DNA of 64,000 nt from Pseudomonadota bacterium (GCA_018241665.1 JAFEDK010000005.1:310001-374000); one strand, 5' to 3'; shown: positions 1 to 64,000, counted from the stretch's first letter. The notes: generated by a model from the sequence alone, not told the origin. Made by a program: numbers and translations.

Positions 1-486
1 GGCCCGGCGGCCGGCGTGGCACTGCTGGCACCGGTCCCGCCCACCGGCACCGGCGGCTCGGCAGGCCGGCTGGCCCTGCTGCAGCCGGACTTCTTCCGCG
101 AACTGCCGAACGTGGTGGCCGGACGGCCGACGGAACACACCCTGCGCATCATGGCCGAGGTGTATTTCTCACCCGACATGCCACGCCAGGACGTGCTGCA
201 GTACATGCCGATGATCCAGCCGGAATCGGAACAGGCGATCGCCGAGATGGTCGCCCTGCCCTTCACCCCGGCCGGGCGCCGGCCGGACATCCCGGCACTG
301 GTGATGGGCGGACGGGAGGATGTGGTGTTCCCGGCATCGATGCTGTTCTTCACCGCGCTGCAGTGGAAAGCCCGCCAGGTGATCATCGACGGCGCCGGTC
401 ACATGCTGATGCTCGACCCCCAGTGGCCTGAAGCCGCAGCAGCCCTCAAAGGCTGGCTGGACACGATTCCGTTGGTGCCGGCCTGA
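1..486 (+). CDS. Alpha/beta hydrolase, C-terminal part (cut by window edge)
   Basis: The frame is open to base 1, so the true start lies outside; the GTG at 16 is probably an internal codon. What is visible fits the C-terminal half of an alpha/beta hydrolase: a strand-loop ALLAPVPPTG, a GGREDVVFP segment whose Asp is the likely acid of the triad, and GAGHMLML whose His is the likely catalytic base. The nucleophile elbow is not in the window. The gene ends with TGA at 484-486 and is followed by a repeat at 556-622. The substrate cannot be deduced. Confidence 0.7.
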   Translation, partial: GPAAGVALLAPVPPTGTGGSAGRLALLQPDFFRELPNVVAGRPTEHTLRIMAEVYFSPDMPRQDVLQYMPMIQPESEQAIAEMVALPFTPAGRRPDIPALVMGGREDVVFPASMLFFTALQWKARQVIIDGAGHMLMLDPQWPEAAAALKGWLDTIPLVPA

Positions 487-555
487 ATCCGCTGACATCG
501 AGCGGGATACAGCGATTTACTTGGCGCCGCTGCAGCCTCTGCGAGGGCAAATCCT

Positions 556-622
556 GTGGGGGCGAATTCATTCGCCCGCGGACTCTGATGAACCGCCGGT
601 GGGCGAATGAATTCGCCCCTAC
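556..622. repeat. 67-bp composite of two inverted REP-like repeats (copy 1)
   Basis: Two copies of the GGGCGAATGAATTCGCCC-type palindrome in inverted orientation, the first read as GAATTCATTC, the second as GAATGAATTC, separated by about 23 bp. It lies between convergent genes. The same 67-bp architecture occurs six more times in the window. Confidence 0.9.
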
Positions 623-640
623 GGTTTCGGACGTTCGCCG

Positions 641-1123
641 CTACGGGCGGCGGAAACCGCCTTCGATCCAGGCCGCGGCGCTGGCCCGGTTGAGCTTGAA
701 GCCGGCTTCGACACGCACTTCGGCGATCACTTCGCCGAAGGCGTCGTGGGCGGACAGCGTGGCATAGGGCTCGTAGTCATCGGGGACGATGTCGAGGGTC
801 ACCTCCACCGGGCCGTCGTCGGTGCTCACCGTCATGCGCTTGTGCAGCAGCGCGTGCAGGTGCTGCTCGTGGCGGCGCAGCACCTCGGAGGCGGTCTTGA
901 CCAGGGTGTTGAAGGCGGCGGCGTCGAGGGGCTTGGGATTCTTCTTGTCCCGCCCCATGGTCCACGGCCCGACCAGCGCCGGCTCGGCCTCGCCGTGCTT
1001 GATCATCGCCACGGCCCAGCCGTCGTCATCCTCGTTCTTGATGACCTTGGCGGTCCATCCGTTGTCGCACCACAGGCGGTCTTCCCTGACCACCTCGGGC
1101 AAATCGTCAGCATCGTGTGTCAT
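641..1123 (-). CDS. Conserved hypothetical protein, 160 aa
   Basis: A soluble 160-residue protein that I cannot assign to a named family. The N-terminal half is acidic and Trp-rich (LWCDNGWTAKVIKNEDDDGWAV), the middle has a basic His-rich helix (RRHEQHLHALLHKR), and the C-terminal half looks like beta strands. There is no signal peptide or membrane segment. The ATG start sits about 30 bp downstream of the cupin gene's stop, on the same strand, so the two may be cotranscribed. Codon use resembles its neighbours and supports a real gene. Confidence 0.7.
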   Translation of the reverse strand: MTHDADDLPEVVREDRLWCDNGWTAKVIKNEDDDGWAVAMIKHGEAEPALVGPWTMGRDKKNPKPLDAAAFNTLVKTASEVLRRHEQHLHALLHKRMTVSTDDGPVEVTLDIVPDDYEPYATLSAHDAFGEVIAEVRVEAGFKLNRASAAAWIEGGFRRP

Positions 1124-1153
1124 CGGCGCATTTTACCGTGCGCCGGCCCGCCC

Positions 1154-1513
1154 TCAGGTGCGGTCGAGCATCACGTAGCGCTTGCTGACCCGCTCCAGCA
1201 CCTCGAAGGTGCCGGTGAAGCCGGCCGGGATGATGCCGGCGTCGCCGGGGCCGAACTCCCGCGCCACACCTTTGGTATCGACGATGCGCAGGCGGCCGCT
1301 GATCACCTGGAAGAACTCGTGGCGCCCCGGGTGGAAGGCGATCCGCCAGGCGCCCGGCTCGCAGCTCCAGTCGCCGATCGACAGCGCGCCATCCTCGGCG
1401 GCATAACGCTCGGCGGTCAGGCGGCGCGGCGGCACGCCAATCGCCCGCCCGACGGCGGGACGGTCTTCGACGGCGGCAGGCGCCGGGTCGGCAAAATGGA
1501 TCACGGACGGCAC
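1154..1513 (-). CDS. Cupin-domain protein, small single-domain
   Basis: A protein of about 119 residues that folds as one cupin barrel. The motif region is WRIAFHPGRHEFFQVISGRLRI followed by FGPGDAGIIPAGFTGTFEVLE, the pattern of the cupin_3 (DUF861) group in which a metal-ligand His is conserved. Function within this family varies and none can be given. I prefer the GTG at 1513, reading M-PSVIHFADP. The frame also opens at an ATG at 1543, but that codon lies inside a REP-like repeat and would add repeat-derived residues (MNSPPRENSP). No convincing Shine-Dalgarno sequence decides the question. Confidence 0.7.
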   Translation of the reverse strand: MPSVIHFADPAPAAVEDRPAVGRAIGVPPRRLTAERYAAEDGALSIGDWSCEPGAWRIAFHPGRHEFFQVISGRLRIVDTKGVAREFGPGDAGIIPAGFTGTFEVLERVSKRYVMLDRT

Positions 1514-1527
1514 AGGGGAATTCTCAC

Positions 1528-1594
1528 GTGGGGGCGAATTCATTCGCCCGCTGCCGGTTGAAAGGAGTCCGAGGGCGAATGAATTCGCCCCCAC
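1528..1594. repeat. 67-bp composite REP-like repeat (copy 2)
   Basis: Same inverted-pair structure as copy 1, with arms ending CCCCCAC. It separates the cupin gene from the upstream gene on the same strand, and its first arm carries an ATG that can falsely extend the cupin reading frame. Confidence 0.9.
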
Positions 1595-1608
1595 CGGATG
1601 TTCAGCAT

Positions 1609-2175
1609 TCAGAACAGCTCGACGTCGTCGCCCTTGTCCTTCATCTCGGCCTTGTACTGGCTGAGGGCTTCCTTCACCGGCACGCCCTGCATCACCGCGT
1701 TGAACATGTCGACCTCCTCGCGGGTGGAGTACTTCGCGCGGATCTTCTCCTGCAGCGCGACCCATTCGAAGGGGTTGTAGAGCTTGCGCTGGTCGGTGAC
1801 GAGGCCGGACAGGGCTTCCAGGCTGTGGGACACATGGGCCAGGCGCTGGCCGAGCTTGTCGTAGAACTGGAAGGCCATGATGGACTTCTGCACGCGCCCG
1901 GCCACCTCGCCAGCGTGGCCGATCAGGGACTCCTTCAACTGGGCGGTGGCCGGCGTGTCGGGCAGCTGTTCGAGGGCGGAGCCCATCATGCGCATGTAGC
2001 CGGCCATGGACGTGAAGGAGTCGGTCAACACCTCCACCGAGCTGTTGCCTTCCTTCATCGCCGCTTCGATCTGCCCGACGGCCAGTTCGAGCAGCAGCAC
2101 CGTCTCTCGCACCTGGCTCCAGTCCAGGTCGGGGGCATGGGCACTGGTGCCGCGGCGTTCTTCTGGTGCAGTCAT
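1609..2175 (-). CDS. Helical conserved hypothetical protein, CheZ-like in character
   Basis: A 188-residue soluble protein, almost entirely amphipathic helix, for which no enzyme motif is visible. The segment MAFQFYDKLGQRLAHVSHSLEALSGL (start given in short) followed by LYNPFEWVALQEKIRAKYS resembles the helical-hairpin proteins often annotated next to chemotaxis functions (CheZ-like), but the CheZ catalytic motif is not evident. The ATG at 2175 is followed by a short Glu/Arg-rich leader. It stands alone between two REP composites, so operon context gives no clue. Confidence 0.65.
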   Translation of the reverse strand: MTAPEERRGTSAHAPDLDWSQVRETVLLLELAVGQIEAAMKEGNSSVEVLTDSFTSMAGYMRMMGSALEQLPDTPATAQLKESLIGHAGEVAGRVQKSIMAFQFYDKLGQRLAHVSHSLEALSGLVTDQRKLYNPFEWVALQEKIRAKYSTREEVDMFNAVMQGVPVKEALSQYKAEMKDKGDDVELF

Positions 2176-2249
2176 GACATTCTCCGGAGACCGGTTGGTT
2201 GATGGCGATTATTCGGCATGGCGCCGAAAAGCTTTAGGGCAGCCCCCCA

Positions 2250-2316
2250 TGGGGGGCGAATTCATTCGCCCTCGGTGGCCTGAGCAACGTCCGCGGGCGA
2301 ATAAATTCGCCCCCAC
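2250..2316. repeat. 67-bp composite REP-like repeat (copy 3)
   Basis: Inverted pair with the standard 67-bp length. The second arm has AATAAATT instead of AATGAATT in the loop region, leaving the GGGCGAA/TTCGCCC stem intact. Confidence 0.88.
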
Positions 2317-2355
2317 GGGAATTGAACGCGTCGCCTCATGAATTCCCACCGAATT

Positions 2356-3408
2356 CTACGACCCGAAACCCGCAAAAACCGGTTCCGCTTCCAGTTCCAC
2401 CCCGAAACGGGCGCGCACGTCGGCACGCACCGCATTGCTGGCGGCGATCACGTCGGCGCCGGTCGCGCCACCGTGGTTCACCAGCACCAGTGCCTGCTTG
2501 TCGTAGCAGCCCACCGGGCCGAGGCGGCGCCCTTTCCAGCCGGCCTGCTCGATGAGCCAGCCGGCAGCCAGTTTCACGCGGCCGTCGGCCTGCGGGTAAT
2601 GGGGCAGGCCGGGATGCTGTTCCGCCAGACGCGCGTAGGCTTCCGCATCGACCACCGGGTTCTTGAAGAAGCTGCCGGCGTTGCCGATCTCGGCCGGGTC
2701 CGGCAGCTTGCGGCGGCGGATCGCGACGACCGCGTCCGACACCTGCAGCGGTGTCGGCTTCACGATGCCCTGCGCGTCCAGTTCCTTGGCCACGTCGGCA
2801 TAGCCGGTGACCGCCTTCCAGGCCTTGGGCAGGCGGAAGGTGACGGCGGCGATCAGGTAGCGGCCCTTGCCGGCCTGCTTGAAGAAACTGTCCCGGTAGC
2901 CGAAAGCGCAGTCGCGCTTGTCGAAGCCCACCGTCTTGCCGGTTTCCAGGTCGTAGGCGCGCAGGCTGTAGAAGTGCTCGGCCATCTCGAGGCCATAGGC
3001 GCCGATGTTCTGCACCGGCGCGGCGCCCACGGTGCCGGGGATCAGCGACAGGTTCTCGAGGCCCGGCCAGCCCATCTCCAGCGTCCACCGCACGAAGTCG
3101 TGCCAGTTTTCGCCGCCACCGGCGCGGATGTAGAAGGCCTCGGCGTCCTCCTGCACGCGGCTGCGTCCGTGGAAAGCCACGTGCAGCACCAGGCCGGGAA
3201 AATCACCGGTCAGCACCAGGTTGGAGCCACCGCCGATAACCAGCTTCGGCAGGCCGGCGATGCGCGGATCTTCGAGCACCGCACGCAGCGCATCCACGTG
3301 GTCTACGGCGGCGAACCAGGCCGCGCGGGCCGGCAGGCGCAGGGTGTTGAGGTTGTCGAGGGCGACGTCCTGGCGCAGCAGGTCGACGGGGTTGGCAACG
3401 TGGCTCAT
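2356..3408 (-). CDS. murB: UDP-N-acetylenolpyruvoylglucosamine reductase MurB
   Basis: A 350-residue FAD enzyme that reduces UDP-GlcNAc-enolpyruvate to UDP-MurNAc with NADPH in the cytoplasmic phase of peptidoglycan synthesis. Visible features are the N-terminal FAD-binding segment with GGGSNLVL (about residues 59-66), the [17 protein letters not shown] block, the proton-donor Ser in [10 protein letters not shown] and the C-terminal Glu in ELEAEPVF. The length and these motifs match the type I (E. coli-like) enzyme. The ATG at 3408 overlaps the queF stop by 4 bp (ATGA), indicating translational coupling. The frame stays open far upstream through queF, but that extension is only a shadow. Confidence 0.96.
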
Positions 3409-4250
3409 TGGCGGACCTCGGCGACGGGCGCGGGCGCCGGCAGGCCCGGCGTGCGGCGGTAGGGGTTGATGTCCAGCCCGCCGCGGCGCGTGTAGCGCGC
3501 CCACACGGACAGCTTGGACGGCCGGCATTCGCGCAGGATGTCCACGAAGATCCGCTCGACGCATTGCTCGTGGAACTCGTTGTGCTGGCGGAAGGACACG
3601 ATGTAGCGCAGCAGCGCCTCCCGGTCGATCGGCGCGCCGTAGTAGCGCACCACCACCATCGCCCAGTCGGGCTGGCCGGTGACCAGGCAGTTGGACTTGA
3701 GCAGGTGGGAATACAGGGTCTCGCCGACCTCCGGTGCGCCGTGGTCGGCCTTCAGCAGGGACGGATCGGGCGTGTAGCGGTCGATGTCGATGTCGAGGGT
3801 GTCGAGCAGCACGCCGTCGGGGTAGCCGATAGTCCGTTCCGGGCGGGAGCTGAGGGGCTCGACCTGCACCGTCACCTGGGCACCGACGGCATCCGACAGG
3901 TCGCGGGCGAGGGTCTTGCCGAGGTCGGCGACGCTGTCCACGCGGGTCTGGTTGAAGGAGTTCAGGTACAGCTTGAAGGACTTGGACTCGACGATGTTCG
4001 GTGAATCGGCCGGCACCCGGAAGCTCGCCAGCGCCACCACCGGCTTGCCACGGGGATCGAGCCAGGACAGTTCGTAGGCATTCCACAGGTCCTCGCCGAC
4101 GAAGGGCAGCGCGCCGTCGGCCAGGCCGATCTCGTCACGCTTGCCCTGGCGGGCGATCGGGAACAGCAGCTCCGGCGCGTAGTGCTCGGCATAGGCCACC
4201 GGCTTGCCAAGGGGCGACGCGTCGGGATGAGCGGGGTGTTTCGTAGACAT
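3405..4250 (-). CDS. queF: NADPH-dependent 7-cyano-7-deazaguanine reductase QueF
   Basis: A 281-residue enzyme that reduces the nitrile preQ0 to the amine preQ1 in queuosine synthesis for tRNA. It is the long, two-T-fold (E. coli-type) form. The NADPH-binding motif [15 protein letters not shown] lies near residues 88-102, the thioimide-forming Cys is in [12 protein letters not shown], and the substrate-binding Glu is in [10 protein letters not shown]. It forms a two-gene operon with murB, the stop codon overlapping the murB start. The upstream region is shared with a divergent response-regulator gene. Confidence 0.96.
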
Positions 4251-4368
4251 CCCGGCATTGTACTGGCTCGCGCCGCCGCCGGCCGTCCGGGCGTACAGGA
4301 CACAATGTTTTCAAGCTCGGCCGCCGGCGCTCCGTTAATGTGACAACTCCGCCTACCTGCATCACAGC

Positions 4369-4764
4369 ATGACTTACAAGGTCCTCATCGTCGATGACGT
4401 CGCGACGATCCGCGGCTTCGTGCGGGCTGCCATCGCCCCGCTGAACTACTCGATCCTCGAAGCCCCCAACGGCGCGCGGGGGCTGGAGCTTTGCCGCCAG
4501 GAACAGCCCGACCTGGTCATCACCGACTGGAACATGCCGGGCATGCGCGGCGACGAATTGATCAAGCACATCCGTGCCGAGGATCCGGAAACCCGCATCA
4601 TCGTCCTCACCGCCGAGGGGGCCCGCGACCAGGTCGGCGCGATGCTGGCCCTCGACATCCAGGGCTACGTCCTCAAGCCCTTCCAGCTACCTGCCCTGCG
4701 CCGGCGCGTCGAGGCCGTCCTGCTGCAGCGGCTGCCCCGTGCCGCCTTCCCGTCGAAGGGCTGA
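4369..4764 (+). CDS. Single-domain response regulator (CheY-like)
   Basis: A 131-residue receiver domain with no output domain. The acidic pocket is VDDV near the N-terminus, the phosphoacceptor Asp is in VITDWNMPGM, the switch Thr in IVLTAEG and the conserved Lys in VLKPFQ. It probably signals through protein-protein contact. No histidine kinase is adjacent, so the partner is unknown. Its 3' end overlaps the convergently transcribed lytic transglycosylase gene by 78 bp, with no alternative stop for either frame. Confidence 0.92.
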   Translation: MTYKVLIVDDVATIRGFVRAAIAPLNYSILEAPNGARGLELCRQEQPDLVITDWNMPGMRGDELIKHIRAEDPETRIIVLTAEGARDQVGAMLALDIQGYVLKPFQLPALRRRVEAVLLQRLPRAAFPSKG

Positions 4765-5997
4765 CAGCAGCTTTTGCCCGCCACGCCCGTCCACCGGCTG
4801 GCCAAGGCGCTGCTGCTCGACGCGGATCGCTGCCCGGCTGGCGTCGCCGAGCATGCCATCCACGGCGCCGATGGCGTGGCCGCGGGCGACCAGCAGGGTC
4901 TGAAGTTCGCGTCGCTCGGCGCGGGACAGGCCGGCGTCGTCGGTCGGCCACGGGGTGATGAAGGGCCCGCCGCCGCGCAGGCGGTCGGACAGGTGGGCGA
5001 TGGCCAGCGCGTAGCTCTCGGCGGCGTTGTAGCCGTAGATCGCGTCGAAATTGCGGAACACCAGGAAGGCCGGCCCCTTCGGCCCGGCCGGCAACAGCAG
5101 GCCGGCGTTGCCGGTGCCGTCGAGCGGCGTGCCATCGATGCGCGTCAGGCCACGGGCGCTCCACGCCGCCAGCGGCTGCTTGCTGCGCCGGCCGGCTCCG
5201 CTGGCGTCGAAACCCGCCGGCAGGCGCACCTCGTAGCCCCACACCTCGTCCTCGCGCCAGCCCGCCTTGCGCAGGAAATTGGCGGTGGACGCCAGCGCGT
5301 CGGGAATGCTGCCAACCAGGTCGCGGCGGCCGTCGCCATCGAAGTCGACGGCCAGGCGCAGGAAGGTGGACGGCATGAACTGGGTGTGGCCGAAGGCGCC
5401 CGCCCATGAGCCGGTGAGCTGATCAACGCTGACGTCGCCGCTATCGACGATCTTCAGCGCATCGTAGAACTCGCCACGAAAATAGGCTTGGCGCCGCCCG
5501 TAACAGGACAGCGTGGATAGCGAGGTGAGCAGCGGCCGGGAGCCGAAGTTGCGACCGAAGTTGCTCTCCACGCCCCACACGGCAACGACAGTGGCGGAAT
5601 CGACGTGGAAGCGCGCTGCCACCGCCGCCAGCGTGTCGCCCCACTGGGCCAGCATGGCCTGGCCGTCGGCAATGCGCTCGTCGTCCACCAGGCCGGCGAG
5701 GTAATCCCAGATCGGGGTGCGGAACTCCGGCTGGTAGTCGAGCAGATCCAGCACCTTCATGTCCGGCACGAGGCTGGCGGTGAGGCGCTCATAGCCTTCC
5801 GGCGACACGCCGCGGGCCACCGCGGCGGCCTTCAGGCCGGCCACGCAGGGGGCGAAGCCAGCCGGGTCGGGTGCGGCCTGGGCGTGTGCAACGGTCGTCA
5901 GGGCGACGGCCAGCAAGGGGGCGGACAGGCGCCGGAGCGCACGGAGCTGTGTGCAATGGGCGAATGAATTCGCCCCCACGGGGAGCTTCGCATTCAT
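4687..5997 (-). CDS. Lytic murein transglycosylase, MltB family, with peptidoglycan-binding domain
   Basis: A secreted enzyme of about 436 residues that cleaves the MurNAc-GlcNAc bond of peptidoglycan with formation of 1,6-anhydro ends. The N-terminus has an export signal (RRLSAPLLAVALTTVAHAQA). The SLT domain follows, with the catalytic Glu in VWGVESNFGRNFG and the GAFGHTQFMPSTF block. A C-terminal peptidoglycan-binding domain 1 is recognisable as RRELQTLLVARGHAIGAVDG. The start is odd: the ATG at 5997 and a GTG five to six codons later both lie at a REP-like repeat, which is translated as VGANSFA just before the signal sequence. Either start works; neither has a clear Shine-Dalgarno sequence. 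Confidence 0.9.
   Translation of the reverse strand: MNAKLPVGANSFAHCTQLRALRRLSAPLLAVALTTVAHAQAAPDPAGFAPCVAGLKAAAVARGVSPEGYERLTASLVPDMKVLDLLDYQPEFRTPIWDYLAGLVDDERIADGQAMLAQWGDTLAAVAARFHVDSATVVAVWGVESNFGRNFGSRPLLTSLSTLSCYGRRQAYFRGEFYDALKIVDSGDVSVDQLTGSWAGAFGHTQFMPSTFLRLAVDFDGDGRRDLVGSIPDALASTANFLRKAGWREDEVWGYEVRLPAGFDASGAGRRSKQPLAAWSARGLTRIDGTPLDGTGNAGLLLPAGPKGPAFLVFRNFDAIYGYNAAESYALAIAHLSDRLRGGGPFITPWPTDDAGLSRAERRELQTLLVARGHAIGAVDGMLGDASRAAIRVEQQRLGQPVDGRGGQKLLSALRREGGTGQPLQQDGLDAPAQGR
5957..5980. repeat. Single REP-like repeat inside the 5' end of the lytic transglycosylase gene
   Basis: One copy of GGGCGAATGAATTCGCCC with the CCCAC flank. On the minus strand it reads GTG GGG GCG AAT TCA TTC GCC in the frame of the transglycosylase, so the repeat encodes part of the protein's N-terminus or supplies a GTG start codon. 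Confidence 0.88.
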
Positions 5998-6058
5998 TTC
6001 GCGTGGTTTCCCGGACACTGGCATGCTGGATTGCATCGTTCGACAGCCTCGGGGCACT

Positions 6059-8782
6059 TCAATGCGCTTCGTCCCAGTTGGCGCCGACGCCCACTTCGGC
6101 CACCAGCGGCACCGAAAGTTGCGCCACACCGGCCATCAGCCTTGGCAGCTGCTCGCGGATCAACGCGACCTCGTCGTCCGGCACCTCGAGCACCAGTTCG
6201 TCGTGCACCTGCAGGATCAGGCGCGATTTGACGCCGGCCTCCTTCAGCCAGGCCGACGTGGCGATCATCGCCTTCTTGATCAGGTCGGCGGCGGTGCCCT
6301 GCATCGGCGCGTTGATCGCCGCCCGCTCGGCGGCCTGGCGGCGGCCCACCTGCTGGGCACGGATGTCCGGCAGGTGCAGGCGGCGGCCGAACACCGTCTC
6401 CACGTAGCCGTTGGTCTTGGCTTCCAGGCGGGTGCGCTCCATGTAGGCGGCGACGCCGGGGTAGCGCGCGAAGTAGCGGTCGATGTAGTTGGCCGCGGCG
6501 ACCCGCTCGATGCCCAGGTTCTTGGCCAGGCCGTGGGCGCTCATACCGTAGATCAGGCCGAAGTTGATCACCTTGGCGTAGCGGCGCTGCTCGCTGGTGA
6601 CCTCCAGCGGCGTCACGCCAAAGATCTCGGCGGCGGTGGCGCGGTGCACGTCCTCGCCGTGGGCGAAGGCGTCGAGCAGGCCCTTGTCGCCGGACAGGTG
6701 GGCCATGATGCGCAGCTCGATCTGCGAGTAGTCGGCCGAGACGATCCTGTGGCCGGCCGGCGCGATGAAGGCAGCCCGGATGCGGCGCCCTTCCGGCGTG
6801 CGGATCGGAATGTTCTGCAGGTTGGGTTCGGAACTGGCGAGGCGGCCGGTGACCGCCACCGCCTGGCTGAAGCTGGTGTGCACCCGGCCGGTCTTCGGGT
6901 TGACCATCAGCGGCAGCTTGTCGGTATAGGTGTTCTTCAGCTTGGCCAGGCTGCGGTGCTCCAGCAGCAGCTTGGGCAGCGGATAGTCGTCGGCGAGCTG
7001 GGTCAGCACGTCTTCGTCGGTGGACGGCTGGCCGGTGGCGGTCTTCTTGACCACCGGCAGGCCCAGCTTGGTGAACAGGATCTCGCCGAGCTGCTTGGGC
7101 GAGCCCAGGTTGAAGGGCTGGCCGGCCAGTTCATGGGCCTGCAGCTCCAGTTCGTGCAGGCGCCGGCCGAGTTCCTCGGAATGCTGGGCGAGCAGGAAGT
7201 CGTCGATCAGCACGCCGTTGCGCTCCATCTCGAAGAGCACCCGCGCGGTGGGCAGTTCCACGTCCCGGTACAGCGCCGCGAGGGCCGGCTCGACGGCCAG
7301 CTGGGCGGCCAGCGCGCTGTGCAGGCGCAGCGTGATGTCGGCGTCCTCGGCGGCATATTCGGTGGCGCGGGCCAACTCGACCTCGCCGAAGCCGATCTGC
7401 TTGGCGCCCTTGCCGCACACTTCGGCGTAGGTCAGCGTCTTGAGGCCCAGGTGGCGGCTGGCCAGGGAGTCCATGTCATGGGACTTGTCGCTCTCCAGCA
7501 CGTAGGACTCGAGCAGCGTGTCCTCCGCGATGCCCGCCAGCGCGATACCGTGATTGGCCAGGATGTGGGCGTCGTACTTGAGGTTCTGGCCGAGCTTGCG
7601 GTGGGCGTCGGACTCCAGCCAGGGCTTCAGCCTGGCCAGCACCTCGGCCAGCGGCAGCTGGGCCGGCGCATCGGCGTAAGTGTGGGCCAGCGGGAGGTAG
7701 GCCGCCTCGCCCTCGACGGTGGCGAAGGACATGCCGACCAGGGTGGCGACCATGGGGTCGAGACCAGTGGTCTCGGTGTCAAAGGCGGTGAGTTCGGCAG
7801 CGGAAATCTTCGCCAGCCACGCGTCGAAGGCGGCCCAGTCGAGCAGCGTCTCGTAGCCGGTACGGTGGGCGCCCGGCTCGCCCTGGGGCACGACGGCCTC
7901 GGGCACCTCGGCGGCGGCCGGCGCGGCGCGATGCACGCCCTGCTCCAGTTCCTTCAGCCAGCCCTTGAATTCCATGCGTCGGTAGATCGCCGCCAGTGCC
8001 TCCTTGTCGTCCTCCCGCGCCGGCAGGTCGGCAGGGCCGACCGGCAGCGGCAGGTCGGTGACGACGGTGACCAGCTTGCGGCCGAGGGGCAGGAAGTCCA
8101 GGTGCTTGCGCAGGTTCTCGCCGACCTTGCCGCCGACCTTGTCGGCATTGGCGACCAGGTTGTCCAGGTTGCCGTACTCGGTGAGCCACTTCACCGCGGT
8201 CTTGGGGCCGCACTTCTCGACGCCGGGCACGTTGTCCACGGTGTCGCCGATCAGGGTCAGGTAATCGACGATGAGGTTCGGCGGCACGCCGAACTTGGCG
8301 GTCACGCCGGCTTCGTCGAGGACTTCCTCGCTCATCGTGTTCACCCAGCGCACACCGGGCTGGACGAGCTGGGTCAGGTCCTTGTCGCCGGTGGAGATGA
8401 CGACCTCCCAGCCGGCCTCGACGGCGCGGCGGGTCAGCGTGCCGATCACGTCGTCGGCTTCGACGCCCTCCTCCACCAGCAACGGCCAGCCCTCGGCCCT
8501 GACGGCCTCGTGCAGCGGCTCGATCTGGGCGCGCAGGTCGTCGGGCATCGGCGGGCGCTGGGCCTTGTAGTCGGGGAACCAGTCGTCGCGGAAGGTCTTG
8601 CCCTTGGCATCGAATACGCAAGCGCGGTATTCCGCCTTGTAGTCGGATTCGAGCCGACGTAGCATGGAAAGGACCCCGCGCACCGCGCCGGTAGGCTCTC
8701 CCGAGGAATTGCGCAGATCGGGCAAGGCATGAAAGGCACGGTACAGGTAACTGGAACCGTCAACGAGCAACAGGGTCGGCAT
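6059..8782 (-). CDS. polA: DNA polymerase I
   Basis: A 907-residue three-domain polymerase for Okazaki-fragment maturation and repair. The N-terminal 5'-nuclease begins MPTLLLVDGSSYLYRAF and has EADDVIGT and STGDKDLTQL. The proofreading domain appears intact: DTETTG, LKYDAHIL and the AAEDAD segment hold the acidic residues that are lost in Taq-type enzymes. The polymerase domain shows VSADYSQIELRI (motif A), RRYAKVINFGLIYG (O-helix) and QVHDELVLEVPDDE (motif C). The ATG at 8782 is chosen because homologues start at MPTLLLVDG; the frame opens slightly further upstream. It is divergent from the LOG-family gene. Confidence 0.97.
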   Translation of the reverse strand: MPTLLLVDGSSYLYRAFHALPDLRNSSGEPTGAVRGVLSMLRRLESDYKAEYRACVFDAKGKTFRDDWFPDYKAQRPPMPDDLRAQIEPLHEAVRAEGWPLLVEEGVEADDVIGTLTRRAVEAGWEVVISTGDKDLTQLVQPGVRWVNTMSEEVLDEAGVTAKFGVPPNLIVDYLTLIGDTVDNVPGVEKCGPKTAVKWLTEYGNLDNLVANADKVGGKVGENLRKHLDFLPLGRKLVTVVTDLPLPVGPADLPAREDDKEALAAIYRRMEFKGWLKELEQGVHRAAPAAAEVPEAVVPQGEPGAHRTGYETLLDWAAFDAWLAKISAAELTAFDTETTGLDPMVATLVGMSFATVEGEAAYLPLAHTYADAPAQLPLAEVLARLKPWLESDAHRKLGQNLKYDAHILANHGIALAGIAEDTLLESYVLESDKSHDMDSLASRHLGLKTLTYAEVCGKGAKQIGFGEVELARATEYAAEDADITLRLHSALAAQLAVEPALAALYRDVELPTARVLFEMERNGVLIDDFLLAQHSEELGRRLHELELQAHELAGQPFNLGSPKQLGEILFTKLGLPVVKKTATGQPSTDEDVLTQLADDYPLPKLLLEHRSLAKLKNTYTDKLPLMVNPKTGRVHTSFSQAVAVTGRLASSEPNLQNIPIRTPEGRRIRAAFIAPAGHRIVSADYSQIELRIMAHLSGDKGLLDAFAHGEDVHRATAAEIFGVTPLEVTSEQRRYAKVINFGLIYGMSAHGLAKNLGIERVAAANYIDRYFARYPGVAAYMERTRLEAKTNGYVETVFGRRLHLPDIRAQQVGRRQAAERAAINAPMQGTAADLIKKAMIATSAWLKEAGVKSRLILQVHDELVLEVPDDEVALIREQLPRLMAGVAQLSVPLVAEVGVGANWDEAH

Positions 8783-8842
8783 GGGTTCGCGAGGCAGAGC
8801 AGGCGGAACTTCACCCCTCACCCCTCACTCCTTACAAGAAAA

Positions 8843-9568
8843 ATGACTGCAAAAGACAAACTCCCCCGGATGATGCCGAATACGGCGGCGCAGAATTTCA
8901 CGGCCAGGGAGTCGTGGCGGATTTTCGGAATTATGGCAGAGTTCGTCGAAGCGACCGAACGCCTGAAGCCGATCCGCCCGGCCGTCTCGATCTTCGGCAG
9001 CGCCCGCACCAAGCCCGATCATCCGTACTACGAAAAGACCGAACGCATCGCGCGCCTGCTGTCCGACGCCGGCTTCTCGGTGATCTCCGGCGGCGGCCCC
9101 GGCATCATGGAGGCCGCCAACAAGGGCGCCTATTTCGGCAAGTCGCCGAGCGTCGGGCTGAACATCCAGCTGCCGATGGAGCAGCAGGCCAACCCGTACC
9201 AGGACATCTCCCAGACCTTCCAGCACTTCTTCGCGCGCAAGTTCATGTTCGTGAAGTTCGCGGTGGCCTACGTGGTGATGCCCGGCGGCTTCGGCACACT
9301 GGACGAGTTGCTGGAGGCGATGACCCTTATCCAGACCGGCAAGAGCCGCAAGATCCCGGTGATCCTGGTCCACGAGCCCTTCTGGCGCGGACTGATCGAC
9401 TGGTTCAAGGAACGGCTGGTGGACGAAGGCATGATCAACCCGGACGACCTCAACCTGGTCCAGGTCATCGACGAACCCGAGAAGGTGGTGGACGCGATCT
9501 TCAACCATTACCAGAGCCGCGGCTTCCTGCCGCTGCCGGAAGAGCACGAGCTGATGCTCAATCTCTGA
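8843..9568 (+). CDS. LOG-family protein (TIGR00730-type Rossmann fold)
   Basis: A 241-residue cytoplasmic protein with the two signatures of the LOG group: GGGPGIMEAANKGA for nucleotide binding and PGGFGTLDELLEAMTLIQTGK, which holds the PGGxGTxxE catalytic motif. LOG enzymes release adenine-type bases from nucleoside 5'-monophosphates; in bacteria the physiological substrate is often an ordinary nucleotide. The ATG at 8843 follows a weak purine stretch (ACAAGAAAA) and gives an N-terminus without spurious residues. It is transcribed away from polA, with a 60-bp shared promoter region. Confidence 0.88.
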   Translation: MTAKDKLPRMMPNTAAQNFTARESWRIFGIMAEFVEATERLKPIRPAVSIFGSARTKPDHPYYEKTERIARLLSDAGFSVISGGGPGIMEAANKGAYFGKSPSVGLNIQLPMEQQANPYQDISQTFQHFFARKFMFVKFAVAYVVMPGGFGTLDELLEAMTLIQTGKSRKIPVILVHEPFWRGLIDWFKERLVDEGMINPDDLNLVQVIDEPEKVVDAIFNHYQSRGFLPLPEEHELMLNL

Positions 9569-9614
9569 CGGGCGGCCCCGCAGCTTACAATCACGGCATA
9601 GTCAGGAGACCTTC

Positions 9615-9953
9615 ATGCCCCGCGTTAGCCATTTCGCCACCCTGCTGATCGCCGTCACCGCATCCGCCTGGGCCCAGCAGCCCCCGAAACTCGAACCCCT
9701 GCCCGAGCCGCCCCCGCCGCCCCCCGGCATGGAACTGGACCAGGAGCAGGAACCCCAGGTCACCATCGTCAAGAAGGGCGAGGATACCGTCGAGGAATAC
9801 CGCGTCAACGGCCAGCTCTACATGATCAAGGTGACGCCGCCCAACGGCCCGGCTTATTACCTGTATGACGACGTCGGCCAGGGCGACTTCACCCGCCGCA
9901 GCGCCCAGGACAGCGGCCTGCGCGTGCCGAAGTGGGTGATCAAGCGCTGGTAA
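9615..9953 (+). CDS. Secreted DUF2782-family protein
   Basis: A 112-residue exported protein with a cleavable signal peptide (MPRVSHFATLLIAVTASAWAQQ). A Pro-rich linker (about residues 24-39) precedes a compact conserved domain with TVEEYRVNGQLYMIKVTP and ending VPKWVIKRW. This arrangement is typical of DUF2782, a periplasmic family of unknown function often found close to polA in betaproteobacteria. It starts 46 bp after the LOG gene on the same strand and is probably in its transcript. Confidence 0.85.
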   Translation: MPRVSHFATLLIAVTASAWAQQPPKLEPLPEPPPPPPGMELDQEQEPQVTIVKKGEDTVEEYRVNGQLYMIKVTPPNGPAYYLYDDVGQGDFTRRSAQDSGLRVPKWVIKRW

Positions 9954-10038
9954 GCGCATCCCGGTCCTGCTGCCTTCTACTGGGAATGGCATCCAATGCA
10001 CGGACGCCCTTCCCATTGGCCCTTGTGGGGGCACCCTT

Positions 10039-10064
10039 GTGGGGGCGAATGAATTCGCCCCCAC
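10039..10064. repeat. Single REP-like repeat with extended stem
   Basis: A lone copy whose arms extend to GTGGGGGCGAAT and ATTCGCCCCCAC, a 12-bp stem around a 2-nt asymmetric centre. It lies between the convergent DUF2782 and sppA genes and could fold on either transcript. A partial GTGGGGGCACC sequence lies just upstream. Confidence 0.85.
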
Positions 10065-10087
10065 AGGTGTCGAGTCGGAAGGCTGGC

Positions 10088-11923
10088 CTACGGCGCCTCG
10101 CACAGGCAGTGCAGATACACATGCCCTGGGTCGTTCCACAGGGCCAGGCCGGCCAGTTCGCTGCGGATTTTCGCCATGGCCTGCTCCACCACCGACACCG
10201 GACGCGCTGCGCCGCGGGTTTCCTCCTCACCGCTGTCGAGCAGGCGCAGCAGCAGCTGGTCGCGGGGTGACAGGGGTTTCTCCACGTAGCTCACGTCGTA
10301 GTCCTTCAGACCGGCCCGCGCAGCGGCGGCCTTGAGGGCCGCGTCGAAGTTGCCAAGCTTGTCCACCAGGCCTTTCTCGCGGGCTTGGCTCCCCATCCAC
10401 ACCCGTCCCTGGGCGACCTGGTCCACCGCGTCGACCGCCATCTTGCGGTTCTTGCCAACCAGTTCGATGAAGCGCCGGTAGCCAAACTCGATGTTCTGCT
10501 GCAACAGGTTGGCGACCTGCGGGTCAAGGGGGCGGCGCGGGTCGAGGCCGCCGGCCAGCGCGGTGGTGCCGACGCCATCCACCGCCAGGCCCAGCTTCGC
10601 CATTGGCCCGGAGACGTCCGGCATCATCGCGAAGATGCCGATCGAGCCGGTGATGGTGGTCGGGCTGGCCCACACCTCATCGGCCGCCATGCTGATCCAG
10701 TAGCCACCGGACGCCGCCACCGAACCCATCGAGACGATCACCGGCTTGCCGGCCTCGCGGGTCAGCTCCAGCTCGCGGCGGATCACTTCCGACGCCGTCG
10801 CGCTGCCGCCGGGGCTGTCCACGCGCAGCACCACCGCCTTGACCGCCTTGTCCTCGCGGGCCTGGCGGATCAGGCCGGCCACGGTGTCGCCGCCAACCAC
10901 GCCGGGCGGCTGCTCGCCGTCGACGATCGCGCCCTGGGCCACCACCACGCCGATCTTGTCGGCCGGGTGAGCTTGCTCGTCGCGCGCCCGCGCCACGTAG
11001 GTCGCCAGATCCACATGGCGGTAGCCCTTGCCGTCGTCCGTGGTGCCGATCTTCTGCTTCAGGAAATCACGCCACTGGTCGGCAGTCTTCAGGCCATCCA
11101 CCAGGCCGGCGCTGTGGGCCATCCTGGCCGCATCACCGCCGGCAGCGGCCAGTTGCGCCGGCGCATCGCCGATGTAGGCGGCCAGGTTGGCCCCGGCCTT
11201 CGGACGGGCCGCCGCGATATCCGCCTGGTAAGCCTGCCAGGCCGCATCCAGGTAGGCCTTGGTGGCCTCCCGGTCCTCCGGCGACATGTCGCTGCGGGTG
11301 TAAGGCTCGACGAAGGACTTGTAGGTGCCGACGCGGAAGACCTGCATCTTCACGCCGACCTGATCGAACAAGCCCTTGAAATAAGTGGGGAAGCGCCCGA
11401 AACCGGACAGCAGCACATAGCCGTCGGGATTGACGAAGACCTCGTCGGCCCGGGAAGCCAGGTGATACTGGCCCTGGTCGAAACGCTTGCCGTAGGCATA
11501 GACCTTCTTGCCGGCCTGGCGGAACTCACCGATCGCCGCCGCGATTTCCTGCAGCTTGGCCAGGCCCGCGCCAGACAGGCCGTCGGTCTCGATGACGAGC
11601 GCCTTGATGCGCGAATCGGTGGCGGCGGCGCGGATACCATCGACCACGTCGCGCAGCAACACCTGGTGGATGCCCTCGACGCCCTGCAGCACCCCCATCG
11701 GGCTACGCGCGCTGCGCTGCTCCACCAGCTGGCCGACCGGCGCCACCAGCAGTGCCGCATCGCTCGGCAAGGGTGCCGGCCGGGCCGCCCACCAGCCGCC
11801 GACCACGAACACCACCACGGCGATGAACAACACATTGAGACTCGCCTGACGCAGGCGATCGACCGCCCGCCACAAGAACGAAAATCCCCGTCTCACGACA
11901 CCCGGCCGTGCATTGCGCTCCAT
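10088..11923 (-). CDS. sppA: Signal peptide peptidase SppA, 67-kDa type
   Basis: A 611-residue inner-membrane serine protease that degrades cleaved signal peptides. An N-terminal membrane anchor (ASLNVLFIAVVVFVVGGWW) is followed by tandem ClpP-like domains. The Lys of the Ser-Lys dyad is in VGTYKSFVEPYTRSDMSPEDR in the first repeat and the nucleophile Ser is in SMGSVAASGGYW in the second, as in the E. coli enzyme. The ATG at 11923 is selected because translation further upstream would read through the divergent CoA-binding gene. It shares an 87-bp promoter region with that gene. Confidence 0.95.
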   Translation of the reverse strand: MERNARPGVVRRGFSFLWRAVDRLRQASLNVLFIAVVVFVVGGWWAARPAPLPSDAALLVAPVGQLVEQRSARSPMGVLQGVEGIHQVLLRDVVDGIRAAATDSRIKALVIETDGLSGAGLAKLQEIAAAIGEFRQAGKKVYAYGKRFDQGQYHLASRADEVFVNPDGYVLLSGFGRFPTYFKGLFDQVGVKMQVFRVGTYKSFVEPYTRSDMSPEDREATKAYLDAAWQAYQADIAAARPKAGANLAAYIGDAPAQLAAAGGDAARMAHSAGLVDGLKTADQWRDFLKQKIGTTDDGKGYRHVDLATYVARARDEQAHPADKIGVVVAQGAIVDGEQPPGVVGGDTVAGLIRQAREDKAVKAVVLRVDSPGGSATASEVIRRELELTREAGKPVIVSMGSVAASGGYWISMAADEVWASPTTITGSIGIFAMMPDVSGPMAKLGLAVDGVGTTALAGGLDPRRPLDPQVANLLQQNIEFGYRRFIELVGKNRKMAVDAVDQVAQGRVWMGSQAREKGLVDKLGNFDAALKAAAARAGLKDYDVSYVEKPLSPRDQLLLRLLDSGEEETRGAARPVSVVEQAMAKIRSELAGLALWNDPGHVYLHCLCEAP

Positions 11924-12010
11924 TGCTTTCTCCAAACCGGGCCTCGCGGCCCCACTCCCTGCGGACGCCCGCACGCTTTCTGCAATCCACCAATCCGGTA
12001 GAATCCCGCC

Positions 12011-12424
12011 ATGTTTACCAATCCCCCGCCCGACCAGATCCGCAGCCTGCTGCAGGAGGTCAAGACGATCGCCGTGGTCGGCCTGTCGCCGCGCCCCGAT
12101 CGCCCGAGCCATCGGGTCGCCAGGGGCATGCAGGGCTTCGGGTACCGAATCGTACCGGTTCGGCCGGCCGTTGCCGAAGTTCTCGGTGAAAAGGCCTATC
12201 CGAAGCTCTCCGACATCCCGCACCCGGTAGACCTGGTGGACGTGTTCCGCGCCGCCGACCAGATCGACCCGATCGTCGACGACTGCATCGCACTGGGCAT
12301 CAAGCGCCTGTGGCTGCAGGACGGCGTGATCAACGAACAAGCCGCCGAGCGGGCCCGCGCGGCGGGTATCACCGTCGTGATGGACCGCTGCGTCTGGCGC
12401 GATTACCTGGATTTTATCCCATGA
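12011..12424 (+). CDS. CoA-binding Rossmann protein (YccU type)
   Basis: A 137-residue single-domain protein of the CoA-binding_2 family, similar to E. coli YccU. The nucleotide loop is [20 protein letters not shown], followed by the GYRIVPVRP and VDLVDVFRA strands and a C-terminal [11 protein letters not shown]. The family binds CoA or acyl-CoA in vitro, but its role is unknown. Its stop codon overlaps the dapF start by 4 bp (ATGA), so the two are coupled. Confidence 0.9.
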
Positions 12425-13260
12425 GCAAGAAACTCGCCTTTACCAAGATGCAGGGCCTCGGCAACGACTTCGTGATGATCGACGCCGTGCGCCAGGACAT
12501 CCAGCTCACCGAGGAGCAGGTCCGCCACCTGGCCGACCGCCACTTCGGCGTCGGCTGCGACCAGTTGCTGGTCGTCGAGCCGGCCCAGGCGCCTGGCGTG
12601 GACTTCCGCTACCGCATCTTCAACGCCGATGGCGGCGAGGTGGAACAGTGCGGCAACGGCGCCCGCTGCTTCGCCCGCTTCGTCTTCGACCAGGGCCTCA
12701 CCGACAAGCGGGAGATCCGCGTCGAGACCAAGAAGGGCATCATCGCGCCGCGCCTCGAAGCGGACGGCAACGTCACCGTCGACATGGGCGTGCCGGTCCT
12801 CAAGCCGGCTGACGTGCCCTTCGTCAGCGACTCCGACGCCCACGTGCAGCCCCTCGACGTGGCCGGCACGGTCGTCGCCATCACCGCCGTCAGCATGGGC
12901 AACCCCCACGCGGTGCAGGTGGTGGCCGACGTGGACAGCGCCCCGGTGGCCGTCCAGGGCCCGCTGATCGAAAACCATCCGCGCTTCCCAGCGCGGGTCA
13001 ACGCCGGCTTTTTGCAGGTCGTCGATGAACATCGGGTACGCCTGCGGGTCTACGAACGCGGCGCCGGCGAAACCCTGGCCTGTGGCACGGGAGCCTGCGC
13101 GGCGGTGGTGGCGGGCATCCTGCGCGAGCTGGTGGTGTCCCCGGTCACCGTCGAGACCCGTGGCGGCGAACTCACCATCGCGTGGAACGGTGTCGGCACC
13201 CCGGTCCTGATGACCGGCCCGGCGGTCACCGTCTTTTCGGGTGAGCTGACGCTCCCCTGA
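12421..13260 (+). CDS. dapF: Diaminopimelate epimerase
   Basis: A 279-residue cofactor-independent racemase that converts LL- to meso-diaminopimelate for lysine and cell wall synthesis. Both catalytic cysteines are in place: [10 protein letters not shown] in the first half and [16 protein letters not shown] in the second. The N-terminus [15 protein letters not shown] is diagnostic. The start at 12421 overlaps the upstream gene's stop. DUF484 follows 32 bp downstream, the arrangement seen in many proteobacteria, although the xerC gene that often comes next is absent here. Confidence 0.97.
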
Positions 13261-13292
13261 ACCCTCACCTGCGCCGCTCCGGCCCGAACGCC

Positions 13293-13943
13293 ATGAACCC
13301 TTCCGACGTCGTCCAGTTCCTGCAGGAGCATCCTGACTTCTTCGACGAACACTCGACCCTGCTGACCGACCTGACGGTGGGCCACCCGCACACCGGCCAC
13401 GCGATCTCCCTCACCGAGCGCCAGCTGATCGCCCTGCGCGACCGCATCGCCCACCTGGAAGACAAGTTCGCCGAGCTGCTGTCCTTCGGCGAGGAGAACG
13501 ACGGCATCAGCGCCAAGGTCCATCGGCTGACCGTGTCCCTGCTGGAGGCCGAGGACTTCGAAGCGATCCGCCAGGTCATCTACCTGCACCTGCAGGAGGA
13601 CTTCGCCGTGCCCCACGTGGCCTTCCGCGTGTGGAACAGCGTGCTGACCCGCAACGGGCCGGAATTCCTGCCGGTCGGCGAGGAGGTCCGCTTCTTCAGC
13701 GGCGACCTGATGCAGCCCTACTGCGGCACCCCGGCGCTGCGCGAGGCCACCGCCTGGTTCGGCCCGTCGAGCCGGCTGATCCGCTCGGTGGCGCTGGTGC
13801 CCCTGCGCCGCGACGAGCAGACCTTCGGCATGCTCGCGATGGGCAGCGAAGACCCGGAACGGTTCTATCCTGAGATGGGTACGCTGTACGTCACGCGCAT
13901 CGGCGAGATGGTCAGCGCCGCCCTCATCCGCCAACTTGGCTAG
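13293..13943 (+). CDS. DUF484-family protein (GAF-like)
   Basis: A 216-residue soluble protein that starts MNPSDVVQFLQEHPDFFDEH, the signature of DUF484. A coiled-coil-like helix (SLTERQLIALRDRIAHLEDKF) leads into a GAF-like C-terminal domain (RSVALVPLRRDEQTFGMLAMGSEDP). The family usually sits between dapF and xerC; its role is not established. The TAG stop at 13941-13943 coincides with the first bases of a 120-bp inverted repeat, so the element abuts or has replaced the original 3' end. Confidence 0.9.
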   Translation: MNPSDVVQFLQEHPDFFDEHSTLLTDLTVGHPHTGHAISLTERQLIALRDRIAHLEDKFAELLSFGEENDGISAKVHRLTVSLLEAEDFEAIRQVIYLHLQEDFAVPHVAFRVWNSVLTRNGPEFLPVGEEVRFFSGDLMQPYCGTPALREATAWFGPSSRLIRSVALVPLRRDEQTFGMLAMGSEDPERFYPEMGTLYVTRIGEMVSAALIRQLG

Positions 13944-14059
13944 GGGGGCATAAGGCTACTGCGCAGCCCGATCTCGCGGCTGCGGTGCTCGCCGTACTTG
14001 AGTACGGCTGTGCGCCTCGCCGCGACCTCGGGCCGCTCGCTACGCCTTCTACCCCCTAG
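13940..14059. repeat. 120-bp imperfect palindromic element, CTAGGGGG...CCCCCTAG
   Basis: The two halves are imperfect reverse complements over about 58 bp each. The outer ends are CTAGGGGG and CCCCCTAG, and the centre is a perfect GCCGTACT-TG-AGTACGGC hairpin (13991-14008). The element can fold into one long hairpin and lies between the DUF484 gene and rlmI. It is unrelated in sequence to the GAATGAATTC repeats and occurs once in the window. It looks like a dispersed palindromic repeat of its own family. Confidence 0.8.
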
Positions 14060-14132
14060 CCGTGGGTGTTGTTGTTCCGTTGTTCTCTGCTGTTCCTCTC
14101 TGTTTGTTCTTCATTTTCATAGCGCCACTGTC

Positions 14133-15317
14133 ATGACAGATCTCATTCTCAAGCCCGGCAAGGAACGTTCCGTGCTCCGTCGTCACCCCTGGATATTTGC
14201 CGGTTCCGTGGATCGGCTGGAGGGGCGGGCGCGGCCGGGGGACACGGTGCTGGTGAAGGACGCCGACGGACGCGCGCTGGCGCGGGCGGCGTGGTCGCCG
14301 GAATCGCAGATCCGCGCGCGGGTGTGGACCTTCGACTGCGACCAGTCGGTGGATCACGCCTTCATCAAGCGCAGCGTGGCCGCCTCGGTGGCACGGCGGG
14401 CCGCCCATCCGTGGCTGGCCGGACAGGATGGCGTGCGCCTGATCCACGGCGAATCCGACGGCCTGCCCGGCGTCATCGCCGACCGCTTCGGCCCCGTCGT
14501 CGTCGTCCAGCTGACCAGCGCCGGCGCCGACAAGTGGCGCGACGCGATCGTCGCCGGCCTGGTCCAGGCGACCGGCTGCAGCACCGTTTATGAGCGCTCC
14601 GACTCGGACGTGCGCAAACTCGAAGGCCTCGGCCCCGTCACCGGCCTGGCCCACGGCGAACTACCGGACACCCTGAGCATCGTCGAGAACGGCGTGCGCA
14701 TGGAAGTGGATGTAGTCGGCGGCCACAAGACCGGCTTTTACCTCGATCAACGGGAAAACCGCCTGCTCACCGGTCAGCTGTCGGCTGGCCGCGACGTGCT
14801 CAACTGCTTCTGCTACACCGGCGGCTTCTCGCTGCAGGCGCTGGCCGGCGGCGCCAAGAGCGTGATCTCCATCGACTCGTCGGGCCCGGCGCTGCTCACC
14901 GCCGCCCGCAACCTGGCCCTCAACCCGCAGCTCGACGCCAGCCGTGCCGAATGGCGCGAGGATGACGTCTTCCAGGCCCTGCGCGGCTTCAAGGCCGAAG
15001 GCCGCAAGTTCGACCTGATCGTCCTCGATCCGCCCAAGTTCGCCCCGTCCGCCGCCCACGCCGACCGGGCCGCCCGGGCCTACAAGGACATCAACCTGCT
15101 GGGCTTCCGCCTGCTCAACCCCGGCGGCATCCTGATGACCTATTCATGCTCCGGCGGCATTGGCCTGGAACTCTTCCAGAAAATTGTTGCCGGAGCAGCC
15201 TCCGACGTCGGCGTCGAAGCGCGCATCCTGCACCGCCTGTCCGCAGCCCCCGACCACCCCATCGGACTGGCCGTTCCGGAAGGCGAATATCTGAAGGGAC
15301 TGGCCTGTCAGATCTAG
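14133..15317 (+). CDS. rlmI: 23S rRNA m5C methyltransferase, RlmI type
   Basis: A 394-residue class I SAM-dependent methyltransferase, similar to E. coli RlmI, which modifies C1962 of 23S rRNA. The N-terminal PUA domain covers roughly residues 1-75. The Rossmann domain has NCFCYTGGFSLQALAGGA for SAM binding, VLDPPKFAPS as motif IV and MTYSCSGG carrying the catalytic Cys of motif VI. The ATG at 14133 matches the family's usual LKPGKERSVLRRHPWIF beginning; the open frame further upstream runs into the palindromic element. No good Shine-Dalgarno sequence is visible. Confidence 0.93.
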   Translation: MTDLILKPGKERSVLRRHPWIFAGSVDRLEGRARPGDTVLVKDADGRALARAAWSPESQIRARVWTFDCDQSVDHAFIKRSVAASVARRAAHPWLAGQDGVRLIHGESDGLPGVIADRFGPVVVVQLTSAGADKWRDAIVAGLVQATGCSTVYERSDSDVRKLEGLGPVTGLAHGELPDTLSIVENGVRMEVDVVGGHKTGFYLDQRENRLLTGQLSAGRDVLNCFCYTGGFSLQALAGGAKSVISIDSSGPALLTAARNLALNPQLDASRAEWREDDVFQALRGFKAEGRKFDLIVLDPPKFAPSAAHADRAARAYKDINLLGFRLLNPGGILMTYSCSGGIGLELFQKIVAGAASDVGVEARILHRLSAAPDHPIGLAVPEGEYLKGLACQI

Positions 15318-15435
15318 GAAAACCCAGAACGGGTAGTTCTTCGGCATGCGAATGGCAAGAGGTGTGTATGCTCAAGCCTTCGAAAGGTTAAATTGTGTTT
15401 CAGCATTCCGATTGATTACCCCGATGGAGCTACCG

Positions 15436-15966
15436 ATGGACACCCCCTTGCCCCCTGGCTCCCGCGAGTCGGTTTTCCTCGCCCCCCCCATGGCGAGCGA
15501 TGACGGGGCCCTGGCAGGCCCCGACCGACGCGCCGCCGCCCTCCTGCTGTCCCGCTACAACCTGCGCTACCTGGTGCGCCTGTACGCCGCCTTCGACGGT
15601 GACCTTCTGCTGCCGATCGTGCTCGGCGAAGTGGGTCTCTACAACATCGGCGGCCTCGGCCTGGACGACCAGACCCTGACCTCGATCATCCGCAGTACCG
15701 CCGACGATGATTTCCGCCATCTGCCGCTGCGCCCCTGCAACGCCTTCTCGATCAGCTCGTCCACCGGCATTCCGCGGGAAACCGTGCGCCGCAAGGTCAG
15801 CAACCTGATCCAGCAGGGCTGGATCTCCCGCGACCAGAAAGGCGGCCTGACGATCACCGCCAAGGCTGCCAGCCTGTATGTGCAGCCCCTCGATCAGGAC
15901 AATCTCGACGATTTCCTGAGCACCGCCGAGCGGGTACACACCGCGCTGGGCAGCTCCGACGCCTAG
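15436..15966 (+). CDS. Winged-helix protein of unknown role
   Basis: A 176-residue protein with a probable winged helix-turn-helix: [30 protein letters not shown] reads as recognition helix plus wing (about residues 105-135). An N-terminal helical segment ([31 protein letters not shown], in part) precedes it. It is probably a DNA-binding regulator with an uncharacterised sensor part. ATG 15436 has GGAG 6 bp upstream and is preferred over ATG 15424. Its TAG stop shares the palindrome CTAG (15963-15966) with the stop of the convergent ruvB. Confidence 0.75.
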
Positions 15967-17042
15967 GCGCTGCCGCCCTCCCACAGGCTGCCGCTGCCCG
16001 TCGCGCCGGGCGGCAGCAGCCCGAAGTGCTGCCAGATCGACGCGGTGGCCATGCGGCCCCGCGGCGTGCGCTGCAGGTAACCCTGCTGGATCAAGTAGGG
16101 TTCCAGCACATCCTCGATGGTGTCGGACGATTCGCCGATCGCCGCCGCCAGGTTGTCCAGGCCCACCGGGCCGCCGCCGAACTTCTCCAGCATCGCCCCC
16201 AACAACTTGCGGTCCATCAGGTCGAGGCCCAGGTGGTCCACGTCCAGCATGGTCAACGCCGCATCCGCCACCCTGGCGGTGATGCGGCCGTCGGCGCGCA
16301 CCTCGGCGTAGTCGCGCACCCGGCGCAGAAGGCGGTTGGCGATACGCGGCGTGCCGCGCGCCCGGCGGGCGATCTCGAAGGCGCCGGTATCCTCGATCTC
16401 CACGTCGAGCAGGCCGGCCGAGCGGCTGACGATGTAGGAGAGCTCCTGCGGCGTATAGAACTCCAGGCGGGCGACGATGCCGAAGCGGTCGCGCAGCGGA
16501 TTGGTCAGCATGCCGGCGCGGGTCGTCGCGCCCACCAGCGTGAACGGCGGCAGGTCGAGCTTCACCGAGCGGGCCGCCGGGCCTTCGCCGATCATGATGT
16601 CGATCTGGAAGTCCTCCAGCGCGGGGTAGAGGATTTCCTCCACCACCGGGCTCAGGCGGTGGATCTCGTCGATGAACAGCACGTCGTGGGGTTCGAGGTT
16701 GGTCAGCAGCGCCGCCAGGTCGCCGGCGCGCTCCAGCACCGGGCCCGAGGTCTGGCGCAGGTTGACGCCCATCTCGGCCGCCACGATGTGGGCCAGCGTG
16801 GTCTTGCCAAGACCCGGCGGGCCGAACAGCAACACATGGTCCAGCGCTTCGCTGCGCCGCTTGGCAGCTTCGATGAAGATGTCCAGCTGGTCGCGGATCT
16901 TCTGCTGGCCGACATAGTCGTCGAGGCGCTTGGGGCGCAGCGCACGCTCCAGCGCCTCCTCCTGGTTGCTGGCACGCTGGGCGGTGATCAGGCGGGCGGA
17001 AGGATCGGGCTGACCGCCCTTGATGTCGTCGGTGTGGATCAT
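15963..17042 (-). CDS. ruvB: Holliday junction branch migration ATPase RuvB
   Basis: A 359-residue AAA+ motor that drives branch migration with RuvA. Walker A is [13 protein letters not shown], Walker B is LFIDEIHRL, sensor 1 is GATTRAGML, the arginine finger region is NPLRDRFG and the C-terminal winged helix contains [13 protein letters not shown]. The ATG at 17042 overlaps the stop of the upstream AI-2E family gene by 4 bp, so ruvB is translated as part of that operon rather than directly after ruvA. Confidence 0.98.
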
Positions 17043-18118
17043 GAACGGCCCTCCGGGGCCTCTGCGAGTTCATCGGCCGGCATTTCGGCCGGACGGCTGA
17101 CGGTCCAGCTGGTGAACAAGGCCTGGCCGAGGGCCAGGAAGGTTGGGCCGAGGAAGATGCCGATGAAACCGAAGGCCAGCACGCCACCGAAGGCGCCGAG
17201 GGCAATCAGCAGGATCGGCAGGCTGGACGTACGGCTGATCAGGATCGGCTTGAGGAAGTTGTCCACCGAGCTGATCGCCAGCAGGCCCCACAGCACCATG
17301 AAGATCGCCCAGCCGTTTTCCCCCTGCTGGTACAGCCAGAAGGCCGCGCCCCCCCAGATCAGCGGCGGCCCGATCGGCACCAGCGACAGGAAGAACACCC
17401 CGGCGGCGAGCAGCAGCGCGCCCGGCACGCCGGCCACCAGGAAGCCCACCAGCGCCACCAGGGCCTGGGCCGCGGCGGTGCCGACAATACCGATCATCAC
17501 CGCCTTGACCGTGCTGCCGGCCAGGTGCAGCAGGTCGCCCCACACCGGGCCGCCCAGGCGCGCCGCGCCGACCTCCAGCTGGGCCTCGATGCGCGCCCCG
17601 TCCCGATACAGGAAGAAGCCGATGAACAGTACCAGCGAGATCTGCAGCAGGCCCTGGCCGACCATCCCGCCAAGGCCCAGTGCGAACTTGCGGGCCGGCT
17701 CGATGGCCTCCAGCGCCAGCTTGCGCACCTCGGCCTGGCTGTGGGCCAGCTTGCGCACATAGGCGTCGATGTCGGCACCGACCAGCGGGATGTCGCGCAG
17801 CCAGTGGGGCGGCTTGCCATCCGATTGCTCGATGAGGCCGCGCACGTAATCGACCAGGGTGATCGCCGAATCGGTCAGCGAGGCGGCCAGGCCGACCATC
17901 GGCACCAGCAGCACCGCGGTCAGCAGCAGGGTCATCGTCAGCGCCGCCAGCCCGTCGCGGCGACCGAGGCGGCGGTGCAGGGCCTGGTACAGGGGCCAGG
18001 TGGTCACGCACACCGTGCCGGCGAACAGGATGGCCGCAAAGAAGGGGCTGAGCACGAAGGCGCAGCCGAGGATCAGCACGGCGGTGATGGCCAGCTGGGC
18101 AGTGCGTCGGGGTGTCAT
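17039..18118 (-). CDS. AI-2E family (YdiK/PerM-type) membrane protein
   Basis: A 359-residue inner-membrane protein with about eight hydrophobic segments, beginning [20 protein letters not shown], and the family's conserved second half ([16 protein letters not shown] and [15 protein letters not shown]). The family name comes from a proposed autoinducer-2 exporter, but many members are ion or small-molecule exporters or have no known substrate. It sits between ruvA and ruvB and overlaps the ruvB start, an intrusion into a usually contiguous pair. Confidence 0.88.
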
Positions 18119-18239
18119 GGGCTGTTCTCGGATGGAATGGAGAGGATTATCCCTGATCTTTTAGACAGTGCCACCTGCCCTGCCGCACCGCGCTGCCCGC
18201 CGCGGGCCGGACGGGCGCGGCCCCGCCCGCCGTGCGCCG

Positions 18240-18830
18240 TCAGGCCTTCGACAAGCCCTTCAGCGCCTGGCGGATGCCGTCCGAGACGCCGATGCCTTCC
18301 GGCAGGTTCTTGACCGCGCCGAGGGCTTCCTTCTCGTTGTAGCCGAGGGCCAGCAGCGCATTGATGATGTCGCCCCGGTCGTCGCCGGGCAGGCTGGCGG
18401 TGATGCTTCCGGCCACCGCCGGCAAGGCCTTGGCGAGCTTGTCGCGCAGTTCCAGCAGCAGGCGCTCGGCGGTCTTCTTGCCGATGCCGGGGATCTTCAC
18501 CAGGCGCCCGCTCTCCTGCAGCGCCACCGCCTGGGCCAGGTCCGCCACCGACAGGCCGGACAGCACCGCCAGCGCGGTGCGCGCGCCGATGCCAGCCACC
18601 TTGAGCAGCTGGCGGAAGGCCGCCCGCTCGTCCTCGGTGGCGAAGCCGTACAGAAAATGTCCGTCCTCGCGCACCGCCATGTGGGTGGACAGGCTCACGT
18701 TCTGGCCGGTGGCAGGCAGGCCGTAGAAGGTGCTCATCGGCACTTCCAGTTCGTAGCCGACGCCATTCACGTCGACCAGGATCTGCGGCGGGTTCTTTTC
18801 GGCCAGGCGGCCGGTGATGCGTCCAATCAT
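18240..18830 (-). CDS. ruvA: Holliday junction DNA-binding protein RuvA
   Basis: A 196-residue protein whose tetramer binds the Holliday junction and loads RuvB. The OB-fold starts [20 protein letters not shown]. Two helix-hairpin-helix motifs follow, [15 protein letters not shown] and [19 protein letters not shown], and a C-terminal UBA-like domain ([19 protein letters not shown]) contacts RuvB. Upstream on the same strand is a GST gene, not ruvC. The 120 bp after ruvA contain GC-rich inverted sequence but no T-tract. Confidence 0.97.
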
Positions 18831-18863
18831 CGAATCTCGCGGGAAAAGGGAGTCACTAAGGGC

Positions 18864-19475
18864 TTAGCTGTAGTCCGCCGCCATGAAGGCCGGCAGGGCC
18901 TCGGCGTTGGCGGCCAGCGCGGCGAGGGCCGGATAGTCGCTGGTCGCGAGCAAGCCGGGGGCCGAATAATGCGTGAAACGCCAGGCCACCGCCACGCTGA
19001 TGTCGGCCTGGGTCGGCCGCGCGCCACACAGCCAGTCGGCGTCGCCGACGTGCTGTTCGAGCACGCCATAGGTGTCGCGGATCTGCCCTTCGACGCGGCG
19101 CAGCCAGTCCGGGTCGCGACAGTCCTTGGGGCGCACCTGGGTCTCATAGACCCGCTGCACGCTCTTCTCCGCCGCCGCCAGGCCCAGGCCGGTGAGTTGC
19201 AGGCAGCGCCGCAGGCCGGCCGCGTCGGACGGCATCAGGCTGTTGCCGGGCGGGGCGATGCGTTCCAGCCAGGCGATGATGTGGGTGCTGTCCACCATCA
19301 CCTCACCGTCGTCGAAGACCAGGGTCGGGGCCTTGACCAGCGGGTTGATCGCGTGGAATTCGTCGAAATTGCGGAAGACCGACAGGGACTGGTGCTCGAA
19401 GGGGATGCCGAGCATCCGGGCGGTGATGAAGGTGCGTCGTACGAAGGGTGAATCCAGCATGCCGATGAGTTTCAC
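18864..19475 (-). CDS. Glutathione S-transferase family protein
   Basis: A 203-residue cytosolic protein. The thioredoxin-like N-terminal domain begins KLIGMLDSPFVRRTFITARM and contains NPLVKAPTLVFDDGEVMVDSTHI, whose VDST segment binds the glutathione gamma-glutamyl moiety. The C-terminal helical domain has the N-capping-box-like PTQADISVAVAWRF. The substrate is unknown. The GTG start at 19475 is supported by GGAGG 6 bp upstream and overlaps the preceding stop codon (GTGA). Confidence 0.9.
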   Translation of the reverse strand: MKLIGMLDSPFVRRTFITARMLGIPFEHQSLSVFRNFDEFHAINPLVKAPTLVFDDGEVMVDSTHIIAWLERIAPPGNSLMPSDAAGLRRCLQLTGLGLAAAEKSVQRVYETQVRPKDCRDPDWLRRVEGQIRDTYGVLEQHVGDADWLCGARPTQADISVAVAWRFTHYSAPGLLATSDYPALAALAANAEALPAFMAADYS

Positions 19476-19813
19476 GGAGTTCCTCCCGGGTTGGCCGAAC
19501 TGGCCGGGTTGACTGTGTTGGACCTGGCACAGACGGCCGCCGCGTGGCGCAGGCGGGCGAGGAGCGCGTCGGCCTCCTCGCGCCCCTTCGCCGGGATGCG
19601 CGCCTCGTGACCGCTGCCCAGGTTGCCGCCACCGAAATAGATCCGGACCTCGTCGGGCCGGACATCCACGTACTGCACGATGCCGAGGTTGATCCAGCGC
19701 TGCACGCCGCTGTCGGATGGCAGCGGAAACAGGCAGAAGGCGCTCGAGCCCGCCTCCTCTGCGAGCACCGGTGAGGTCAGCAGGCAGGCTGCCAGCCACA
19801 GGATTCGACGCAT
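19472..19813 (-). CDS. Small secreted hypothetical protein
   Basis: A 113-residue protein with a clear signal peptide (MRRILWLAACLLTSPVLAEE). The mature part has two cysteines (SAFCLFPL and AAVCARS) and a short beta-rich stretch (VQYVDVRPDEVRIYFGGGNLG). I recognise no family. Its start overlaps the HAD gene's stop by one base and its stop overlaps the GST start, so all four genes from the prenyltransferase to the GST form one coupled operon. Confidence 0.75.
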   Translation of the reverse strand: MRRILWLAACLLTSPVLAEEAGSSAFCLFPLPSDSGVQRWINLGIVQYVDVRPDEVRIYFGGGNLGSGHEARIPAKGREEADALLARLRHAAAVCARSNTVNPASSANPGGTP

Positions 19814-20499
19814 CAGCCGCTCCTTCCCTCCAGAAAACCGGCGATGTCATGGAGGCTGGCCGCCACCGGCACGCCGGCCGCCCGCACGTCGTCGGCGGGC
19901 TGCAGCAGGTCGGGCACCATCACCACCCGCGTGCCGGCCGCCAGTGCGCCGCGCACGCCCGCATTGGAGTCCTCCAGCACCAGGCAGTTCGCCACCGGCA
20001 CGCCGAGGCGCGCGGCCGCCGCCACGAAAATGTCCGGCGCCGGCTTGCCGCGACTCACCTCGTCGCCGCACACCATGCCGTGCACCCGCGGCAGCAGGCC
20101 CACCGCCGCCAGCTTGGGTTCGGCGCGGGAACGGCGCGTCGAGGTGGCCACCACGCGGCCGAGGGACAGGCCGTCGAGCACGTCGAACAGCTCCATCACG
20201 CCGCCCTTCAGCGGAATGCTGCCGGCGGCGATGGCCGCCTCGTAGATGCGCCCGAAGGCATCGTAGAGGTCGGCCACCGGGTAGTCCTCGCCCAGGTGGC
20301 GACGGATCACCTTCGGGCCGTCCTGCGCGTTGAGGCCGACCATCGCCAACCCCACTTCGGCGCGCCATTCCAGCCCCAGCTCGGCCGCCGCTGCGGCGAC
20401 GGTGGCGAGGGCCACGCGCTCGCTGTCGAGCAGCAGGCCGTCCATGTCGAAGATGATGCCGTGGATGTCCGCGGCGGCGAAAGGCAGTTCGAAACTCAT
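19813..20499 (-). CDS. HAD-superfamily phosphatase (beta-phosphoglucomutase/CbbY-like)
   Basis: A 228-residue subfamily IA HAD hydrolase. Motif I is IIFDMDGLLLDSE with both nucleophile and acid Asp, motif II is VATSTRR, motif III is the Lys of SRGKPAPDIF and motif IV is LEDSNAGVRGA. A helical cap lies between motifs I and II. The family dephosphorylates sugar phosphates or acts as a mutase; specificity cannot be read from the sequence. The start overlaps the stop of the prenyltransferase gene (ATGA). Confidence 0.88.
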   Translation of the reverse strand: MSFELPFAAADIHGIIFDMDGLLLDSERVALATVAAAAAELGLEWRAEVGLAMVGLNAQDGPKVIRRHLGEDYPVADLYDAFGRIYEAAIAAGSIPLKGGVMELFDVLDGLSLGRVVATSTRRSRAEPKLAAVGLLPRVHGMVCGDEVSRGKPAPDIFVAAAARLGVPVANCLVLEDSNAGVRGALAAGTRVVMVPDLLQPADDVRAAGVPVAASLHDIAGFLEGRSG

Positions 20500-21494
20500 G
20501 ACAGGGCTCCCGGCCAGCGCCCGAGGGCCAGCGTGGCGGCAAGCGCCAGGCCGTGCAGGTTGGCGGCGACGATGGTCAGCTTGAGGGCCGGCGCCAGCTC
20601 GGCCGGCTCGCCGGCATGGGCCAGCAGGTAGCGGGCGGCGCGAAAGGAGAAGATCAGCGTCAGCGCCGCGGCGGCAGCGCCCTGCGGCAGCACGTTCTGC
20701 CCGACCATCAGCACCAGCCAGCCATAGGCCAGCAGCACCAGGCCCAGGTAGGCCCACTTGGCCGTGTGCGGCCCGAGGCGGACCACCAGGGTGCGCTTGC
20801 CGGCCGCCTCGTCACCACGCCGGTCGGGGAATTCGTTGATGAACAGGATCGCCGCCACCAGCAGCGCGTAGGACAGGCCGGCGATGGCCGGCAACCGCGA
20901 AAAGGCGCCGCGCTGCACGAAGTCGCTGCCGATCACCACGATCAGCCAGCCCGCCGCGACGGCCAGCTCGCCCAGCCCGCGGCAGACCAGGGCCAGCGGC
21001 GGCGCGGTATAGGCCCAGCCGAGGAACAGCCCGGCGAGGCCGATCAGGATCAGCCCCGGCGCCGACGCCCAGGCCAGCCACAGCCCGGCCGGCACCACCG
21101 CGGCGAGCAGGCCGAAGCCCAGGCGCCCGGCCTCGGCCTCCGACAGCACGCCGTTCTGGATGAAGCGGCTGCCGCCGGTGAAGGGGAACAGGCGCTCCTC
21201 GTTGGCCGCATCGGCGCCACTCTTCGCGTCGTAGTAGTCGTTGAGGACATTGATGCCGGCATGCGCGACGAGGGCGAAGAAGATCGTCAGCCCGGCCTTC
21301 AGGCCGTCGATGGCGACGCCGCTGCCGTGGGCCACCGCCAGCCCGATCAGGCAGGCGAACAGGGTCACCCCGAGGAAGGCCGGGCGGGTGGCCAGCAGAG
21401 CCGCCAGCAAGGGGCTGGCGCGCAGGGCCGGCGCGGGTTCGGCAGGACGGACAGGGGACGGCATCGGCACGGACGGCGGTGGAAAACCGTGCAA
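20496..21494 (-). CDS. UbiA/MenA-family prenyltransferase
   Basis: An integral membrane prenyltransferase of 322-332 residues with about nine hydrophobic segments. The first Asp-rich motif is NVLNDYYDAKSGADAAN and the second is NEFPDRRGDEAAGKRTLVV, the pattern of the MenA branch that attaches a polyprenyl chain to 1,4-dihydroxy-2-naphthoate. No other menaquinone gene is nearby, so the aromatic acceptor is uncertain. The frame opens at 21494, but ATG 21464 (MPSPVRPAEPA) is an equally possible start. Confidence 0.85.
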   Translation of the reverse strand: MHGFPPPSVPMPSPVRPAEPAPALRASPLLAALLATRPAFLGVTLFACLIGLAVAHGSGVAIDGLKAGLTIFFALVAHAGINVLNDYYDAKSGADAANEERLFPFTGGSRFIQNGVLSEAEAGRLGFGLLAAVVPAGLWLAWASAPGLILIGLAGLFLGWAYTAPPLALVCRGLGELAVAAGWLIVVIGSDFVQRGAFSRLPAIAGLSYALLVAAILFINEFPDRRGDEAAGKRTLVVRLGPHTAKWAYLGLVLLAYGWLVLMVGQNVLPQGAAAAALTLIFSFRAARYLLAHAGEPAELAPALKLTIVAANLHGLALAATLALGRWPGALS

Positions 21495-21581
21495 TGCTGC
21501 GGCGCGCCGCGCCGGTGGTCAAGCGCACGCGCCCTGGCGTCCGGCCGCCGGTAGGCAGCAGCCGGGCACCTGCGGGACCGC

Positions 21582-22754
<1,173 letters not shown>

Positions 22755-22767
22755 GGGTGTCTCCGGT

Positions 22768-23142
22768 TCAGGCGAGGCCGGCCTGCTTGAGGTATTTGGG
22801 ATTCGAGACGCGCAGCCGGGCACTCACCTCGGCCAGCAGCAGGCTGCCGACTTCCGGCAGGCGCGCATCGAAGCGGCCCGTGCGCAGGTCGCCGGCCAGG
22901 CGGGTAGCGAACGCGTCGACGCCTTCGCTGGCGGCGGCGCTGCCATACAACTCGTGCAACAGCGTGGCTTCAGCCTGCGCATGGCCGGCGTCGGACTGGA
23001 TCTCGCGCAGCGCGATGGCCAGCGCGTTGGCGGCCATCAGCGCGGTGTAGTGGTGTTCCTTGGGCAGGTGGGGCAACAAGCCGTTGAGCAGGCCGTCGCG
23101 GGCGGTCTTCAACAGGTCGGCGGCGTCGGGCAGGTTACGCAT
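22768..23142 (-). CDS. lvaB: DUF6285-type small protein, LvaB-like
   Basis: A 124-residue all-helical protein (MRNLPDAADLLKTARDGLLNG at the start, HYTALMAANALAIALRE in the middle) with no catalytic motif. It lies between the kinase gene, whose stop it overlaps by 8 bp, and the ACAD gene 13 bp downstream. Size, helical character and position match LvaB, the small partner that the LvaA kinase requires for full activity. The family is otherwise annotated only as a domain of unknown function. Confidence 0.75.
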   Translation of the reverse strand: MRNLPDAADLLKTARDGLLNGLLPHLPKEHHYTALMAANALAIALREIQSDAGHAQAEATLLHELYGSAAASEGVDAFATRLAGDLRTGRFDARLPEVGSLLLAEVSARLRVSNPKYLKQAGLA

Positions 23143-24205
23143 GGCGGGCGCGCTCCTCTTCGATGGTCTGGATTTCCTGAATCAGGTCGAGCTCGATCTC
23201 CGGCAGCATGCGGCCGGTCAGTGCCAGCTCCAGCGAGGGCTGCTCGCCGGACAGGTGGCGTTCGGCCTGCATCAGTGCGATCACCGCCCAGCGCATCGTT
23301 CCCATCACCTTCCAGTAGGGCAGCAGGTCGAGGTCGAAGGGTTGGCCGGCCACCGCCGCGTAGCCACGGGCCAGCGCGGCGCTGCCGCCGATGCCGCCGA
23401 CTTCGTGCTCCCACGCACCGAAGCGCCAGCAGCGGGCGCACAGCCAGCCGATGTCCTCCAGCGGATCGCTCCAGCCGGCGAACTCCCAGTCGAGCACCGC
23501 CGACAGATGACCGTCGGCGACCATGTAGTTGCCGGTGCGGAAGTCGCCATGGGTCAGCGTGACTTCCGTGCGCGCCGGGGCGTTCAGCTCCAGCCAGCGC
23601 AGCGCCCATTCGAGGGTCGGCTGGGGCCGTCCGATGGCGTCGATCAGGCGCCGGTATTCCTTCACCCGCGACAGGGCCGGCGCGCCGTCCGGCAGCGGCA
23701 GGAAGTCCAGCCCGGCGACCGGCGGGCGTACCGCATGCAGGCGCGCCAATTCGGCGCCCAGCTCGGCCAGCAGCGCATCCCGCGCCTCGGCGGACAGCTC
23801 GCCGCGCACCAGCGGTCGGGCCGCAGCGGAGCCTTCGGCCTTGCGCATCAGGTAAAAGTCCTTGCCCAGCCCGCCGGGCGCGCCGCTGTCCCGGTACAGC
23901 CACAGGGGCTCGGGCACCGTCACGCCGGCGGCGAAGGCGACCTTCAGCACCGCAAACTCCTCGGCGCGGCCGAGGCTCACCGCCAGGCCGGACGGGGAGT
24001 CGGTACGCAGCACCAGCTCGTGCCGGCCATCCCAGTCGCCGCCGCGGATCATCACCTCGAGCAGCAGGTTCTCCTGGATCGCCCCGCCGCCTAGGCGCTT
24101 GCAGCCGAGCACCTCCACCGCCGCGGCGCCGGTTTCCTGCTGCAGGAAGGCGGCGGCAAAGCCGGCGATGTCGGGTTGCCCGGTCGTTTCCGTTTTCGCG
24201 TCCAC
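23135..24205 (-). CDS. lvaA: APH-family acyl-CoA kinase, LvaA-like
   Basis: A 356-residue aminoglycoside-phosphotransferase-fold kinase. The catalytic loop is LTHGDFRTGNYMV, where HGD and N are the Brenner-motif residues, and SAVLDWEFAGWSDPLEDIGWL holds the metal-binding Asp. Kinases of this group next to an ACAD gene phosphorylate the 4-hydroxyl of hydroxyacyl-CoA, as in LvaA and the mammalian ACAD10/11 fusions. The GTG start at 24205 has AAAGGAGAGG about 7 bp upstream. No levulinate regulator or CoA ligase gene accompanies the three genes. Confidence 0.8.
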   Translation of the reverse strand: MDAKTETTGQPDIAGFAAAFLQQETGAAAVEVLGCKRLGGGAIQENLLLEVMIRGGDWDGRHELVLRTDSPSGLAVSLGRAEEFAVLKVAFAAGVTVPEPLWLYRDSGAPGGLGKDFYLMRKAEGSAAARPLVRGELSAEARDALLAELGAELARLHAVRPPVAGLDFLPLPDGAPALSRVKEYRRLIDAIGRPQPTLEWALRWLELNAPARTEVTLTHGDFRTGNYMVADGHLSAVLDWEFAGWSDPLEDIGWLCARCWRFGAWEHEVGGIGGSAALARGYAAVAGQPFDLDLLPYWKVMGTMRWAVIALMQAERHLSGEQPSLELALTGRMLPEIELDLIQEIQTIEEERARHA

Positions 24206-24234
24206 TGTGTGTCCTCTCCTTTGTTGTGTGCGTG

Positions 24235-24348
24235 GTGAGGGCGAATGAATTCGCCCCTACGGTGCTTACGTTCCCGTGCGGTGGGCGAATGAATTCGCCC
24301 CTACAGCGGTTTCGATCTCGCATGGCGGATAAATGCATTCGCCCCTAC
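24235..24348. repeat. Three direct REP-like repeats, about 44-bp period
   Basis: Copies at 24235-24260 and 24281-24304 are in the same orientation (GAATGAATTCGCCCCTAC), unlike the usual inverted pair, with repeat ends 44 bp apart. A third, degenerate copy (ATAAATGCATTCGCCCCTAC) ends at 24346. They lie upstream of the lvaA-like gene and downstream of pntB. Confidence 0.82.
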
Positions 24349-24369
24349 GGATCGTTCCGCGCATCCCCC

Positions 24370-24395
24370 GTGGGGGCGAATTCATTCGCCCGCGG
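24370..24395. repeat. Single REP-like repeat next to the pntB stop
   Basis: A copy in the opposite orientation (GTGGGGGCGAATTCATTC) that ends 17 bp before the pntB stop codon. Together with the direct array at 24235-24348 it fills the 206-bp gap between lvaA and pntB. Confidence 0.85.
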
Positions 24396-24411
24396 AGGTG
24401 CTGCGCCGCCC

Positions 24412-25800
24412 TTACACCGACAGCGCCTTGACGTGCTGGATGACCTCACCGATCGCCTGCTGGGCAGAGCCGTAAAGCAGACGGGTGTTGTCCTTGTAGA
24501 ACAGTGCGTTCTCGATGCCCGAGTAGCCGGTACCCTTGCCGCGCTTGACGACGATGACGTTCTGGGCGAGATCCGCGTTGAGGATCGGCATGCCGAAGAT
24601 CGGGCTCGACTTGTCGGTGCGGGCCGACGGGTTCACCACGTCGTTGGCGCCGATCACCAGGGCCACGTCGGCCTGCGGAAAGTCGCCGTTGATCTCTTCC
24701 AGGTCGAAGATCTTGTCGTAGGGCACGCCCGCCTCGGCCAGCAGCACGTTCATGTGGCCCGGCATGCGGCCTGCCACCGGGTGGATCGCGAAGCTCACCT
24801 CGACGCCCGCTTCCTCCAGCAGCTCGGTCATTTCCCACACCTTGTGCTGGGCGCCGGCCACCGCCATGCCGTAGCCCGGCACGATGATGACCTTGCTGGC
24901 GTAGCGCATCACCGCGGCGGCATCCATCGCACCGACCTCCTTCTGCTCGCCCTCGACGGCCTCGCCGCCGGACGCCGCGCCGGAGATCGGCGTGAAGATC
25001 ACGTTGGAGATCGGCCGGTTCATGGCCTTGGCCATCAGCTGGGTCAGCAGCGTGCCGGAGGCGCCGACCACGATGCCGGCGACGATCAGCGCCGGGTTGC
25101 CGAGCACATAGCCTTCCATGCCCACGGCCAGGCCGGTGAAGGCGTTGAGCAGGGAGATCACCACCGGCATGTCGGCGCCGCCGATCGGCACCGTCAGCAC
25201 CACGCCGAGGGCCAGGGCCAGCGCGAAGAAGCCCAGCACGTGCTCCGGCGCCGGGCTGTCGGCGGCGACGATCAGGTAGCCGAGGGCCACCGCAGCCAGC
25301 GCCAGCAGCACGTTGGCGGCGTTCTGGGCCGGCAGGCGCCAGGCCTTCTTCATGATGCCCTGCAGCTTGGCGAAGGCCACGCAGGAGCCGGAGAAGGCCA
25401 CCGAGCCGATCAGTGCGCCGCACACCGCCAGCGTGGTCGCCACGCCGCCATGCACCTCGCCGCGGGCGAACTCCAGCGCCGCGATGGCCGCCGCCGCGCC
25501 GCCGCCCATGCCGTTGTAGATGGCCACCATCTGCGGCATGTCGGTCATCGCCACCTTCTTGCCGGAGACCCAGGCCACCACGGTGCCCAAGGCGATGGCC
25601 AGCGCCATCAGGCCGAAGTTCTGCATGCCCGGCCACGCGAAGGTGACCAGCGTGGCGGCGATCATCGCGTAGCCGGCCCACACCACGCCGCGGCGGGCGG
25701 TGACCGGCGAGCTCATCGCCTTCAGGCCGAGGATGAAGACCACCGCCACCGCGAAGTAGGCGGCCTGGATGAAACCGAGAACGGGGAACTGTGCGCTCAT
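24412..25800 (-). CDS. pntB: NAD(P) transhydrogenase subunit beta
   Basis: A 462-residue inner-membrane subunit of the proton-translocating transhydrogenase. About eight membrane segments in the N-terminal 270 residues form the proton channel (dII). A C-terminal Rossmann-type dIII binds NADP(H), with the fingerprint VIIVPGYGMAVAGAQHKV and the VIGANDVVNPSARTD and KRGKGTGYSGIENALFY segments. It overlaps pntAB by 4 bp. The complex supplies NADPH, useful to the reductive and oxygenase steps encoded nearby, though that link is only inferred. Confidence 0.96.
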   Translation of the reverse strand: MSAQFPVLGFIQAAYFAVAVVFILGLKAMSSPVTARRGVVWAGYAMIAATLVTFAWPGMQNFGLMALAIALGTVVAWVSGKKVAMTDMPQMVAIYNGMGGGAAAAIAALEFARGEVHGGVATTLAVCGALIGSVAFSGSCVAFAKLQGIMKKAWRLPAQNAANVLLALAAVALGYLIVAADSPAPEHVLGFFALALALGVVLTVPIGGADMPVVISLLNAFTGLAVGMEGYVLGNPALIVAGIVVGASGTLLTQLMAKAMNRPISNVIFTPISGAASGGEAVEGEQKEVGAMDAAAVMRYASKVIIVPGYGMAVAGAQHKVWEMTELLEEAGVEVSFAIHPVAGRMPGHMNVLLAEAGVPYDKIFDLEEINGDFPQADVALVIGANDVVNPSARTDKSSPIFGMPILNADLAQNVIVVKRGKGTGYSGIENALFYKDNTRLLYGSAQQAIGEVIQHVKALSV

Positions 25801-26093
25801 TGGGCGCCCTCCTTCTTGCCTTTGAACATGGCCAGCATGCGTTCGGTGACGACGTAGCCGCCGGCCGCGTTGGCGGCGCCGAGCAGCACCGCGGCGAAGC
25901 CGATCGCCAGTTGCAGCGGCTCGGCCGGATCGGCGCTGCCGAGGGCCACCATGCCGCCCACCAGCACCACGCCGTGCACGAAGTTGGAACCGGACATCAG
26001 CGGCGTGTGCAGGATCACCGGCACGCGGGAAATCACTTCGTAGCCGGTGAAGCCGGCCAGCATGAAGATGTACAGATAGACCAGACCTTCCAT
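25797..26093 (-). CDS. pntAB: NAD(P) transhydrogenase subunit alpha part 2 (membrane)
   Basis: A 98-residue protein with three hydrophobic segments (LVYLYIFMLAGFTGYEVI, NFVHGVVLVGGMVALG, LQLAIGFAAVLLGAANAAGG). It is the membrane part of the alpha subunit encoded separately, as in Rhodospirillum and many other proteobacteria, rather than fused as in E. coli. ATG 26093 has an AGGAG box about 7 bp upstream. It lies 14 bp after pntAA. Confidence 0.94.
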   Translation of the reverse strand: MEGLVYLYIFMLAGFTGYEVISRVPVILHTPLMSGSNFVHGVVLVGGMVALGSADPAEPLQLAIGFAAVLLGAANAAGGYVVTERMLAMFKGKKEGAQ

Positions 26094-26107
26094 TGCGTTC
26101 TCCTGGA

Positions 26108-27232
26108 TCAAAGGCCGAGGGCCTGGCGGACGCCGGCGTGGCGCACTTCGCCGCCATGGGTCAGGCAGGCGCCGGCGATCACTTCGTCGTCCCAGTCCAG
26201 CGCCACGGCACCGTCCTTGACGAAGGGGCTGATGAAGTTGAAGTAGTTCTTGGCCAGCATTTCCGAGGCATGGGCCGGCATGCGGCTGGCGATGTGGGTC
26301 GGGCCGACGATCAACACCTCGCCGACCCAGGTCTTCTCGCCGGCGACCGTGCCTTCCACGTTGCCGCCGGTCTCGGCGGCCATGTCGACCACCACCGCGC
26401 CGGGCTTCATGCGCGCCACCATGTCGGCGGTGATGATCACCGGCGCCTTCCTGCCGGGAATCGCCGCGGTGGTGATCAGCGCGTCGCACTGGGCCACCGC
26501 CTTGGCCAGGCGCTCGGCCTGCTTCGCCTTTTCCTCCGCGGTCAGCTCGCGGGCGTAGCCGCCGCTGCCGGCCGCCGACACGCCGGTATCGACGAACTTG
26601 GCGCCGAGGGATTCGATCTGCTCGCGGGTTTCCGGGCGCACGTCGTAGGCCTCGACCATCGCGCCGATGCGGCGGGCGGTGGCGATGGCCTGCAGGCCGG
26701 CCACGCCGGCGCCGATGACCAGCACGCGGGCCGGGCGGATGGTGCCGGCGGCGTAGGTGAGCATCGGGAAAAAGCGCGGCGAATGGTCGGCGGCGATCAG
26801 CGCACATTCGTAGCCGGTCACCGCGGCCTGGCTGGACAGCACGTCCATGCTCTGGGCGCGGCTGATGCGCGGCAGCAGCTCCAGCGCGAAGGCGGTGATG
26901 TTGCGCTCGGCCAGCAGGCGGGCGCGGGCCGCATCGCCCCAGGGTTGCAGCAGGCCGACCAGCACGCTGCCCGGCTTAAGGGTGGAAATCAGTTCGGCGG
27001 ACGGCGGCTGCACGCAGCACAGGATGTCGGCGCCGGCATACGTCTCGGCGGCGCTGTCGACGAAGGCCACATCGGCGAAGCTGTCGTCGCGGTAGTGGGC
27101 GAGCCGGCCGGCGCCTTTCTGCATGAGGAGGCGGGCACCGAGGCCCTGGTATTTCTTGGCCACGTCCGGCACCACGGGCAAGCGCCGTTCGCCAGGCAGG
27201 GTTTCTGCTGCAAATCCGATGGTCAGAGGCAT
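26108..27232 (-). CDS. pntAA: NAD(P) transhydrogenase subunit alpha part 1 (NAD-binding)
   Basis: A 374-residue soluble dI domain, related to alanine dehydrogenase, that binds NAD(H). The N-terminus is MPLTIGFAAETLPGERRLPVVPD, the Rossmann loop is VLVIGAGVAGLQAIATA with the acidic EAYDVRPETREQ end, and the mobile-loop region is LITTAAIPGRKAPVIIT. ATG 27232 is chosen because it matches the family's start; an upstream in-frame ATG would add eight residues (MSTQENRQ). It is the first gene of pntAA-pntAB-pntB. Confidence 0.94.
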   Translation of the reverse strand: MPLTIGFAAETLPGERRLPVVPDVAKKYQGLGARLLMQKGAGRLAHYRDDSFADVAFVDSAAETYAGADILCCVQPPSAELISTLKPGSVLVGLLQPWGDAARARLLAERNITAFALELLPRISRAQSMDVLSSQAAVTGYECALIAADHSPRFFPMLTYAAGTIRPARVLVIGAGVAGLQAIATARRIGAMVEAYDVRPETREQIESLGAKFVDTGVSAAGSGGYARELTAEEKAKQAERLAKAVAQCDALITTAAIPGRKAPVIITADMVARMKPGAVVVDMAAETGGNVEGTVAGEKTWVGEVLIVGPTHIASRMPAHASEMLAKNYFNFISPFVKDGAVALDWDDEVIAGACLTHGGEVRHAGVRQALGL

Positions 27233-27281
27233 CTGCCGGTTCTCTTGTGTGGACATGCTCCCGTGTGTTCCGGTCTGTCCC

Positions 27282-27332
27282 CTTTCTTCTGGAAGAAAGT
27301 CCAGGTTGCCGCGCTTGGCGCGGACAACCTGG
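27282..27332 (-). promoter_or_regulatory. Two consecutive hairpins in the pntAA leader
   Basis: The sequence CTTTCTTC-TG-GAAGAAAG (27282-27299) is a perfect inverted repeat. Directly beside it, CCAGGTTG...CAACCTGG (27301-27332) forms a stem of about 13 bp with one bulge. Both lie 50-100 nt upstream of the pntAA start in the transcribed direction. Neither is followed by a T-tract, so a simple terminator is unlikely; an mRNA-stability or regulatory leader is possible. Function is inferred. Confidence 0.45.
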
Positions 27333-27417
27333 TGAAAATGCCCATAAGCGCTAGGGAGAGGGTCACGCTTACTAGCAGGGAGACACACCTTCCGACACAC
27401 AACAAAACAAACCGTCG

Positions 27418-27442
27418 TGTTCGTTTTTTTATATTACGAACA
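27418..27442. promoter_or_regulatory. Operator-like inverted repeat TGTTCGT-N11-ACGAACA upstream of pntAA
   Basis: A perfect 7-bp inverted repeat with an AT-only 11-bp centre, 186 bp upstream of the pntAA start, in a local AT-rich island unlike the surrounding GC-rich DNA. The spacing (18 bp centre to centre of half-sites) suits a dimeric regulator. The TAATAT inside it could be a minus-strand -10 element. The binding protein is unknown. Confidence 0.45.
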
Positions 27443-27541
27443 AAAAAGCCGGCTGCCAAGTCCCTCGATGAAATTTCTGCAGATCGGAGGCCCAGCTGCA
27501 ACACCTGGCGACTGCACCGCTCTTCCCCTGCGCTTTCCCCC

Positions 27542-27608
27542 GTGGGGGCGAATTCATTCGCCCGCGGACTTTGTCGAGCCGACGGAGGGCGAATGAATTC
27601 GCCCCCAC
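27542..27608. repeat. 67-bp composite REP-like repeat (copy 4)
   Basis: Standard inverted pair in the 659-bp gap between the divergent pntAA and bktB-like genes. Its right end runs without a break into a CA/C-rich tandem array. Confidence 0.9.
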
Positions 27609-27728
27609 ACCCCCCACACCCCCCACACCCCCCACACCCCCCACACCCCCCACACCCCCCACACCCCCCACACCCCCCACAGCCCCCACAGCCCCCACAG
27701 CCTCACAGCCTCACAGCCTCACAGCCTC
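27607..27728. repeat. Tandem array: 9-mers then 8-mers (ACACCCCCC / ACAGCCCCC / ACAGCCTC)
   Basis: Eight copies of ACACCCCCC, then three of ACAGCCCCC, then about three of ACAGCCTC. The array begins in the last bases of the adjoining REP copy (CGCCCCCAC), as though it grew from them by slippage. One strand is almost pure C with A, so it is a likely replication-slippage and structure-forming site. It lies about 165 bp upstream of the bktB-like start. Confidence 0.9.
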
Positions 27729-27814
27729 ATGACCTCAGTCTGGGGAAGAGCACCCGGATCGTGGAACGCCCAGCCAAACCATGATCAAAGCCCGGCACAA
27801 ATAAAACCATCCAG

Positions 27815-27828
27815 ATTGTTTGTTTGAT
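27815..27828. promoter_or_regulatory. Possible AACAAAC-type operator upstream of the thiolase gene
   Basis: The AT-rich stretch ATTGTTTGTTTGAT lies about 65 bp before the thiolase start. On the complement it contains AACAAACAA, resembling the half-sites in front of the DUF35 and E1-alpha operons. It lacks the second half of that motif, so this is the weakest of the proposed sites. Confidence 0.25.
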
Positions 27829-27891
27829 ACCATCGATCCACCCCGCCGGCTTCCTCCGGCCCAGACCAACCCGCACACGGAAGAGCAGACC

Positions 27892-29076
27892 ATGACCCAG
27901 CGTGAAATCCTCGTCGTCGGTGCCGCCCGCACCGCCATCGGCACCTACGGCGGCAGCCTCAAGGACATCCCCCTCTGCCAGCTCGGCACCACCGCGGTCA
28001 GTGCCGCGCTGGCCCGTTCCGGCGTCGATCCACGCGAGGTCGGCCACGTGGTGATGGGCAACGTAGTGCCCACCGAGCCCCGCGATGCCTACCTGAGCCG
28101 CGTCGCCGCGATCGACGCCGGCATCCCGCAGGAGACCCCGGCCTTCAACGTCAACCGCCTGTGCGGCTCGGGCCTGCAGGCCATCGTGTCGGCGGCCCAG
28201 GCCATCCTGCTCGGCGACACCGACATCGCGATCGGCGGCGGCGCCGAATCCATGAGCCGCGGCCCCTACATCATCCCGACCCTGCGCTGGGGCGCCCGCA
28301 TGGGCGATGCGCCGGTCCTCGACTACATGAACGGCATCCTCCACGACCCGTGGGAGAAGGTGCACATGGGCATCACCGCCGAGAACGTCGCCGCCCGCTA
28401 CGGCATCAGCCGCGAGATGCAGGACGCGCTGGCGCTGGAAAGCCAGCAGCGCGCCGCCCGCGCCATCGCCGAAGGGCGCTTCCGCGAGCAGATCGCCGCG
28501 GTGGAGGTGAAAAGCCGTAAGGGCAGCGTCATCTTCGACACCGACGAGCACGTGCGCCCGGACGTGACCCTGGAAGCCCTGGCCAAAATGAAGGCGATTT
28601 TCCAGAAGAACGGCAGCGTCACGCCGGGCAATGCCTCCGGCCTCAACGACGGTGGCGCGGCGGTGGTGCTGGCCGAGGCCAAGCGTGCAGCGGCCCTCGG
28701 TCTCAAGCCGCTGGCCCGACTTGTCGGGTATGCTCACGCCGGCGTCGAACCGCTGTACATGGGCATCGGCCCCGTTCCCGCCACCCGCCTGGTGCTCCAG
28801 CGCACCGGGCTGTCCGTCGCAGATCTGGACGTCGTCGAGTCCAACGAGGCCTTCGCGGCCCAGGCCTGCGCCGTGACACGGGAACTGGACCTCGATCCGG
28901 CCCGCGTCAATCCCAACGGCTCGGGGATCTCCCTGGGGCATCCGGTGGGGGCGACCGGGGCCATCATCACCACCAAGGCCATCTACGAGCTCCACCGCAC
29001 GGGGGGCCGTTATGCCCTGGTGACCATGTGCATCGGTGGCGGACAGGGAATCGCCGCCATCTTCGAACGCGTTTAA
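27892..29076 (+). CDS. bktB: Acetyl-CoA acetyltransferase / 3-ketothiolase (BktB type)
   Basis: A 394-residue thiolase that cleaves 3-ketoacyl-CoA or condenses acetyl-CoA units. All catalytic residues are present: the acyl-accepting Cys in VNRLCGSGLQAIV, the His in SGISLGHPVGATG, the Cys in VTMCIGGGQG and the NEAFAAQ motif. It matches the broad-specificity BktB/PhaA group. ATG 27892 follows GGAAGAG. It heads a plus-strand beta-oxidation group with the hydroxyacyl-CoA dehydrogenase 38 bp downstream. Confidence 0.9.
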   Translation: MTQREILVVGAARTAIGTYGGSLKDIPLCQLGTTAVSAALARSGVDPREVGHVVMGNVVPTEPRDAYLSRVAAIDAGIPQETPAFNVNRLCGSGLQAIVSAAQAILLGDTDIAIGGGAESMSRGPYIIPTLRWGARMGDAPVLDYMNGILHDPWEKVHMGITAENVAARYGISREMQDALALESQQRAARAIAEGRFREQIAAVEVKSRKGSVIFDTDEHVRPDVTLEALAKMKAIFQKNGSVTPGNASGLNDGGAAVVLAEAKRAAALGLKPLARLVGYAHAGVEPLYMGIGPVPATRLVLQRTGLSVADLDVVESNEAFAAQACAVTRELDLDPARVNPNGSGISLGHPVGATGAIITTKAIYELHRTGGRYALVTMCIGGGQGIAAIFERV

Positions 29077-29114
29077 AAAAGTCTTTAAAAAACTACGCAA
29101 ACAGGAGCAACAGC

Positions 29115-29966
29115 ATGGCAATTCAAAACATCGGCGTGATCGGCGCCGGCACCATGGGCAACGGCATCGCGCAGGTCTGTGCGCTGGCCGGCATCAACGT
29201 GGTGATGGTGGACATCTCCACCGAAGCCGTCGAACGCGGCGTCAAGACCGTCGCCGGCAGCCTCGACCGCATGGTCAAGAAGGAAAAGATCAGCGCCGCC
29301 GACAAGGACGCCGCACTGGCCCGCATCCGCGGCACCACCGCCTACGCGGACCTCGCCGCCACCGAGCTGGTCATCGAGGCTGCCACCGAGAACGAAGGTC
29401 TCAAGCTGCGCATCCTCAAGGAAATCGACAGCATCGTGCCGGCCACCACGCTGATCGCCACCAACACCTCGTCGATCTCCATCACCAAGCTGGCCGCCAC
29501 CGTGTCCTCGCCGGAGCGCTTCATCGGCATGCACTTCTTCAACCCGGTGCCGATGATGGCCCTGGTCGAGCTGATCCGTGGCCTGCAGACCTCCGACGCG
29601 ACGCTGGCCGCTGCGCAAGGCTTCGCCACCGCCATCGGCAAGACCCCGATCACCGCCAAGAACAGCCCGGGCTTCGTGGTTAACCGCATCCTGTGCCCGA
29701 TGATCAACGAAGCGATCTTCGCGCTGCAGGAAGGCCTCGCCACCGCCGAGGACATCGACGCCGGCATGAAGCTCGGCTGCAACCAGCCGATCGGCCCGCT
29801 GGCCCTCGCCGACCTGATCGGCCTGGACACCATGCTGGCGGTGATGGAAGTCTTCTACGACGGCTTCAACGATCCGAAGTACCGCCCGGCCCCGCTGCTG
29901 AAGGAAATGGTGGACGCCGGCTACCTGGGCCGCAAGAGCGGCCAGGGCTTCTACAAGTACGACTGA
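29115..29966 (+). CDS. hbd: 3-hydroxybutyryl/3-hydroxyacyl-CoA dehydrogenase
   Basis: A 283-residue NAD-dependent dehydrogenase for the third step of beta-oxidation. The NAD loop is GVIGAGTMGNGIAQVCALAG; the catalytic His is in MHFFNPVPMMALVEL and its Glu partner in AATENEGLK; the C-terminal domain begins NSPGFVVNRILCPM. It ends GRKSGQGFYKYD, typical of single-domain Hbd. AGGAG lies upstream of ATG 29115. With the preceding thiolase it forms a short-chain acyl-CoA oxidation pair. A GGGCGCC/GGCGCCC hairpin (29977-29994) follows the stop. Confidence 0.94.
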   Translation: MAIQNIGVIGAGTMGNGIAQVCALAGINVVMVDISTEAVERGVKTVAGSLDRMVKKEKISAADKDAALARIRGTTAYADLAATELVIEAATENEGLKLRILKEIDSIVPATTLIATNTSSISITKLAATVSSPERFIGMHFFNPVPMMALVELIRGLQTSDATLAAAQGFATAIGKTPITAKNSPGFVVNRILCPMINEAIFALQEGLATAEDIDAGMKLGCNQPIGPLALADLIGLDTMLAVMEVFYDGFNDPKYRPAPLLKEMVDAGYLGRKSGQGFYKYD

Positions 29967-30084
29967 TCGTCCCCGGGGGCGCCTGCGGGCGCCCTCACCC
30001 TGCCGGCGCCGGTAGCCACATCTTCCGGCCCCGGCGGGCCGACTGCCGGCGGGCCACGGCCTGCCGGCACACCGGAGCCTGCCC

Positions 30085-30789
30085 ATGCCCGCCTTACCCG
30101 GCACCACCCACCGCCGCCGCATCTACCTGATGCGCCACGCGGAAGTCAGCTATTTCAGCGCCGACGGCACGCCCCTCGACCCGCGCACCGTCCCGCTCAC
30201 CCCCCGCGGCCGCGAACAGGCCACCGCCAGCGCCGACCTGCTGGTCGACATCCCCTTCGACCTGGCCGTCTGCTCGGGCCTGACCCGCACCGTCGAGACC
30301 GCCCGCATCGTGCTCGGCGAGCGCGCCCTGGCGCTGGCCGAAGAGGCGCGCCTGAAGGAAGTCCGCGCCGGCCGCCTGCGCGAGATTCCGCCGGACGAAC
30401 AGGAACAGGAGATCGGCTACGCCTACGAGACCGCCGGCCATCCCGACGGCGCCTTCATCTGTGGCGAACGCTGGCAGGACCTGGCAAGCCGCGTGCACGC
30501 CGCCTGGGACGACCTGATCGCCCGTGATGACTGGGCCAACGCCCTCGTCGTCGCCCACGACGGCGTCAACCGCGTGCTGCTGACCCACGTCACCGGCGCC
30601 GGCCTCGCCGCCATCCGCGCCATCGAGCAGGACCCGGCGTGCATCAACATCATCGAGCTCGACGTGGCCGACGGCCGTGTGCAACGCGCCTGGCTGCGCG
30701 CGGTGAACATCGCCCCCTACAACCCGCTGCGCGCCGACGACCCGCTGATGGTGATGGAGAAGATTTACCGCCGCTTCCGCGCTTCCTGA
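30085..30789 (+). CDS. Histidine phosphatase family protein
   Basis: A 234-residue cytoplasmic phosphatase or mutase homologue. The N-terminal IYLMRHAEVSY carries the RHxE variant of the RHG motif with the nucleophile His, and VVAHDGVNRVLLTH carries the second catalytic His. The remaining arginine pocket is in SGLTRTVETARIV. Substrate is unknown; position between beta-oxidation genes suggests a role in the same pathway, for example dephosphorylating an intermediate, but this is speculation. GGAG lies before ATG 30085. Confidence 0.85.
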   Translation: MPALPGTTHRRRIYLMRHAEVSYFSADGTPLDPRTVPLTPRGREQATASADLLVDIPFDLAVCSGLTRTVETARIVLGERALALAEEARLKEVRAGRLREIPPDEQEQEIGYAYETAGHPDGAFICGERWQDLASRVHAAWDDLIARDDWANALVVAHDGVNRVLLTHVTGAGLAAIRAIEQDPACINIIELDVADGRVQRAWLRAVNIAPYNPLRADDPLMVMEKIYRRFRAS

Positions 30790-30836
30790 CGGACGAGGCG
30801 CACGTCACGACGCACAGGTAAGATCACAGAAAAACA

Positions 30837-30854
30837 GCCCGACCTGTTTCGGGC
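30837..30854 (-). terminator. Hairpin with T-tract on the minus strand
   Basis: GCCCGA-loop-TCGGGC with TGTTTTT following when read on the minus strand. It has the form of an intrinsic terminator, but no minus-strand gene ends here; it may limit antisense transcription or be fortuitous. Confidence 0.3.
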
Positions 30855-30885
30855 CAACGACAACGATACGGAGCGAGACAACAAC

Positions 30886-31668
30886 ATGAGTACATCCCAA
30901 CGCCTGGCCGGCCGCGTGGCCATCATCACCGGCGCCGCGTCCGGCATCGGCCGCGCCACCGTCGAACTGTTCGCCGCCGAAGGCGCCGCGGTGGTGGCCG
31001 TGGACCGGCCCGAATCGGCCATCCTCAGCGTCTACGACGGCCAGCCGCACATCGCCCCGCTGGCGGTGGACGTCACCGCCGCCGACGCACCGCAGCGTAT
31101 GGTCGCGCTGGCGCTGGAGAAATTCGGTGGCCTCGACATCCTCTTCAACAACGCCGGCGTCGTGCCGGTCTCGCCGGTATCCGCGATGCCCGACGAGGAC
31201 TGGGCGCGGGCCTTCGAGGTGAACGTGCATGCCGTGATGCGCAGCTGCCGCCACGCCATCCCGGTGCTGATCGAACGCGCCAAGACCACCGGCCGTGGCC
31301 GCATCATCAACACCGGTTCCATCCTCGCCCACTTCACCGACCACAGCTGCGGCGCCTACTCAGCCTCCAAGCACGCCGTCGCCGGCCTGACCAAGACCAT
31401 CGCCAAGGAAGTCGGCCGCTTCGGCATCACCGCCAACTACCTGCTGCCCGGCGCGATCGAGACCAACATGACGGCCGGCCTCTTCGCCGTGCCGGAAGTC
31501 CGCGCCCAGTGGGAGCAAGCCGCCGCCGTCAAGCGCCTCGGCCGCCCCGAGGACATCGCCCGCGCCGCGCTGCTGCTGGCCAGCGACGAAGCCGACTTCA
31601 TCACCGGCCACGGCCTGGTGGTGGACGGCGGCGTCACCGTCACCGCCGGCCCGCAGCTGCCGATGTAA
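30886..31668 (+). CDS. SDR-family oxidoreductase
   Basis: A 260-residue classical short-chain dehydrogenase. The cofactor loop is IITGAASGIGRATVELF with AVDRPE at the end of strand 2, where the Asp favours NAD. NNAG is present, the catalytic Ser is in INTGSILAHF and the Tyr/Lys pair is in GAYSASKHA. The ending DGGVTV is usual for SDRs. It probably oxidises or reduces a hydroxyl/keto group of a pathway intermediate. It is preceded by 96 bp with a purine-rich GGAGCGAGA leader. Confidence 0.9.
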   Translation: MSTSQRLAGRVAIITGAASGIGRATVELFAAEGAAVVAVDRPESAILSVYDGQPHIAPLAVDVTAADAPQRMVALALEKFGGLDILFNNAGVVPVSPVSAMPDEDWARAFEVNVHAVMRSCRHAIPVLIERAKTTGRGRIINTGSILAHFTDHSCGAYSASKHAVAGLTKTIAKEVGRFGITANYLLPGAIETNMTAGLFAVPEVRAQWEQAAAVKRLGRPEDIARAALLLASDEADFITGHGLVVDGGVTVTAGPQLPM

Positions 31669-31702
31669 GCACCGGCAGGATCGACACAGCCGGGTTCCTC
31701 CT

Positions 31703-31769
31703 GTGGGGGCGAATTCATTCGCCCTCGGAAGTTGCTCAACCGACGGCGGGCGAATGAATTCGCCCCCAC
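31703..31769. repeat. 67-bp composite REP-like repeat (copy 5)
   Basis: Standard inverted pair between the SDR and isomerase genes on the same strand. It is followed by two copies of the 13-mer CAGTTTTACCCCA (31769-31781 and 31801-31813). Confidence 0.9.
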
Positions 31770-31813
31770 AGTTTTACCCCAAGGTTTTGCCCTAAGCCTG
31801 CAGTTTTACCCCA
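31769..31813. repeat. 13-bp direct repeat CAGTTTTACCCCA
   Basis: Two exact copies 32 bp apart, the first overlapping the final CA of the REP composite. Between them is a related TTTTGCCC. The arrangement may be a small duplication or a pair of binding sites in the leader of the isomerase gene. Confidence 0.7.
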
Positions 31814-31849
31814 CAAGGAAATGGCCCGGATCGCATATCCTGCCCAGCT

Positions 31850-31873
31850 TGGGAGCGAATGCATTCGCCCTAC
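31850..31873. repeat. Degenerate REP-like repeat in the isomerase leader
   Basis: GGGAGCGAATGCATTCGCCCTAC keeps the inner stem CGAATGCATTCG, here perfectly palindromic because GA is replaced by GC at the centre. It ends about 30 bp before the start codon. Confidence 0.7.
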
Positions 31874-31903
31874 ACCAAGACAACAAACCACGGAGACCAC
31901 AGC

Positions 31904-32683
31904 ATGAGCGACAGCCCGATCATCGAAAGCCGCGACGGCGGCATCCACCGCCTGCACTTCAACCGCCCGAAGGTCCTCAACGCCATCGACACCGCCACCG
32001 CCCAGGCCCTGCTGGCCGCCCTGCGCCGCTTGCAGGACGACCCGGCACTGCGGGTGCTGATCCTCAGCGGCGAAGGCCGCTCCTTCATGGCCGGCGGCGA
32101 CATCGCCCAGTTCCGCGACGACCCGGCGGCGGTGCCGAACACGCTGATCGCGCCGCTCAACGAGAGCATGCAGATCATCGCCAACCTGCGCGCGCCGGTG
32201 ATCGCCAGCATCCAGGGCCCGGTGGCCGGCGCCGGCATGAGCATGGCGCTGGCCTGCGACCTGGTCGTCGCCGCCGACACCACCCGCTTCAACTTCGCCT
32301 ACGTCAATCTGGGCACCTGCTGCGACCTCGGCGCCTCATGGAGCCTGCCGCGCACCGTCGGCCTGCACAAGGCGCTGGAGATCGCGCTGCTGTCCGACCT
32401 CATCGACGCCGCCGAAGCCCAGCGCCTGGGCCTGGTGAGCCGCGTCGTGGCGGCCGAGCAACTGGCGGCGGAAACCGACAAGCTGGCCCGCCGCCTGGCC
32501 GCCGGCGCGCCGATCGCCCAGGGCACCCTCAAGCAGCTGATGCGCCGCTCCATCGAACGAGACTTCGCCGGCCAGCTGGATGCCGAACGCCAGGGCTTCG
32601 CCACCTGCGCGGCCACGGAAGACTTCAAGGAAGCGGTCAACGCCTTCCTCGAAAAGCGCCCGGCCACCTACACCGGCCGCTGA
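31904..32683 (+). CDS. Enoyl-CoA isomerase-like crotonase (PaaG-like)
   Basis: A 259-residue crotonase-fold protein. The oxyanion hole segments are AGGDIAQF and GPVAGAGMSMALACD. The two Glu residues of true hydratases are absent: the first position is Ser113 and the second is Tyr133 (FAYVNLG instead of QPE). An Asp is kept at 141 in CCDLGASWSLPR, matching the catalytic Asp of PaaG-type isomerases. A delta3-delta2 or ring isomerase is therefore more likely than a hydratase. ATG 31904 gives the expected N-terminus; the leader holds a GGAG box and a degenerate REP. Confidence 0.85.
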   Translation: MSDSPIIESRDGGIHRLHFNRPKVLNAIDTATAQALLAALRRLQDDPALRVLILSGEGRSFMAGGDIAQFRDDPAAVPNTLIAPLNESMQIIANLRAPVIASIQGPVAGAGMSMALACDLVVAADTTRFNFAYVNLGTCCDLGASWSLPRTVGLHKALEIALLSDLIDAAEAQRLGLVSRVVAAEQLAAETDKLARRLAAGAPIAQGTLKQLMRRSIERDFAGQLDAERQGFATCAATEDFKEAVNAFLEKRPATYTGR

Positions 32684-32718
32684 GCTGCCGCCCGCGCCCC
32701 ACGCGGGGCGCAACGCGC

Positions 32719-33705
32719 CTACTCCTCGGCCATCCGCACGATCTCCTCGGTGGCCTTGGAGGTCTGCATCGCCAGCTTGCCGACTTCTTCCGCCACCACC
32801 GCGAAGCCGCGCCCGGCCTCACCGGCGCGGGCCGCCTCGATGCTGGCGTTGAGGGCCAGCAGGTTGGTGCGCTTGGAGATGTCGGCGATCACCGCCGACA
32901 CGTCGAGGATCTGCCGCATGCTGTGGGCCATGCGCTCACGCTGCTCCTTCTGCAGCGCCTCGGCGGCCTTTTCGGCGGAGATGTCGCGGAAGGAACCGAC
33001 GCAGCGCACCGGCCGCCCCTGCGCATCGCGCTCGGTACAGGCGCGGCCACGGAACCAGCCGTAGTCGCCGCCCTTCTTGCGGATGCGGTATTCGGCGACG
33101 AAGGGCGTCCGGCCCGTGTGATCGCACAGGTGGCGGTGCAGCGCCGCGCCGACCCAGGCCAGGTCTTCCGGGTGGATCACCGCGGTCCACGCGTCCATCT
33201 CGTCGGGGAAGTCCGCCGTGCCGGTGTAGTCCAGCAGACGCCGCATCTGGTCGGAGTAGCGCACCCGGTTGGCCGGATGGGCCGGGTCGCCGTCCACGAT
33301 GCGCACCGTCCACGTGCCCTCGGTCAGCGCGGTGCCGGCCAGGCGGGCATCGGCCAGTTCGTCCTCCAGCCCGGCCAGACGCTCCTCCAGCTCGATGCGG
33401 CTCGCTCCTTCACCGTCGGCGGCACCGCGGGCCACTTCCAGTTTCACCGCCAATTCATCACGCTCGGCGTCGAGCAGCGCCCCGCTACGCTCCAGCTCCG
33501 CAACACGGGCGGTCAGCGCGGCAATCTGCAACTCCAGCGCCCGTTCGCCGCTGCGGATCTTCTCCGCCAGCGTCTGCAACCGGCGCTGCGTGGCCTCCGG
33601 CAGCGCCGCATCGGCGCCCCCCAGCCAACTGCTCAGCCCATCCCGCAACGCCGCATCCAGCGCGTGGTCCAGCCTGTTCAAAGTCCTGCGTGCTGAAAGG
33701 AACAT
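32719..33705 (-). CDS. Soluble PAS-domain methyl-accepting chemotaxis-type protein
   Basis: A 328-residue protein without membrane segments. Residues 1 to about 125 are coiled coil rich in Ala, Glu and Arg. A PAS domain follows ([19 protein letters not shown] to [13 protein letters not shown]). The C-terminus is a shortened chemoreceptor signalling hairpin with [23 protein letters not shown] and [12 protein letters not shown]. There is no HAMP domain and the descending helix is short. It is probably a cytoplasmic redox or ligand sensor acting through CheA/CheW. ATG 33705 has GGAGGAG 9 bp upstream. It is convergent with the isomerase gene. Confidence 0.85.
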
Positions 33706-33793
33706 CTATCGCTTCTCCTCCGGGTGGAACGTGGCGTTCCTTGTTGGTATTCGTGTCTGAAGCCCCGCTCTGGCGCCCGCCTCTCGGGGCGGT

Positions 33794-33850
33794 GGCTGTG
33801 GCTGTGGCTGTGGCTGTGGCTGTGGCTGTGGCTGTGGCTGTGGCTGTGGC
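33794..33850. repeat. Hexanucleotide tandem repeat (GGCTGT)n, about 9.5 copies
   Basis: An uninterrupted GGCTGT array between the start of the chemoreceptor gene and a REP composite. It sits upstream of the gene on the minus strand, about 90 bp from the start codon, where copy-number change could affect promoter spacing. Confidence 0.93.
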
Positions 33851-33871
33851 ACGGTAGGGGTTTATCAAACT

Positions 33872-33938
33872 GTGGGGGCGAATTCATTCGCCCGACGCGC
33901 GTGGCCTCACCTCCGCGGGCGAATGAATTCGCCCCCAC
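33872..33938. repeat. 67-bp composite REP-like repeat (copy 6)
   Basis: Standard inverted pair, 22 bp from the GGCTGT array, between the SDR stop and the chemoreceptor start on the minus strand. Confidence 0.9.
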
Positions 33939-33970
33939 AGATTGCCCCCCCACAGATTGACCCACCTACC

Positions 33971-34681
33971 TCACCAGGTTTCGCCGAAGGGCCTGAGTTC
34001 GTGGAGGAAGGTCCATGCGCTGCGTGCCTGGTGGGCCAGGTGCCAGATCTCGTCGGCGATGGCGGCGGGTTGCATGAAGAAGCTGTCGGGGCGGTCGCCA
34101 AAAGCGCGCCGGGTCCATGGCACGTCGATCACCGCGTCGATCACCACATAGGCCACGTGCACGCCCTGCGGCCCCAGGTCGCGGGCCATCGCCTCGCACA
34201 GCATGCGCTGGGCGGCCTTGGTCGGCGCCAGGCCGGCAAACAGTGCGCGGCCGCGCAGCGCAGCGGTGTTGCCGGTGACGACGATGGCGCCGTGGCCGGC
34301 GGCGATCATGTCCGGCGCCAGCGCGCGGGCCAGGTGCAGCAAGGCCATCACGTTCACCTGGAAGCCCCGCTCCAGCACCGCCGGATCAATGTCCATGAAG
34401 TGTCCGCGGGCGCCGGACACGGCGTTGTGCACCAGCACCGACGGCGTACCCAGCTCGGCGCGGATACGCGCCAGCACCGCGTCCACCGCCGCCGTATCGG
34501 TGACGTCGCAGGGGTAGGCCTGCGCTTCCGGCAGTTCCGCCGCCAGCTCGGCGAGGCGCCCGGCGTCGCGGGCCAGCATCGCCACGCGGTAGCCGCCAGC
34601 CACGAAACGCCGCACCGTGGCGGCCCCGGTCCCCGGCCCGACGCCGGTCACGACGGCCACCGGCCGCATATCGCTATTCAT
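33971..34681 (-). CDS. SDR-fold protein lacking the catalytic Tyr
   Basis: A 236-residue Rossmann protein of the SDR superfamily with VVTGVGPGTGAATVRRF for cofactor binding and HNAVSG in place of NNAG. The usual YxxxK is LAPTK (Leu151, Lys155), so the catalytic tyrosine is missing, and the Ser position reads VVTGNTAALRG. It may be a non-catalytic or altered SDR; homologues with this motif are annotated simply as SDR oxidoreductases. It lies 16 bp downstream of the EamA transporter gene on the same strand, probably cotranscribed. Confidence 0.8.
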   Translation of the reverse strand: MNSDMRPVAVVTGVGPGTGAATVRRFVAGGYRVAMLARDAGRLAELAAELPEAQAYPCDVTDTAAVDAVLARIRAELGTPSVLVHNAVSGARGHFMDIDPAVLERGFQVNVMALLHLARALAPDMIAAGHGAIVVTGNTAALRGRALFAGLAPTKAAQRMLCEAMARDLGPQGVHVAYVVIDAVIDVPWTRRAFGDRPDSFFMQPAAIADEIWHLAHQARSAWTFLHELRPFGETW

Positions 34682-34697
34682 CAGACGGTCTCCCGAA

Positions 34698-35579
34698 CTA
34701 GGTTGCAGACGGCGTGCCGCCGCGCTGGTGCAGCAGCAGCCCCAGGCTGATCGCCGCGGCGCCGGCCCAGGCCTGGGCCGGCAGCGCCTCGCCGTTGAAC
34801 AGGCGGCCGAGGAACAGCGCGAACAGCGGCGTCACCACCAGGGTCAGCGCCAGCGCGGCGGCTTCCAGATGCTTCATCAGATAGTAGTAAAGGGCGAAGC
34901 CCAGCACCGAGCCGAACACGCCCAGGTAGCCGATGGCCAGCACGCTGCGCAGCGGCAGCTCGGCCGGCCACGCGGCGCCATCCATCAGCCAGGCCAGGCC
35001 GAACAGCGGCAGGGACACCAGCATCACGCCGGCAGTCAGCGCCATCGGCGGCGTCGCCGCGCCGAAGCGCTTGACGCCCACCAGGCCGGCGGCATTGAGC
35101 AGCACCGCCAGCAGGATCGCCGCCAGCCCGGCCGGCGCATGGGCCCCGCCGAGGTCGGTGCCGTGGCCGAAAACCACCGCCAGGCCTGCCGCAGCCAGCG
35201 CCATGCCGGCCACGCGGCGCGGCGTCAGCGCCTGCTCGCCGAGCCACACGGCAGCCAGCACGCTGGTAACCAGCGGCGACAAGCCGAACAGCACCGAGAT
35301 CAGCCCGGAATGGACGAACTGGGCGCCCCAATAGACGCACAGCATCGTGCCGAACAAGCTGGTGCCGCCGATCAGGTAGGCCGGCCACACGCCACGGCGC
35401 AGCGGAAAACCCGCCCCGGTCGCCGCCAGCACGCCCAGCGCACAGGCCAGCCCCACCACCATGCGGGCGAACAGCGCGAACGCGAAGCCGCCACCGGGCA
35501 GGCTCCAGTTGATCGCCAGCGGCGTGGTGGACCACAGGATGACGACCGAGATGTAGGCAAGGGGGACGGACATGGGCAT
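34698..35579 (-). CDS. EamA-family (DMT) transporter
   Basis: A 293-residue inner-membrane protein with ten hydrophobic segments formed by two EamA repeats; the second starts near GLAAILLAVLLNAAGLVGVKRF. Conserved elements are WSTTPLAINWSL near the start and FGSVLGFALYYYLMKHLEAA. The superfamily exports amino acids and other metabolites. Substrate is unknown. It is the first gene of a two-gene operon with the Tyr-less SDR; two nearby ATGs (35579 and 35573) could start it. Confidence 0.88.
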   Translation of the reverse strand: MPMSVPLAYISVVILWSTTPLAINWSLPGGGFAFALFARMVVGLACALGVLAATGAGFPLRRGVWPAYLIGGTSLFGTMLCVYWGAQFVHSGLISVLFGLSPLVTSVLAAVWLGEQALTPRRVAGMALAAAGLAVVFGHGTDLGGAHAPAGLAAILLAVLLNAAGLVGVKRFGAATPPMALTAGVMLVSLPLFGLAWLMDGAAWPAELPLRSVLAIGYLGVFGSVLGFALYYYLMKHLEAAALALTLVVTPLFALFLGRLFNGEALPAQAWAGAAAISLGLLLHQRGGTPSAT

Positions 35580-35621
35580 CGGGGGCGAAACAGCTCGCTG
35601 GCGGTCGGTGATTCAAACTCC

Positions 35622-35645
35622 GCGGGCGAATGAATTCGCCCCCAC
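35622..35645. repeat. Single REP-like repeat upstream of the EamA gene
   Basis: A GAATGAATTC-oriented copy ending CCCCCAC, 43 bp before the EamA start. It begins a 334-bp gene-free stretch (35580-35913) that holds only repeats. Confidence 0.85.
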
Positions 35646-35713
35646 GGGAACAAAGGGCGCCGGGCCGTAACCCGCAAGCCCCCCGCCGCGGAGGCCCATT
35701 CACTCACCCACTA

Positions 35714-35897
35714 CACGAACAACGGGGCCGGATTCATTCGCCCGCCACACGAACAACGCACCCCAGGCCGCAACCAGCAGCCCCGCCGCAGCTGCCGTAG
35801 GGGCGAATTCATTCGCCCGCCGCACGAACAACGCGCCCCAGGCCACAACCAGCAGCCCCGGCGCAGCTGCCGTGGGGGCGAATTCATTCGCCCGCGA
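35714..35897. repeat. REP-containing 75-bp tandem repeat array
   Basis: Two 75-bp units (from 35748 and 35823) and a truncated first unit (from 35714), each made of CACGAACAACGC, a CCAGGCC/ACCAGCAGCCCC spacer, and a REP copy in the GAATTCATTC orientation. REP copies are at 35723-35747 (degenerate, GGATTCATTC), 35797-35820 and 35872-35895. Unlike the 67-bp composites, these are direct repeats carrying unique flanking sequence, so they arose by local duplication. Confidence 0.85.
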
Positions 35898-35913
35898 CCG
35901 GCGGGCGGGGCGC

Positions 35914-36876
35914 CTACAGGTCCAGCACCAGCAGCTTGCCCCTGGCCCGCGAGCAGCACGGCAGGAACTGGTCGTTGGCGGCCTTTTCCTCGTCGGTGAG
36001 GTAGTTGTCCCGGTGGTCCACCTCGCCCTCCAGCACGCGGGTCAGGCAGGTGCCGCAGACGCCCTGCTCGCAGGACACCTCCACATTCACGCCGGCCTCG
36101 CGCAGCGCCGTGACGACGGTCTTGGTGGGCGGCACGCTGACGCACTTGCCGCTGCTCGCCAGCTTGACCTCGAAGCTGCCGTCCGCCGAGGTATCCACCT
36201 TCTGGCCGGCGAAGTACTCGAAGTGCACCCGCTCGGCGCTCCACTGGCGGGCCGCCGCGCCCTTGGTGATGAAGTCGATGAAGCCCGACGGCCCGCACAC
36301 GTACAGATGGGCCTCCGCACCGGCGGCGTCCAGCACCGCGCCGAGGTCCAGCTTCTGCGCGGCGTCGCCGTCGTCGTAGTGGAAATGCACCTTGGCGGCG
36401 AAGGACGAGCGGCGGATGCGCTCGACGAAGGCCGCCCGGTCGGCGGAGCGGGCACAGTAGTGCATCTCGAAATCCGCCCCGCTCTGGGCCAGGCGCTCGG
36501 CCATGCACAGGATGGGCGTCACACCGATGCCGCCGGCGAACAGGATCGAGCGCTTGGCCGGCACCAGCGCGAAGTGGTTGCGCGGCGCGCTGATGCGCAG
36601 CACCTGCCCTTCCAGCAGCAGTTCATGGACGGCCACCGAGCCGCCGCGGGAGGCCGGATCGCGCAGCACGCCGATCAGGTAGCGGTGGGATTCGGTGGGG
36701 TCGTTGCACAGGGAATACTGGCGCACCAGGCCCGGTTTCACTTCCACGTCGATGTGCGAGCCGGCGCTGAAGGGCGGCAGCGCCGCCCCTTCGAGCGGGG
36801 CCAGCTCCAGCGACACGATGTCGGTGGCCTCGGCGGCCTTACGGGCGATGCGCACGGAAAGCTGGGTTGTCTCCAT
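35914..36876 (-). CDS. Oxygenase reductase, flavin/NAD plus C-terminal 2Fe-2S (VanB-like)
   Basis: A 320-residue electron-transfer protein that would carry electrons from NAD(P)H to a Rieske oxygenase. The FNR-like flavin domain has VRQYSLCNDP, the NAD domain has LFAGGIGVTPILCMAERL and YVCGPSGFID, and a plant-type 2Fe-2S ferredoxin domain ends the chain (CEQGVCGTCLTRV plus a final PCC). The order flavin-NAD-2Fe2S is that of the phthalate dioxygenase reductase/VanB class. It is the distal gene of the operon holding one Rieske oxygenase; a second oxygenase gene 14 kb away may share it. Confidence 0.92.
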   Translation of the reverse strand: METTQLSVRIARKAAEATDIVSLELAPLEGAALPPFSAGSHIDVEVKPGLVRQYSLCNDPTESHRYLIGVLRDPASRGGSVAVHELLLEGQVLRISAPRNHFALVPAKRSILFAGGIGVTPILCMAERLAQSGADFEMHYCARSADRAAFVERIRRSSFAAKVHFHYDDGDAAQKLDLGAVLDAAGAEAHLYVCGPSGFIDFITKGAAARQWSAERVHFEYFAGQKVDTSADGSFEVKLASSGKCVSVPPTKTVVTALREAGVNVEVSCEQGVCGTCLTRVLEGEVDHRDNYLTDEEKAANDQFLPCCSRARGKLLVLDL

Positions 36877-36902
36877 TTTCTTTTTCTCCTGTCTTCTGTC
36901 GT

Positions 36903-38549
36903 TCAGGCCTGGGCCTGCAGGCGCTCGCGGATGTCGGCGCGCAGGCGGTCCTTGCGTATCTTGCCCGAGGCGGTGCGCGGGAAGTCGTCCACCACCATCA
37001 GGCACTCCGGGTATTTCTGGCGGGCCACGCCGCTGGCCGACACGAAGCCGAGCACCGCGTCGAGGTCGAGCTGCTCGCTGCCGGCCTGGGGAATCACATA
37101 GGCGCACAGGGTCTCGCCGAGCCGGGCATGGGGCATGGACACCACCGCCGCCTCCTTGATGCCCGGCATGCGGTGCAGGATGTCCTCCACCTCCTTGGCG
37201 CTGACCTTCTCGCCGCCGCGGTTGATCAGGTCCTTCTTGCGGCCGGTGATGACGATCGCCCCTTCCGGCGTCAGGCGGCCCAGGTCACCGGTGGCGAAGA
37301 AGCCGTCGGCGTCGAAGCTGGCCGCGGTGGCTTCCGGATCGCCGTAGCCGAGGAACATCGCCGGGCCGCGCACGCAGATCTCGCCTTCCTGGCCGATGGA
37401 CAGCGGATGCCCCTCGTCGTCCAGCACGCGCACCTCGTAGTCGGCGATCTGCCCGTCGGTGGTGGCGGCCATGTCCATCTCGCCGGCACCGGCGAAGCCC
37501 AGCGTGGTCAGCGGCACCTCGCTGGAACCATACACGCGGAACGCGCGGCACTGCCCGAGCACCTCATAGGCCTTGCAGATCAGCGCCGGCGGCACCTCGG
37601 CGCCGCCGCAGGCGAACACCTGCAGGCTGGGCAGGCGCCGCCCGGCCTGCTCGGCGGCGCTCAGCAGCTCGTGCAGGAAGGGCGTCGCGCCGACGCTGGC
37701 GGTGACTTTCTCGGCGTCGATCAGGTCGAGGGCCTCGGTGGCGCTCCAGCGCTCCATGAAGACCGTCCGGCTGTCGCTGCAGAAAGGCAGCTCCATGCCG
37801 CTCTGACCGGTCACGTGGGTCACCGGCGAGGCCATCAGCAGCACGTTGGCGAGGCCCGGAATCTCCGAGCCCCGCGACCAGCTCTCGAATGCCCGCTTGA
37901 GGCGCAGCGGCCCGGTGTTATGGGTGTGCAGCACGCCCTTCGGGCGGCCGGTGGTGCCGGAGGTGTACAGGATCATCTTGACCGCGTTCGCATCCACCTG
38001 CGGCCGCTGGCCCAGCGGCAGGCCGGCGCTGACCAGCGCGTCGTAGCTGTCCGGGCCATCGCCGCGCACTGCAAACCGGTGCGTCAGGGCTGGCAGCTGG
38101 GGCGCCAGCCGATCCATCATCGCCGCGTAGTCGAAGCCGCGGTACTCCACCGGGAAGAAGGCCGCCTTGACGCCCGCGTCGGCGAGCATGAAGGCCACCT
38201 CGGCGTCGCGATAGATCGGCACGATGGGCGCCACGACCAGGCCCAGCATCGTCGTCGCCAGGTCGATGACCACCGCCTCGCGCCAGTTGGGCAGCTGGAA
38301 GCTGACCACGTCGCCGGCCACCAGGCCGCGCGCCTGCAGCGCGGCGGCCAGGGCCTCGGCCTCGGCGAGCAGCTCGCTGACCGTGCAGCGCTGCTCGCCG
38401 AACACGTGGGTGACCCGCTGCGGGTCGCGTTCGGCCAGCGCGTAGGCGAAGTCGGCCAGGGTCTTGTTGGGCCAGTCGCCGCTGGCGCTGTAACGCTGGA
38501 TCAGGGCCTCGTCGAGGCGGACCTGCCAGCCGCTCACGTCCTTGCGCAT
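36903..38549 (-). CDS. Acyl-CoA synthetase (AMP-binding)
   Basis: A 548-residue ATP-dependent acid-CoA ligase. Core motifs are ILYTSGTTGRPKGVLHTH (A3), YGSSEVPLTT (A5), TGDLGRLTPEG (A7), GRKKDLINRGGEKVSA (A8) and the catalytic Lys in PRTASGKIRKDRL (A10). The family resembles medium-chain and cyclohexanecarboxylate-type ligases (AliA-like) but specificity cannot be read. It starts 12 bp after the upstream ACAD gene and precedes the reductase gene. It probably activates the carboxylate substrate of the pathway. Confidence 0.9.
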   Translation of the reverse strand: MRKDVSGWQVRLDEALIQRYSASGDWPNKTLADFAYALAERDPQRVTHVFGEQRCTVSELLAEAEALAAALQARGLVAGDVVSFQLPNWREAVVIDLATTMLGLVVAPIVPIYRDAEVAFMLADAGVKAAFFPVEYRGFDYAAMMDRLAPQLPALTHRFAVRGDGPDSYDALVSAGLPLGQRPQVDANAVKMILYTSGTTGRPKGVLHTHNTGPLRLKRAFESWSRGSEIPGLANVLLMASPVTHVTGQSGMELPFCSDSRTVFMERWSATEALDLIDAEKVTASVGATPFLHELLSAAEQAGRRLPSLQVFACGGAEVPPALICKAYEVLGQCRAFRVYGSSEVPLTTLGFAGAGEMDMAATTDGQIADYEVRVLDDEGHPLSIGQEGEICVRGPAMFLGYGDPEATAASFDADGFFATGDLGRLTPEGAIVITGRKKDLINRGGEKVSAKEVEDILHRMPGIKEAAVVSMPHARLGETLCAYVIPQAGSEQLDLDAVLGFVSASGVARQKYPECLMVVDDFPRTASGKIRKDRLRADIRERLQAQA

Positions 38550-38561
38550 CGTCTGTCCTCC

Positions 38562-39650
38562 TCAGCGGGCCAGCGCGGCATCGGTGAAGCGCGTGAAATG
38601 CGCATCCCGGTTGCCGAACAGCGCCGCATTGACCATCAGGCGGCGGAAATAGTGGCTGACGTCCAGCTCGTCGGTAACACCGAGGCCGCCGTGCATCTGT
38701 ACCGCCTCGTTGCACACCTTGCGGGCGGCATGGACGACATAGGCACGCGCGCCGCTGACGATGCGCGTGCGCTCCGCCGCCGGGCCGGCCAGGGCCTGCT
38801 GGGCGGCGGCGGTCAGCGCGCGGATCTCCTCCTGCAGCAGCAGGCAATCCACCATGCGGTGCTGCAGGGCCTGGTTGCTGCCGATGGTGCGGCCGAACTG
38901 CTTGCGTACCTTCAGGTAGTCGGTGGTGATCTCCACCAGCTTGCGCACGATGCCGAGGCTCTCGGCACACAGGGCCACCGCCGCCTCGTCGCGGGTCTCG
39001 GCCAGCGCCGCCGCGGCGGAGAGGCCGGATTCCGGCTGCAACAGCTCGGCCAGCGCACCGTCGAAGCTGAAGCTCGCCGCGCCGCGCCCGTCCACCAGCC
39101 GGTAGCCGCGCCGGCTTACGCCAGCCGCGTCGGCTCCGACACGCAGCACAACCGACGCGCCGGCGGTATCACGGGCCGACACCAGCAGCTCGCCGGCCAC
39201 GTCGCCATGCAGCACGCCGAGCTTGCCGCCGATCAGGCGGCTGCCATCGAAGACGCAGGCGTTGCCGGCTTCGTCCTCGTCGGCGAAGGCCAGGATCAGC
39301 GACCCGTCGGCGAGGCGCGGCAGCAGCGCCGCCTTCTGGCTGGAGGTGCCGAGCTTGAGCAGCAGGCCGGTGGCGACCACCGCGCTGGCCAGCACCGGCT
39401 CCATCAGCAGGCGGGCGCCGACGATCTCCATGATCGCCCCGACCGCCACCGCGTCGCCGTCCAGCCCGCCGTCGTCCTCGGGCAGGCGCAGGGCCAGGAA
39501 GCCGAATTCGGCGAAGTCGCTCCACGCCTGCGGGCTGTAGCCCTCGGGGCGCGCCAGCACGCTCCAGCGCTGGTGGAAGCCGTAGTTGTCGTCGGCGTAA
39601 CGGGCGGCGCTGTCGCGCAACATCCCAATGGTTTCGAGATCGGTACTCAT
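38562..39650 (-). CDS. Acyl-CoA dehydrogenase, short subunit of a pair
   Basis: A 362-residue acyl-CoA dehydrogenase homologue with a helical N-terminal domain, a reduced beta domain and C-terminal VRKQFGRTIGSNQALQHRMVD and VQMHGGLGVTDELDVSHYFRR. Compared with a typical ACAD the N-terminal and middle parts are less conserved. It overlaps the next ACAD gene by 4 bp (ATGA). Adjacent, unequal ACAD genes in steroid and bile-acid clusters encode alpha2beta2 heterotetramers (ChsE-type); I infer the same here. Confidence 0.85.
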   Translation of the reverse strand: MSTDLETIGMLRDSAARYADDNYGFHQRWSVLARPEGYSPQAWSDFAEFGFLALRLPEDDGGLDGDAVAVGAIMEIVGARLLMEPVLASAVVATGLLLKLGTSSQKAALLPRLADGSLILAFADEDEAGNACVFDGSRLIGGKLGVLHGDVAGELLVSARDTAGASVVLRVGADAAGVSRRGYRLVDGRGAASFSFDGALAELLQPESGLSAAAALAETRDEAAVALCAESLGIVRKLVEITTDYLKVRKQFGRTIGSNQALQHRMVDCLLLQEEIRALTAAAQQALAGPAAERTRIVSGARAYVVHAARKVCNEAVQMHGGLGVTDELDVSHYFRRLMVNAALFGNRDAHFTRFTDAALAR

Positions 39651-40852
39651 AGCCCCAGCACCACCTTGGCAACGATATTGCGCTGGATCTCCGACGAGCC
39701 GCCGAAGATGGTCGCAGCGCGGTTATAGAAATGGTCCTTGAGGATGCCGCCGGCATCGTCCGGCCCCAGCGGCGGCAGGCCGGCGCTGTGCAAGGCCTCC
39801 ACATCGCAGGCCACGCCGGCGGCGCCGAGGGCTTCGACCAGGGTTTCCATGACTTCCTGGTACAGCTCGGTGCCGCGGATCTTGATCAGCGAGGCTTCGC
39901 TGCCGTTCTCGCTGCCGTCGCACATGGCCTCGACGGCCTGGTAGGCGGCCAGCTCGAGGGCCAGGAAGCGCAGCTCGAACTCGCCAAGGCGGTTGCGCAG
40001 CAGCGGCTGCTCGATCAGCGGCAGGCCATTCACGACGGTCTCGCGGGCGTGGCGCTTGAGGCGGTCCAGCACATGCCAGGCCCAGCCGACGATGGCGCCG
40101 GCGGTGCGCTCGTTCTTGAGCAGGAACTTGGCGTAGGTCCAGCCCTTGCCTTCCTCGCCGATCAGGTTTTCGGCCGGCACCTTGACGTCTTCCAGCCACA
40201 CCTCATTGACGTGGGCGTAGCCGTCCATGGTGCGGATCGGCACGACCTTCACGCCGGGGCTGTTCATGTCGATGAGCAGGAAGGAGATGCCGCTCTGCGG
40301 CTTGTCGTCCTTGTCGGTGCGGACCAGGCAGAACAGCCAGTCGGCCCACTGGGCGTAGGTGGTCCATACCTTCTGGCCGTTCACCACGTAGTGATCGCCG
40401 TCGCGCAGTGCCGTGGTGCGCAGGCCGGCCAGGTCGGAACCGGCGCCCGGCTCCGAGTAGCCCTGGGCCCAGAACTCCTCGGTGGTCTTGATGCCGGGCA
40501 GGAAGCGCTGCTTCTGGGCGTCGCTGCCGAAGGCGTAGATCACCGGGCCGACGTACTTCACGCCGAAGGGGATCACCCACGGGCAGCCGAGGCGCGCCAG
40601 CTCGTCCTCGAAGGCGAAGCGTTCGAGCGGCGACCAGCCCTTGCCGCCGTATTCCGCCGGCCAGTGGGCCACCGACCAGCCCTGCTGGTCGAGCAGGCGC
40701 ATCCAGCGCACATAGTCGTCCTTGGACAGCACCTGGTGGCGGTGCGACTTGTCGCGCAGGTCGGCAGGCATCACGGTGGCGTGGAAATCGCGCACCGCCT
40801 GGCGCAGGCTGTCGGCCCGCGCCCTCAGTTCGGAAAGCGGAGCCGGGCTCAT
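39647..40852 (-). CDS. Acyl-CoA dehydrogenase, long subunit of a pair
   Basis: A 401-residue ACAD with the usual motifs: FWAQGYSEPGAGSDLAGLRT in the FAD and acyl binding region, VNGQKVWTTYAQWADW, and the C-terminal ATIFGGSSEIQRNIVAKVVLG. It probably introduces the 2,3-double bond into a CoA thioester together with the smaller ACAD encoded next. Its GTGA/ATGA overlaps with both neighbours show tight coupling within the MDR-ACAD-ACAD-ligase-reductase operon. Confidence 0.9.
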   Translation of the reverse strand: MSPAPLSELRARADSLRQAVRDFHATVMPADLRDKSHRHQVLSKDDYVRWMRLLDQQGWSVAHWPAEYGGKGWSPLERFAFEDELARLGCPWVIPFGVKYVGPVIYAFGSDAQKQRFLPGIKTTEEFWAQGYSEPGAGSDLAGLRTTALRDGDHYVVNGQKVWTTYAQWADWLFCLVRTDKDDKPQSGISFLLIDMNSPGVKVVPIRTMDGYAHVNEVWLEDVKVPAENLIGEEGKGWTYAKFLLKNERTAGAIVGWAWHVLDRLKRHARETVVNGLPLIEQPLLRNRLGEFELRFLALELAAYQAVEAMCDGSENGSEASLIKIRGTELYQEVMETLVEALGAAGVACDVEALHSAGLPPLGPDDAGGILKDHFYNRAATIFGGSSEIQRNIVAKVVLGL

Positions 40853-41880
40853 CGTGCCTCCTCGTCGGAAATCTTGACCAGCTGGACGCCCCGGTTCTTG
40901 CCGTGGAACACCCGGCCGATGGCCTCGACCATCGAGTCCAGGCCGTCCAGCACCTCGATCTGGTACTTCAGCGCGCCGGTGGCGACCCATTCCTGCAGGA
41001 TGCCGACCACCTCGTCGTAGCGGTGCAGGTACTCGCTGACCAGGAAGCCCTCCATGCGCGCCGCCTTGTTCACCAGCGTCATCAGCGACGCGGTGTTCTG
41101 GGTGACGCCGCCGTTGTAGCTGGACACCAGCCCGCACAGCACGACACGACCCTTGAAGCGCAGGCGCTCGATGAGCATGTCCATCACCGGGCCGCCAACG
41201 TTCTCGTAGACGATGTCGATGCCTTCCGGGCACAGCACGTCGAGGCGCGCGGCGACGTCCTCGGACTTGTAATCGATGACGTGCTCGATGCCGCACTCGT
41301 CGCGCAGCCAGCCGCACTTCTCGGCCCCGCCGGCGATGCCGATCACCTTCAGGCCGAGCTTCCTTCCGATCTGGCACACCAGCGAGCCGACGCTGCCGGC
41401 GGCGGCGGTCACCACCAGGGTTTCGCCGGCCTGGGGCTGGCCGATCTCGGTGAGGCCGCAGTAGGCGGTGAGGCCCTGCACGTCGAGCACCGAGCGGTAG
41501 GCGGCCAGCGGCACGCCAGGCCGCGGGCGGACGTGCTGCAGCTGGCCGGCCGGCGCCACCGACCACACCTGGCAACCGCCGAGGCCATTCACGTAGTCGC
41601 CGGGGGCCAGCGACGGATCGCGGGACGACTCGACGATGCCGAGGGTGATGCCGGTCATCACCTCGCCCAGCGGCTGCGGCGGGAAGTAGGTTTCCTTCGC
41701 GTTCATCCACAGGCGCATGGACGGCGGGATCAGCAGGTACAGGTTGCGCACCCGCACCTCGCCGGGACCGGGTTCGGGGATCGGCGCGCGGGTCACGTCG
41801 AAGTGCTCGCGGCCGACCTCGCCAGTCGGGCGGCTGGCCAGCCGCCACTGCACGTTGAGGGTGTCGAGGGGCGCGTTCAC
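40849..41880 (-). CDS. MDR-family NADP-dependent oxidoreductase (quinone/enone reductase type)
   Basis: A 343-residue zinc-free medium-chain reductase of the leukotriene B4 12-hydroxydehydrogenase/CurA/YfmJ group. The Rossmann loop is TLVVTAAAGSVGSLVCQIGRKLG followed by IGIAGGAEKCGWL; GIDIVYENVGGPVMD is characteristic. Members reduce the double bond of enones or enoyl compounds with NADPH. GTG 41880 is preceded by GGGAGGCGG and overlaps the stop of the Rieske gene (GTGA). The electron donor use suggests double-bond reduction of an intermediate. Confidence 0.88.
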   Translation of the reverse strand: MNAPLDTLNVQWRLASRPTGEVGREHFDVTRAPIPEPGPGEVRVRNLYLLIPPSMRLWMNAKETYFPPQPLGEVMTGITLGIVESSRDPSLAPGDYVNGLGGCQVWSVAPAGQLQHVRPRPGVPLAAYRSVLDVQGLTAYCGLTEIGQPQAGETLVVTAAAGSVGSLVCQIGRKLGLKVIGIAGGAEKCGWLRDECGIEHVIDYKSEDVAARLDVLCPEGIDIVYENVGGPVMDMLIERLRFKGRVVLCGLVSSYNGGVTQNTASLMTLVNKAARMEGFLVSEYLHRYDEVVGILQEWVATGALKYQIEVLDGLDSMVEAIGRVFHGKNRGVQLVKISDEEAR

Positions 41881-43274
41881 TTGCCGCCTCCCAGCCCGAG
41901 GTACTTGTCGAGGGTCTCGTGGTGGTGGCGGATGCGGCTTTCCTGGTAGCTGGCCAGGCTCACGGCGCCCTTCTTCGAGGCGCGCAGGCCCTTGGTCATC
42001 GCGCCGAGGTTGCGCATGTCCTGGTCGAACACCGGGCCGAGGGCGCCCAGCTCCGGCGCCGCCGAGAAGGGCTGGTCGTCCGGCAGGCGGTTGAGCTTGG
42101 CCGGCGGCGGCGGCACTTCGCCTTCCTTGTGGCGCCACAGCACCATCACGTCGAAGATGCAGCTCTCGTGGTTGTTGCCGTCGGGAATCACGCGATACAC
42201 GATGTTGCCGCAGTAGCCGGACCAGATCTGGGTATTCGGGAAGATCGAGTAGAGGATGGCGTCCTGCAGCTCGGCCAGCGTGACCTGGCTCAAGTCGCGC
42301 CCGGAGGCCTCACCGAAGATGCGCCGGTTCAGTTCGCCGATGTACTGGCGGGCGGTCTGGCCTTCGGGCAGGGTGTGGGCGCTGCCGTCGGAGTCGGCCA
42401 TGCGCCCGGATTCCTCGAGGATGTCGTGCAGCACCAGCGGCTCGACGACGCCGCGGGTGTGGGTGCTGGGCACCGCCATCGGAGTGACGCTGCGGCTGAT
42501 GTTGTCGCCGTACATGTCGTACTGGCTGTCGCAGTCGGCGGTGAAGGTGAGCAGCTGCGGGTGGGTCACGCGGGCATGCATGGACTCCATGAAGGCTTCC
42601 TGGGCGACCTTCCAGTTGGCCTCGACGCGGCGCTGCACGTGGGCGACGATCACCGAGCGCTCGAAGGCGTAGTCGCGGAAGTGCTCGGGCAGCGCGTCCA
42701 GGTAGTCGTTCAGCGGCTGGGCATGCTCGTCCAGGTTGATGAAGACGAAGCCGAGCCAGCTTTCCACGCGCACCGGCGGCAGGTCGTTGTTGCGCCCTTC
42801 GAGGTGCTTGAAGTCCCAGGTGCAGGGCATGCTGGCGAGCTTGCCCTTCAGGTCCCACGTAAAGCCGTGGTAGGGGCACTTGAGCTGGCCGACGGTGCCG
42901 CCGTTCATGCGCAGCGCGCGGCCGCGGTGCAGGCAGGAGTTGTGGAAAGCGCGGATCACGCCGTCGTCGCCGCGCATCACGATGATGGAGCTGTCGACGA
43001 TGTCGTAGACCAAGTGGTCGCCGGCCTTCGGGATCTGTTCCTCGCGGCCGACGAACTGCCAGGTCTTCGGCCACATCTTTTCCGCTTCGAGGCGGTGGAA
43101 GGCCGCCGAGGCGTAGCGATCGACGGACAGGTCGGCATCGCCGAAGCCCGGGTTGTGGGGGGCCAGGTAGTCGGGCACCGGCACCGTCTCCTGCTGGAGG
43201 AGCTGCTGGAAAACCCCCGGGTCGCCGCCCTCTTCCTGCGGCAGGATCTCGAATTTTTCGCTGGGCTTGTTCAT
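41877..43274 (-). CDS. Rieske non-heme iron oxygenase alpha subunit (1)
   Basis: A 465-residue ring-hydroxylating-type oxygenase subunit. The Rieske cluster ligands are Cys114/His116 (SCLHRG) and Cys133/His136 (CPYHG). The mononuclear iron site is in NWKVAQEAFMESMHARVTH with His233 and His238, plus a C-terminal Asp in DQDMRN. The residue bridging cluster and iron is Glu230, not the Asp found in naphthalene dioxygenase; Glu at this place is known in carnitine-oxygenase-type enzymes. There is no beta subunit gene. It is paralogous to the protein encoded at 50583-51971. Confidence 0.92.
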   Translation of the reverse strand: MNKPSEKFEILPQEEGGDPGVFQQLLQQETVPVPDYLAPHNPGFGDADLSVDRYASAAFHRLEAEKMWPKTWQFVGREEQIPKAGDHLVYDIVDSSIIVMRGDDGVIRAFHNSCLHRGRALRMNGGTVGQLKCPYHGFTWDLKGKLASMPCTWDFKHLEGRNNDLPPVRVESWLGFVFINLDEHAQPLNDYLDALPEHFRDYAFERSVIVAHVQRRVEANWKVAQEAFMESMHARVTHPQLLTFTADCDSQYDMYGDNISRSVTPMAVPSTHTRGVVEPLVLHDILEESGRMADSDGSAHTLPEGQTARQYIGELNRRIFGEASGRDLSQVTLAELQDAILYSIFPNTQIWSGYCGNIVYRVIPDGNNHESCIFDVMVLWRHKEGEVPPPPAKLNRLPDDQPFSAAPELGALGPVFDQDMRNLGAMTKGLRASKKGAVSLASYQESRIRHHHETLDKYLGLGGGK

Positions 43275-43318
43275 GTCTCTGTCTCCGTCCGTTTCTCTTT
43301 TGTGTGGGGCGGCCGGCT

Positions 43319-44470
43319 TCAGCCGGCCTGCAGGATGGTCACGGCGCTGACGCCGGGGGCGCCATAGACGTGGGTGTAGCCGAGCCGGGGGGTGCCCGGC
43401 ACTTGCCGCGCGCCGGCCTGGCCGCGCAGCTGCGTGCAGATTTCGATGACCTGGCGCAGGCCCGAGGCGCCCACCGGCTCACCGTTGGCGAGGCAGCCGC
43501 CATCGGTGTTGATGGGCAGGCGGCCATGGATGTCGGTGTCGCCGTTCTTCAGCAGGTGGGCCTGCTCGCCGTGTTCGCAGAAGCCGTTCTCGGCGATGTG
43601 GATCAGCTCGGAGCCGCTGTCGGTGTCCTGCAACTGGATCACGTCGATGTCCTGCGGCCCGACACCGGCCAGCTCGAAGGCGGCGCGGGAGGCCATCACC
43701 GTCGGCGCCGGCGACTGCTGCGCGGCCAGGCCCGGGTTGAAGACCTCGAAGGAGCCGTGGTGGCGGGTGCGCATCACCGCGGCCTTCACGATCACCGGGT
43801 TGGCGCTGTATTTACGGGCATGCTTGGCACTGCAAAGCACCAGCGCCGCACCGCCTTCCGCCGGGTTGCAGAACATGAACTTGCGCAGCGGCAGGTTCAC
43901 CGCCATCGACCCGGCGATTTCCTCGTAGGACAGCTCGCGGCGGCGCCACGCGTGGGGCGTCAGCGCGCCGTTGCGGAAGGCCCGCTGGGCGATGCGCACC
44001 AGCGCGTCCTCGCCGATGCCGTGCTCGTGCATGTAGCGCTGGGTCTTCAGCGCAAAGAACTGGGTGGTCAGCATCAGGCCGGTCTCGCCGTACCAGTCCT
44101 CCAGCCCCCAGTCCTTCGGCCTGGGGTTGAAGGCGCCGCGCGGGTGCTTGTCGAAGCCCACCGCGACGCCGATCTCGGCGACGCCGGACTGGATCGCGGC
44201 GATCACGCTGGCCAGCGCCGAGCCGCCGGTGGCGCAGCCGTTGGCCACATTCACGAAGGGGATGCCGGTCAGGCCCAGGTGGTTCGACAGCGCGTCGGCG
44301 TTGCCGCCGTCCTGGCTGCCGCCGTAGGCGACGCCGACGTCCTTCCATTCGATGCCGGCGTCCTTCAGGGCCTCGCGCACCGCGTAGGCGCCCTGCTGCT
44401 GGCCGGACAGGGCGTCGGTGCGTCCAAAGGGATGCAGGCCGACGCCGATGATTGCAACTTCGTTGTCCAT
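43319..44470 (-). CDS. SCP2-type thiolase homologue with altered active site
   Basis: A 383-residue thiolase-fold protein. Cys79 lies in ANGCATGGSALAS at the usual nucleophile position, but the GHPxGA histidine is Glu331 (LANGEPVGASG) and the second Cys region reads HVYGAPGVSA. Members of this group pair with DUF35 proteins, and in steroid side-chain degradation such a pair (Ltp2-ChsH2) is a retro-aldolase. A DUF35 gene is 20 bp upstream here, so an aldolase or unusual thiolase is likely. ATG 44470 is preceded by a GGAGA sequence. Confidence 0.82.
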   Translation of the reverse strand: MDNEVAIIGVGLHPFGRTDALSGQQQGAYAVREALKDAGIEWKDVGVAYGGSQDGGNADALSNHLGLTGIPFVNVANGCATGGSALASVIAAIQSGVAEIGVAVGFDKHPRGAFNPRPKDWGLEDWYGETGLMLTTQFFALKTQRYMHEHGIGEDALVRIAQRAFRNGALTPHAWRRRELSYEEIAGSMAVNLPLRKFMFCNPAEGGAALVLCSAKHARKYSANPVIVKAAVMRTRHHGSFEVFNPGLAAQQSPAPTVMASRAAFELAGVGPQDIDVIQLQDTDSGSELIHIAENGFCEHGEQAHLLKNGDTDIHGRLPINTDGGCLANGEPVGASGLRQVIEICTQLRGQAGARQVPGTPRLGYTHVYGAPGVSAVTILQAG

Positions 44471-44489
44471 GCGGGGAATCTCCGGGGAA

Positions 44490-44921
44490 TCAGGCGGGGG
44501 CGAAGGCATAGGTGTAGACCGGCTCCTCGCCGGGCACCTGGCGGTAGGCCTGCAGGGTCAGGATCATCGGCATGCCAATGGCGAGCAACGCCGGGTCGGC
44601 GACGCTCAGGCGGCTCTCCACCTTCACGCCGGACGGCATCTCCACGTAGCCGACGCCGTAGGGCTTGAAGTCCGCCTCGGACTCGCCGCCGTTGTAGGGC
44701 GCCTTGGGCTGGAAACCCTGGATCGTCCACGACCACAGCGTTCCCTCGCTGCCCACGCGGTAGGGCTCCATGTCGGTGGCACAGCAGCGCGTGCAGCCAT
44801 GGCTGGCCGGGAAATACACCTCGCCGCAGGCGCGGCAGCGGCTGCCCAGCAAGGCCGGGCGCCCGCCGGCCAGGTCGAGCAGCTCGGGACAGGCAAGTTT
44901 CTTGGGGGTATCCAGCTTCAT
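44490..44921 (-). CDS. DUF35 OB-fold/zinc-ribbon partner of the thiolase homologue
   Basis: A 143-residue protein with an N-terminal rubredoxin-like zinc ribbon (Cys29, Cys32, Cys43, Cys46 in SRCRACGEVYFPASHGCTRC) and an OB-fold (GTLWSWTIQGFQPKAPY to VEMPSGVKVESRLS). DUF35 proteins form complexes with thiolase-fold enzymes and help bind CoA substrates. It is the first gene of the DUF35-thiolase-Rieske-MDR-ACAD-ACAD-ligase-reductase run. ATG 44921 is preferred over the more distal 44954 start, whose codons lie close to the putative operator. Confidence 0.88.
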   Translation of the reverse strand: MKLDTPKKLACPELLDLAGGRPALLGSRCRACGEVYFPASHGCTRCCATDMEPYRVGSEGTLWSWTIQGFQPKAPYNGGESEADFKPYGVGYVEMPSGVKVESRLSVADPALLAIGMPMILTLQAYRQVPGEEPVYTYAFAPA

Positions 44922-44945
44922 CAGACCGGCCTCGTATTGGTATAA

Positions 44946-44965
44946 AACAATCAATCCTGTTTGTT
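44946..44965. promoter_or_regulatory. Candidate operator before the DUF35 operon
   Basis: AACAATCAATCCTGTTTGTT has half-sites AACAATC and GTTTGTT in inverted orientation, 25 bp before the start of the DUF35 gene. The 14-mer CAATCCTGTTTGTT recurs with one change (CAATCCCGTTTGTT) before the E1-alpha gene. Placement suggests repression by a local TetR protein; this is inferred, not shown. Confidence 0.4.
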
Positions 44966-45030
44966 ATAGTACAGGAAAGAAATTGATGGGGACAACAGGG
45001 AAATGGATTTCTTTGGTGCGGACGATCCCC

Positions 45031-45097
45031 GTGGGGGCGAATTCATTCGCCCTCAGTCGGTTGAAGGGAGTCCGCGGGCGAATGAATTCGCCCCTAC
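45031..45097. repeat. 67-bp composite REP-like repeat (copy 7)
   Basis: Standard inverted pair between the DUF35 leader and the tetR 3' end. It has the same arm order (GAATTCATTC first) and length as the other six. Confidence 0.9.
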
Positions 45098-45123
45098 GGG
45101 TTCAGCTGCCTGCGCCAGACGGC

Positions 45124-45149
45124 ACAAAGGGGCCGCGCGGCCCCTTTGT
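45124..45149. terminator. 26-bp perfect palindrome after tetR, probable terminator
   Basis: ACAAAGGGGCCGC and its exact reverse complement meet without a loop base, giving a hairpin whose arms end in CCCCTTTGT on both strands. It lies 24 bp past the tetR stop and can work as an intrinsic terminator for tetR in the minus direction. Confidence 0.65.
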
Positions 45150-45172
45150 CTTGCTACCGAAAACGGACTTCC

Positions 45173-46003
45173 TCAGTCCGCCACAACCTTCTTCGCCGTC
45201 CGCCGCGCCTTGGGCGCCGGTGCGGCGGCAGGCTCGGGTTCCGCAGCCGGCGTCGGCGGGATCTTGGTGCCGTGCACCGCCTCGTAGGCTTTCTCGAACT
45301 CCATCATCGCCACCGAGGCGAGCAGCTTGTGCAGGCGGTGCAGACGATCGCCCTGCATGTAGGGGGTCGGATTGACGGCGACGCCCTTCAAGGAATGGAA
45401 GAACAAGTCGCGCAGCACTTCGCCGGTCTGCGGGTAGTCGGCCCAGAACGGGAAACGCTTCAGCATGCTGGCGTTCTTCTTGTCGTCGAGCGCCTTCTCG
45501 AGGGGCTGCATGACCCGGGCGAGGTCCTTGTCGGTACGGGCGCCGCGCTGGAGTTCCTGCAGGGCGATGAAGGACGGCCGCGCGTAGTAGTACTTCTGCA
45601 GCATCTCGAGGGTATCGAGCATGCTCTCGTAGGTCGCCAGGTCACCTTCCGGCAGGCGGATGCGCCGGCAGGCGTCCTCGTATTCGGCGGCGCGCAGGTC
45701 GGTGATGTACTCGGCGGCGGCCTCGAAGACGTCGGCGCGGGACTTGAAGTGGTGGGTCATCGCGCCCCGGGACACGCCGGCCTTCTGGGCGATCTTCTCG
45801 GTGGTGGTCTGGGTGTAGCCGAGCTCGACGAGGCACTGCAACGTGGCCTCGAGGATCTGGTTGCGGGTGGCCTGGCTCTTCTCGGCCTGCCAGGTGCCGC
45901 CGCTGGCCTTGGAGCGGGCGGCGTCGCGCTTGGGGCGGACGATCTTGCGTACCGGCGGAGCCTCGGGGCTCAGCAAAGATTCCGGTTTGTTTTCTTCAGT
46001 CAT
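45173..46003 (-). CDS. TetR-family transcriptional regulator
   Basis: A 276-residue regulator. The HTH lies at QILEATLQCLVELGYTQTTTEKIAQKAGVSRGAMTHHFKSRADVF, shown here by its parts GYTQTTTEKIAQKAGVS and GAMTHHFKSR. An N-terminal 35-residue basic tail (PPVRKIVRPKRDAARSKA) precedes it, and a Pro/Ala-rich C-terminal tail ends ARRTAKKVV. The ligand-binding part is helical. It lies in the middle of the catabolic gene set and is the obvious candidate regulator, with an acyl-CoA or pathway compound as likely effector. Target sites are proposed at 44946, 50118 and 52105. Confidence 0.9.
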   Translation of the reverse strand: MTEENKPESLLSPEAPPVRKIVRPKRDAARSKASGGTWQAEKSQATRNQILEATLQCLVELGYTQTTTEKIAQKAGVSRGAMTHHFKSRADVFEAAAEYITDLRAAEYEDACRRIRLPEGDLATYESMLDTLEMLQKYYYARPSFIALQELQRGARTDKDLARVMQPLEKALDDKKNASMLKRFPFWADYPQTGEVLRDLFFHSLKGVAVNPTPYMQGDRLHRLHKLLASVAMMEFEKAYEAVHGTKIPPTPAAEPEPAAAPAPKARRTAKKVVAD

Positions 46004-46172
46004 GTAGGTATCCCCCAGATCCGGGCATTTGCCGCCGGTCCGGCGTAGTCGTGAAGCGCCAGGGCGCGCCGAGGCAAGGTGGAGCGCCCTTTTGCTCTCT
46101 GCTGCGCCCCCGGCTGCTGCCGGGGAAAACGCGTGTTATGTATTTATTTCAGCAGGTTTACCGGCGAGGATT

Positions 46173-46970
46173 CTACGACAAGCGAACCGAGTGTCCATAG
46201 TCGACGGTCAAGACGCTGCCGTTCATGTACGACGAGGCCTCGCTGGCCAGCAGCAGCAGCGGACCATCTAGTTCCTCCAGGCGCCCGAGGCGCTTGGCGG
46301 GCAGCAGGGCGATCTCCTTCTTGCCGGCCTCCGACTCGTAGAACGGGTTGGTCATCTCGCTCGGGAAGTAGCCCGGCGCGATCGCATTGACTCGGATGCC
46401 GTGGGGCAGCAGGTCCAGCGCCATGTAGCGCGTCATGTGGATCAGCGCGCCCTTGGTCGTACCGTAGTTGATGAAGTTGGGATACGCCAGGTGGCCGAGG
46501 ATGGAGGCGATGTTGATGATCGAGCCGCCCTGCTCCGCGGCGATCAGGCGCTGCGCCACGGCCTGGGTCACGAAGAACGGGCCCGACAGGTTCACGTCGA
46601 GCACCGAGTTCCACTGCGCTTCGCTCATCTGGTGGAACACCGTCGGATCGGTGGCGCCGGCGTTGTTGACCAGGATGTGCGCCGGGTTGCCGAAGCGCTG
46701 CTCGATGGCGTCCAGCGCGGCGCCGATGGTGGCCTGGTCGCCGACGTCCATGCGGCAGGCCATGGCCTGGCCGCCGGCGTCGCGGATCGCCGCGGCCACC
46801 GCCTCGACGCGCTCGACGCGGCGCGCCACGCAGGCCACCTTGGCGCCGGCCGCCGCCAGCACGTGGGCCATCCGTTCGCCCAGGCCGGAACCGGCGCCGG
46901 TCACCAGGGCGACCCGACCTTCCAGGGAAAAGCGTTGCAGGAGGGTTCCTGCCTCAATGTGGGTCGTCAT
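46173..46970 (-). CDS. SDR-family oxidoreductase (3-ketoacyl reductase-like)
   Basis: A 265-residue classical SDR. The cofactor loop is ALVTGAGSGLGERMAHVLA, the NADP-preferring CVARRVERVEA follows strand 2, NNAGATDP is present, and the catalytic residues are Ser in INIASILGHL and Tyr/Lys in INYGTTKGAL. The C-terminal lid is GYFPSEMTNPFYESE. It is the distal gene of the E1-E2 operon and may oxidise a secondary alcohol before decarboxylation. The gap to tetR (46004-46172) holds a CCCCGGC-TGCT-GCCGGGG hairpin without T-tract. Confidence 0.9.
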   Translation of the reverse strand: MTTHIEAGTLLQRFSLEGRVALVTGAGSGLGERMAHVLAAAGAKVACVARRVERVEAVAAAIRDAGGQAMACRMDVGDQATIGAALDAIEQRFGNPAHILVNNAGATDPTVFHQMSEAQWNSVLDVNLSGPFFVTQAVAQRLIAAEQGGSIINIASILGHLAYPNFINYGTTKGALIHMTRYMALDLLPHGIRVNAIAPGYFPSEMTNPFYESEAGKKEIALLPAKRLGRLEELDGPLLLLASEASSYMNGSVLTVDYGHSVRLS

Positions 46971-46991
46971 CTTGTTGTCCTTATCGTGGTT

Positions 46992-47759
46992 TCAGGCCAG
47001 CGCCGCCGGATCGGCCAGCGCGTCGGCGATGCAGCGGGTGAAGCGGGCCGCGTCGGCACCGTTGATCACCCGGTGGTCATAGCTGAGGGACAGGGGCAGC
47101 ACCGGCACGCCGACCACCTCGCCATCCACCCGCTTGAGGCGCTCGGCCGTGCGGGTGACGCCGAGGATGGCGACTTCCGGCGCGTTGATGATCGGCGTGA
47201 AGCCGGTGCCGCCGAGGTTGCCGAGGGAGCTGATGGTGAAGCAGCCGCCGGACATCTCGGTGATCGGCAGGCCCTTGCCGCGGGCCCGCTCGGCCTTCTC
47301 GGCCAGCTCGGCGGCGATCTCCGGGATGCTCTTCCTGTCGCAGTCGCGGATGACCGGCACAACGAGGCCGTTGGGCGTTTCCACGGCGATGCCGATGTGG
47401 AAGTAGCGCTTCATCACCAGGCCGTCGCCGTTCGGCGTCAGCGAGGCATTGAAGCGCGGGAAGGCCTGCAGCGCCTTCACCGCCGCCTTGACCAGGAAGG
47501 CCACCTGGGTGACCTTCACGCCGGACTCGGCGCTGATCGCCTTGCGTGCCGCATCCAGCCCGGGCACTTCGGCCTCGTCCTGGTGGAACACGTGGGGGAT
47601 CTGCGCCCAGTTGCGGGCCAGGAAGGACGCCACCAGCTTCTGGTGGCGCGGCAGCGGCACGGTTTCGACCTCGCCGAACAGGCCGAAGTCCATCACCGGC
47701 ATCGGCGGCAGGCTGGCCGGCCAGGCCGGCGCGGCGGGAGCCTCGGGCTTGGCGCTCAT
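46992..47759 (-). CDS. 2-oxoacid dehydrogenase E2, catalytic core only
   Basis: A 255-residue dihydrolipoamide acyltransferase consisting only of the CAT-like core, with the active-site His in LSYDHRVINGADAARF (Asn replaces the usual Asp of DHRxxDG) and MSGGCFTISSLGNLGGTGFTPI. No lipoyl domain and no peripheral subunit-binding domain precede it; only a 25-residue Ala/Pro-rich lead. The lipoyl domain is encoded separately just upstream. How E1 and E3 dock is therefore unclear. No E3 gene is in the window. Start ATG 47759 overlaps the lipoyl gene's stop. Confidence 0.9.
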   Translation of the reverse strand: MSAKPEAPAAPAWPASLPPMPVMDFGLFGEVETVPLPRHQKLVASFLARNWAQIPHVFHQDEAEVPGLDAARKAISAESGVKVTQVAFLVKAAVKALQAFPRFNASLTPNGDGLVMKRYFHIGIAVETPNGLVVPVIRDCDRKSIPEIAAELAEKAERARGKGLPITEMSGGCFTISSLGNLGGTGFTPIINAPEVAILGVTRTAERLKRVDGEVVGVPVLPLSLSYDHRVINGADAARFTRCIADALADPAALA

Positions 47760-47989
47760 CACACCAGCTCGCCGATGACGGTGCCGACCTCGTAGGTCTC
47801 GCCGGCTTCCTTGATGATCTTCAGGGTGCCGTCGGCCGGGGCCTCGACTTCCTGCACGGACTTCTCGCTCTCCATCGTGTACAGCAGCTGGCCTTTCTCG
47901 ACGGCGCCGCCGTTCGGCACCATCCATTCGGTCAGGATGGCCTCATTGACGGAAAAACCGAGCTTGGGGAGGATGATTTCGGTTGCCAT
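47759..47989 (-). CDS. Stand-alone lipoyl-carrier protein
   Basis: A 76-residue single lipoyl domain: ATEIILPKLGFSVNEAIL, the lipoylated Lys in MESEKSVQEVEAPADGTL and a closing YEVGTVIGELV. In ordinary 2-oxoacid dehydrogenases this domain is the N-terminus of E2; here it is a separate gene. The start lies 78 bp downstream of the E1 beta stop, past a degenerate REP copy. It should shuttle acyl groups from E1 to the catalytic E2 encoded next. Confidence 0.92.
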   Translation of the reverse strand: MATEIILPKLGFSVNEAILTEWMVPNGGAVEKGQLLYTMESEKSVQEVEAPADGTLKIIKEAGETYEVGTVIGELV

Positions 47990-48038
47990 GATGTTGTCCT
48001 TTGCTGTTCTGTCTTTTTGATCGGGGTGGGTGCGGGCG

Positions 48039-48062
48039 GTGGTCGAATGAATTCGACCCCAC
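48039..48062. repeat. REP-like repeat with compensatory base change
   Basis: GGTCGAATGAATTCGACC differs from the usual core by G-to-T in the left arm and the matching C-to-A in the right, so the stem still pairs. It lies between the E1 beta and lipoyl genes within one operon. Confidence 0.8.
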
Positions 48063-48067
48063 GGGGC

Positions 48068-49060
48068 TTAGTTGAGGGTTTCGCGGATGGCCGCCAGGAT
48101 GCGTTCGCGGGTCGGCACGAAGGCGGCTTCGAGGGGCTTGGAGAAAGGCACCGGCGAGCGCGCCGCGCCAACCCGCGCCACGGGGGCCTTGAGCTGGCCG
48201 AAGAGTTCCTTGTGCAGGCGCGCGGAGATCTCGGCGCCGACGCCGAAGTCCACCTGGGCTTCGTGGGCCACCACCACGCGGCCGGTCTTGCGGGCCGAGG
48301 CGAGGATGGTGTCCATGTCCAGCGGGGAGATGGTGCGCAGGTCGATGACCTCGGCGGCGATACCTTCCTTGGCCAGTTCCTTGGCCACGCCGATCACGTC
48401 GTGGAGGGTCTTGCTGTAGCTGATCAGCGTGATGTCGCTGCCTTCCTGCACGATCCTGGCCTTGCCGATCGGCACCCGCACGCCGGGCTCCGGCGCTTCG
48501 CCGGGGACGAAGTACAGCGGCAGGTTCTCGATGAAGATGCACGGGTCGTCGTCGAAGATGCACGACAGCATCAGGCCGTAGGCGTCCGCCGGGGTCGCCG
48601 GGGCGACGACCTTCAGGCCGGCGGTGTGGGCGAACCAGGCTTCCAGGTAGTCGGCGTGCTGGCCGCCGGTGCCAAAGCCGGCGCCGGTGGTGGTGCGGAT
48701 CACCAGCGGCACGTGGGTCTGGCCGCCAGTCATGAAGCGCAACTTGGCAGCGTGGTTGACGATCTGGTCCATCGCCACCGTGGTGAAGTTCATCAGCATG
48801 ATCTCGGCCACCGGGCGCAGGCCGGCCAGCGCGCCGCCGACCGCCGCGCCAACGATGGCCTGCTCGGCGATCGGCGTGGATTTGACGCGGCCGGTGCCGA
48901 ACTTGGTGGACAGGCCGGCGGTGCACTTGAACACGCCGCCGCCTTCCCGGTCGGCGATGTCCTCGCCGAGGACCACCACCGATTCGTCGAGGGCCATGGC
49001 GTCATGGAGGGCCAGGTTGATGGCCTGGGCGGAATTCATCTTCTTGGCTGCGGTGCTCAT
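48068..49060 (-). CDS. 2-oxoacid dehydrogenase E1 component, beta subunit
   Basis: A 330-residue transketolase-like subunit. Conserved segments are VVLGEDIADREGGGVFKCTAGL, STPIAEQAIVGAAVGGALAG, FGTGGQHADYLEAWFAHTAGLKVVAPATP and the C-terminal VVAHEAQVDFGVGAEI. With the alpha subunit it decarboxylates a 2-oxoacid (or a diketone/acetoin type substrate) using ThDP. It overlaps the alpha gene by 4 bp. Acetoin- or branched-chain-type specificity cannot be decided. Confidence 0.92.
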   Translation of the reverse strand: MSTAAKKMNSAQAINLALHDAMALDESVVVLGEDIADREGGGVFKCTAGLSTKFGTGRVKSTPIAEQAIVGAAVGGALAGLRPVAEIMLMNFTTVAMDQIVNHAAKLRFMTGGQTHVPLVIRTTTGAGFGTGGQHADYLEAWFAHTAGLKVVAPATPADAYGLMLSCIFDDDPCIFIENLPLYFVPGEAPEPGVRVPIGKARIVQEGSDITLISYSKTLHDVIGVAKELAKEGIAAEVIDLRTISPLDMDTILASARKTGRVVVAHEAQVDFGVGAEISARLHKELFGQLKAPVARVGAARSPVPFSKPLEAAFVPTRERILAAIRETLN

Positions 49061-50043
49061 GCTTGGGCTCCCTCGGCAACGACATCCTTGGCGAGTTCGG
49101 ACACATCGGGATAAGGGCTGGCGAGGGCGTACTCGACGGCCTCTTCGAAGGCGGCGGCGTTGGTGGCCTCGATGTCGGACAGCTGGCCGTCGCTGGCGTG
49201 GCCCTGGGCAATCAGCCAGGCGCGGAAGCGCGGCAGCGGATCGGCGGCGATGGCGGCGGCCATCTCGTCCTTGGCGATGTAGTGGCTGTCGTCGCCCATC
49301 AGGTGGCCGCGGAAGCGGAAGGTGTTGGCTTCCAGCAGCGTCGGGCCTTCGCCGGCGCGGGCGCGGGCCACCGCGGCACTGGCGGCCTGCCACATGGCGA
49401 CGGCGTCGTTGCCGTCCACCTCGACGCCGGGGATGCCGTAGCCGATGGCCCGGTCGGCGATGGTCGCCGCACCGGTGCCGTATTCGTACTTGGTGTGCTC
49501 GGCGTAGCCGTTGTTCTGGCACACGAAGAGCACCGGCAGTTTCCACACCGCGGCCAGGTTGAGGGCTTCGTGGAAGGCGCCGATGTTGGACGCGCCGTCG
49601 CCGAAGTTCACCACCGTGACCTGGTCGGTGCCCTTCAGTTGCGACGCCCAGGCCAGGCCGTTGGCGATCGGCAGGCCGGCACCGACGATGCCGGTGGTGA
49701 CCGGCAGGCCGGATGCGACGTGGGTCACGTGCATCGGCCCGCCCTTGCCCTTGCAGGTGCCGGTGGCGCGGCCGAGCAGCTCGGCAACGAAGGGCTTCAG
49801 CGGGATGCCCTTGGCGAGCTGGTCGTGGATGCCGCGATACGTGGTCACTACGTAGTCGCTGGCCTTGAGGTTCACCGAGATCGCCGCCGGGATCAGCTCC
49901 TGGCCCCGCGGCGAGTAGTACGGCGAGGCGATCTGGCCGGCCTTGATCAGCTCGATGAAGCGGTCGTCCGCACGCTTGATCAGCGTCGCGATGCGGTAGA
50001 TGTCCAGCAGGACCGCCTTGCTGGGTTGCTGCGTTTCACTCAT
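49057..50043 (-). CDS. 2-oxoacid dehydrogenase E1 component, alpha subunit
   Basis: A 328-residue ThDP-binding subunit of the acetoin/pyruvate dehydrogenase type. The ThDP motif is VVNFGDGASNIGAFHEALNLAAVWKLPVLFVCQNN, given by its ends GDGASNIG and CQNN; FRGHLMGDDSHY is the phosphorylation-loop equivalent and THVASGLPVTTGIVGAG the cofactor region. It heads the operon E1alpha-E1beta-lipoyl-E2-SDR. A candidate operator at 50118 lies 75 bp upstream of its start. Confidence 0.92.
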   Translation of the reverse strand: MSETQQPSKAVLLDIYRIATLIKRADDRFIELIKAGQIASPYYSPRGQELIPAAISVNLKASDYVVTTYRGIHDQLAKGIPLKPFVAELLGRATGTCKGKGGPMHVTHVASGLPVTTGIVGAGLPIANGLAWASQLKGTDQVTVVNFGDGASNIGAFHEALNLAAVWKLPVLFVCQNNGYAEHTKYEYGTGAATIADRAIGYGIPGVEVDGNDAVAMWQAASAAVARARAGEGPTLLEANTFRFRGHLMGDDSHYIAKDEMAAAIAADPLPRFRAWLIAQGHASDGQLSDIEATNAAAFEEAVEYALASPYPDVSELAKDVVAEGAQA

Positions 50044-50117
50044 GCCCTACCTCTCGATTGGGTTGGTAACAGGGGGCCGTGGAACCGGCGGCTCATCCGG
50101 CAAACGGAAAAGAAACC

Positions 50118-50133
50118 AACAATCCCGTTTGTT
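50118..50133. promoter_or_regulatory. Candidate operator before the E1-alpha operon
   Basis: AACAATCCCGTTTGTT shares 13 of 14 bases in CAATCCYGTTTGTT with the site before the DUF35 operon. The half-sites AACAATC and GTTTGTT are inverted with a 2-bp spacer. A T-rich run follows (GTTTTTTTGC). Confidence 0.4.
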
Positions 50134-50241
50134 TTTTTGCAGTATATCGGCAGTGATCGGGGGGCACAAGGGGATCAGGAAGAGGTTTTTCGGTGCGACC
50201 ATCGATCCCCGTCACGGGCGGATTTCCAGCGTTGCACGCAG

Positions 50242-50265
50242 GCGGGCGAATGAATTCGCCCCCAC
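50242..50265. repeat. REP-like repeat, left boundary of a tandem-repeat block
   Basis: A GAATGAATTC copy ending CCCCCAC. With the copy at 50523-50546 it brackets two hexamer arrays. The arm order is opposite to that of the 67-bp composites. Confidence 0.85.
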
Positions 50266-50313
50266 AGGTGAAGGCCCGGCCCCCATCGCACCGCACCAGA
50301 AAGCCCACCACAG

Positions 50314-50366
50314 CCCAGTCCCAGTCCCAGTCCCAGTCCCAGTCCCAGTCCCAGTCCCAGTCCCAG
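50314..50366. repeat. Hexanucleotide tandem repeat (CCCAGT)n, about 9 copies
   Basis: An uninterrupted CCCAGT array, followed 4 bp later by a different hexamer array. It lies in the 539-bp gap between E1 alpha and the second Rieske gene, which holds no convincing gene. Confidence 0.93.
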
Positions 50367-50370
50367 CACC

Positions 50371-50500
50371 GGCTTCGGCTTCGGCTTCGGCTTTGGCTTT
50401 GGCTTTGGCTTTGGCTTCGGCTTCGGCTTTGGCTTCGGCTTCGGCTTTGGCTTCGGCTTCGGCTTCGGCTTTGGCTTTGGCTTTGGCTTTGGCTTTGGCT
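50371..50500. repeat. Hexanucleotide tandem repeat (GGCTTY)n, about 21 copies
   Basis: A GGCTTC/GGCTTT array of nearly perfect 6-bp phase, with C/T variation at the last base. It gives open frames in several phases (repeated Ala-Ser, Leu-Ala, Lys-Ala) that are low-complexity artefacts, not genes. It lies about 80 bp downstream of the stop codon of the second Rieske gene. Confidence 0.93.
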
Positions 50501-50522
50501 CCAGGCTCGCGCTCCGGCACCT

Positions 50523-50546
50523 GTAGGGGCGAATTCATTCGCCCGC
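50523..50546. repeat. REP-like repeat, right boundary of the tandem-repeat block
   Basis: A GTAGGGGCGAATTCATTC copy, 37 bp from the stop of the second Rieske gene. Confidence 0.85.
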
Positions 50547-50582
50547 CCCTGCCCATCCCCCCAACGCATACCCGGCGCCCGC

Positions 50583-51971
50583 TCACCCCTCCAGATACGT
50601 ATCCAGCGTCCGGTGGTGCGCGCGGATGCGCAGTTCCTGGTAGCTGGCCAGCGTCACCACGCCGGTCAGCGAGGACTTCAGGCCGCGGGTCATGTGCGGC
50701 AGGTTGCGCATGTCCTGGTCGAGCACCGGACCCAGCGCGCCCAGTTCCGGCGCCGCGCTGAAGGGCTCGTCGTCCTTCAGCCAGTGCACCGCGGGCGCTG
50801 CCGGCTTCGCCTCGCCGGCCTTGTGGCGGCCGAGGACCATTACGTCGTAGATGCAGCTCTCCGGGTTGTTGCCATCCGGCATGGCCCGGTAAACGATGTT
50901 GCCGAAGTAGCCGGCCCAGATCTGGAAATGCGGAAACACCGAATACAGGATCGCATCCTGCAACTCGGCCAGCGTGGCATGGGACAGGTCGCGGCCAGTG
51001 GCCTCGGCGTAGGCGGCGCGGTTCATCTCACCGACGTATTGGCGCGCCGTCATTCCATCCGGCAGGCGGTGGGCGTCGCCGTTGGCGTCCGCCATACGGC
51101 CCGACGCGGCGATGCAGTCGCGCATCACTTCAGCCTGGCTGACACCCTCCAGATTGGGGCTGGCGATGGACATCGGCGTGATGCAGCGGGCGATGTGGGG
51201 GCCGAACACGTCGTACTGGCTGTCCACGTCGTCGGTGAAGGTCATGATGTGCGGATGGGTGGCGCGCACATGGAAGGACTCGAAGAAGGCTTCCTGGGCC
51301 AGCTTCCAGTTGCACGGGATGCGCTTGCGCACGTGCAGCAGCGTGGTGGCGTGCTCCAGGTCGTAGTCGGCGCAGTGGGCCGGCACCACGCCCAGCCAGT
51401 CGGCGAGCGGCGCGGCATCCTGGTCGAAGTTGATGAAGATGAAGCCGGCCCAGCTCTCCACGCGCACCTGCGGCAGGTCCTGGCGCTCCTCCCCGAGATG
51501 CTTGAAGTCCCAGGCGCACGGCAGGCTCTTCATGCACCCGGCCAGATCCCAGGTGAAGCCATGGAAGGGGCAGCGCAGGCTCTTCACGTGGCCGCCCTCG
51601 GTGCGCAGCGCGATGCCCCGGTGCAGGCAGGAATTGGCGAAAGCGCGCACCTGGCCGTCCTTGCCGCGCATGACGATCAACGAGCGCTCGCCGATGTCGT
51701 GCACCACGTGGTCGCCCGGATTGGGGATCGCCTCGTCGCGGGCCACGAACTGCCACACCCGCGGCCACATCTTGTCCATCTCCTGGCGGTGGAAGTCCGG
51801 CGAGAAGTAGCGTTCGACGGCCAGGTCCGCGTCGCCGAAGTCGGGCGCCGGGGCCGGGCGCAGGAAATCGGGCACCGGTACCGTCTCCTCGGCAAGCAGA
51901 CGCTGGAAGGTAGCCGGATCGCCGAGGTTGTCGGGCGGCAGATAGGTATGCGGCAGTGCGGGTGCATTCAT
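50583..51971 (-). CDS. Rieske non-heme iron oxygenase alpha subunit (2)
   Basis: A 462-residue paralogue of the oxygenase at 41877-43274. Cluster ligands are Cys115/His117 (SCLHRG) and Cys134/His137 (CPFHG); the iron site is in NWKLAQEAFFESFHVRATH with His234 and His239, and the bridging residue is Glu231. Most of the length matches the first copy, including the C-terminal DQDMRN. It stands alone, separated from the other pathway genes by the repeat block, and its own reductase is missing, so it probably uses the one at 35914-36876. Its upstream region holds an AACAAAC palindrome and an Fnr-like site. Confidence 0.92.
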   Translation of the reverse strand: MNAPALPHTYLPPDNLGDPATFQRLLAEETVPVPDFLRPAPAPDFGDADLAVERYFSPDFHRQEMDKMWPRVWQFVARDEAIPNPGDHVVHDIGERSLIVMRGKDGQVRAFANSCLHRGIALRTEGGHVKSLRCPFHGFTWDLAGCMKSLPCAWDFKHLGEERQDLPQVRVESWAGFIFINFDQDAAPLADWLGVVPAHCADYDLEHATTLLHVRKRIPCNWKLAQEAFFESFHVRATHPHIMTFTDDVDSQYDVFGPHIARCITPMSIASPNLEGVSQAEVMRDCIAASGRMADANGDAHRLPDGMTARQYVGEMNRAAYAEATGRDLSHATLAELQDAILYSVFPHFQIWAGYFGNIVYRAMPDGNNPESCIYDVMVLGRHKAGEAKPAAPAVHWLKDDEPFSAAPELGALGPVLDQDMRNLPHMTRGLKSSLTGVVTLASYQELRIRAHHRTLDTYLEG

Positions 51972-52092
51972 TGTCAGTCTCCTCCTGAGCCTGGCGGCAG
52001 CGGGCCACCGGCGGGTTTATTGGCTGGATCGCCGTTCGGCCGGGGCCGGCAGCGGCGATGGAGGCATTCTGCCGACCGGCCAAAACCCCACC

Positions 52093-52106
52093 TTGACCAG
52101 GATCAA
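52093..52106. promoter_or_regulatory. Fnr/Anr-like box upstream of the second Rieske gene
   Basis: TTGACCAGGATCAA fits TTGAT-N4-ATCAA with one mismatch in the left arm. It lies about 120 bp upstream of the oxygenase start and next to the AACAAAC palindrome. Such a box would suggest oxygen-linked control, but one-mismatch matches arise by chance. Confidence 0.35.
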
Positions 52107-52128
52107 CAAACGAACATATTTGTTTGTT
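52105..52128. promoter_or_regulatory. Candidate operator AACAAAC-N10-GTTTGTT
   Basis: A perfect 7-bp inverted repeat with an AT-rich 10-bp centre, between the divergent second Rieske and TPR genes. It shares the AACAAAC half-site with the motifs before the DUF35 and E1-alpha operons but has a longer spacer. Confidence 0.4.
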
Positions 52129-52148
52129 TTGTTCAATTGCACGCCCGC

Positions 52149-52177
52149 TTGGCAGCGCGGCATCCACTTCCTATGCT
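52149..52177 (+). promoter_or_regulatory. Sigma70-type promoter for the TPR gene
   Basis: TTGGCA, 17 bp, TATGCT. Spacing and hexamers are close to consensus, and the -10 lies about 40 bp upstream of the start codon at 52216. Confidence 0.5.
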
Positions 52178-52215
52178 GTGCGCTCCGATCATTGTTTCCG
52201 CACTAGGCCCGGCCC

Positions 52216-53802
52216 ATGGACAACCCCTTCGTCGCCCAGGCGGAACTCGCGCTGCTGGCCGACAACCCGCGTGACGCGCTGCGCATCGCCCGCATGGGCC
52301 TGAGCCTCGGCGGCGACGAGCCGGCGCTGCTCGAGATTGCCGCCGAAAGCGCCAGCCAGCTCGACCAGGACACCGACGCCGCGCACTACTGGCAGCGCCT
52401 CGGCGAGCTCTTGCCGGACCATGCCCAGGCCTGCAACGGCCTCGGCATCGCGCTACAGCGCCTCGGCGCCATCGACGAGGCCGAAGCGGCCTGGCGCCGG
52501 GCCCTCGCACTGCTGCCGGACGACGCCAACCTGCACACCAACCTGGGCCTGCTGCTCGAGGAGCGCGGCGCGCTGGCCGAGGCAGAACAGCACCAGCGCC
52601 GCGCGGTGGCCCTCGCGCCGGACTCGGCGCCCATCCTCACCAACCTCGGCGACCTGCTCGCCCACGACGACCGCCCGGCGGAAGCCCTCGCCAGCTACCG
52701 CGCGGCCCTCGTCCACGACGCCGGCTTCCCCACCGCTCACTGCAACCTGGGCGTGCTGCTCGCCGACCTGGGCGATGCCGGCGCCGCCGAGGCGGCCTTC
52801 CGCCAGGCCCTCGCGCTGCGGCCGGACTTTCCCCAGTGCCGGGTCAATCTCGCCCAGTTGCTGCTCCGCCAGGGTCGCTTCGACGAAGGCTGGGCCTTGC
52901 ACGAAAGCCGGCTTGCGCTGGCCTGGCGGCGGGGCGAAGTCCCCGCCCCCCACACAACGCCGCCCCAATGGCAGGGCGAGTCCCTGCGCGGCCGTTCGAT
53001 CATCGTGCTGCCCGAACAGGGCCACGGCGACGACATCCAGTTCTGCCGCTACGTCCCGTGGCTGAAGTCGCTCGGCGCCGCGCGGGTCACGCTGGCCTGC
53101 CGGCCTGGGCTGACCACGCTGATGCAGACCCTCGCCGGCGCTGACCAGGTTATCGATGCGGACGAAGGCCAGGCGCAGCTGCCGCAACATGACTACTGGA
53201 CCGTCGCCCTGAGCCTGCCGCTGCGGGCCGGCACCACCCGGGACAGTATTCCGGCCACCGTGCCCTACCTGCACCCCGATCCCGCCCGCCAGCGTCGGCT
53301 GCAAGCCCTGCTGGAGGCCGACGGCGTGCCCGGCGCGCTGCGGGTCGGCCTGGTATGGCGCGGCAATCCCGGCCACGCCAACGACCGGGCGCGCTCCCTG
53401 CCGGGCCTGGCAAGCCTCGCCCCCTTGTGGGCGGTGGCGGGCGTCCGCTTCTTCAGCCTGCAGAAGCCCTCTTCCGCCAGCCCGGCAACCCCGCCGCCGC
53501 CGGACCAGCCGCTCGTCGACCTCGCCCCGCAGCTCGGCGACTTCGCCGACACCGCCGCCCTGCTCGCCGGCCTCGACCTGGTGATCAGCGTGGACACCGC
53601 CGTCGCCCACCTGGCCGGCGCCCTCGGCCGCCCCTGCTGGGTCCTGCTGCCGGCCCGCAAGGCCGACTGGCGCTGGCTGGAAGGCCGGACCGACAGCCCC
53701 TGGTATCCGGACCTGCGCCTCTTTCGCCAGGCCGGGCACGACGACTGGAGCGCCGTTGTGGCATCCGTCGCGAAGGCACTGGAAGAATTGCGGACTACGT
53801 GA
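52216..53802 (+). CDS. TPR protein with C-terminal glycosyltransferase-like domain
   Basis: A 528-residue cytoplasmic protein. Residues about 5-240 are tetratricopeptide repeats, with repeats such as GLGIALQRLGAIDEAEAAWRRAL and NLGLLLEERGALAEAEQHQRRA recognisable by the repeated GDAxA pattern. The C-terminal half is a GT-B-like domain (IIVLPEQGHGDDIQFCRYVP, VGLVWRGNPGHANDRARSL, DLVISVDTAVAHLAGALGRP) of the kind seen in TPR-linked heptosyltransferase-like proteins. A role in protein or surface glycosylation is likely but unproven. The hybrid kinase gene follows 78 bp later. Confidence 0.85.
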   Translation: MDNPFVAQAELALLADNPRDALRIARMGLSLGGDEPALLEIAAESASQLDQDTDAAHYWQRLGELLPDHAQACNGLGIALQRLGAIDEAEAAWRRALALLPDDANLHTNLGLLLEERGALAEAEQHQRRAVALAPDSAPILTNLGDLLAHDDRPAEALASYRAALVHDAGFPTAHCNLGVLLADLGDAGAAEAAFRQALALRPDFPQCRVNLAQLLLRQGRFDEGWALHESRLALAWRRGEVPAPHTTPPQWQGESLRGRSIIVLPEQGHGDDIQFCRYVPWLKSLGAARVTLACRPGLTTLMQTLAGADQVIDADEGQAQLPQHDYWTVALSLPLRAGTTRDSIPATVPYLHPDPARQRRLQALLEADGVPGALRVGLVWRGNPGHANDRARSLPGLASLAPLWAVAGVRFFSLQKPSSASPATPPPPDQPLVDLAPQLGDFADTAALLAGLDLVISVDTAVAHLAGALGRPCWVLLPARKADWRWLEGRTDSPWYPDLRLFRQAGHDDWSAVVASVAKALEELRTT

Positions 53803-53880
53803 AAAACGGGATTGCAGTTTCCAGCCGCGCTGACGATGATGCGGAGCATCGACCGACCCGCCTTCCGTAACGAGAACTTC

Positions 53881-56841
53881 ATGCCGCGCCTTCCCGCCGA
53901 CCAAGGCCAGCACATTCCGAGGATCGTCGGGATCTACACGGTCTTCGCCTCCCTGTGGATCCTGCTGTCCGACAAGGCGGTCGAACTGCTGTTCACCTCC
54001 CCGGCCCAGATGACCGCCGCCAGCATCGCCAAGGGCTGGGTCTTCGTGGCGGTCACCGCCCTGCTGCTGTACGTGCTGATGCGGCGGGCCTGGCTGCGCG
54101 CCGAGGACGAACGGGCCGAACGCCTGCGCACCCTGAACCTGCTCGGCTCCATCGCCGACGGTTCGGACGATGCCATCTTCGCCAAGGACCTGGACGGCCG
54201 CTACCTGCTCGCCAACCGGGCCAGCTGCCGCTTCATCGGCAAGCGCGAGGACGAGGTGATCGGCCATGACGACCGCGCCCTCTTTCCGCCGGCCCAGGCC
54301 GACACGCTGCGCGCCATCGACCGGCAGATCATCGCCGCCGGCGAGATCCAGACCCACGAGGAAGCCGTCGACACGCTCGGCGGCACCCGTATCTTCCAGG
54401 CCACTAAGGGCCCCCTGCGGGACAGCGAAGGCCGCATCATCGGCATTTTCGGGATTGCCCGCGACATCACCGAACGCCAGCACACCGCGACGACGATCCG
54501 CCAGCTGAACGCCGAACTGACCGCCACCCTACAGGCCATCCCGGACCTGCTCTTCGACATGGATGCCCAGGGCGTCTATCGGGGCATCTGGGCCCAGAAC
54601 GCCGAGCTGCTGGCCGACCAGGAAAGCCGCCTGCTCGGCCGCAAGGTCACCGACGTGCTCCCCGCCGACGCCGCCGAAGGCGTGCTGGCGGCGATCCGCG
54701 AGGCCGCCGCCAAGGGCCACGCCTACGGCCAGGTGGTCCGCCTCGGGCGTGGCCACGACGCCAAATGGTTCGAACTGTCGGTCACCCGCAAGGGCAGCGA
54801 CGGCGGCCCCGCCGCCCGCTTCATGATCCTGTCCCGCGACATCACCGAGCGCTACCAGGCCGAAGCGGCGCTGATGGAGCGGGACTTCAAGCTCGGCGCG
54901 ATCATCCGCCACTCCCCGTCGCCGCTCACCCTCAAGACGCCGGACGGCCACTACGCGCTGGCCAACCCCAATTTCCAGGAGATCCACGGCTTCGGCGAGG
55001 ACGAGGTGATCGGCAAGACCGATTTCGACCTCTTTCCGGCGGAAACCGCCCGGAGCTTCCAGGCCAACGATGCACGCGTGCTGGAAACCCTGCAGTGCCA
55101 CGTCATCGAGGAGAGCATGCTGGTGGACGGCCAGCCGCACACCTTCATGTCGCACATCTTCCCGATCCTCGACGCCTCGGGCGCGGCGCGCTTCGTGTGC
55201 CGCATCGCGCTGGACATCACCGAGCGCAAGAAGGTCGAGGAAGAGCTGCGCAAGCTGGCCCAGGCGGTGGAGCAAAGCCCCGAGAACATCTTCATCACCA
55301 ACCTCGAGGCCCGGATCGAGTACGTGAACGAAGCCTTCGTGCACAACACCGGCTATAGCCGCGAGGAGGTGCTGCAGCAGAATCCGCGCTTCCTGCGCTC
55401 GGGCCGCACGCCCCCCGCCACCTTCCATGCCCTGTGGCAGGCCCTCGAACAGGGTGAGGCCTGGAAGGGCGAGCTGTTCAACCGCCGCAAGGACGGCAGC
55501 GACTACACCGCCCTGTCCATCATCACCCCGATCCGCCAGGCCGACGGCCGCATCAGCCATTACGTGGCGGTCCAGGAAGACATCACCGAGAGGCAACGCA
55601 CCCAGGAAGAACTCGACCGCTACCGCCACCGCCTGGAAGACCTGGTCGCCACCCGCACCCTCGAACTGGCCGACGCCACCGCGGCCGCCGAGGCCGCCAA
55701 CATCGCCAAGAGCGCCTTCCTGGCCAACATGAGCCACGAGATCCGCACTCCGCTGAGCGGCATCATCGGCATGGCCCACCTGATGCGCCGCGGCACGGTC
55801 AGCGGGCGCCAGGCCGAACAGCTCGACAAGATCGAAGCCTCCGGCAAGCACCTGCTGCAGATCATCAACGACATCCTCGACCTGTCGAAGATCGAGGCCG
55901 GCAAGCTGACGCTCAACGAGCGGGATTTCACCCTGCGCGAAATGCTCGACGCCACCCTGGCTGTCACCGGTGACACGGTGGCCGCCAAGGGCCTGCAGCT
56001 ACGCACCGATGTCGCGAGCCTGCCGCCCGTCCTGCATGGCGACCCGACACGCCTGTCCCAGGCCCTGGTCAATTACATCGGCAACGCGCTGAAGTTCACC
56101 GAGCACGGCGCGATCACCCTGCACGGCCGCCTGCTGGCCGAGGACGACGCCGGCTACCTGCTGCGCTTCGAGGTCAGCGACACCGGCATCGGCATGTCGA
56201 GGGACCAGCAAGCCCACCTCTTCGAGGCCTTCGAGCAGGCCGACAACTCCACCACCCGCAAGTACGGCGGCACCGGCCTGGGGCTGGCGATCACCCGCCA
56301 CATCGCCCAGCTGATGGGTGGCGAGGTCGGCGTGCGCAGCGAAGCGGGGGCCGGCAGCACCTTCTGGCTGAGCGGCCGCTTCGGCAAGCCGCTCAACCCG
56401 CCGCCCCCGGCCGCCGCCCCCGCCGACGAACGCCCGGAAACCGTGCTCGGCCGGGACCACGCCGGGGCGCGCATCCTGCTCGTCGAGGACAACCCGGTGA
56501 ACCAGGAGGTCGCCCTGCTGCTGCTCAGCGACGCCGGCCTGGGTTGCGACCTGGCGGCGGACGGCGGCGAGGCCCTGCGCCTGGCCGGCGAACGGGACTA
56601 CGCACTGATCCTGATGGACATCCAGATGCCGGTGATGGACGGCCTGCAGGCCACCCGGGAGATCCGCCGCCTGCCCGGCCGCACCGACGTCCCGATCCTG
56701 GCCCTGACCGCCAATGCCTTTGCCGAAGACAGGGAAAACTGCCTGGCCGCCGGCATGAACGACTTCATCGCCAAGCCCTTCGAGCCCGACGTCCTCTACG
56801 CGACCCTCCTCAAGTGGCTGGCGAAACCCGGCCAGCACTGA
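53881..56841 (+). CDS. Hybrid sensor histidine kinase with four PAS domains and receiver
   Basis: A 986-residue membrane-bound sensor kinase. Two hydrophobic segments ([15 protein letters not shown] and [16 protein letters not shown]) anchor it. About four PAS domains follow ([40 protein letters not shown] and [12 protein letters not shown]). The dimerisation His is His619 in [11 protein letters not shown]; the ATPase boxes are [15 protein letters not shown] and [11 protein letters not shown]-terminal receiver has the phosphoacceptor Asp913 in [11 protein letters not shown] and Lys in FIAKPFEP. The signal is unknown. No cognate regulator is adjacent. A start at 53812 is possible but adds an atypical N-terminus. 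Confidence 0.92.
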
Positions 56842-56853
56842 CCCAGCCTCCCC

Positions 56854-56992
56854 GTGGGGGCGAAGGCACTCGCCCTCACGCGCCCCAACGTGCTCGCCGA
56901 TGATCTCGACGCATTCACCCCTACGACCACCCGAACGTGCCCGCCGATGGTCTGGACGCATCCCCCCGTAGGGGCGAATTCATTCGCCCACC
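56854..56992. repeat. Cluster of degenerate and intact REP-like repeats
   Basis: A diverged copy at 56854-56877 (GGGGGCGAAGGCACTCGCCC), a further diverged one near 56892-56923, and an intact copy at 56968-56992 in the GAATTCATTC orientation. The intact copy supplies the last codons and the stop of the minus-strand gene that ends at 56980. Confidence 0.8.
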
Positions 56993-57894
56993 ACCGGCTC
57001 GAACAGCGTTTCGAGGAAATCCCCCTGCTCCCGGCGCGGGCTGCGCCGGGTGAATACATCGGCCAGCAGGCGCTTGTCCGCCTGGGCCAGCAGCTGGCAG
57101 TGATGATGCAGGCCGGACGCGCCCTGTTCCACGGCACACAACTGCGCCGACAGCGCGCTGCCCACGTCGGCGTTGCCGTGGTACAGCAGATGCCGCTCGG
57201 TGCTCAGGCAGGCCGCCGCGCGGGGGCCGAACCAGCCCCACTCGGCCTGATCGACCAGCTCGTGGAAGCGCGCGAAATACAGGAAGCCCGCGCCGTTGAA
57301 ATGCAGCGACGGACAGGGCCGCACCGACAGCGGCGCGTAGCTGTGCCCCCCGCGCGCCGAACGGCCGGGCTCCCGCTCCTGCGGCGCCTGCGCCACACGC
57401 CGGTTGAGTTCGGCGAAGCGCAGTCCCTCGTCGAGCGCCGGCACCTGCTCCAGCCCCGCCACCGGGCTGCGCACGGCCGAGGTATTGAGCCCGGCCGTCT
57501 CCCGCGCGACGAACACCGACTGCATCTCCACCACCGCGCACAGGCCGGCGCCGGCCGACACCACGTGCTTGCTGTAGAACTGCGTGCGGCTGACGCGCCC
57601 GAGCTGGCTGGCGACCTCCAGCTCGTCGTCCTCCGCCACGCTGCCGAGCCGGCCATGGCGCAGGCGCACCGCCCGGAAGGCCGGATAGACCCGCCGCCCG
57701 CTGCCATCGCGCAGGCGGGACACCGGCATGCCGGCGGCGGCCGCCAGCAGCTGCCAGTGGCGGTCGCCGCAGTCGGCGAGCAGCCAGCTCTCCGACAGGC
57801 CGTTCAAGGCCAGCTGCGGCATGCCGACCCGCTGCCGGCCGTGCAGGGCCGGGGCGCTCGGGCGGGACGCTGCGGACAGGACGAGTTCGAGCAT
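56980..57894 (-). CDS. Pnap_2097/LnmK-like double hot-dog protein (probable)
   Basis: A 304-residue soluble protein. Segments VGMPQLALNGLSESWLLADCGDRHW near the N-terminus and LHFNGAGFLYFARFHELVDQAEW in the second half suggest two hot-dog folds, as in the LnmK/Pnap_2097 biosynthetic family; I cannot confirm this without a search. ATG 57894 has AAAGGAGG 6 bp upstream and lies 29 bp after the flavoprotein gene, so it is the last gene of the Nit1C-type operon. The final residues VVGE and the stop come from a REP-like repeat, and the original C-terminus may have been altered by its insertion. Confidence 0.6.
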   Translation of the reverse strand: MLELVLSAASRPSAPALHGRQRVGMPQLALNGLSESWLLADCGDRHWQLLAAAAGMPVSRLRDGSGRRVYPAFRAVRLRHGRLGSVAEDDELEVASQLGRVSRTQFYSKHVVSAGAGLCAVVEMQSVFVARETAGLNTSAVRSPVAGLEQVPALDEGLRFAELNRRVAQAPQEREPGRSARGGHSYAPLSVRPCPSLHFNGAGFLYFARFHELVDQAEWGWFGPRAAACLSTERHLLYHGNADVGSALSAQLCAVEQGASGLHHHCQLLAQADKRLLADVFTRRSPRREQGDFLETLFEPVVGE

Positions 57895-57923
57895 CGGAAG
57901 CCTCCTTTCGCGGCAGTCGCGCC

Positions 57924-59228
57924 TCAGGCCACGGCCGCTTCGGGCGGCTCGGCCTCGGCCCCTTGCGCAATGCGCCCGGCGATCACGCCGGCCAGGTGGC
58001 GGGCGTCGTCGGCGATGCCCAGAAAACGCCCGGAACCCCAGGTGTGCAGCCACGGCAGGCCCAGGAAATACAGGCCCGGCACCGGCGACACGCCGCGCTG
58101 GTACTTGGGATGGCCGCGCCCGTCGAAGGCCGGCAGCTCGATCCAGCGGTAATCCGGGCGGAAACCGATGGCCCACACGATGGTGGTGATGCCGGCCGCC
58201 GCGCAGTCCAGGCTCAGCGGATCGGCCTCCGGCGCCCAGACCTTGCTGAAGGCCGGCTCTTCCGGCGCGTCGATGCCGTGGGCGGCGATGTACTTGTCGA
58301 TATCGTTGCGGATGCTGACGTACACCTCGTCGGCGTCATCCAGGTTGGCCGTCAGGTCGGGCAGGAACTCCAGCGTGGCGCCCTGGATGTTGGCCAGGCT
58401 GCCATACAGTTTGACCCCGTCCCGCGCGAAGCGGCGCAGGTCGATCTCGTGGCCGCCGTCGCGCCCGGTCATGTAGTGGTTGGTCTTCTCGCGGGCCTTC
58501 TCGCCGAGGGGATGGCGATCGACGGTCAGCTCGTAGTAGCCCATGTCCATCAGCCACTCGGTCGCCTCGCGGCCGCGATAGACGCGCGGCGAGCGCGGCG
58601 CCGGGCCGACGCAGAGGTGCACCTTGCGGCCGGCCAGGTGCAGGTCTTCCACGATCTGCACGCCGGACTGGCCGGAACCCACCACCAGCACCTCGCCGGC
58701 CGGCAGGGATTCCGGGTTGCGGTAGTCCACCGAGTGCACCTGGTGGATGTGGGCCGGCAGGCTGGCCGCGTAGGCCGGCACGATGGGGATGTCGTAGCCG
58801 CCGGTGGCCACCACGATGTGGTCGGTGGTGAATTGGCCGGCGCTGGTGCTCACCTCCAGCCGTCCGGACTTGCCGCGCAGCACGTGATTGACCGCCACGC
58901 CCTCGACGATGGGCGGCGCGATCTTGCGGGCGAAGGCCTCCACGTAGTCGACGATCTGGTCCTTCAGCATGAAGCCCTGGGGGTCGTCGCCTTGATAGGG
59001 GAAGTCCGGCAGGCGGCACTGCCAGTTGGGCGTGACCAGGCAGAAGGTGTCCCAGCGGTCGTTGCGCCAGGAATGGGCGACCCGGTTCTTCTCGAAGACG
59101 ATGTGCGCGATGCCGTGCTGCTGCAGGAAGTGGCTGGTGGACAGGCCGGCCTGGCCGCCGCCGACGATCACCACGGGGTAGTCGCGGCGCGCCAGCAGCT
59201 GGGTGGATTGGGGAAACAGGGTGTTCAT
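57924..59228 (-). CDS. FAD-dependent oxidoreductase, MSMEG_0569-type (Nit1C cluster)
   Basis: A 434-residue flavin monooxygenase-like protein with two dinucleotide-binding folds: [17 protein letters not shown] for FAD and [17 protein letters not shown] for NAD(P)[18 protein letters not shown] lies near the end. It corresponds to the flavoprotein that accompanies the Nit1 nitrilase in Nit1C clusters. Its reaction is unknown. AAGGAG precedes ATG 59228. The small MSMEG_0570-like gene ends 67 bp upstream. Confidence 0.85.
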
Positions 59229-59295
59229 GACGGCTCCTTGGAAAGAGGATGGACGTGGGAATGGATGGGCAAAGACGGCGGGAACGGGCGGCGGC

Positions 59296-59589
59296 TCAAC
59301 GCGCGCCGGGCTGGAAGGACTCGACCTGCACCGTGCCGTCGGTGCCTTCGAAATTTCGGGCTACCTCGTGGATGCGGCCGAGCTGGTCCATGGCGCTGGA
59401 GCAGAAGTAGCCGTACTTCTGCTGGACCCGCGCGCTGGCCTCGCCGAGGGCCTGCTCGCAGCGCTGCACGAAGTCGGCCACCGGGTAGCTGTGGCCGGGC
59501 TGCAGGAAATCGCCGATCACCAGCGACGGCGAGTAGCAGCGCTCCTCGCGGCCGTCGGGCCAGCGGACGTGGAAGTACATTTCAGGCAT
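59296..59589 (-). CDS. MSMEG_0570-type small protein (Nit1C cluster)
   Basis: A 97-residue protein beginning MPEMYFHVRWPDGREERCYSPSL, with FLQPGHSYPVADFVQRCEQAL and a C-terminal IHEVARNFEGTDGTVQVESFQ. It has no membrane segment or known catalytic motif. It matches the short protein regularly found in Nit1C clusters, sometimes annotated as a nitrogen-starvation-response protein. ATG 59589 is chosen because the family starts at MPEMYFH; the frame opens earlier. It overlaps the glycosyltransferase stop by 8 bp. Confidence 0.85.
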   Translation of the reverse strand: MPEMYFHVRWPDGREERCYSPSLVIGDFLQPGHSYPVADFVQRCEQALGEASARVQQKYGYFCSSAMDQLGRIHEVARNFEGTDGTVQVESFQPGAR

Positions 59590-60823
59590 GGTTGAACTCC
59601 TGGGCAGGTTGGGAAACGGCAAGCGGCAGGTCCGCCACGGCCCGGTAGGCCGGCAGGTGGGCGCGGGCGCAGGTCGGCCAGTCGTGGCGGGCGGCCACCT
59701 GGAAGCCGCGGGCGACGATGCGCTCGCGGGTGCCGGGCATCAGCGCCCGGCACATGGCGTTGGCGATGGAATCCGGGTCGTCGGGGTCGGCCCACAGGCA
59801 GTCCCCGTCGGCGAGGAAATCGGTGAAGGGGGCGATCTGCGGCACCACCACCGGCGTGCCGCAGGCCATCGCCTCGACGATGGCCAGACCGAAACCCTCG
59901 ACGCGGGACGGGAAGACCAGCGCATCGGCGAGCCGGTACAGCGGCGCCATGTCGGCGTCGGCCAGCACGCCGGCGAGGATCACCGGCGCCTCCGGCGGCA
60001 GCGGCCCGCCATCGTCCGGCAGCGCCGCCGCGGCGAGCCCTTCCCGCGCCAGCACGGCGTCGAAGTCACGCCGGCAGGCAGCGTGGTCGAGCAGGCTGGC
60101 GCCGCCGGCCACCACCAGCCGGGCATTGCCGAGGGTGGCCCGCAGGCGGGCGAAAGCGCGCAGCGTGGCGACGGTGTTCTTGCGCGCCTCGATGCCGCCG
60201 ACGGCGAGGAACAGCGGCCCGGCGCCGAGGCCCAGGCGCTGCCGCAGCAGGCGGTCGCGGGCCCCGGCGGCGGGGCCGAAGCGACGCAGGTTGACGCCGT
60301 TGCCGACCACCTCCGCGGCATGCCCGCAGCGCTCCGCCAGCCGCGCCGCCCAGCTCGGACTGACGCACAGCAGGCGCGCTGCGCCGGCGATGGAGCGGCG
60401 CTCGAGAAAGTCCAGGCGTGCGTCGCCGTAGCTGTCCTCCAGGTGATGGACAGTGCGCACGTAGCCCGGCAGCACGCCGCGTGCCTGCAGCTCGTACAAC
60501 GCGTTGGCGCCGATGCCGTCGTGGGCGTGGAAAACGTCGAAGTCGACATGGCCGGGCTGGGAAAACCATTCGGTGAAGGTCGCGATGCGCCGCTCGACGC
60601 GTTCGCGCAGATCGCCACCGGCCGGCATCTCGGGGATCAGGCACAGCTGCGCGGCGGTGCTGCGGAACAGGCGCGTGCCGGGCGCCGCCGGCGCGTGCAG
60701 CGTGACCCGGTGGCCGAGGGCCACCAGCGCGTCGGCCAGCTCCAGGCAATGCACGACGCCGCCGCGCGGGTTGGTGGAATGGGTCAGCAGCGCGATGCGC
60801 AGCGGGCGGTTGTCGCGGTTCAT
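59582..60823 (-). CDS. Glycosyltransferase family 4, MSMEG_0565-type (Nit1C cluster)
   Basis: A 413-residue GT-B glycosyltransferase. The N-terminal domain has LTHSTNPRGGVVHCLELADAL for the acceptor side, and the C-terminal nucleotide-sugar site is LVFPSRVEGFGLAIVEAMACGTPVV, the EX7E motif region. FLAVGGIEARKNTVATLRAF is the linker strand. Its presence implies that the Nit1C product is a glycosylated molecule or that a sugar is part of it. The start at 60823 overlaps the AIR-synthase-like stop. Confidence 0.88.
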   Translation of the reverse strand: MNRDNRPLRIALLTHSTNPRGGVVHCLELADALVALGHRVTLHAPAAPGTRLFRSTAAQLCLIPEMPAGGDLRERVERRIATFTEWFSQPGHVDFDVFHAHDGIGANALYELQARGVLPGYVRTVHHLEDSYGDARLDFLERRSIAGAARLLCVSPSWAARLAERCGHAAEVVGNGVNLRRFGPAAGARDRLLRQRLGLGAGPLFLAVGGIEARKNTVATLRAFARLRATLGNARLVVAGGASLLDHAACRRDFDAVLAREGLAAAALPDDGGPLPPEAPVILAGVLADADMAPLYRLADALVFPSRVEGFGLAIVEAMACGTPVVVPQIAPFTDFLADGDCLWADPDDPDSIANAMCRALMPGTRERIVARGFQVAARHDWPTCARAHLPAYRAVADLPLAVSQPAQEFNHA

Positions 60824-61812
60824 GGCCGGCCTCCTTGTGCCACGGCGCCACGCTGCGGCCCGACGCCCATCAGCGGCTCGGCGGCCAGATCGCGGAACAG
60901 GCCCTCGGCGCTGCCCTGGCCCAACATCAAGCGGCTGCCGTCGCCCAACGTGCCGATCTGAGCAGCGGCGATACCGCGGGCGTGGAAGCGCGCACACAAG
61001 GCGTCCGCCTGCGCCGGCCGGCAGGCCAGCACGTAGCCGAAGCTCGGGAAGGAGCGCAGCCAGCGCGCCAGCGCCACGCCGGCCGGCCGCGGCACGGCGT
61101 CCAGGTCGATGCGGGCGCCGACCCCGGAGCACTCCATCAGCATCAGCACGGTGCCGGGCAGACCGGCCTGGCTGATGTCCTTGGCGGCGTGGGCAAGGCC
61201 GGCCTCGGCGATCTCCGGCAGCAGCGCCAGGTCGCCGCGCAGGCGGGCGGGCTCGGCGGCGGTAGCCGCATCCCAGTTGTCGAAAGGCTCCCGGTAGGCG
61301 CCGCGCAGGTCGGCCGCCATCACCAGCGCGTCGCCGGGGCGGGCGGCGAAGCTGGTGAGCAGGCGCGTCGCCTCGCCGAGCACCGCCACCGCCAGCTGGG
61401 CGCGGTCGCAGCGGGTGTTGCTGTGGCCGCCGACCAGCGGCACGCCGAAGGCCGCCGCCGCGTCGGACAGGCCGCGCATCAGCGCCTGCGCCTGTTCATG
61501 GCCGTCGCTCCACAGAGCGTCCACCACCGCCAGCGGGCGGCCACCCATCGCGGCAATGTCGCTGAGGTTGACCATCACCCCGCACCAGCCGGCAAACCAC
61601 GGGTCGTGGGCGACGAACGCGTTGATGAAGCCTTCGATGGCGAACAGCAGGTGGCCGTCGCCGCGGGGCAGCGCGGCGCAGTCGTCGCCGAGCCAGGCGC
61701 CGGCCTCCGGCAGATGGCGGCTGGCCAGCGCGGCCAGCACGCCGTCGATATCGCGCTTGTGGGCGATGCCCGGGTGGCCGCGCAGGGTGTCGATGAGGGC
61801 CTGGAGTTCCAT
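60820..61812 (-). CDS. AIR synthase-related protein, sll0787-type (Nit1C cluster)
   Basis: A 330-residue protein of the PurM/SelD/ThiL superfamily, with an N-terminal ATP loop (WLGDDCAALPRGDGHLLFAIEGF), VNLSDIAAMGGRPLAVVDALW and the second-half AAKDISQAGLPGTVLML. These enzymes bind ATP to activate a carbonyl or phosphate-bearing substrate. The exact reaction in the cluster is unknown. ATG 61812 overlaps the GNAT stop by one base (TGATG); the GTG just before it, at 61815, is an alternative. Confidence 0.88.
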   Translation of the reverse strand: MELQALIDTLRGHPGIAHKRDIDGVLAALASRHLPEAGAWLGDDCAALPRGDGHLLFAIEGFINAFVAHDPWFAGWCGVMVNLSDIAAMGGRPLAVVDALWSDGHEQAQALMRGLSDAAAAFGVPLVGGHSNTRCDRAQLAVAVLGEATRLLTSFAARPGDALVMAADLRGAYREPFDNWDAATAAEPARLRGDLALLPEIAEAGLAHAAKDISQAGLPGTVLMLMECSGVGARIDLDAVPRPAGVALARWLRSFPSFGYVLACRPAQADALCARFHARGIAAAQIGTLGDGSRLMLGQGSAEGLFRDLAAEPLMGVGPQRGAVAQGGRP

Positions 61813-62363
61813 CACGCCCCCCGCTTCACGTGGACCCGCATGGCCTCACCGGCCGCGAACGGCGGGTAGTGGGCCAGGTCGGCTTCCATCAGGTGGTGGG
61901 GACGGCCGTGCAGCGCGATCTCGCCGGTGCTGCGCCAGTGCAGGCGCTGGAACAGCGGCACGTTGGCGGCCTGCACCTGGGCCACGAAGCGCGTGCAGCC
62001 GAGCGTGGCAGCGCTGCGCACGGCGAGCTGGATCAGCGCGCCGCCAAGGGCGCCGACGCGCCGGTACTCGGCGGCGACGGCCAGCCGCGAGCCCTGCCAG
62101 ACGTCCGGCGCGAGGCGGTGGATGCGCACCGTGCCGACCACCGGCGCCGGCCCGCCGCCCTCCACGCACGGACGGGCCACCAGCAGCAGCGCGTCAGTGT
62201 CGATGGCGTCCTCGTCGCTGCCGTCGAACAGGCCCTGCTCGGCGCAGAACACCGCCCGGCGCAGGGCCAGCGCCTCGGCACGGGTGGCCGCATCGGCATG
62301 TTCGACGCGGTAGTGGCGCGGCAGACGCAGCCGCGCGGCGATGGCGGGCAGCGGGGCGTTCAT
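61812..62363 (-). CDS. GNAT-family acyltransferase, MSMEG_0567-type (Nit1C cluster)
   Basis: A 183-residue GNAT protein. The AcCoA-binding region reads SRLAVAAEYRRVGALGGALIQLAV, with RRVGALGGALI as the pyrophosphate loop, and FVAQVQAANVPLFQRLHWRS is the C-terminal motif. The first part (ALALRRAVFCAEQGLF) is the usual substrate-side helix. It overlaps the radical SAM gene by 4 bp. Acyl donor and acceptor are unknown. Confidence 0.87.
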   Translation of the reverse strand: MNAPLPAIAARLRLPRHYRVEHADAATRAEALALRRAVFCAEQGLFDGSDEDAIDTDALLLVARPCVEGGGPAPVVGTVRIHRLAPDVWQGSRLAVAAEYRRVGALGGALIQLAVRSAATLGCTRFVAQVQAANVPLFQRLHWRSTGEIALHGRPHHLMEADLAHYPPFAAGEAMRVHVKRGA

Positions 62364-63469
62364 GGCCGGGCCTCGTAGCGGGACTGGGCCGAGCAGGCGC
62401 CGCATTTGCCGCAGCCGGCCTTCATCGCGGTGCCGCTGAGGCCACCGGCCTGCAGCAGCCCGGCCAGCGGGGCCAGCACGGCGTCCATGAAGGCGGCGTC
62501 GGGTGCCGGGTGGTCTTCCAGCGGCGTGCCGGAGATCGGCACGAAGGGCACCACGAAGGGATACACGCCGAGGTCGATCAGCCGCGCGCAGGCCGCCAGG
62601 ATGGTCTCGCGGCTGTCGCCGAGGCCGGCCAGGATGTAGGTGGACACCTGGCCACGGCCGAAGACCTCGACCGCCGCGGCGAAGGCCTCGTCGTAGCGCT
62701 CCGGCGGGATCGCCGCCTTGCCGGGCATCAGGCGCTGACGCAGCGCCGGGGTGAGCACTTCGAGGTGCATGCCGAGGCTGTCCACGCCGGCCTCGCGGAC
62801 GCGGCGGAACCACGCGAAGTCGTCGGGCGGCTCGAACTGGGCCTGCAGCGGCAGATCCACCGCGGCGCGGATCGCCGCGGCGCTGTCGCACATCACGCGG
62901 GCGCCGCGGTCGGGGGTCGGCGGCGTGCCGGTGGTCAGCACCATGTGGCGCACGCCGTCGAGCAGCACCGCCGCGCGGGCCACTTCGGCCAGCTGCTCGG
63001 GTGTCTTGTGGGCGATAGTGCGGCCGGCCGCCAGGGACTGCCCGATGCTGCAGAACTGGCAGGCCTTGGCGCGGCTCTGGTAGCGCGTGCAGGTCTGCAG
63101 CACGGTGGTGGCCAGCACGTCGGTGCTGTGCAGCGTGGCGATGTGGCTGTAGGGCACGCCGTCCAGCGTCTGCAGGCGGTAGAAGCGTGGCGGGCGGGCG
63201 AAGGCGATGCGCGCCACGTGCTGCCCGTCGCGGCTGAGGGTGGCCTCGCCGGCGGCATCCGGGCGGGACGCCACGAAGGGCGAGTGCAGCGCGCGGCCGG
63301 TGTGGAGCGGCACCATCACCGGCTGGCCGTCGATGAGGATGGCCGCGTGGTCCGACGGGCCGGCGCCGCCGCGCCGGCTGTGCAGGCCGCCGGCCGCGGC
63401 GTCGAGCCGGAAGCCGTGGCTCTGCAGCTCAGAGATCAGCTGTTGCGGGCGCAGCGCTGTCATGGACAT
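62360..63469 (-). CDS. Radical SAM protein, MSMEG_0568-type (Nit1C cluster)
   Basis: A 369-residue radical SAM enzyme. The cluster motif is unusual, [17 protein letters not shown], with C-x9-C-x2-C rather than C-x3-C-x2-C, as expected for this family. Later segments are [12 protein letters not shown] and [15 protein letters not shown]-terminal CGKCGACS motif could bind a second cluster. ATG 63469 has AGGAG 6 bp upstream. It overlaps the nitrilase gene by 41 bp, so translation is coupled. Confidence 0.88.
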
Positions 63470-64000
63470 GATCGACTCCTGCGGTTTCGGGGAAAGGGGA
63501 AAGCGCGTCGCGCAGGCCTTGCAGCGGCGCCTTGGGCGCCAGGTCGGCCTGCAAGGACAGCAGCTCGGGGCGGGCGTAGTGGCCGACCGAGTCCATCATT
63601 CGCTTGCGCTTGGTGATGAGGGCCATGTCCAGGTCGGCGATCAGCATGCCTTCGCCTTCCCGCAGGGGCTCGCCCAGGTAGTTGCCCTCGGGCGTCACGA
63701 TGGCGGTGTGGCAGCCGCCGCGCAGGGCCCGCTGCATGGCCGGATCGAGGGTGATCGCGGCGACCTGTTCATCGGTCAGCCAGCCGGTGGCATTGACGAC
63801 GAAGCAGCCGGACTCCAGCGCGTGGTGGCGGATCGTCACGGCGATCTGCTCGGCGAAGATGTTGCCGACCATCGAGCCGGGGAACTGGCTGGCGTGGATC
63901 TCCTCGTGCTGGGCCATCAGCGTGTAGCGGGCCAGCGGGTTGTAGTGCTCCCAGCAGGCCAGCGCGCCAATGCGCCCGATGCCGGTGTCCACCACCTTGA
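63429..64000 (-). CDS. Nitrilase, Nit1 type, C-terminal part (cut by window edge)
   Basis: About 190 residues of a nitrilase-superfamily enzyme are visible; the start lies beyond base 64000. The nucleophile Cys is in [18 protein letters not shown]. The catalytic Glu and Lys, which lie nearer the N-terminus in this fold, are not in the window. The rest matches the Nit1 branch ([33 protein letters not shown]). In Pseudomonas fluorescens the corresponding cluster is required for assimilation of cyanide. It is the first visible gene of the operon reading leftward. Confidence 0.87.

Follow-up and report, generated by a model that had tools for sequence, protein, structure and literature searches.

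Like the locus studied here, the steroid side-chain modules (two-subunit ACAD, ChsH2/Ltp2; CtShy-CtSal) combine a ligase, an ACAD of two subunits and, next to a DUF35 protein, a protein with the thiolase fold. Acetoin dehydrogenase (acoXABC), whose family cleaves alpha-hydroxyketones, shares with it E1 alpha and E1 beta together with a lipoyl protein. The GbcA/CntA Rieske oxygenases with their GbcB-type reductase share the one-gene oxygenase, in which a Glu precedes the His-His iron site, and a reductase of the FNR-Fer2 kind. In the LvaABC or ACAD10/ACAD11 route (levulinate and 4-hydroxy acids), genes for a kinase, a small protein and an ACAD likewise stand together. The Ipf (ibuprofen) pathway comprises ligase, Rieske, thiolase-like and DUF35 gene classes.

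The locus lies in a window of 64,000 nucleotides, which is the whole stretch of DNA analysed. At 27892-51971, 23 genes were called; all were scanned with Pfam, and all except Rieske-1 with NCBIfam. These profile searches recovered every gene class named in an earlier note: two Rieske oxygenases, one reductase, the CoA ligase, paired ACADs, a crotonase, hydroxyacyl-CoA dehydrogenase, BktB, the thiolase homologue with DUF35, SDRs (three), a CurA-like MDR reductase, TetR, and E1a, E1b, lipoyl protein and E2 core. Catabolic genes abound in this region. The note knew no named pathway with this set, and we found no description of one in the literature searched. Judged from sequence, the locus is probably a patchily distributed catabolic island, inherited and regulated as one, whose substrate would be a bulky carboxylic acid or ketone of alicyclic (terpenoid- or steroid-like) type, and the 'terpenoid or alicyclic' substrate proposed before would fit.

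Among 23 Zoogloea genomes, the same 6 carry orthologues of Rieske-2, E1a, the thiolase-like protein, the kinase and the ligase (uncorrected for relatedness); the E1a orthologues there are at least 91% identical. BktB orthologues were found in those 6 genomes, plus one 80% match. The unit extends past 27892-51971: the kinase and ACAD at 21582-24205 match its distribution or position, and operator-like sites or the same distribution are seen for genes as far as about 60 kb past the window end. The SDR g139, 53 kb beyond the window, is found in the same 6/23 genomes and the FAD enzyme g103 in 5 of the 6 carriers. The same operon order is seen again in Thauera, Pseudomonas, Halopseudomonas and Pseudoduganella, and also in a Vitreoscilla MAG. 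E1a, E1b, lipoyl protein, E2, SDRc and TetR are present in 14/16 close loci; of the two misses, L047 is a 3-kb contig and L043 has E1a about 14 kb off, outside the 10-kb flank of a locus.

The regulator and the operator-like sites are:

45173..45976, - strand: TetR regulator, candidate repressor (PF00440; 14/16 close loci)
27406..27425, no strand: operator-like palindrome with 2 mismatches, upstream of the transhydrogenase genes
27805..27824, no strand: operator-like palindrome with 2 mismatches, upstream of BktB
44946..44965, no strand: operator-like palindrome with 0 mismatches, upstream of the DUF35 operon
50114..50137, no strand: operator-like palindrome(s) with 2 mismatches, upstream of E1 alpha
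52105..52128, no strand: operator-like palindrome(s) with 1-2 mismatches, upstream of Rieske 1

The palindrome AACAAnCA-N4-TGnTTGTT is found upstream of the DUF35-Rieske-ligase operon, the E1-E2 operon, Rieske-1, BktB and distal genes, and a site with 3 mismatches overlaps the TetR gene's own start (45972). The window contains 7 matches in 5 places (0.01 expected; 0 of 100 shuffles). Genome-wide, 10 of 12 matches (7 places) lie within 60 kb of one contig; as this total is hardly above the 10 matches of the reversed-pattern control, only the clustering counts as evidence. At up to 3 mismatches, all 16 matches in 177.6 kb are centred in intergenic DNA, which makes up 11% of that sequence. With permuted half-sites (up to 200), 2 reached the observed 10 matches. 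For intergenic matches at up to 3 mismatches, a permuted pattern reached 16 versus 15 observed, the permuted mean being 3.0. A site upstream of DUF35 or E1a is present in 13/16 close loci at up to 3 mismatches and in 8/16 at up to 2, and a similar one lies upstream of BktB in P. jinjuensis (L052); in other genomes, 3-mismatch matches fall inside genes too. We infer that the TetR protein may bind the palindrome as a repressor. A second TetR-like protein (g102, by eye) is encoded nearby.

The earlier note had read the genes as one joint pathway and had named lack of joint conservation beforehand as an argument against it. As far as sequence can tell, these genes are kept together and have the operator-like site in common; the set is real and appears to behave as one co-inherited, co-regulated unit. 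Unrelated neighbouring catabolic operons in a common hot spot could account for the richness in catabolic genes and for Rhodococcus, where part of the set occurs without annotated E1 or Rieske genes. However, the common operator-like site, the same distribution in 23 genomes and the order conserved over several genera argue against such an assembly, which we regard as highly improbable.

The genes for the acyl-CoA steps are:

36903..38549, - strand: acyl-CoA ligase (AMP-binding domain; same 6/23 Zoogloea genomes)
38562..39623, - strand: ACAD small partner (best solved relatives Tcur3481 (6wy8) and 4x28_D)
39647..40795, - strand: ACAD large partner (best solved relatives 4x28_A and Tcur3483 (6wy9/6wy8))
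40849..41880, - strand: CurA-like MDR reductase (NF058644 304 bits, under the cut-off of 440; 8/16 close loci)
31904..32683, + strand: crotonase, enoyl-CoA hydratase/isomerase (PF00378; best models shown under cut-offs; 11/16 close loci)
29115..29966, + strand: 3-hydroxyacyl-CoA dehydrogenase (NF004474 477 bits, over the cut-off of 408)
27892..29076, + strand: BktB-type 3-ketoacyl-CoA thiolase (NF006552 704.8 bits, over the cut-off of 565; under the equivalog cut-off, 688.9/725)

The two ACAD genes are adjacent, pimC- and pimD-like in the profile search, and each is nearest to one subunit of solved two-subunit complexes (4x28 and Tcur3481/3483), which we take to be steroid-type enzymes. These nearest relatives probably speak for a bulky substrate. 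The isomerase had been called PaaG-like: it belongs to the crotonase family, but its best model, oxepin_alt, gives 193 against a cut-off of 300.

Four other genes complete this part of the map:

30085..30789, + strand: histidine phosphatase family protein, role unassigned (PF00300; kept in L050 and L051)
30916..31668, + strand: SDRa oxidoreductase (PF13561)
33971..34681, - strand: SDRb oxidoreductase (PF00106)
34698..35579, - strand: EamA-family transporter (PF00892), a neighbour of the operon in Halopseudomonas loci and in part of the Pseudomonas loci

The putative C-C cleaving pair is:

43319..44470, - strand: SCP2-thiolase-fold protein (C79, QDT[DE] and GEP signature)
44490..44921, - strand: DUF35/ChsH2-like partner (PF01796 and PF12172), directly upstream of the thiolase-like gene

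Solved relatives of the DUF35 partner are DUF35 proteins, PhlB, the benzoylsuccinyl-CoA thiolase subunit, ChsH2(DUF35) and 9myr_B. C79 of the thiolase-like protein aligns with NNNCSTG of 6hsj, and this loop Cys, presumably the nucleophilic Cys that thiolases carry in a CSTG-like loop, is present in 31/31 sequences covering the position (32 read). In 32/32 sequences, QDT[DE] replaces HDCF and GEP replaces GHP. A classic SCP2-type thiolase was rejected, as the catalytic His and Cys motifs HDCF and GHP are absent from all 32, and because these motifs are replaced, a role of the pair in ordinary beta-oxidation is doubtful. A retro-aldolase of the Ltp2/Sal type was rejected as well: the Tyr base of YDHF/YDCY, motifs as described in PMC12329534, is Gln in 32/32. 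This Tyr is essential in Sal, where Y302F abolishes activity (PMC12329534). The DUF35 partner that accompanies Ltp2/Sal is present here, and a DUF35-related gene occurs in 14/16 close and 16/61 distant loci. By their sequence, the active-site motifs of the thiolase-like protein are unlike those of known thiolases or Ltp2/Sal aldolases.

The absence of this Tyr bears on a proteobacterial variant of steroid, sterol or bile-acid degradation, in which the DUF35/thiolase pair would be a side-chain aldolase and distal FAD enzymes and Rieske proteins would act on steroid rings. The missing Tyr speaks against it, whereas the relatives of the ACAD pair, the relation of DUF35 to ChsH2, the downstream FAD enzymes with KstD-model matches, the further Rieske proteins there and the DUF1302/DUF1329/MMPL proteins found by profile search speak for it. 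The KstD model NF009478 has no genome match over its cut-off of 789 (best 565, outside the island; island FAD enzymes 195 and 151 bits). There is also no genome match over the cut-off to the IpdE2 model, which is presumably actinobacterial. Unlike the steroid side-chain modules, the locus has QDT[DE]/GEP instead of YDHF or YDCY and a DUF35 standing alone, without a MaoC hydratase domain, and it adds E1-lipoyl-E2 and a Rieske oxygenase to the same set. We consider the steroid variant unlikely.

Among distant loci, E1b is present in 11/16 with the thiolase-like gene versus 2/45 without it (Fisher p 6.7e-7; rows non-independent). Two Rhodococcus plasmids carry the thiolase-like gene with ACAD and phosphotransferase genes and no annotated E1 or Rieske gene (gene tables incomplete); hence, the thiolase-like C-C cleavage may not be obligatorily linked to the Rieske and E1-E2 steps. 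The close locus L055 is without the DUF35/thiolase pair, which is hence not universal.

The oxygenase system consists of:

41877..43274, - strand: Rieske oxygenase 2 (Rieske and Ring_hydroxyl_A domains)
50583..51971, - strand: Rieske oxygenase 1 (shares 61% identity with Rieske 2)
35914..36876, - strand: FAD/NAD-[2Fe-2S] Rieske reductase (Fer2 and NAD-binding domains; 14/16 close loci)

The oxygenases (465 and 462 aa) are paralogous, as had been claimed, and have the Rieske Cys/His ligands and the E..H....H iron site in common. In Rieske 2, E230, H233, H238 and the Rieske ligands are invariant over 8 aligned rows. Its best solved relative is carnitine monooxygenase; it is of the one-gene GbcA/CntA type, and its operon contains no beta subunit gene. 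It differs from GbcA in its score (128.6 bits against a cut-off of 670), and it differs from GbcA/CntA in standing beside CoA-ester enzymes. Rieske-1 is not universal: orthologues occur in 5/6 Zoogloea carriers (G016 is without), and the close loci outside Zoogloea lack one as far as their sequence was covered.

The ligase, Rieske, thiolase-like and DUF35 genes lie side by side, and as gene classes they resemble a route for aryl acids such as that for ibuprofen, in which the acid would be ligated to CoA, the aryl-CoA dioxygenated by the Rieske enzyme and the product deacylated by the thiolase/DUF35 pair. The one-gene Rieske-2 without a beta subunit does not suit this route, the Pfam scan of the 23 genes gave no domain of a ring-cleavage dioxygenase, and the ACAD pair and E1-E2 would be left unexplained. 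Hence, this route seems quite improbable.

The E1-E2 operon comprises:

49057..50043, - strand: E1 alpha (PF00676)
48068..49060, - strand: E1 beta (transketolase pyrimidine and C-terminal domains)
47759..47989, - strand: stand-alone lipoyl protein (PF00364)
46992..47759, - strand: E2 acyltransferase core without lipoyl domain (PF00198 alone; PDH-like)
46173..46970, - strand: SDRc oxidoreductase (PF00106; 14/16 close loci)

The 2-oxoacid dehydrogenase had been described as dispersed; its genes are, however, consecutive from 50043 down to 46992, with gaps of -4, 78 and -1 bp. No E3 gene was found among the 23 genes at 27892-51971 (Pfam scan). An ordinary 2-oxoacid dehydrogenase would decarboxylate, oxidatively, a 2-oxoacid from ring or side-chain oxidation to an acyl-CoA for beta-oxidation. 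E1 alpha scores best with PDH E1 alpha models and human PDH chains, E1 beta is over the PDH subfamily cut-off NF006667 (331 vs 321 bits) and the E2 core is PDH-like, all of which suits this reaction. Yet E1 alpha does not reach the curated PDH score (TIGR03182, 291/394 bits), E1 beta is under the equivalog cut-off NF008854 (311/454), and none of the genes seen is an obvious source of a 2-oxoacid. The same slot is filled, in Halieaceae, Sphingomonadaceae and Acidocella loci, by acetoin-type E1s with 52-58% (E1a) and 56-67% (E1b) identity to those of this genome at L119, which we take, from their context, to be acetoin dehydrogenase E1s. We give the ordinary dehydrogenase somewhat less than even weight.

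The locus differs from acetoin dehydrogenase in that its E1s are only 40/45% identical to the L119 pair, its lipoyl domain forms a protein of its own and its E2 core resembles that of PDH. Membership of the AcoA/AcoB clade was rejected, since 13 window-type E1b rows split 100/100 from the genome's own AcoB-like row (unrooted tree, long-branch warnings). Three E1 lineages occur with this module, so the thiamine/lipoyl step seems integral to it. As its substrate, cleavage of an oxygenated ring ketone is favoured over a true 2-oxoacid.

Upstream of BktB lie:

21582..22754, - strand: ACAD, LvaC/ACAD11-like, g51 (ACAD11 second among solved ACADs, 205 bits)
22768..23142, - strand: DUF6285 small protein in LvaB-like position, g52 (PF19802, 73 bits)
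23135..24205, - strand: APH-type kinase, LvaA-like, g53 (PF01636; same 6/23 Zoogloea genomes)
24412..27175, - strand: NAD(P) transhydrogenase genes (PNTB and AlaDh_PNT domains; 2 of 3 genes scanned)

The adjacent g53-g52-g51 form an APH, DUF6285 and ACAD trio as in LvaABC; a small DUF6285-type protein is, we assume, the make-up of LvaB. The nearest solved chain of g53 is the N-terminal kinase part of ACAD11, a weak match (46 bits). Unlike LvaABC, the trio is embedded in a larger set, and the likeness comes from the gene trio and ACAD11. Counterparts of g51 lie inside the cluster in L050, L051, L055 and L056; in L048, L049, L053 and L054 they stand at the edge of the locus. With an operator-like site 230 bp upstream, the transhydrogenase genes are a possible regulon member.

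For the island as a whole, we propose the following course. The CoA ligase would activate a side-chain or ring-derived acid, the two-subunit ACAD would dehydrogenate the resulting acyl-CoA and the crotonase would hydrate the product. The DUF35/thiolase-like pair, with its altered active site, may then cut a C-C bond by Cys-based acyl transfer in a non-classic thiolase route. One or both Rieske oxygenases, together with SDRs and the reductase dedicated to them, could oxidise a ring ketone next to the carbonyl, and E1-lipoyl-E2, with E3 presumably supplied from elsewhere in the genome, would cleave an alpha-hydroxyketone, diketone or 2-oxoacid to an acyl-CoA. Crotonase, hydroxyacyl-CoA dehydrogenase, BktB and the LvaABC-like kinase/ACAD route for 4-hydroxyacyl-CoA would finish by beta-oxidation. 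TetR would repress the operons through the palindrome until a pathway intermediate binds it. A bolder version, which we regard as doubtful and put forward tentatively, is thioclastic opening of the alicyclic ring: Rieske and SDR enzymes would make an alpha-hydroxyketone or 1,2-diketone, an acetoin-like E1-E2 would cut the ring bond to an acyl-CoA, and, with DUF35, a C-C lyase of the thiolase fold that belongs to a new catalytic class (Cys, QDT[DE], Glu for His) would remove the side chain.

The locus thus offers a coherent regulon, with a gene list and an operator that would mark its members, for a pathway that has no description in the literature searched and whose relatives are spread over several bacterial classes. 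Two chemical puzzles stand out: a thiolase-fold/DUF35 enzyme whose catalytic motifs are exchanged in all relatives read, and a thiamine/lipoyl step, forming an acyl-CoA, for which three different E1 lineages are used.

The window spans C51:310001-374000 in a 5.4-Mb genome, whose closest named relatives are Zoogloea (Rieske-2 is 97% identical to its counterpart in Zoogloea sp. LCSB751). A codon-usage gene caller of simple design called 60 genes in it, 23 of them between 27892 and 51971. Pfam and NCBIfam scans (Pfam only for Rieske-1, one of the two paralogous oxygenases) supported the gene classes named in an earlier note, which had proposed an undescribed pathway with two Rieske oxygenases and a "dispersed" 2-oxoacid dehydrogenase. 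The layout is as follows.

Gene layout in the window
27892-32683, plus strand: rightward block of BktB, hydroxyacyl-CoA dehydrogenase, a phosphatase-family gene, SDRa and crotonase
51971 down to 33971, minus strand, in this order: Rieske-1; E1a, E1b, lipoyl protein, E2 and SDRc; TetR; the DUF35 operon; EamA and SDRb
DUF35 operon, minus strand, in this order: DUF35, thiolase-like, Rieske-2, CurA, ACAD, ACAD, ligase, reductase

Every called gene from 51971 down to 33971 lies on the minus strand, with gaps of at most 78 bp inside the groups. The E1-E2 genes are consecutive, so the description as dispersed does not hold; no E3 was found among the 23 genes. The label PaaG for the crotonase was rejected, and tRNA and Rfam scans gave no matches. 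The two blocks are separated by a gene for a PAS and partial MCP-signalling protein (32719-33579), which looks like a truncated chemotaxis transducer; comparable fragments occupy the same place in two related loci (L041 and L046). NAD(P) transhydrogenase genes (24412-27175) adjoin the trio of ACAD g51, DUF6285 protein g52 and APH-type kinase g53 in the own genome, G018 and G013, and might provide reducing power for the oxygenases.

Within Zoogloea, the same 6 of 23 genomes carry orthologues of Rieske-2 (at least 84% identity), E1a (at least 91%), the thiolase-like protein (at least 94%), kinase g53 (at least 78%) and the ligase (at least 86%); for the rest of the genus, more distant paralogues alone were listed for these five. 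The SDR g139, 53 kb past the window end, is found in the same six genomes, and BktB in these (at least 88%) and a seventh at 80%. FAD enzyme g103 and Rieske-1 each occur in five of the six carriers, G016 being the one without Rieske-1. One exact 6-of-23 match has a chance of 1/C(23,6), about 1e-5, if genomes are assumed independent and kinship is ignored; completeness ranges from 72 to 100%, so some genomes are incomplete.

When both Rieske groups were used to scan genome contigs, 78 of 334 confirmed loci were retained. The 16 nearest (L041-L056, at least 64% identity, some cut by contig ends) include Thauera linaloolentis, Halopseudomonas, six Pseudomonas genomes, Pseudoduganella, a Vitreoscilla MAG and a short gammaproteobacterial MAG contig. 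Gene order is mostly kept. The large ACAD is present in all 16 and the thiolase-like gene in 15, while each of E1a, E1b, lipoyl, E2, SDRc, TetR, DUF35, the small ACAD, ligase and reductase occurs in 14 loci, which differ for some of these genes; the DUF35/thiolase pair is missing from L055. Crotonase, hydroxyacyl-CoA dehydrogenase and BktB adjoin the operon in five loci (L048, L049, L052, L053, L054). Counterparts of kinase g53 and ACAD g51 do so in L050, L051 and L056, accompanied in each by a small gene, for which a match to g52 was obtained in L050 alone; in L055, the ACAD lies beside a gene that, by eye, resembles a kinase. Rieske-1 orthologues are confined to Zoogloea, as far as seen. Two Rieske-2 relatives (L104, L105) come from assemblies titled Tolypothrix and Candidatus Kuenenia, possibly through assembly contamination.

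Aligning the DNA upstream of DUF35 from three genomes revealed an operator-like palindrome, AACAAnCA-N4-TGnTTGTT.

Operator-like sites
DUF35: 24 bp upstream (44946)
E1a: 70 bp upstream (50114)
Rieske-1: 133 bp upstream (52105), also preceding the divergent gene g80
BktB: 88 bp upstream (site start, 27805)
Transhydrogenase genes: 230 bp upstream
TetR (45173-45976): over the gene start, 3 mismatches
Outside the window (contig positions 389302 and 397442): before GMC enzyme g100 and before Rieske g108
Outside the window, weaker (3 mismatches): before Rieske g93, DUF1302 protein g125 and SDR g140
414560 and 436059: two further 3-mismatch sites without clear target

With up to 2 mismatches, the window holds 7 matches in 5 places, against a mean of 0.01 in 100 shuffles, none of which reached 7. 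The whole genome holds 12 forward matches, 10 of them (7 places) within C51:337-397 kb; the reversed pattern gave 10 genome-wide and, in 177.6 kb, none at up to 2 mismatches and 2 at 3. All 16 matches with up to 3 mismatches in the 177.6 kb have an intergenic middle, and 15 are wholly intergenic, where intergenic DNA makes up 11%. Permuted half-sites (up to 200) gave a mean of 0.69 matches against 10 observed, a number that 2 permutations reached. In intergenic DNA alone, 10 were observed at up to 2 mismatches against a permuted mean of 0.49 (largest 10), and 15 at up to 3, where permutations averaged 3.0 (largest 16). Of the 16 nearest loci, 13 have a site before DUF35 or E1a at up to 3 mismatches and 8 at up to 2; the three without one are L047 (on a contig of 3 kb), L049 and L053. 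In loci of other genomes, 3-mismatch matches occur inside genes too. Distant loci 58-118 held 22 matches in 1.13 Mb. We infer that the TetR protein would bind the palindrome.

The own-genome loci L130-L132, L119 and L120 (90 kb) held no match at up to 2 mismatches, and L130-L132, which carry related enzymes, were set aside. L130 (G000:C45:1-20000) contains KstD-like, ACAD pair, ligase and SDR genes. Past the window, about 60 kb more of catabolic genes (G000:C51:374-436 kb, L022-L025) encode Rieske proteins, a Rieske-type ferredoxin, SnoaL-like proteins, FAD enzymes with KstD-model matches, OYE and GMC enzymes, and DUF1302/DUF1329 and MMPL proteins; several have operator-like sites. The KstD label for the FAD enzymes was rejected in membership tests.

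The earlier note had named lack of joint conservation as an argument against its pathway. On the sequence side, distribution, order and operator-like sites favour a single unit.

Aligned with the SCP2-thiolase 6hsj, the thiolase-like protein keeps the nucleophile Cys, C79, and HDCF and GHP are replaced by QDTD and GEP. QDT[DE] and GEP[VI]GASG are invariant in 32 sequences (the window and 31 loci, at least 40% identity), and the Cys is present in all 31 that cover its position. According to PMC12329534, the corresponding motifs are YDCY in Sal and YDHF in Ltp2, the Y302F variant of Sal is inactive, and Sal has Gly at the thiolase nucleophile position. Because these motifs are replaced, the classic thiolase mechanism does not carry over, nor does that of the known aldolases, and both the thiolase and the Ltp2/Sal labels were rejected. 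As the Cys is kept where Sal has Gly, an acyl-enzyme is favoured; our guess is that Glu might replace His as helper of the Cys. Among 369 class-level genomes sampled, matches at E <= 1e-90 were found in the own genome only, with at most five candidates scored per genome and misses possible.

The best solved relatives of the ACAD pair are 4x28 chains A/D and Tcur3483/Tcur3481, two-subunit ACADs from the degradation of steroid side chains; a bulky acyl-CoA is therefore the probable substrate. An IpdE2 model gave 21 matches in the own genome, none over the cut-off, which is a weak test. The kinase/DUF6285/ACAD trio resembles LvaABC/ACAD11, a route that moves 4-hydroxyacyl-CoA into beta-oxidation, according to PMC11342911.

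In the distant set (61 loci, 41-57% identity), 16 loci carry the thiolase-like gene (>50%) and 13 carry E1b, which occurs in 11 of the 16 with the thiolase-like gene vs 2 of the 45 that lack it (p 6.7e-7, for rows that are not independent). The E1s of these loci are not close orthologues of the window E1s; other lineages replace them. Those of Luminiphilus/Halieaceae, Novosphingobium/Sphingomonas and Acidocella share 52-58% (E1a) and 56-67% (E1b) identity with the E1s of L119 (G000:C44:162001-178000), presumably an acetoin-dehydrogenase-like operon by its acoX-A-B-C-like context, vs 40/45% (E1a/E1b) for the window E1s. A lipoyl synthase gene adjoins this operon. In the marine gammaproteobacterial loci L067, L073 and L075, a third lineage adjoins a Rieske-2 homologue; of these, only L067 and L073 have the thiolase-like gene. 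In an unrooted E1b tree of 28 rows, which carries a long-branch warning, the window group (13) and the third group (3) each form one side of a 100/100 branch, and the acetoin-type rows form no clean group.

On plasmids, 19 of the best 40 matches to the thiolase-like protein (571 records with a match) share 51-60% identity, the next row 36%. A small OB-fold gene, thiolase, ACAD, E1a, E1b and E2 are consecutive on annotated plasmids of Novosphingobium aromaticivorans, Novosphingobium sp. ES2-1, Sphingobium (small gene annotated hypothetical) and Croceicoccus. On two Rhodococcus plasmids, the pair lies alongside ACAD and phosphotransferase genes, and the gene tables of these plasmids, which are incomplete, list neither E1 nor Rieske genes; a plasmid of Mycobacterium branderi carries the thiolase-like gene ahead of ACADs.

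Membership of the window E1s in the acetoin dehydrogenases was rejected, as was PDH membership, though E1 beta scores above one PDH subfamily cut-off (331/321). As E1 beta lies above that cut-off and E1 alpha below its own PDH cut-off (291/394), sequence alone leaves both a 2-oxoacid and an acyloin as candidate E1 substrates. The data show the gene set, its unity, the changed thiolase motifs and the exchange of E1s; the substrate class, the sequence of reactions and the two C-C cleavages are what we infer for the pathway. The open-access literature gave no recognised description of this gene set, most subscription papers lying outside that scope, and we regard the pathway as an as yet undescribed version of known catabolic gene clusters; two of its enzymes are worth direct study.
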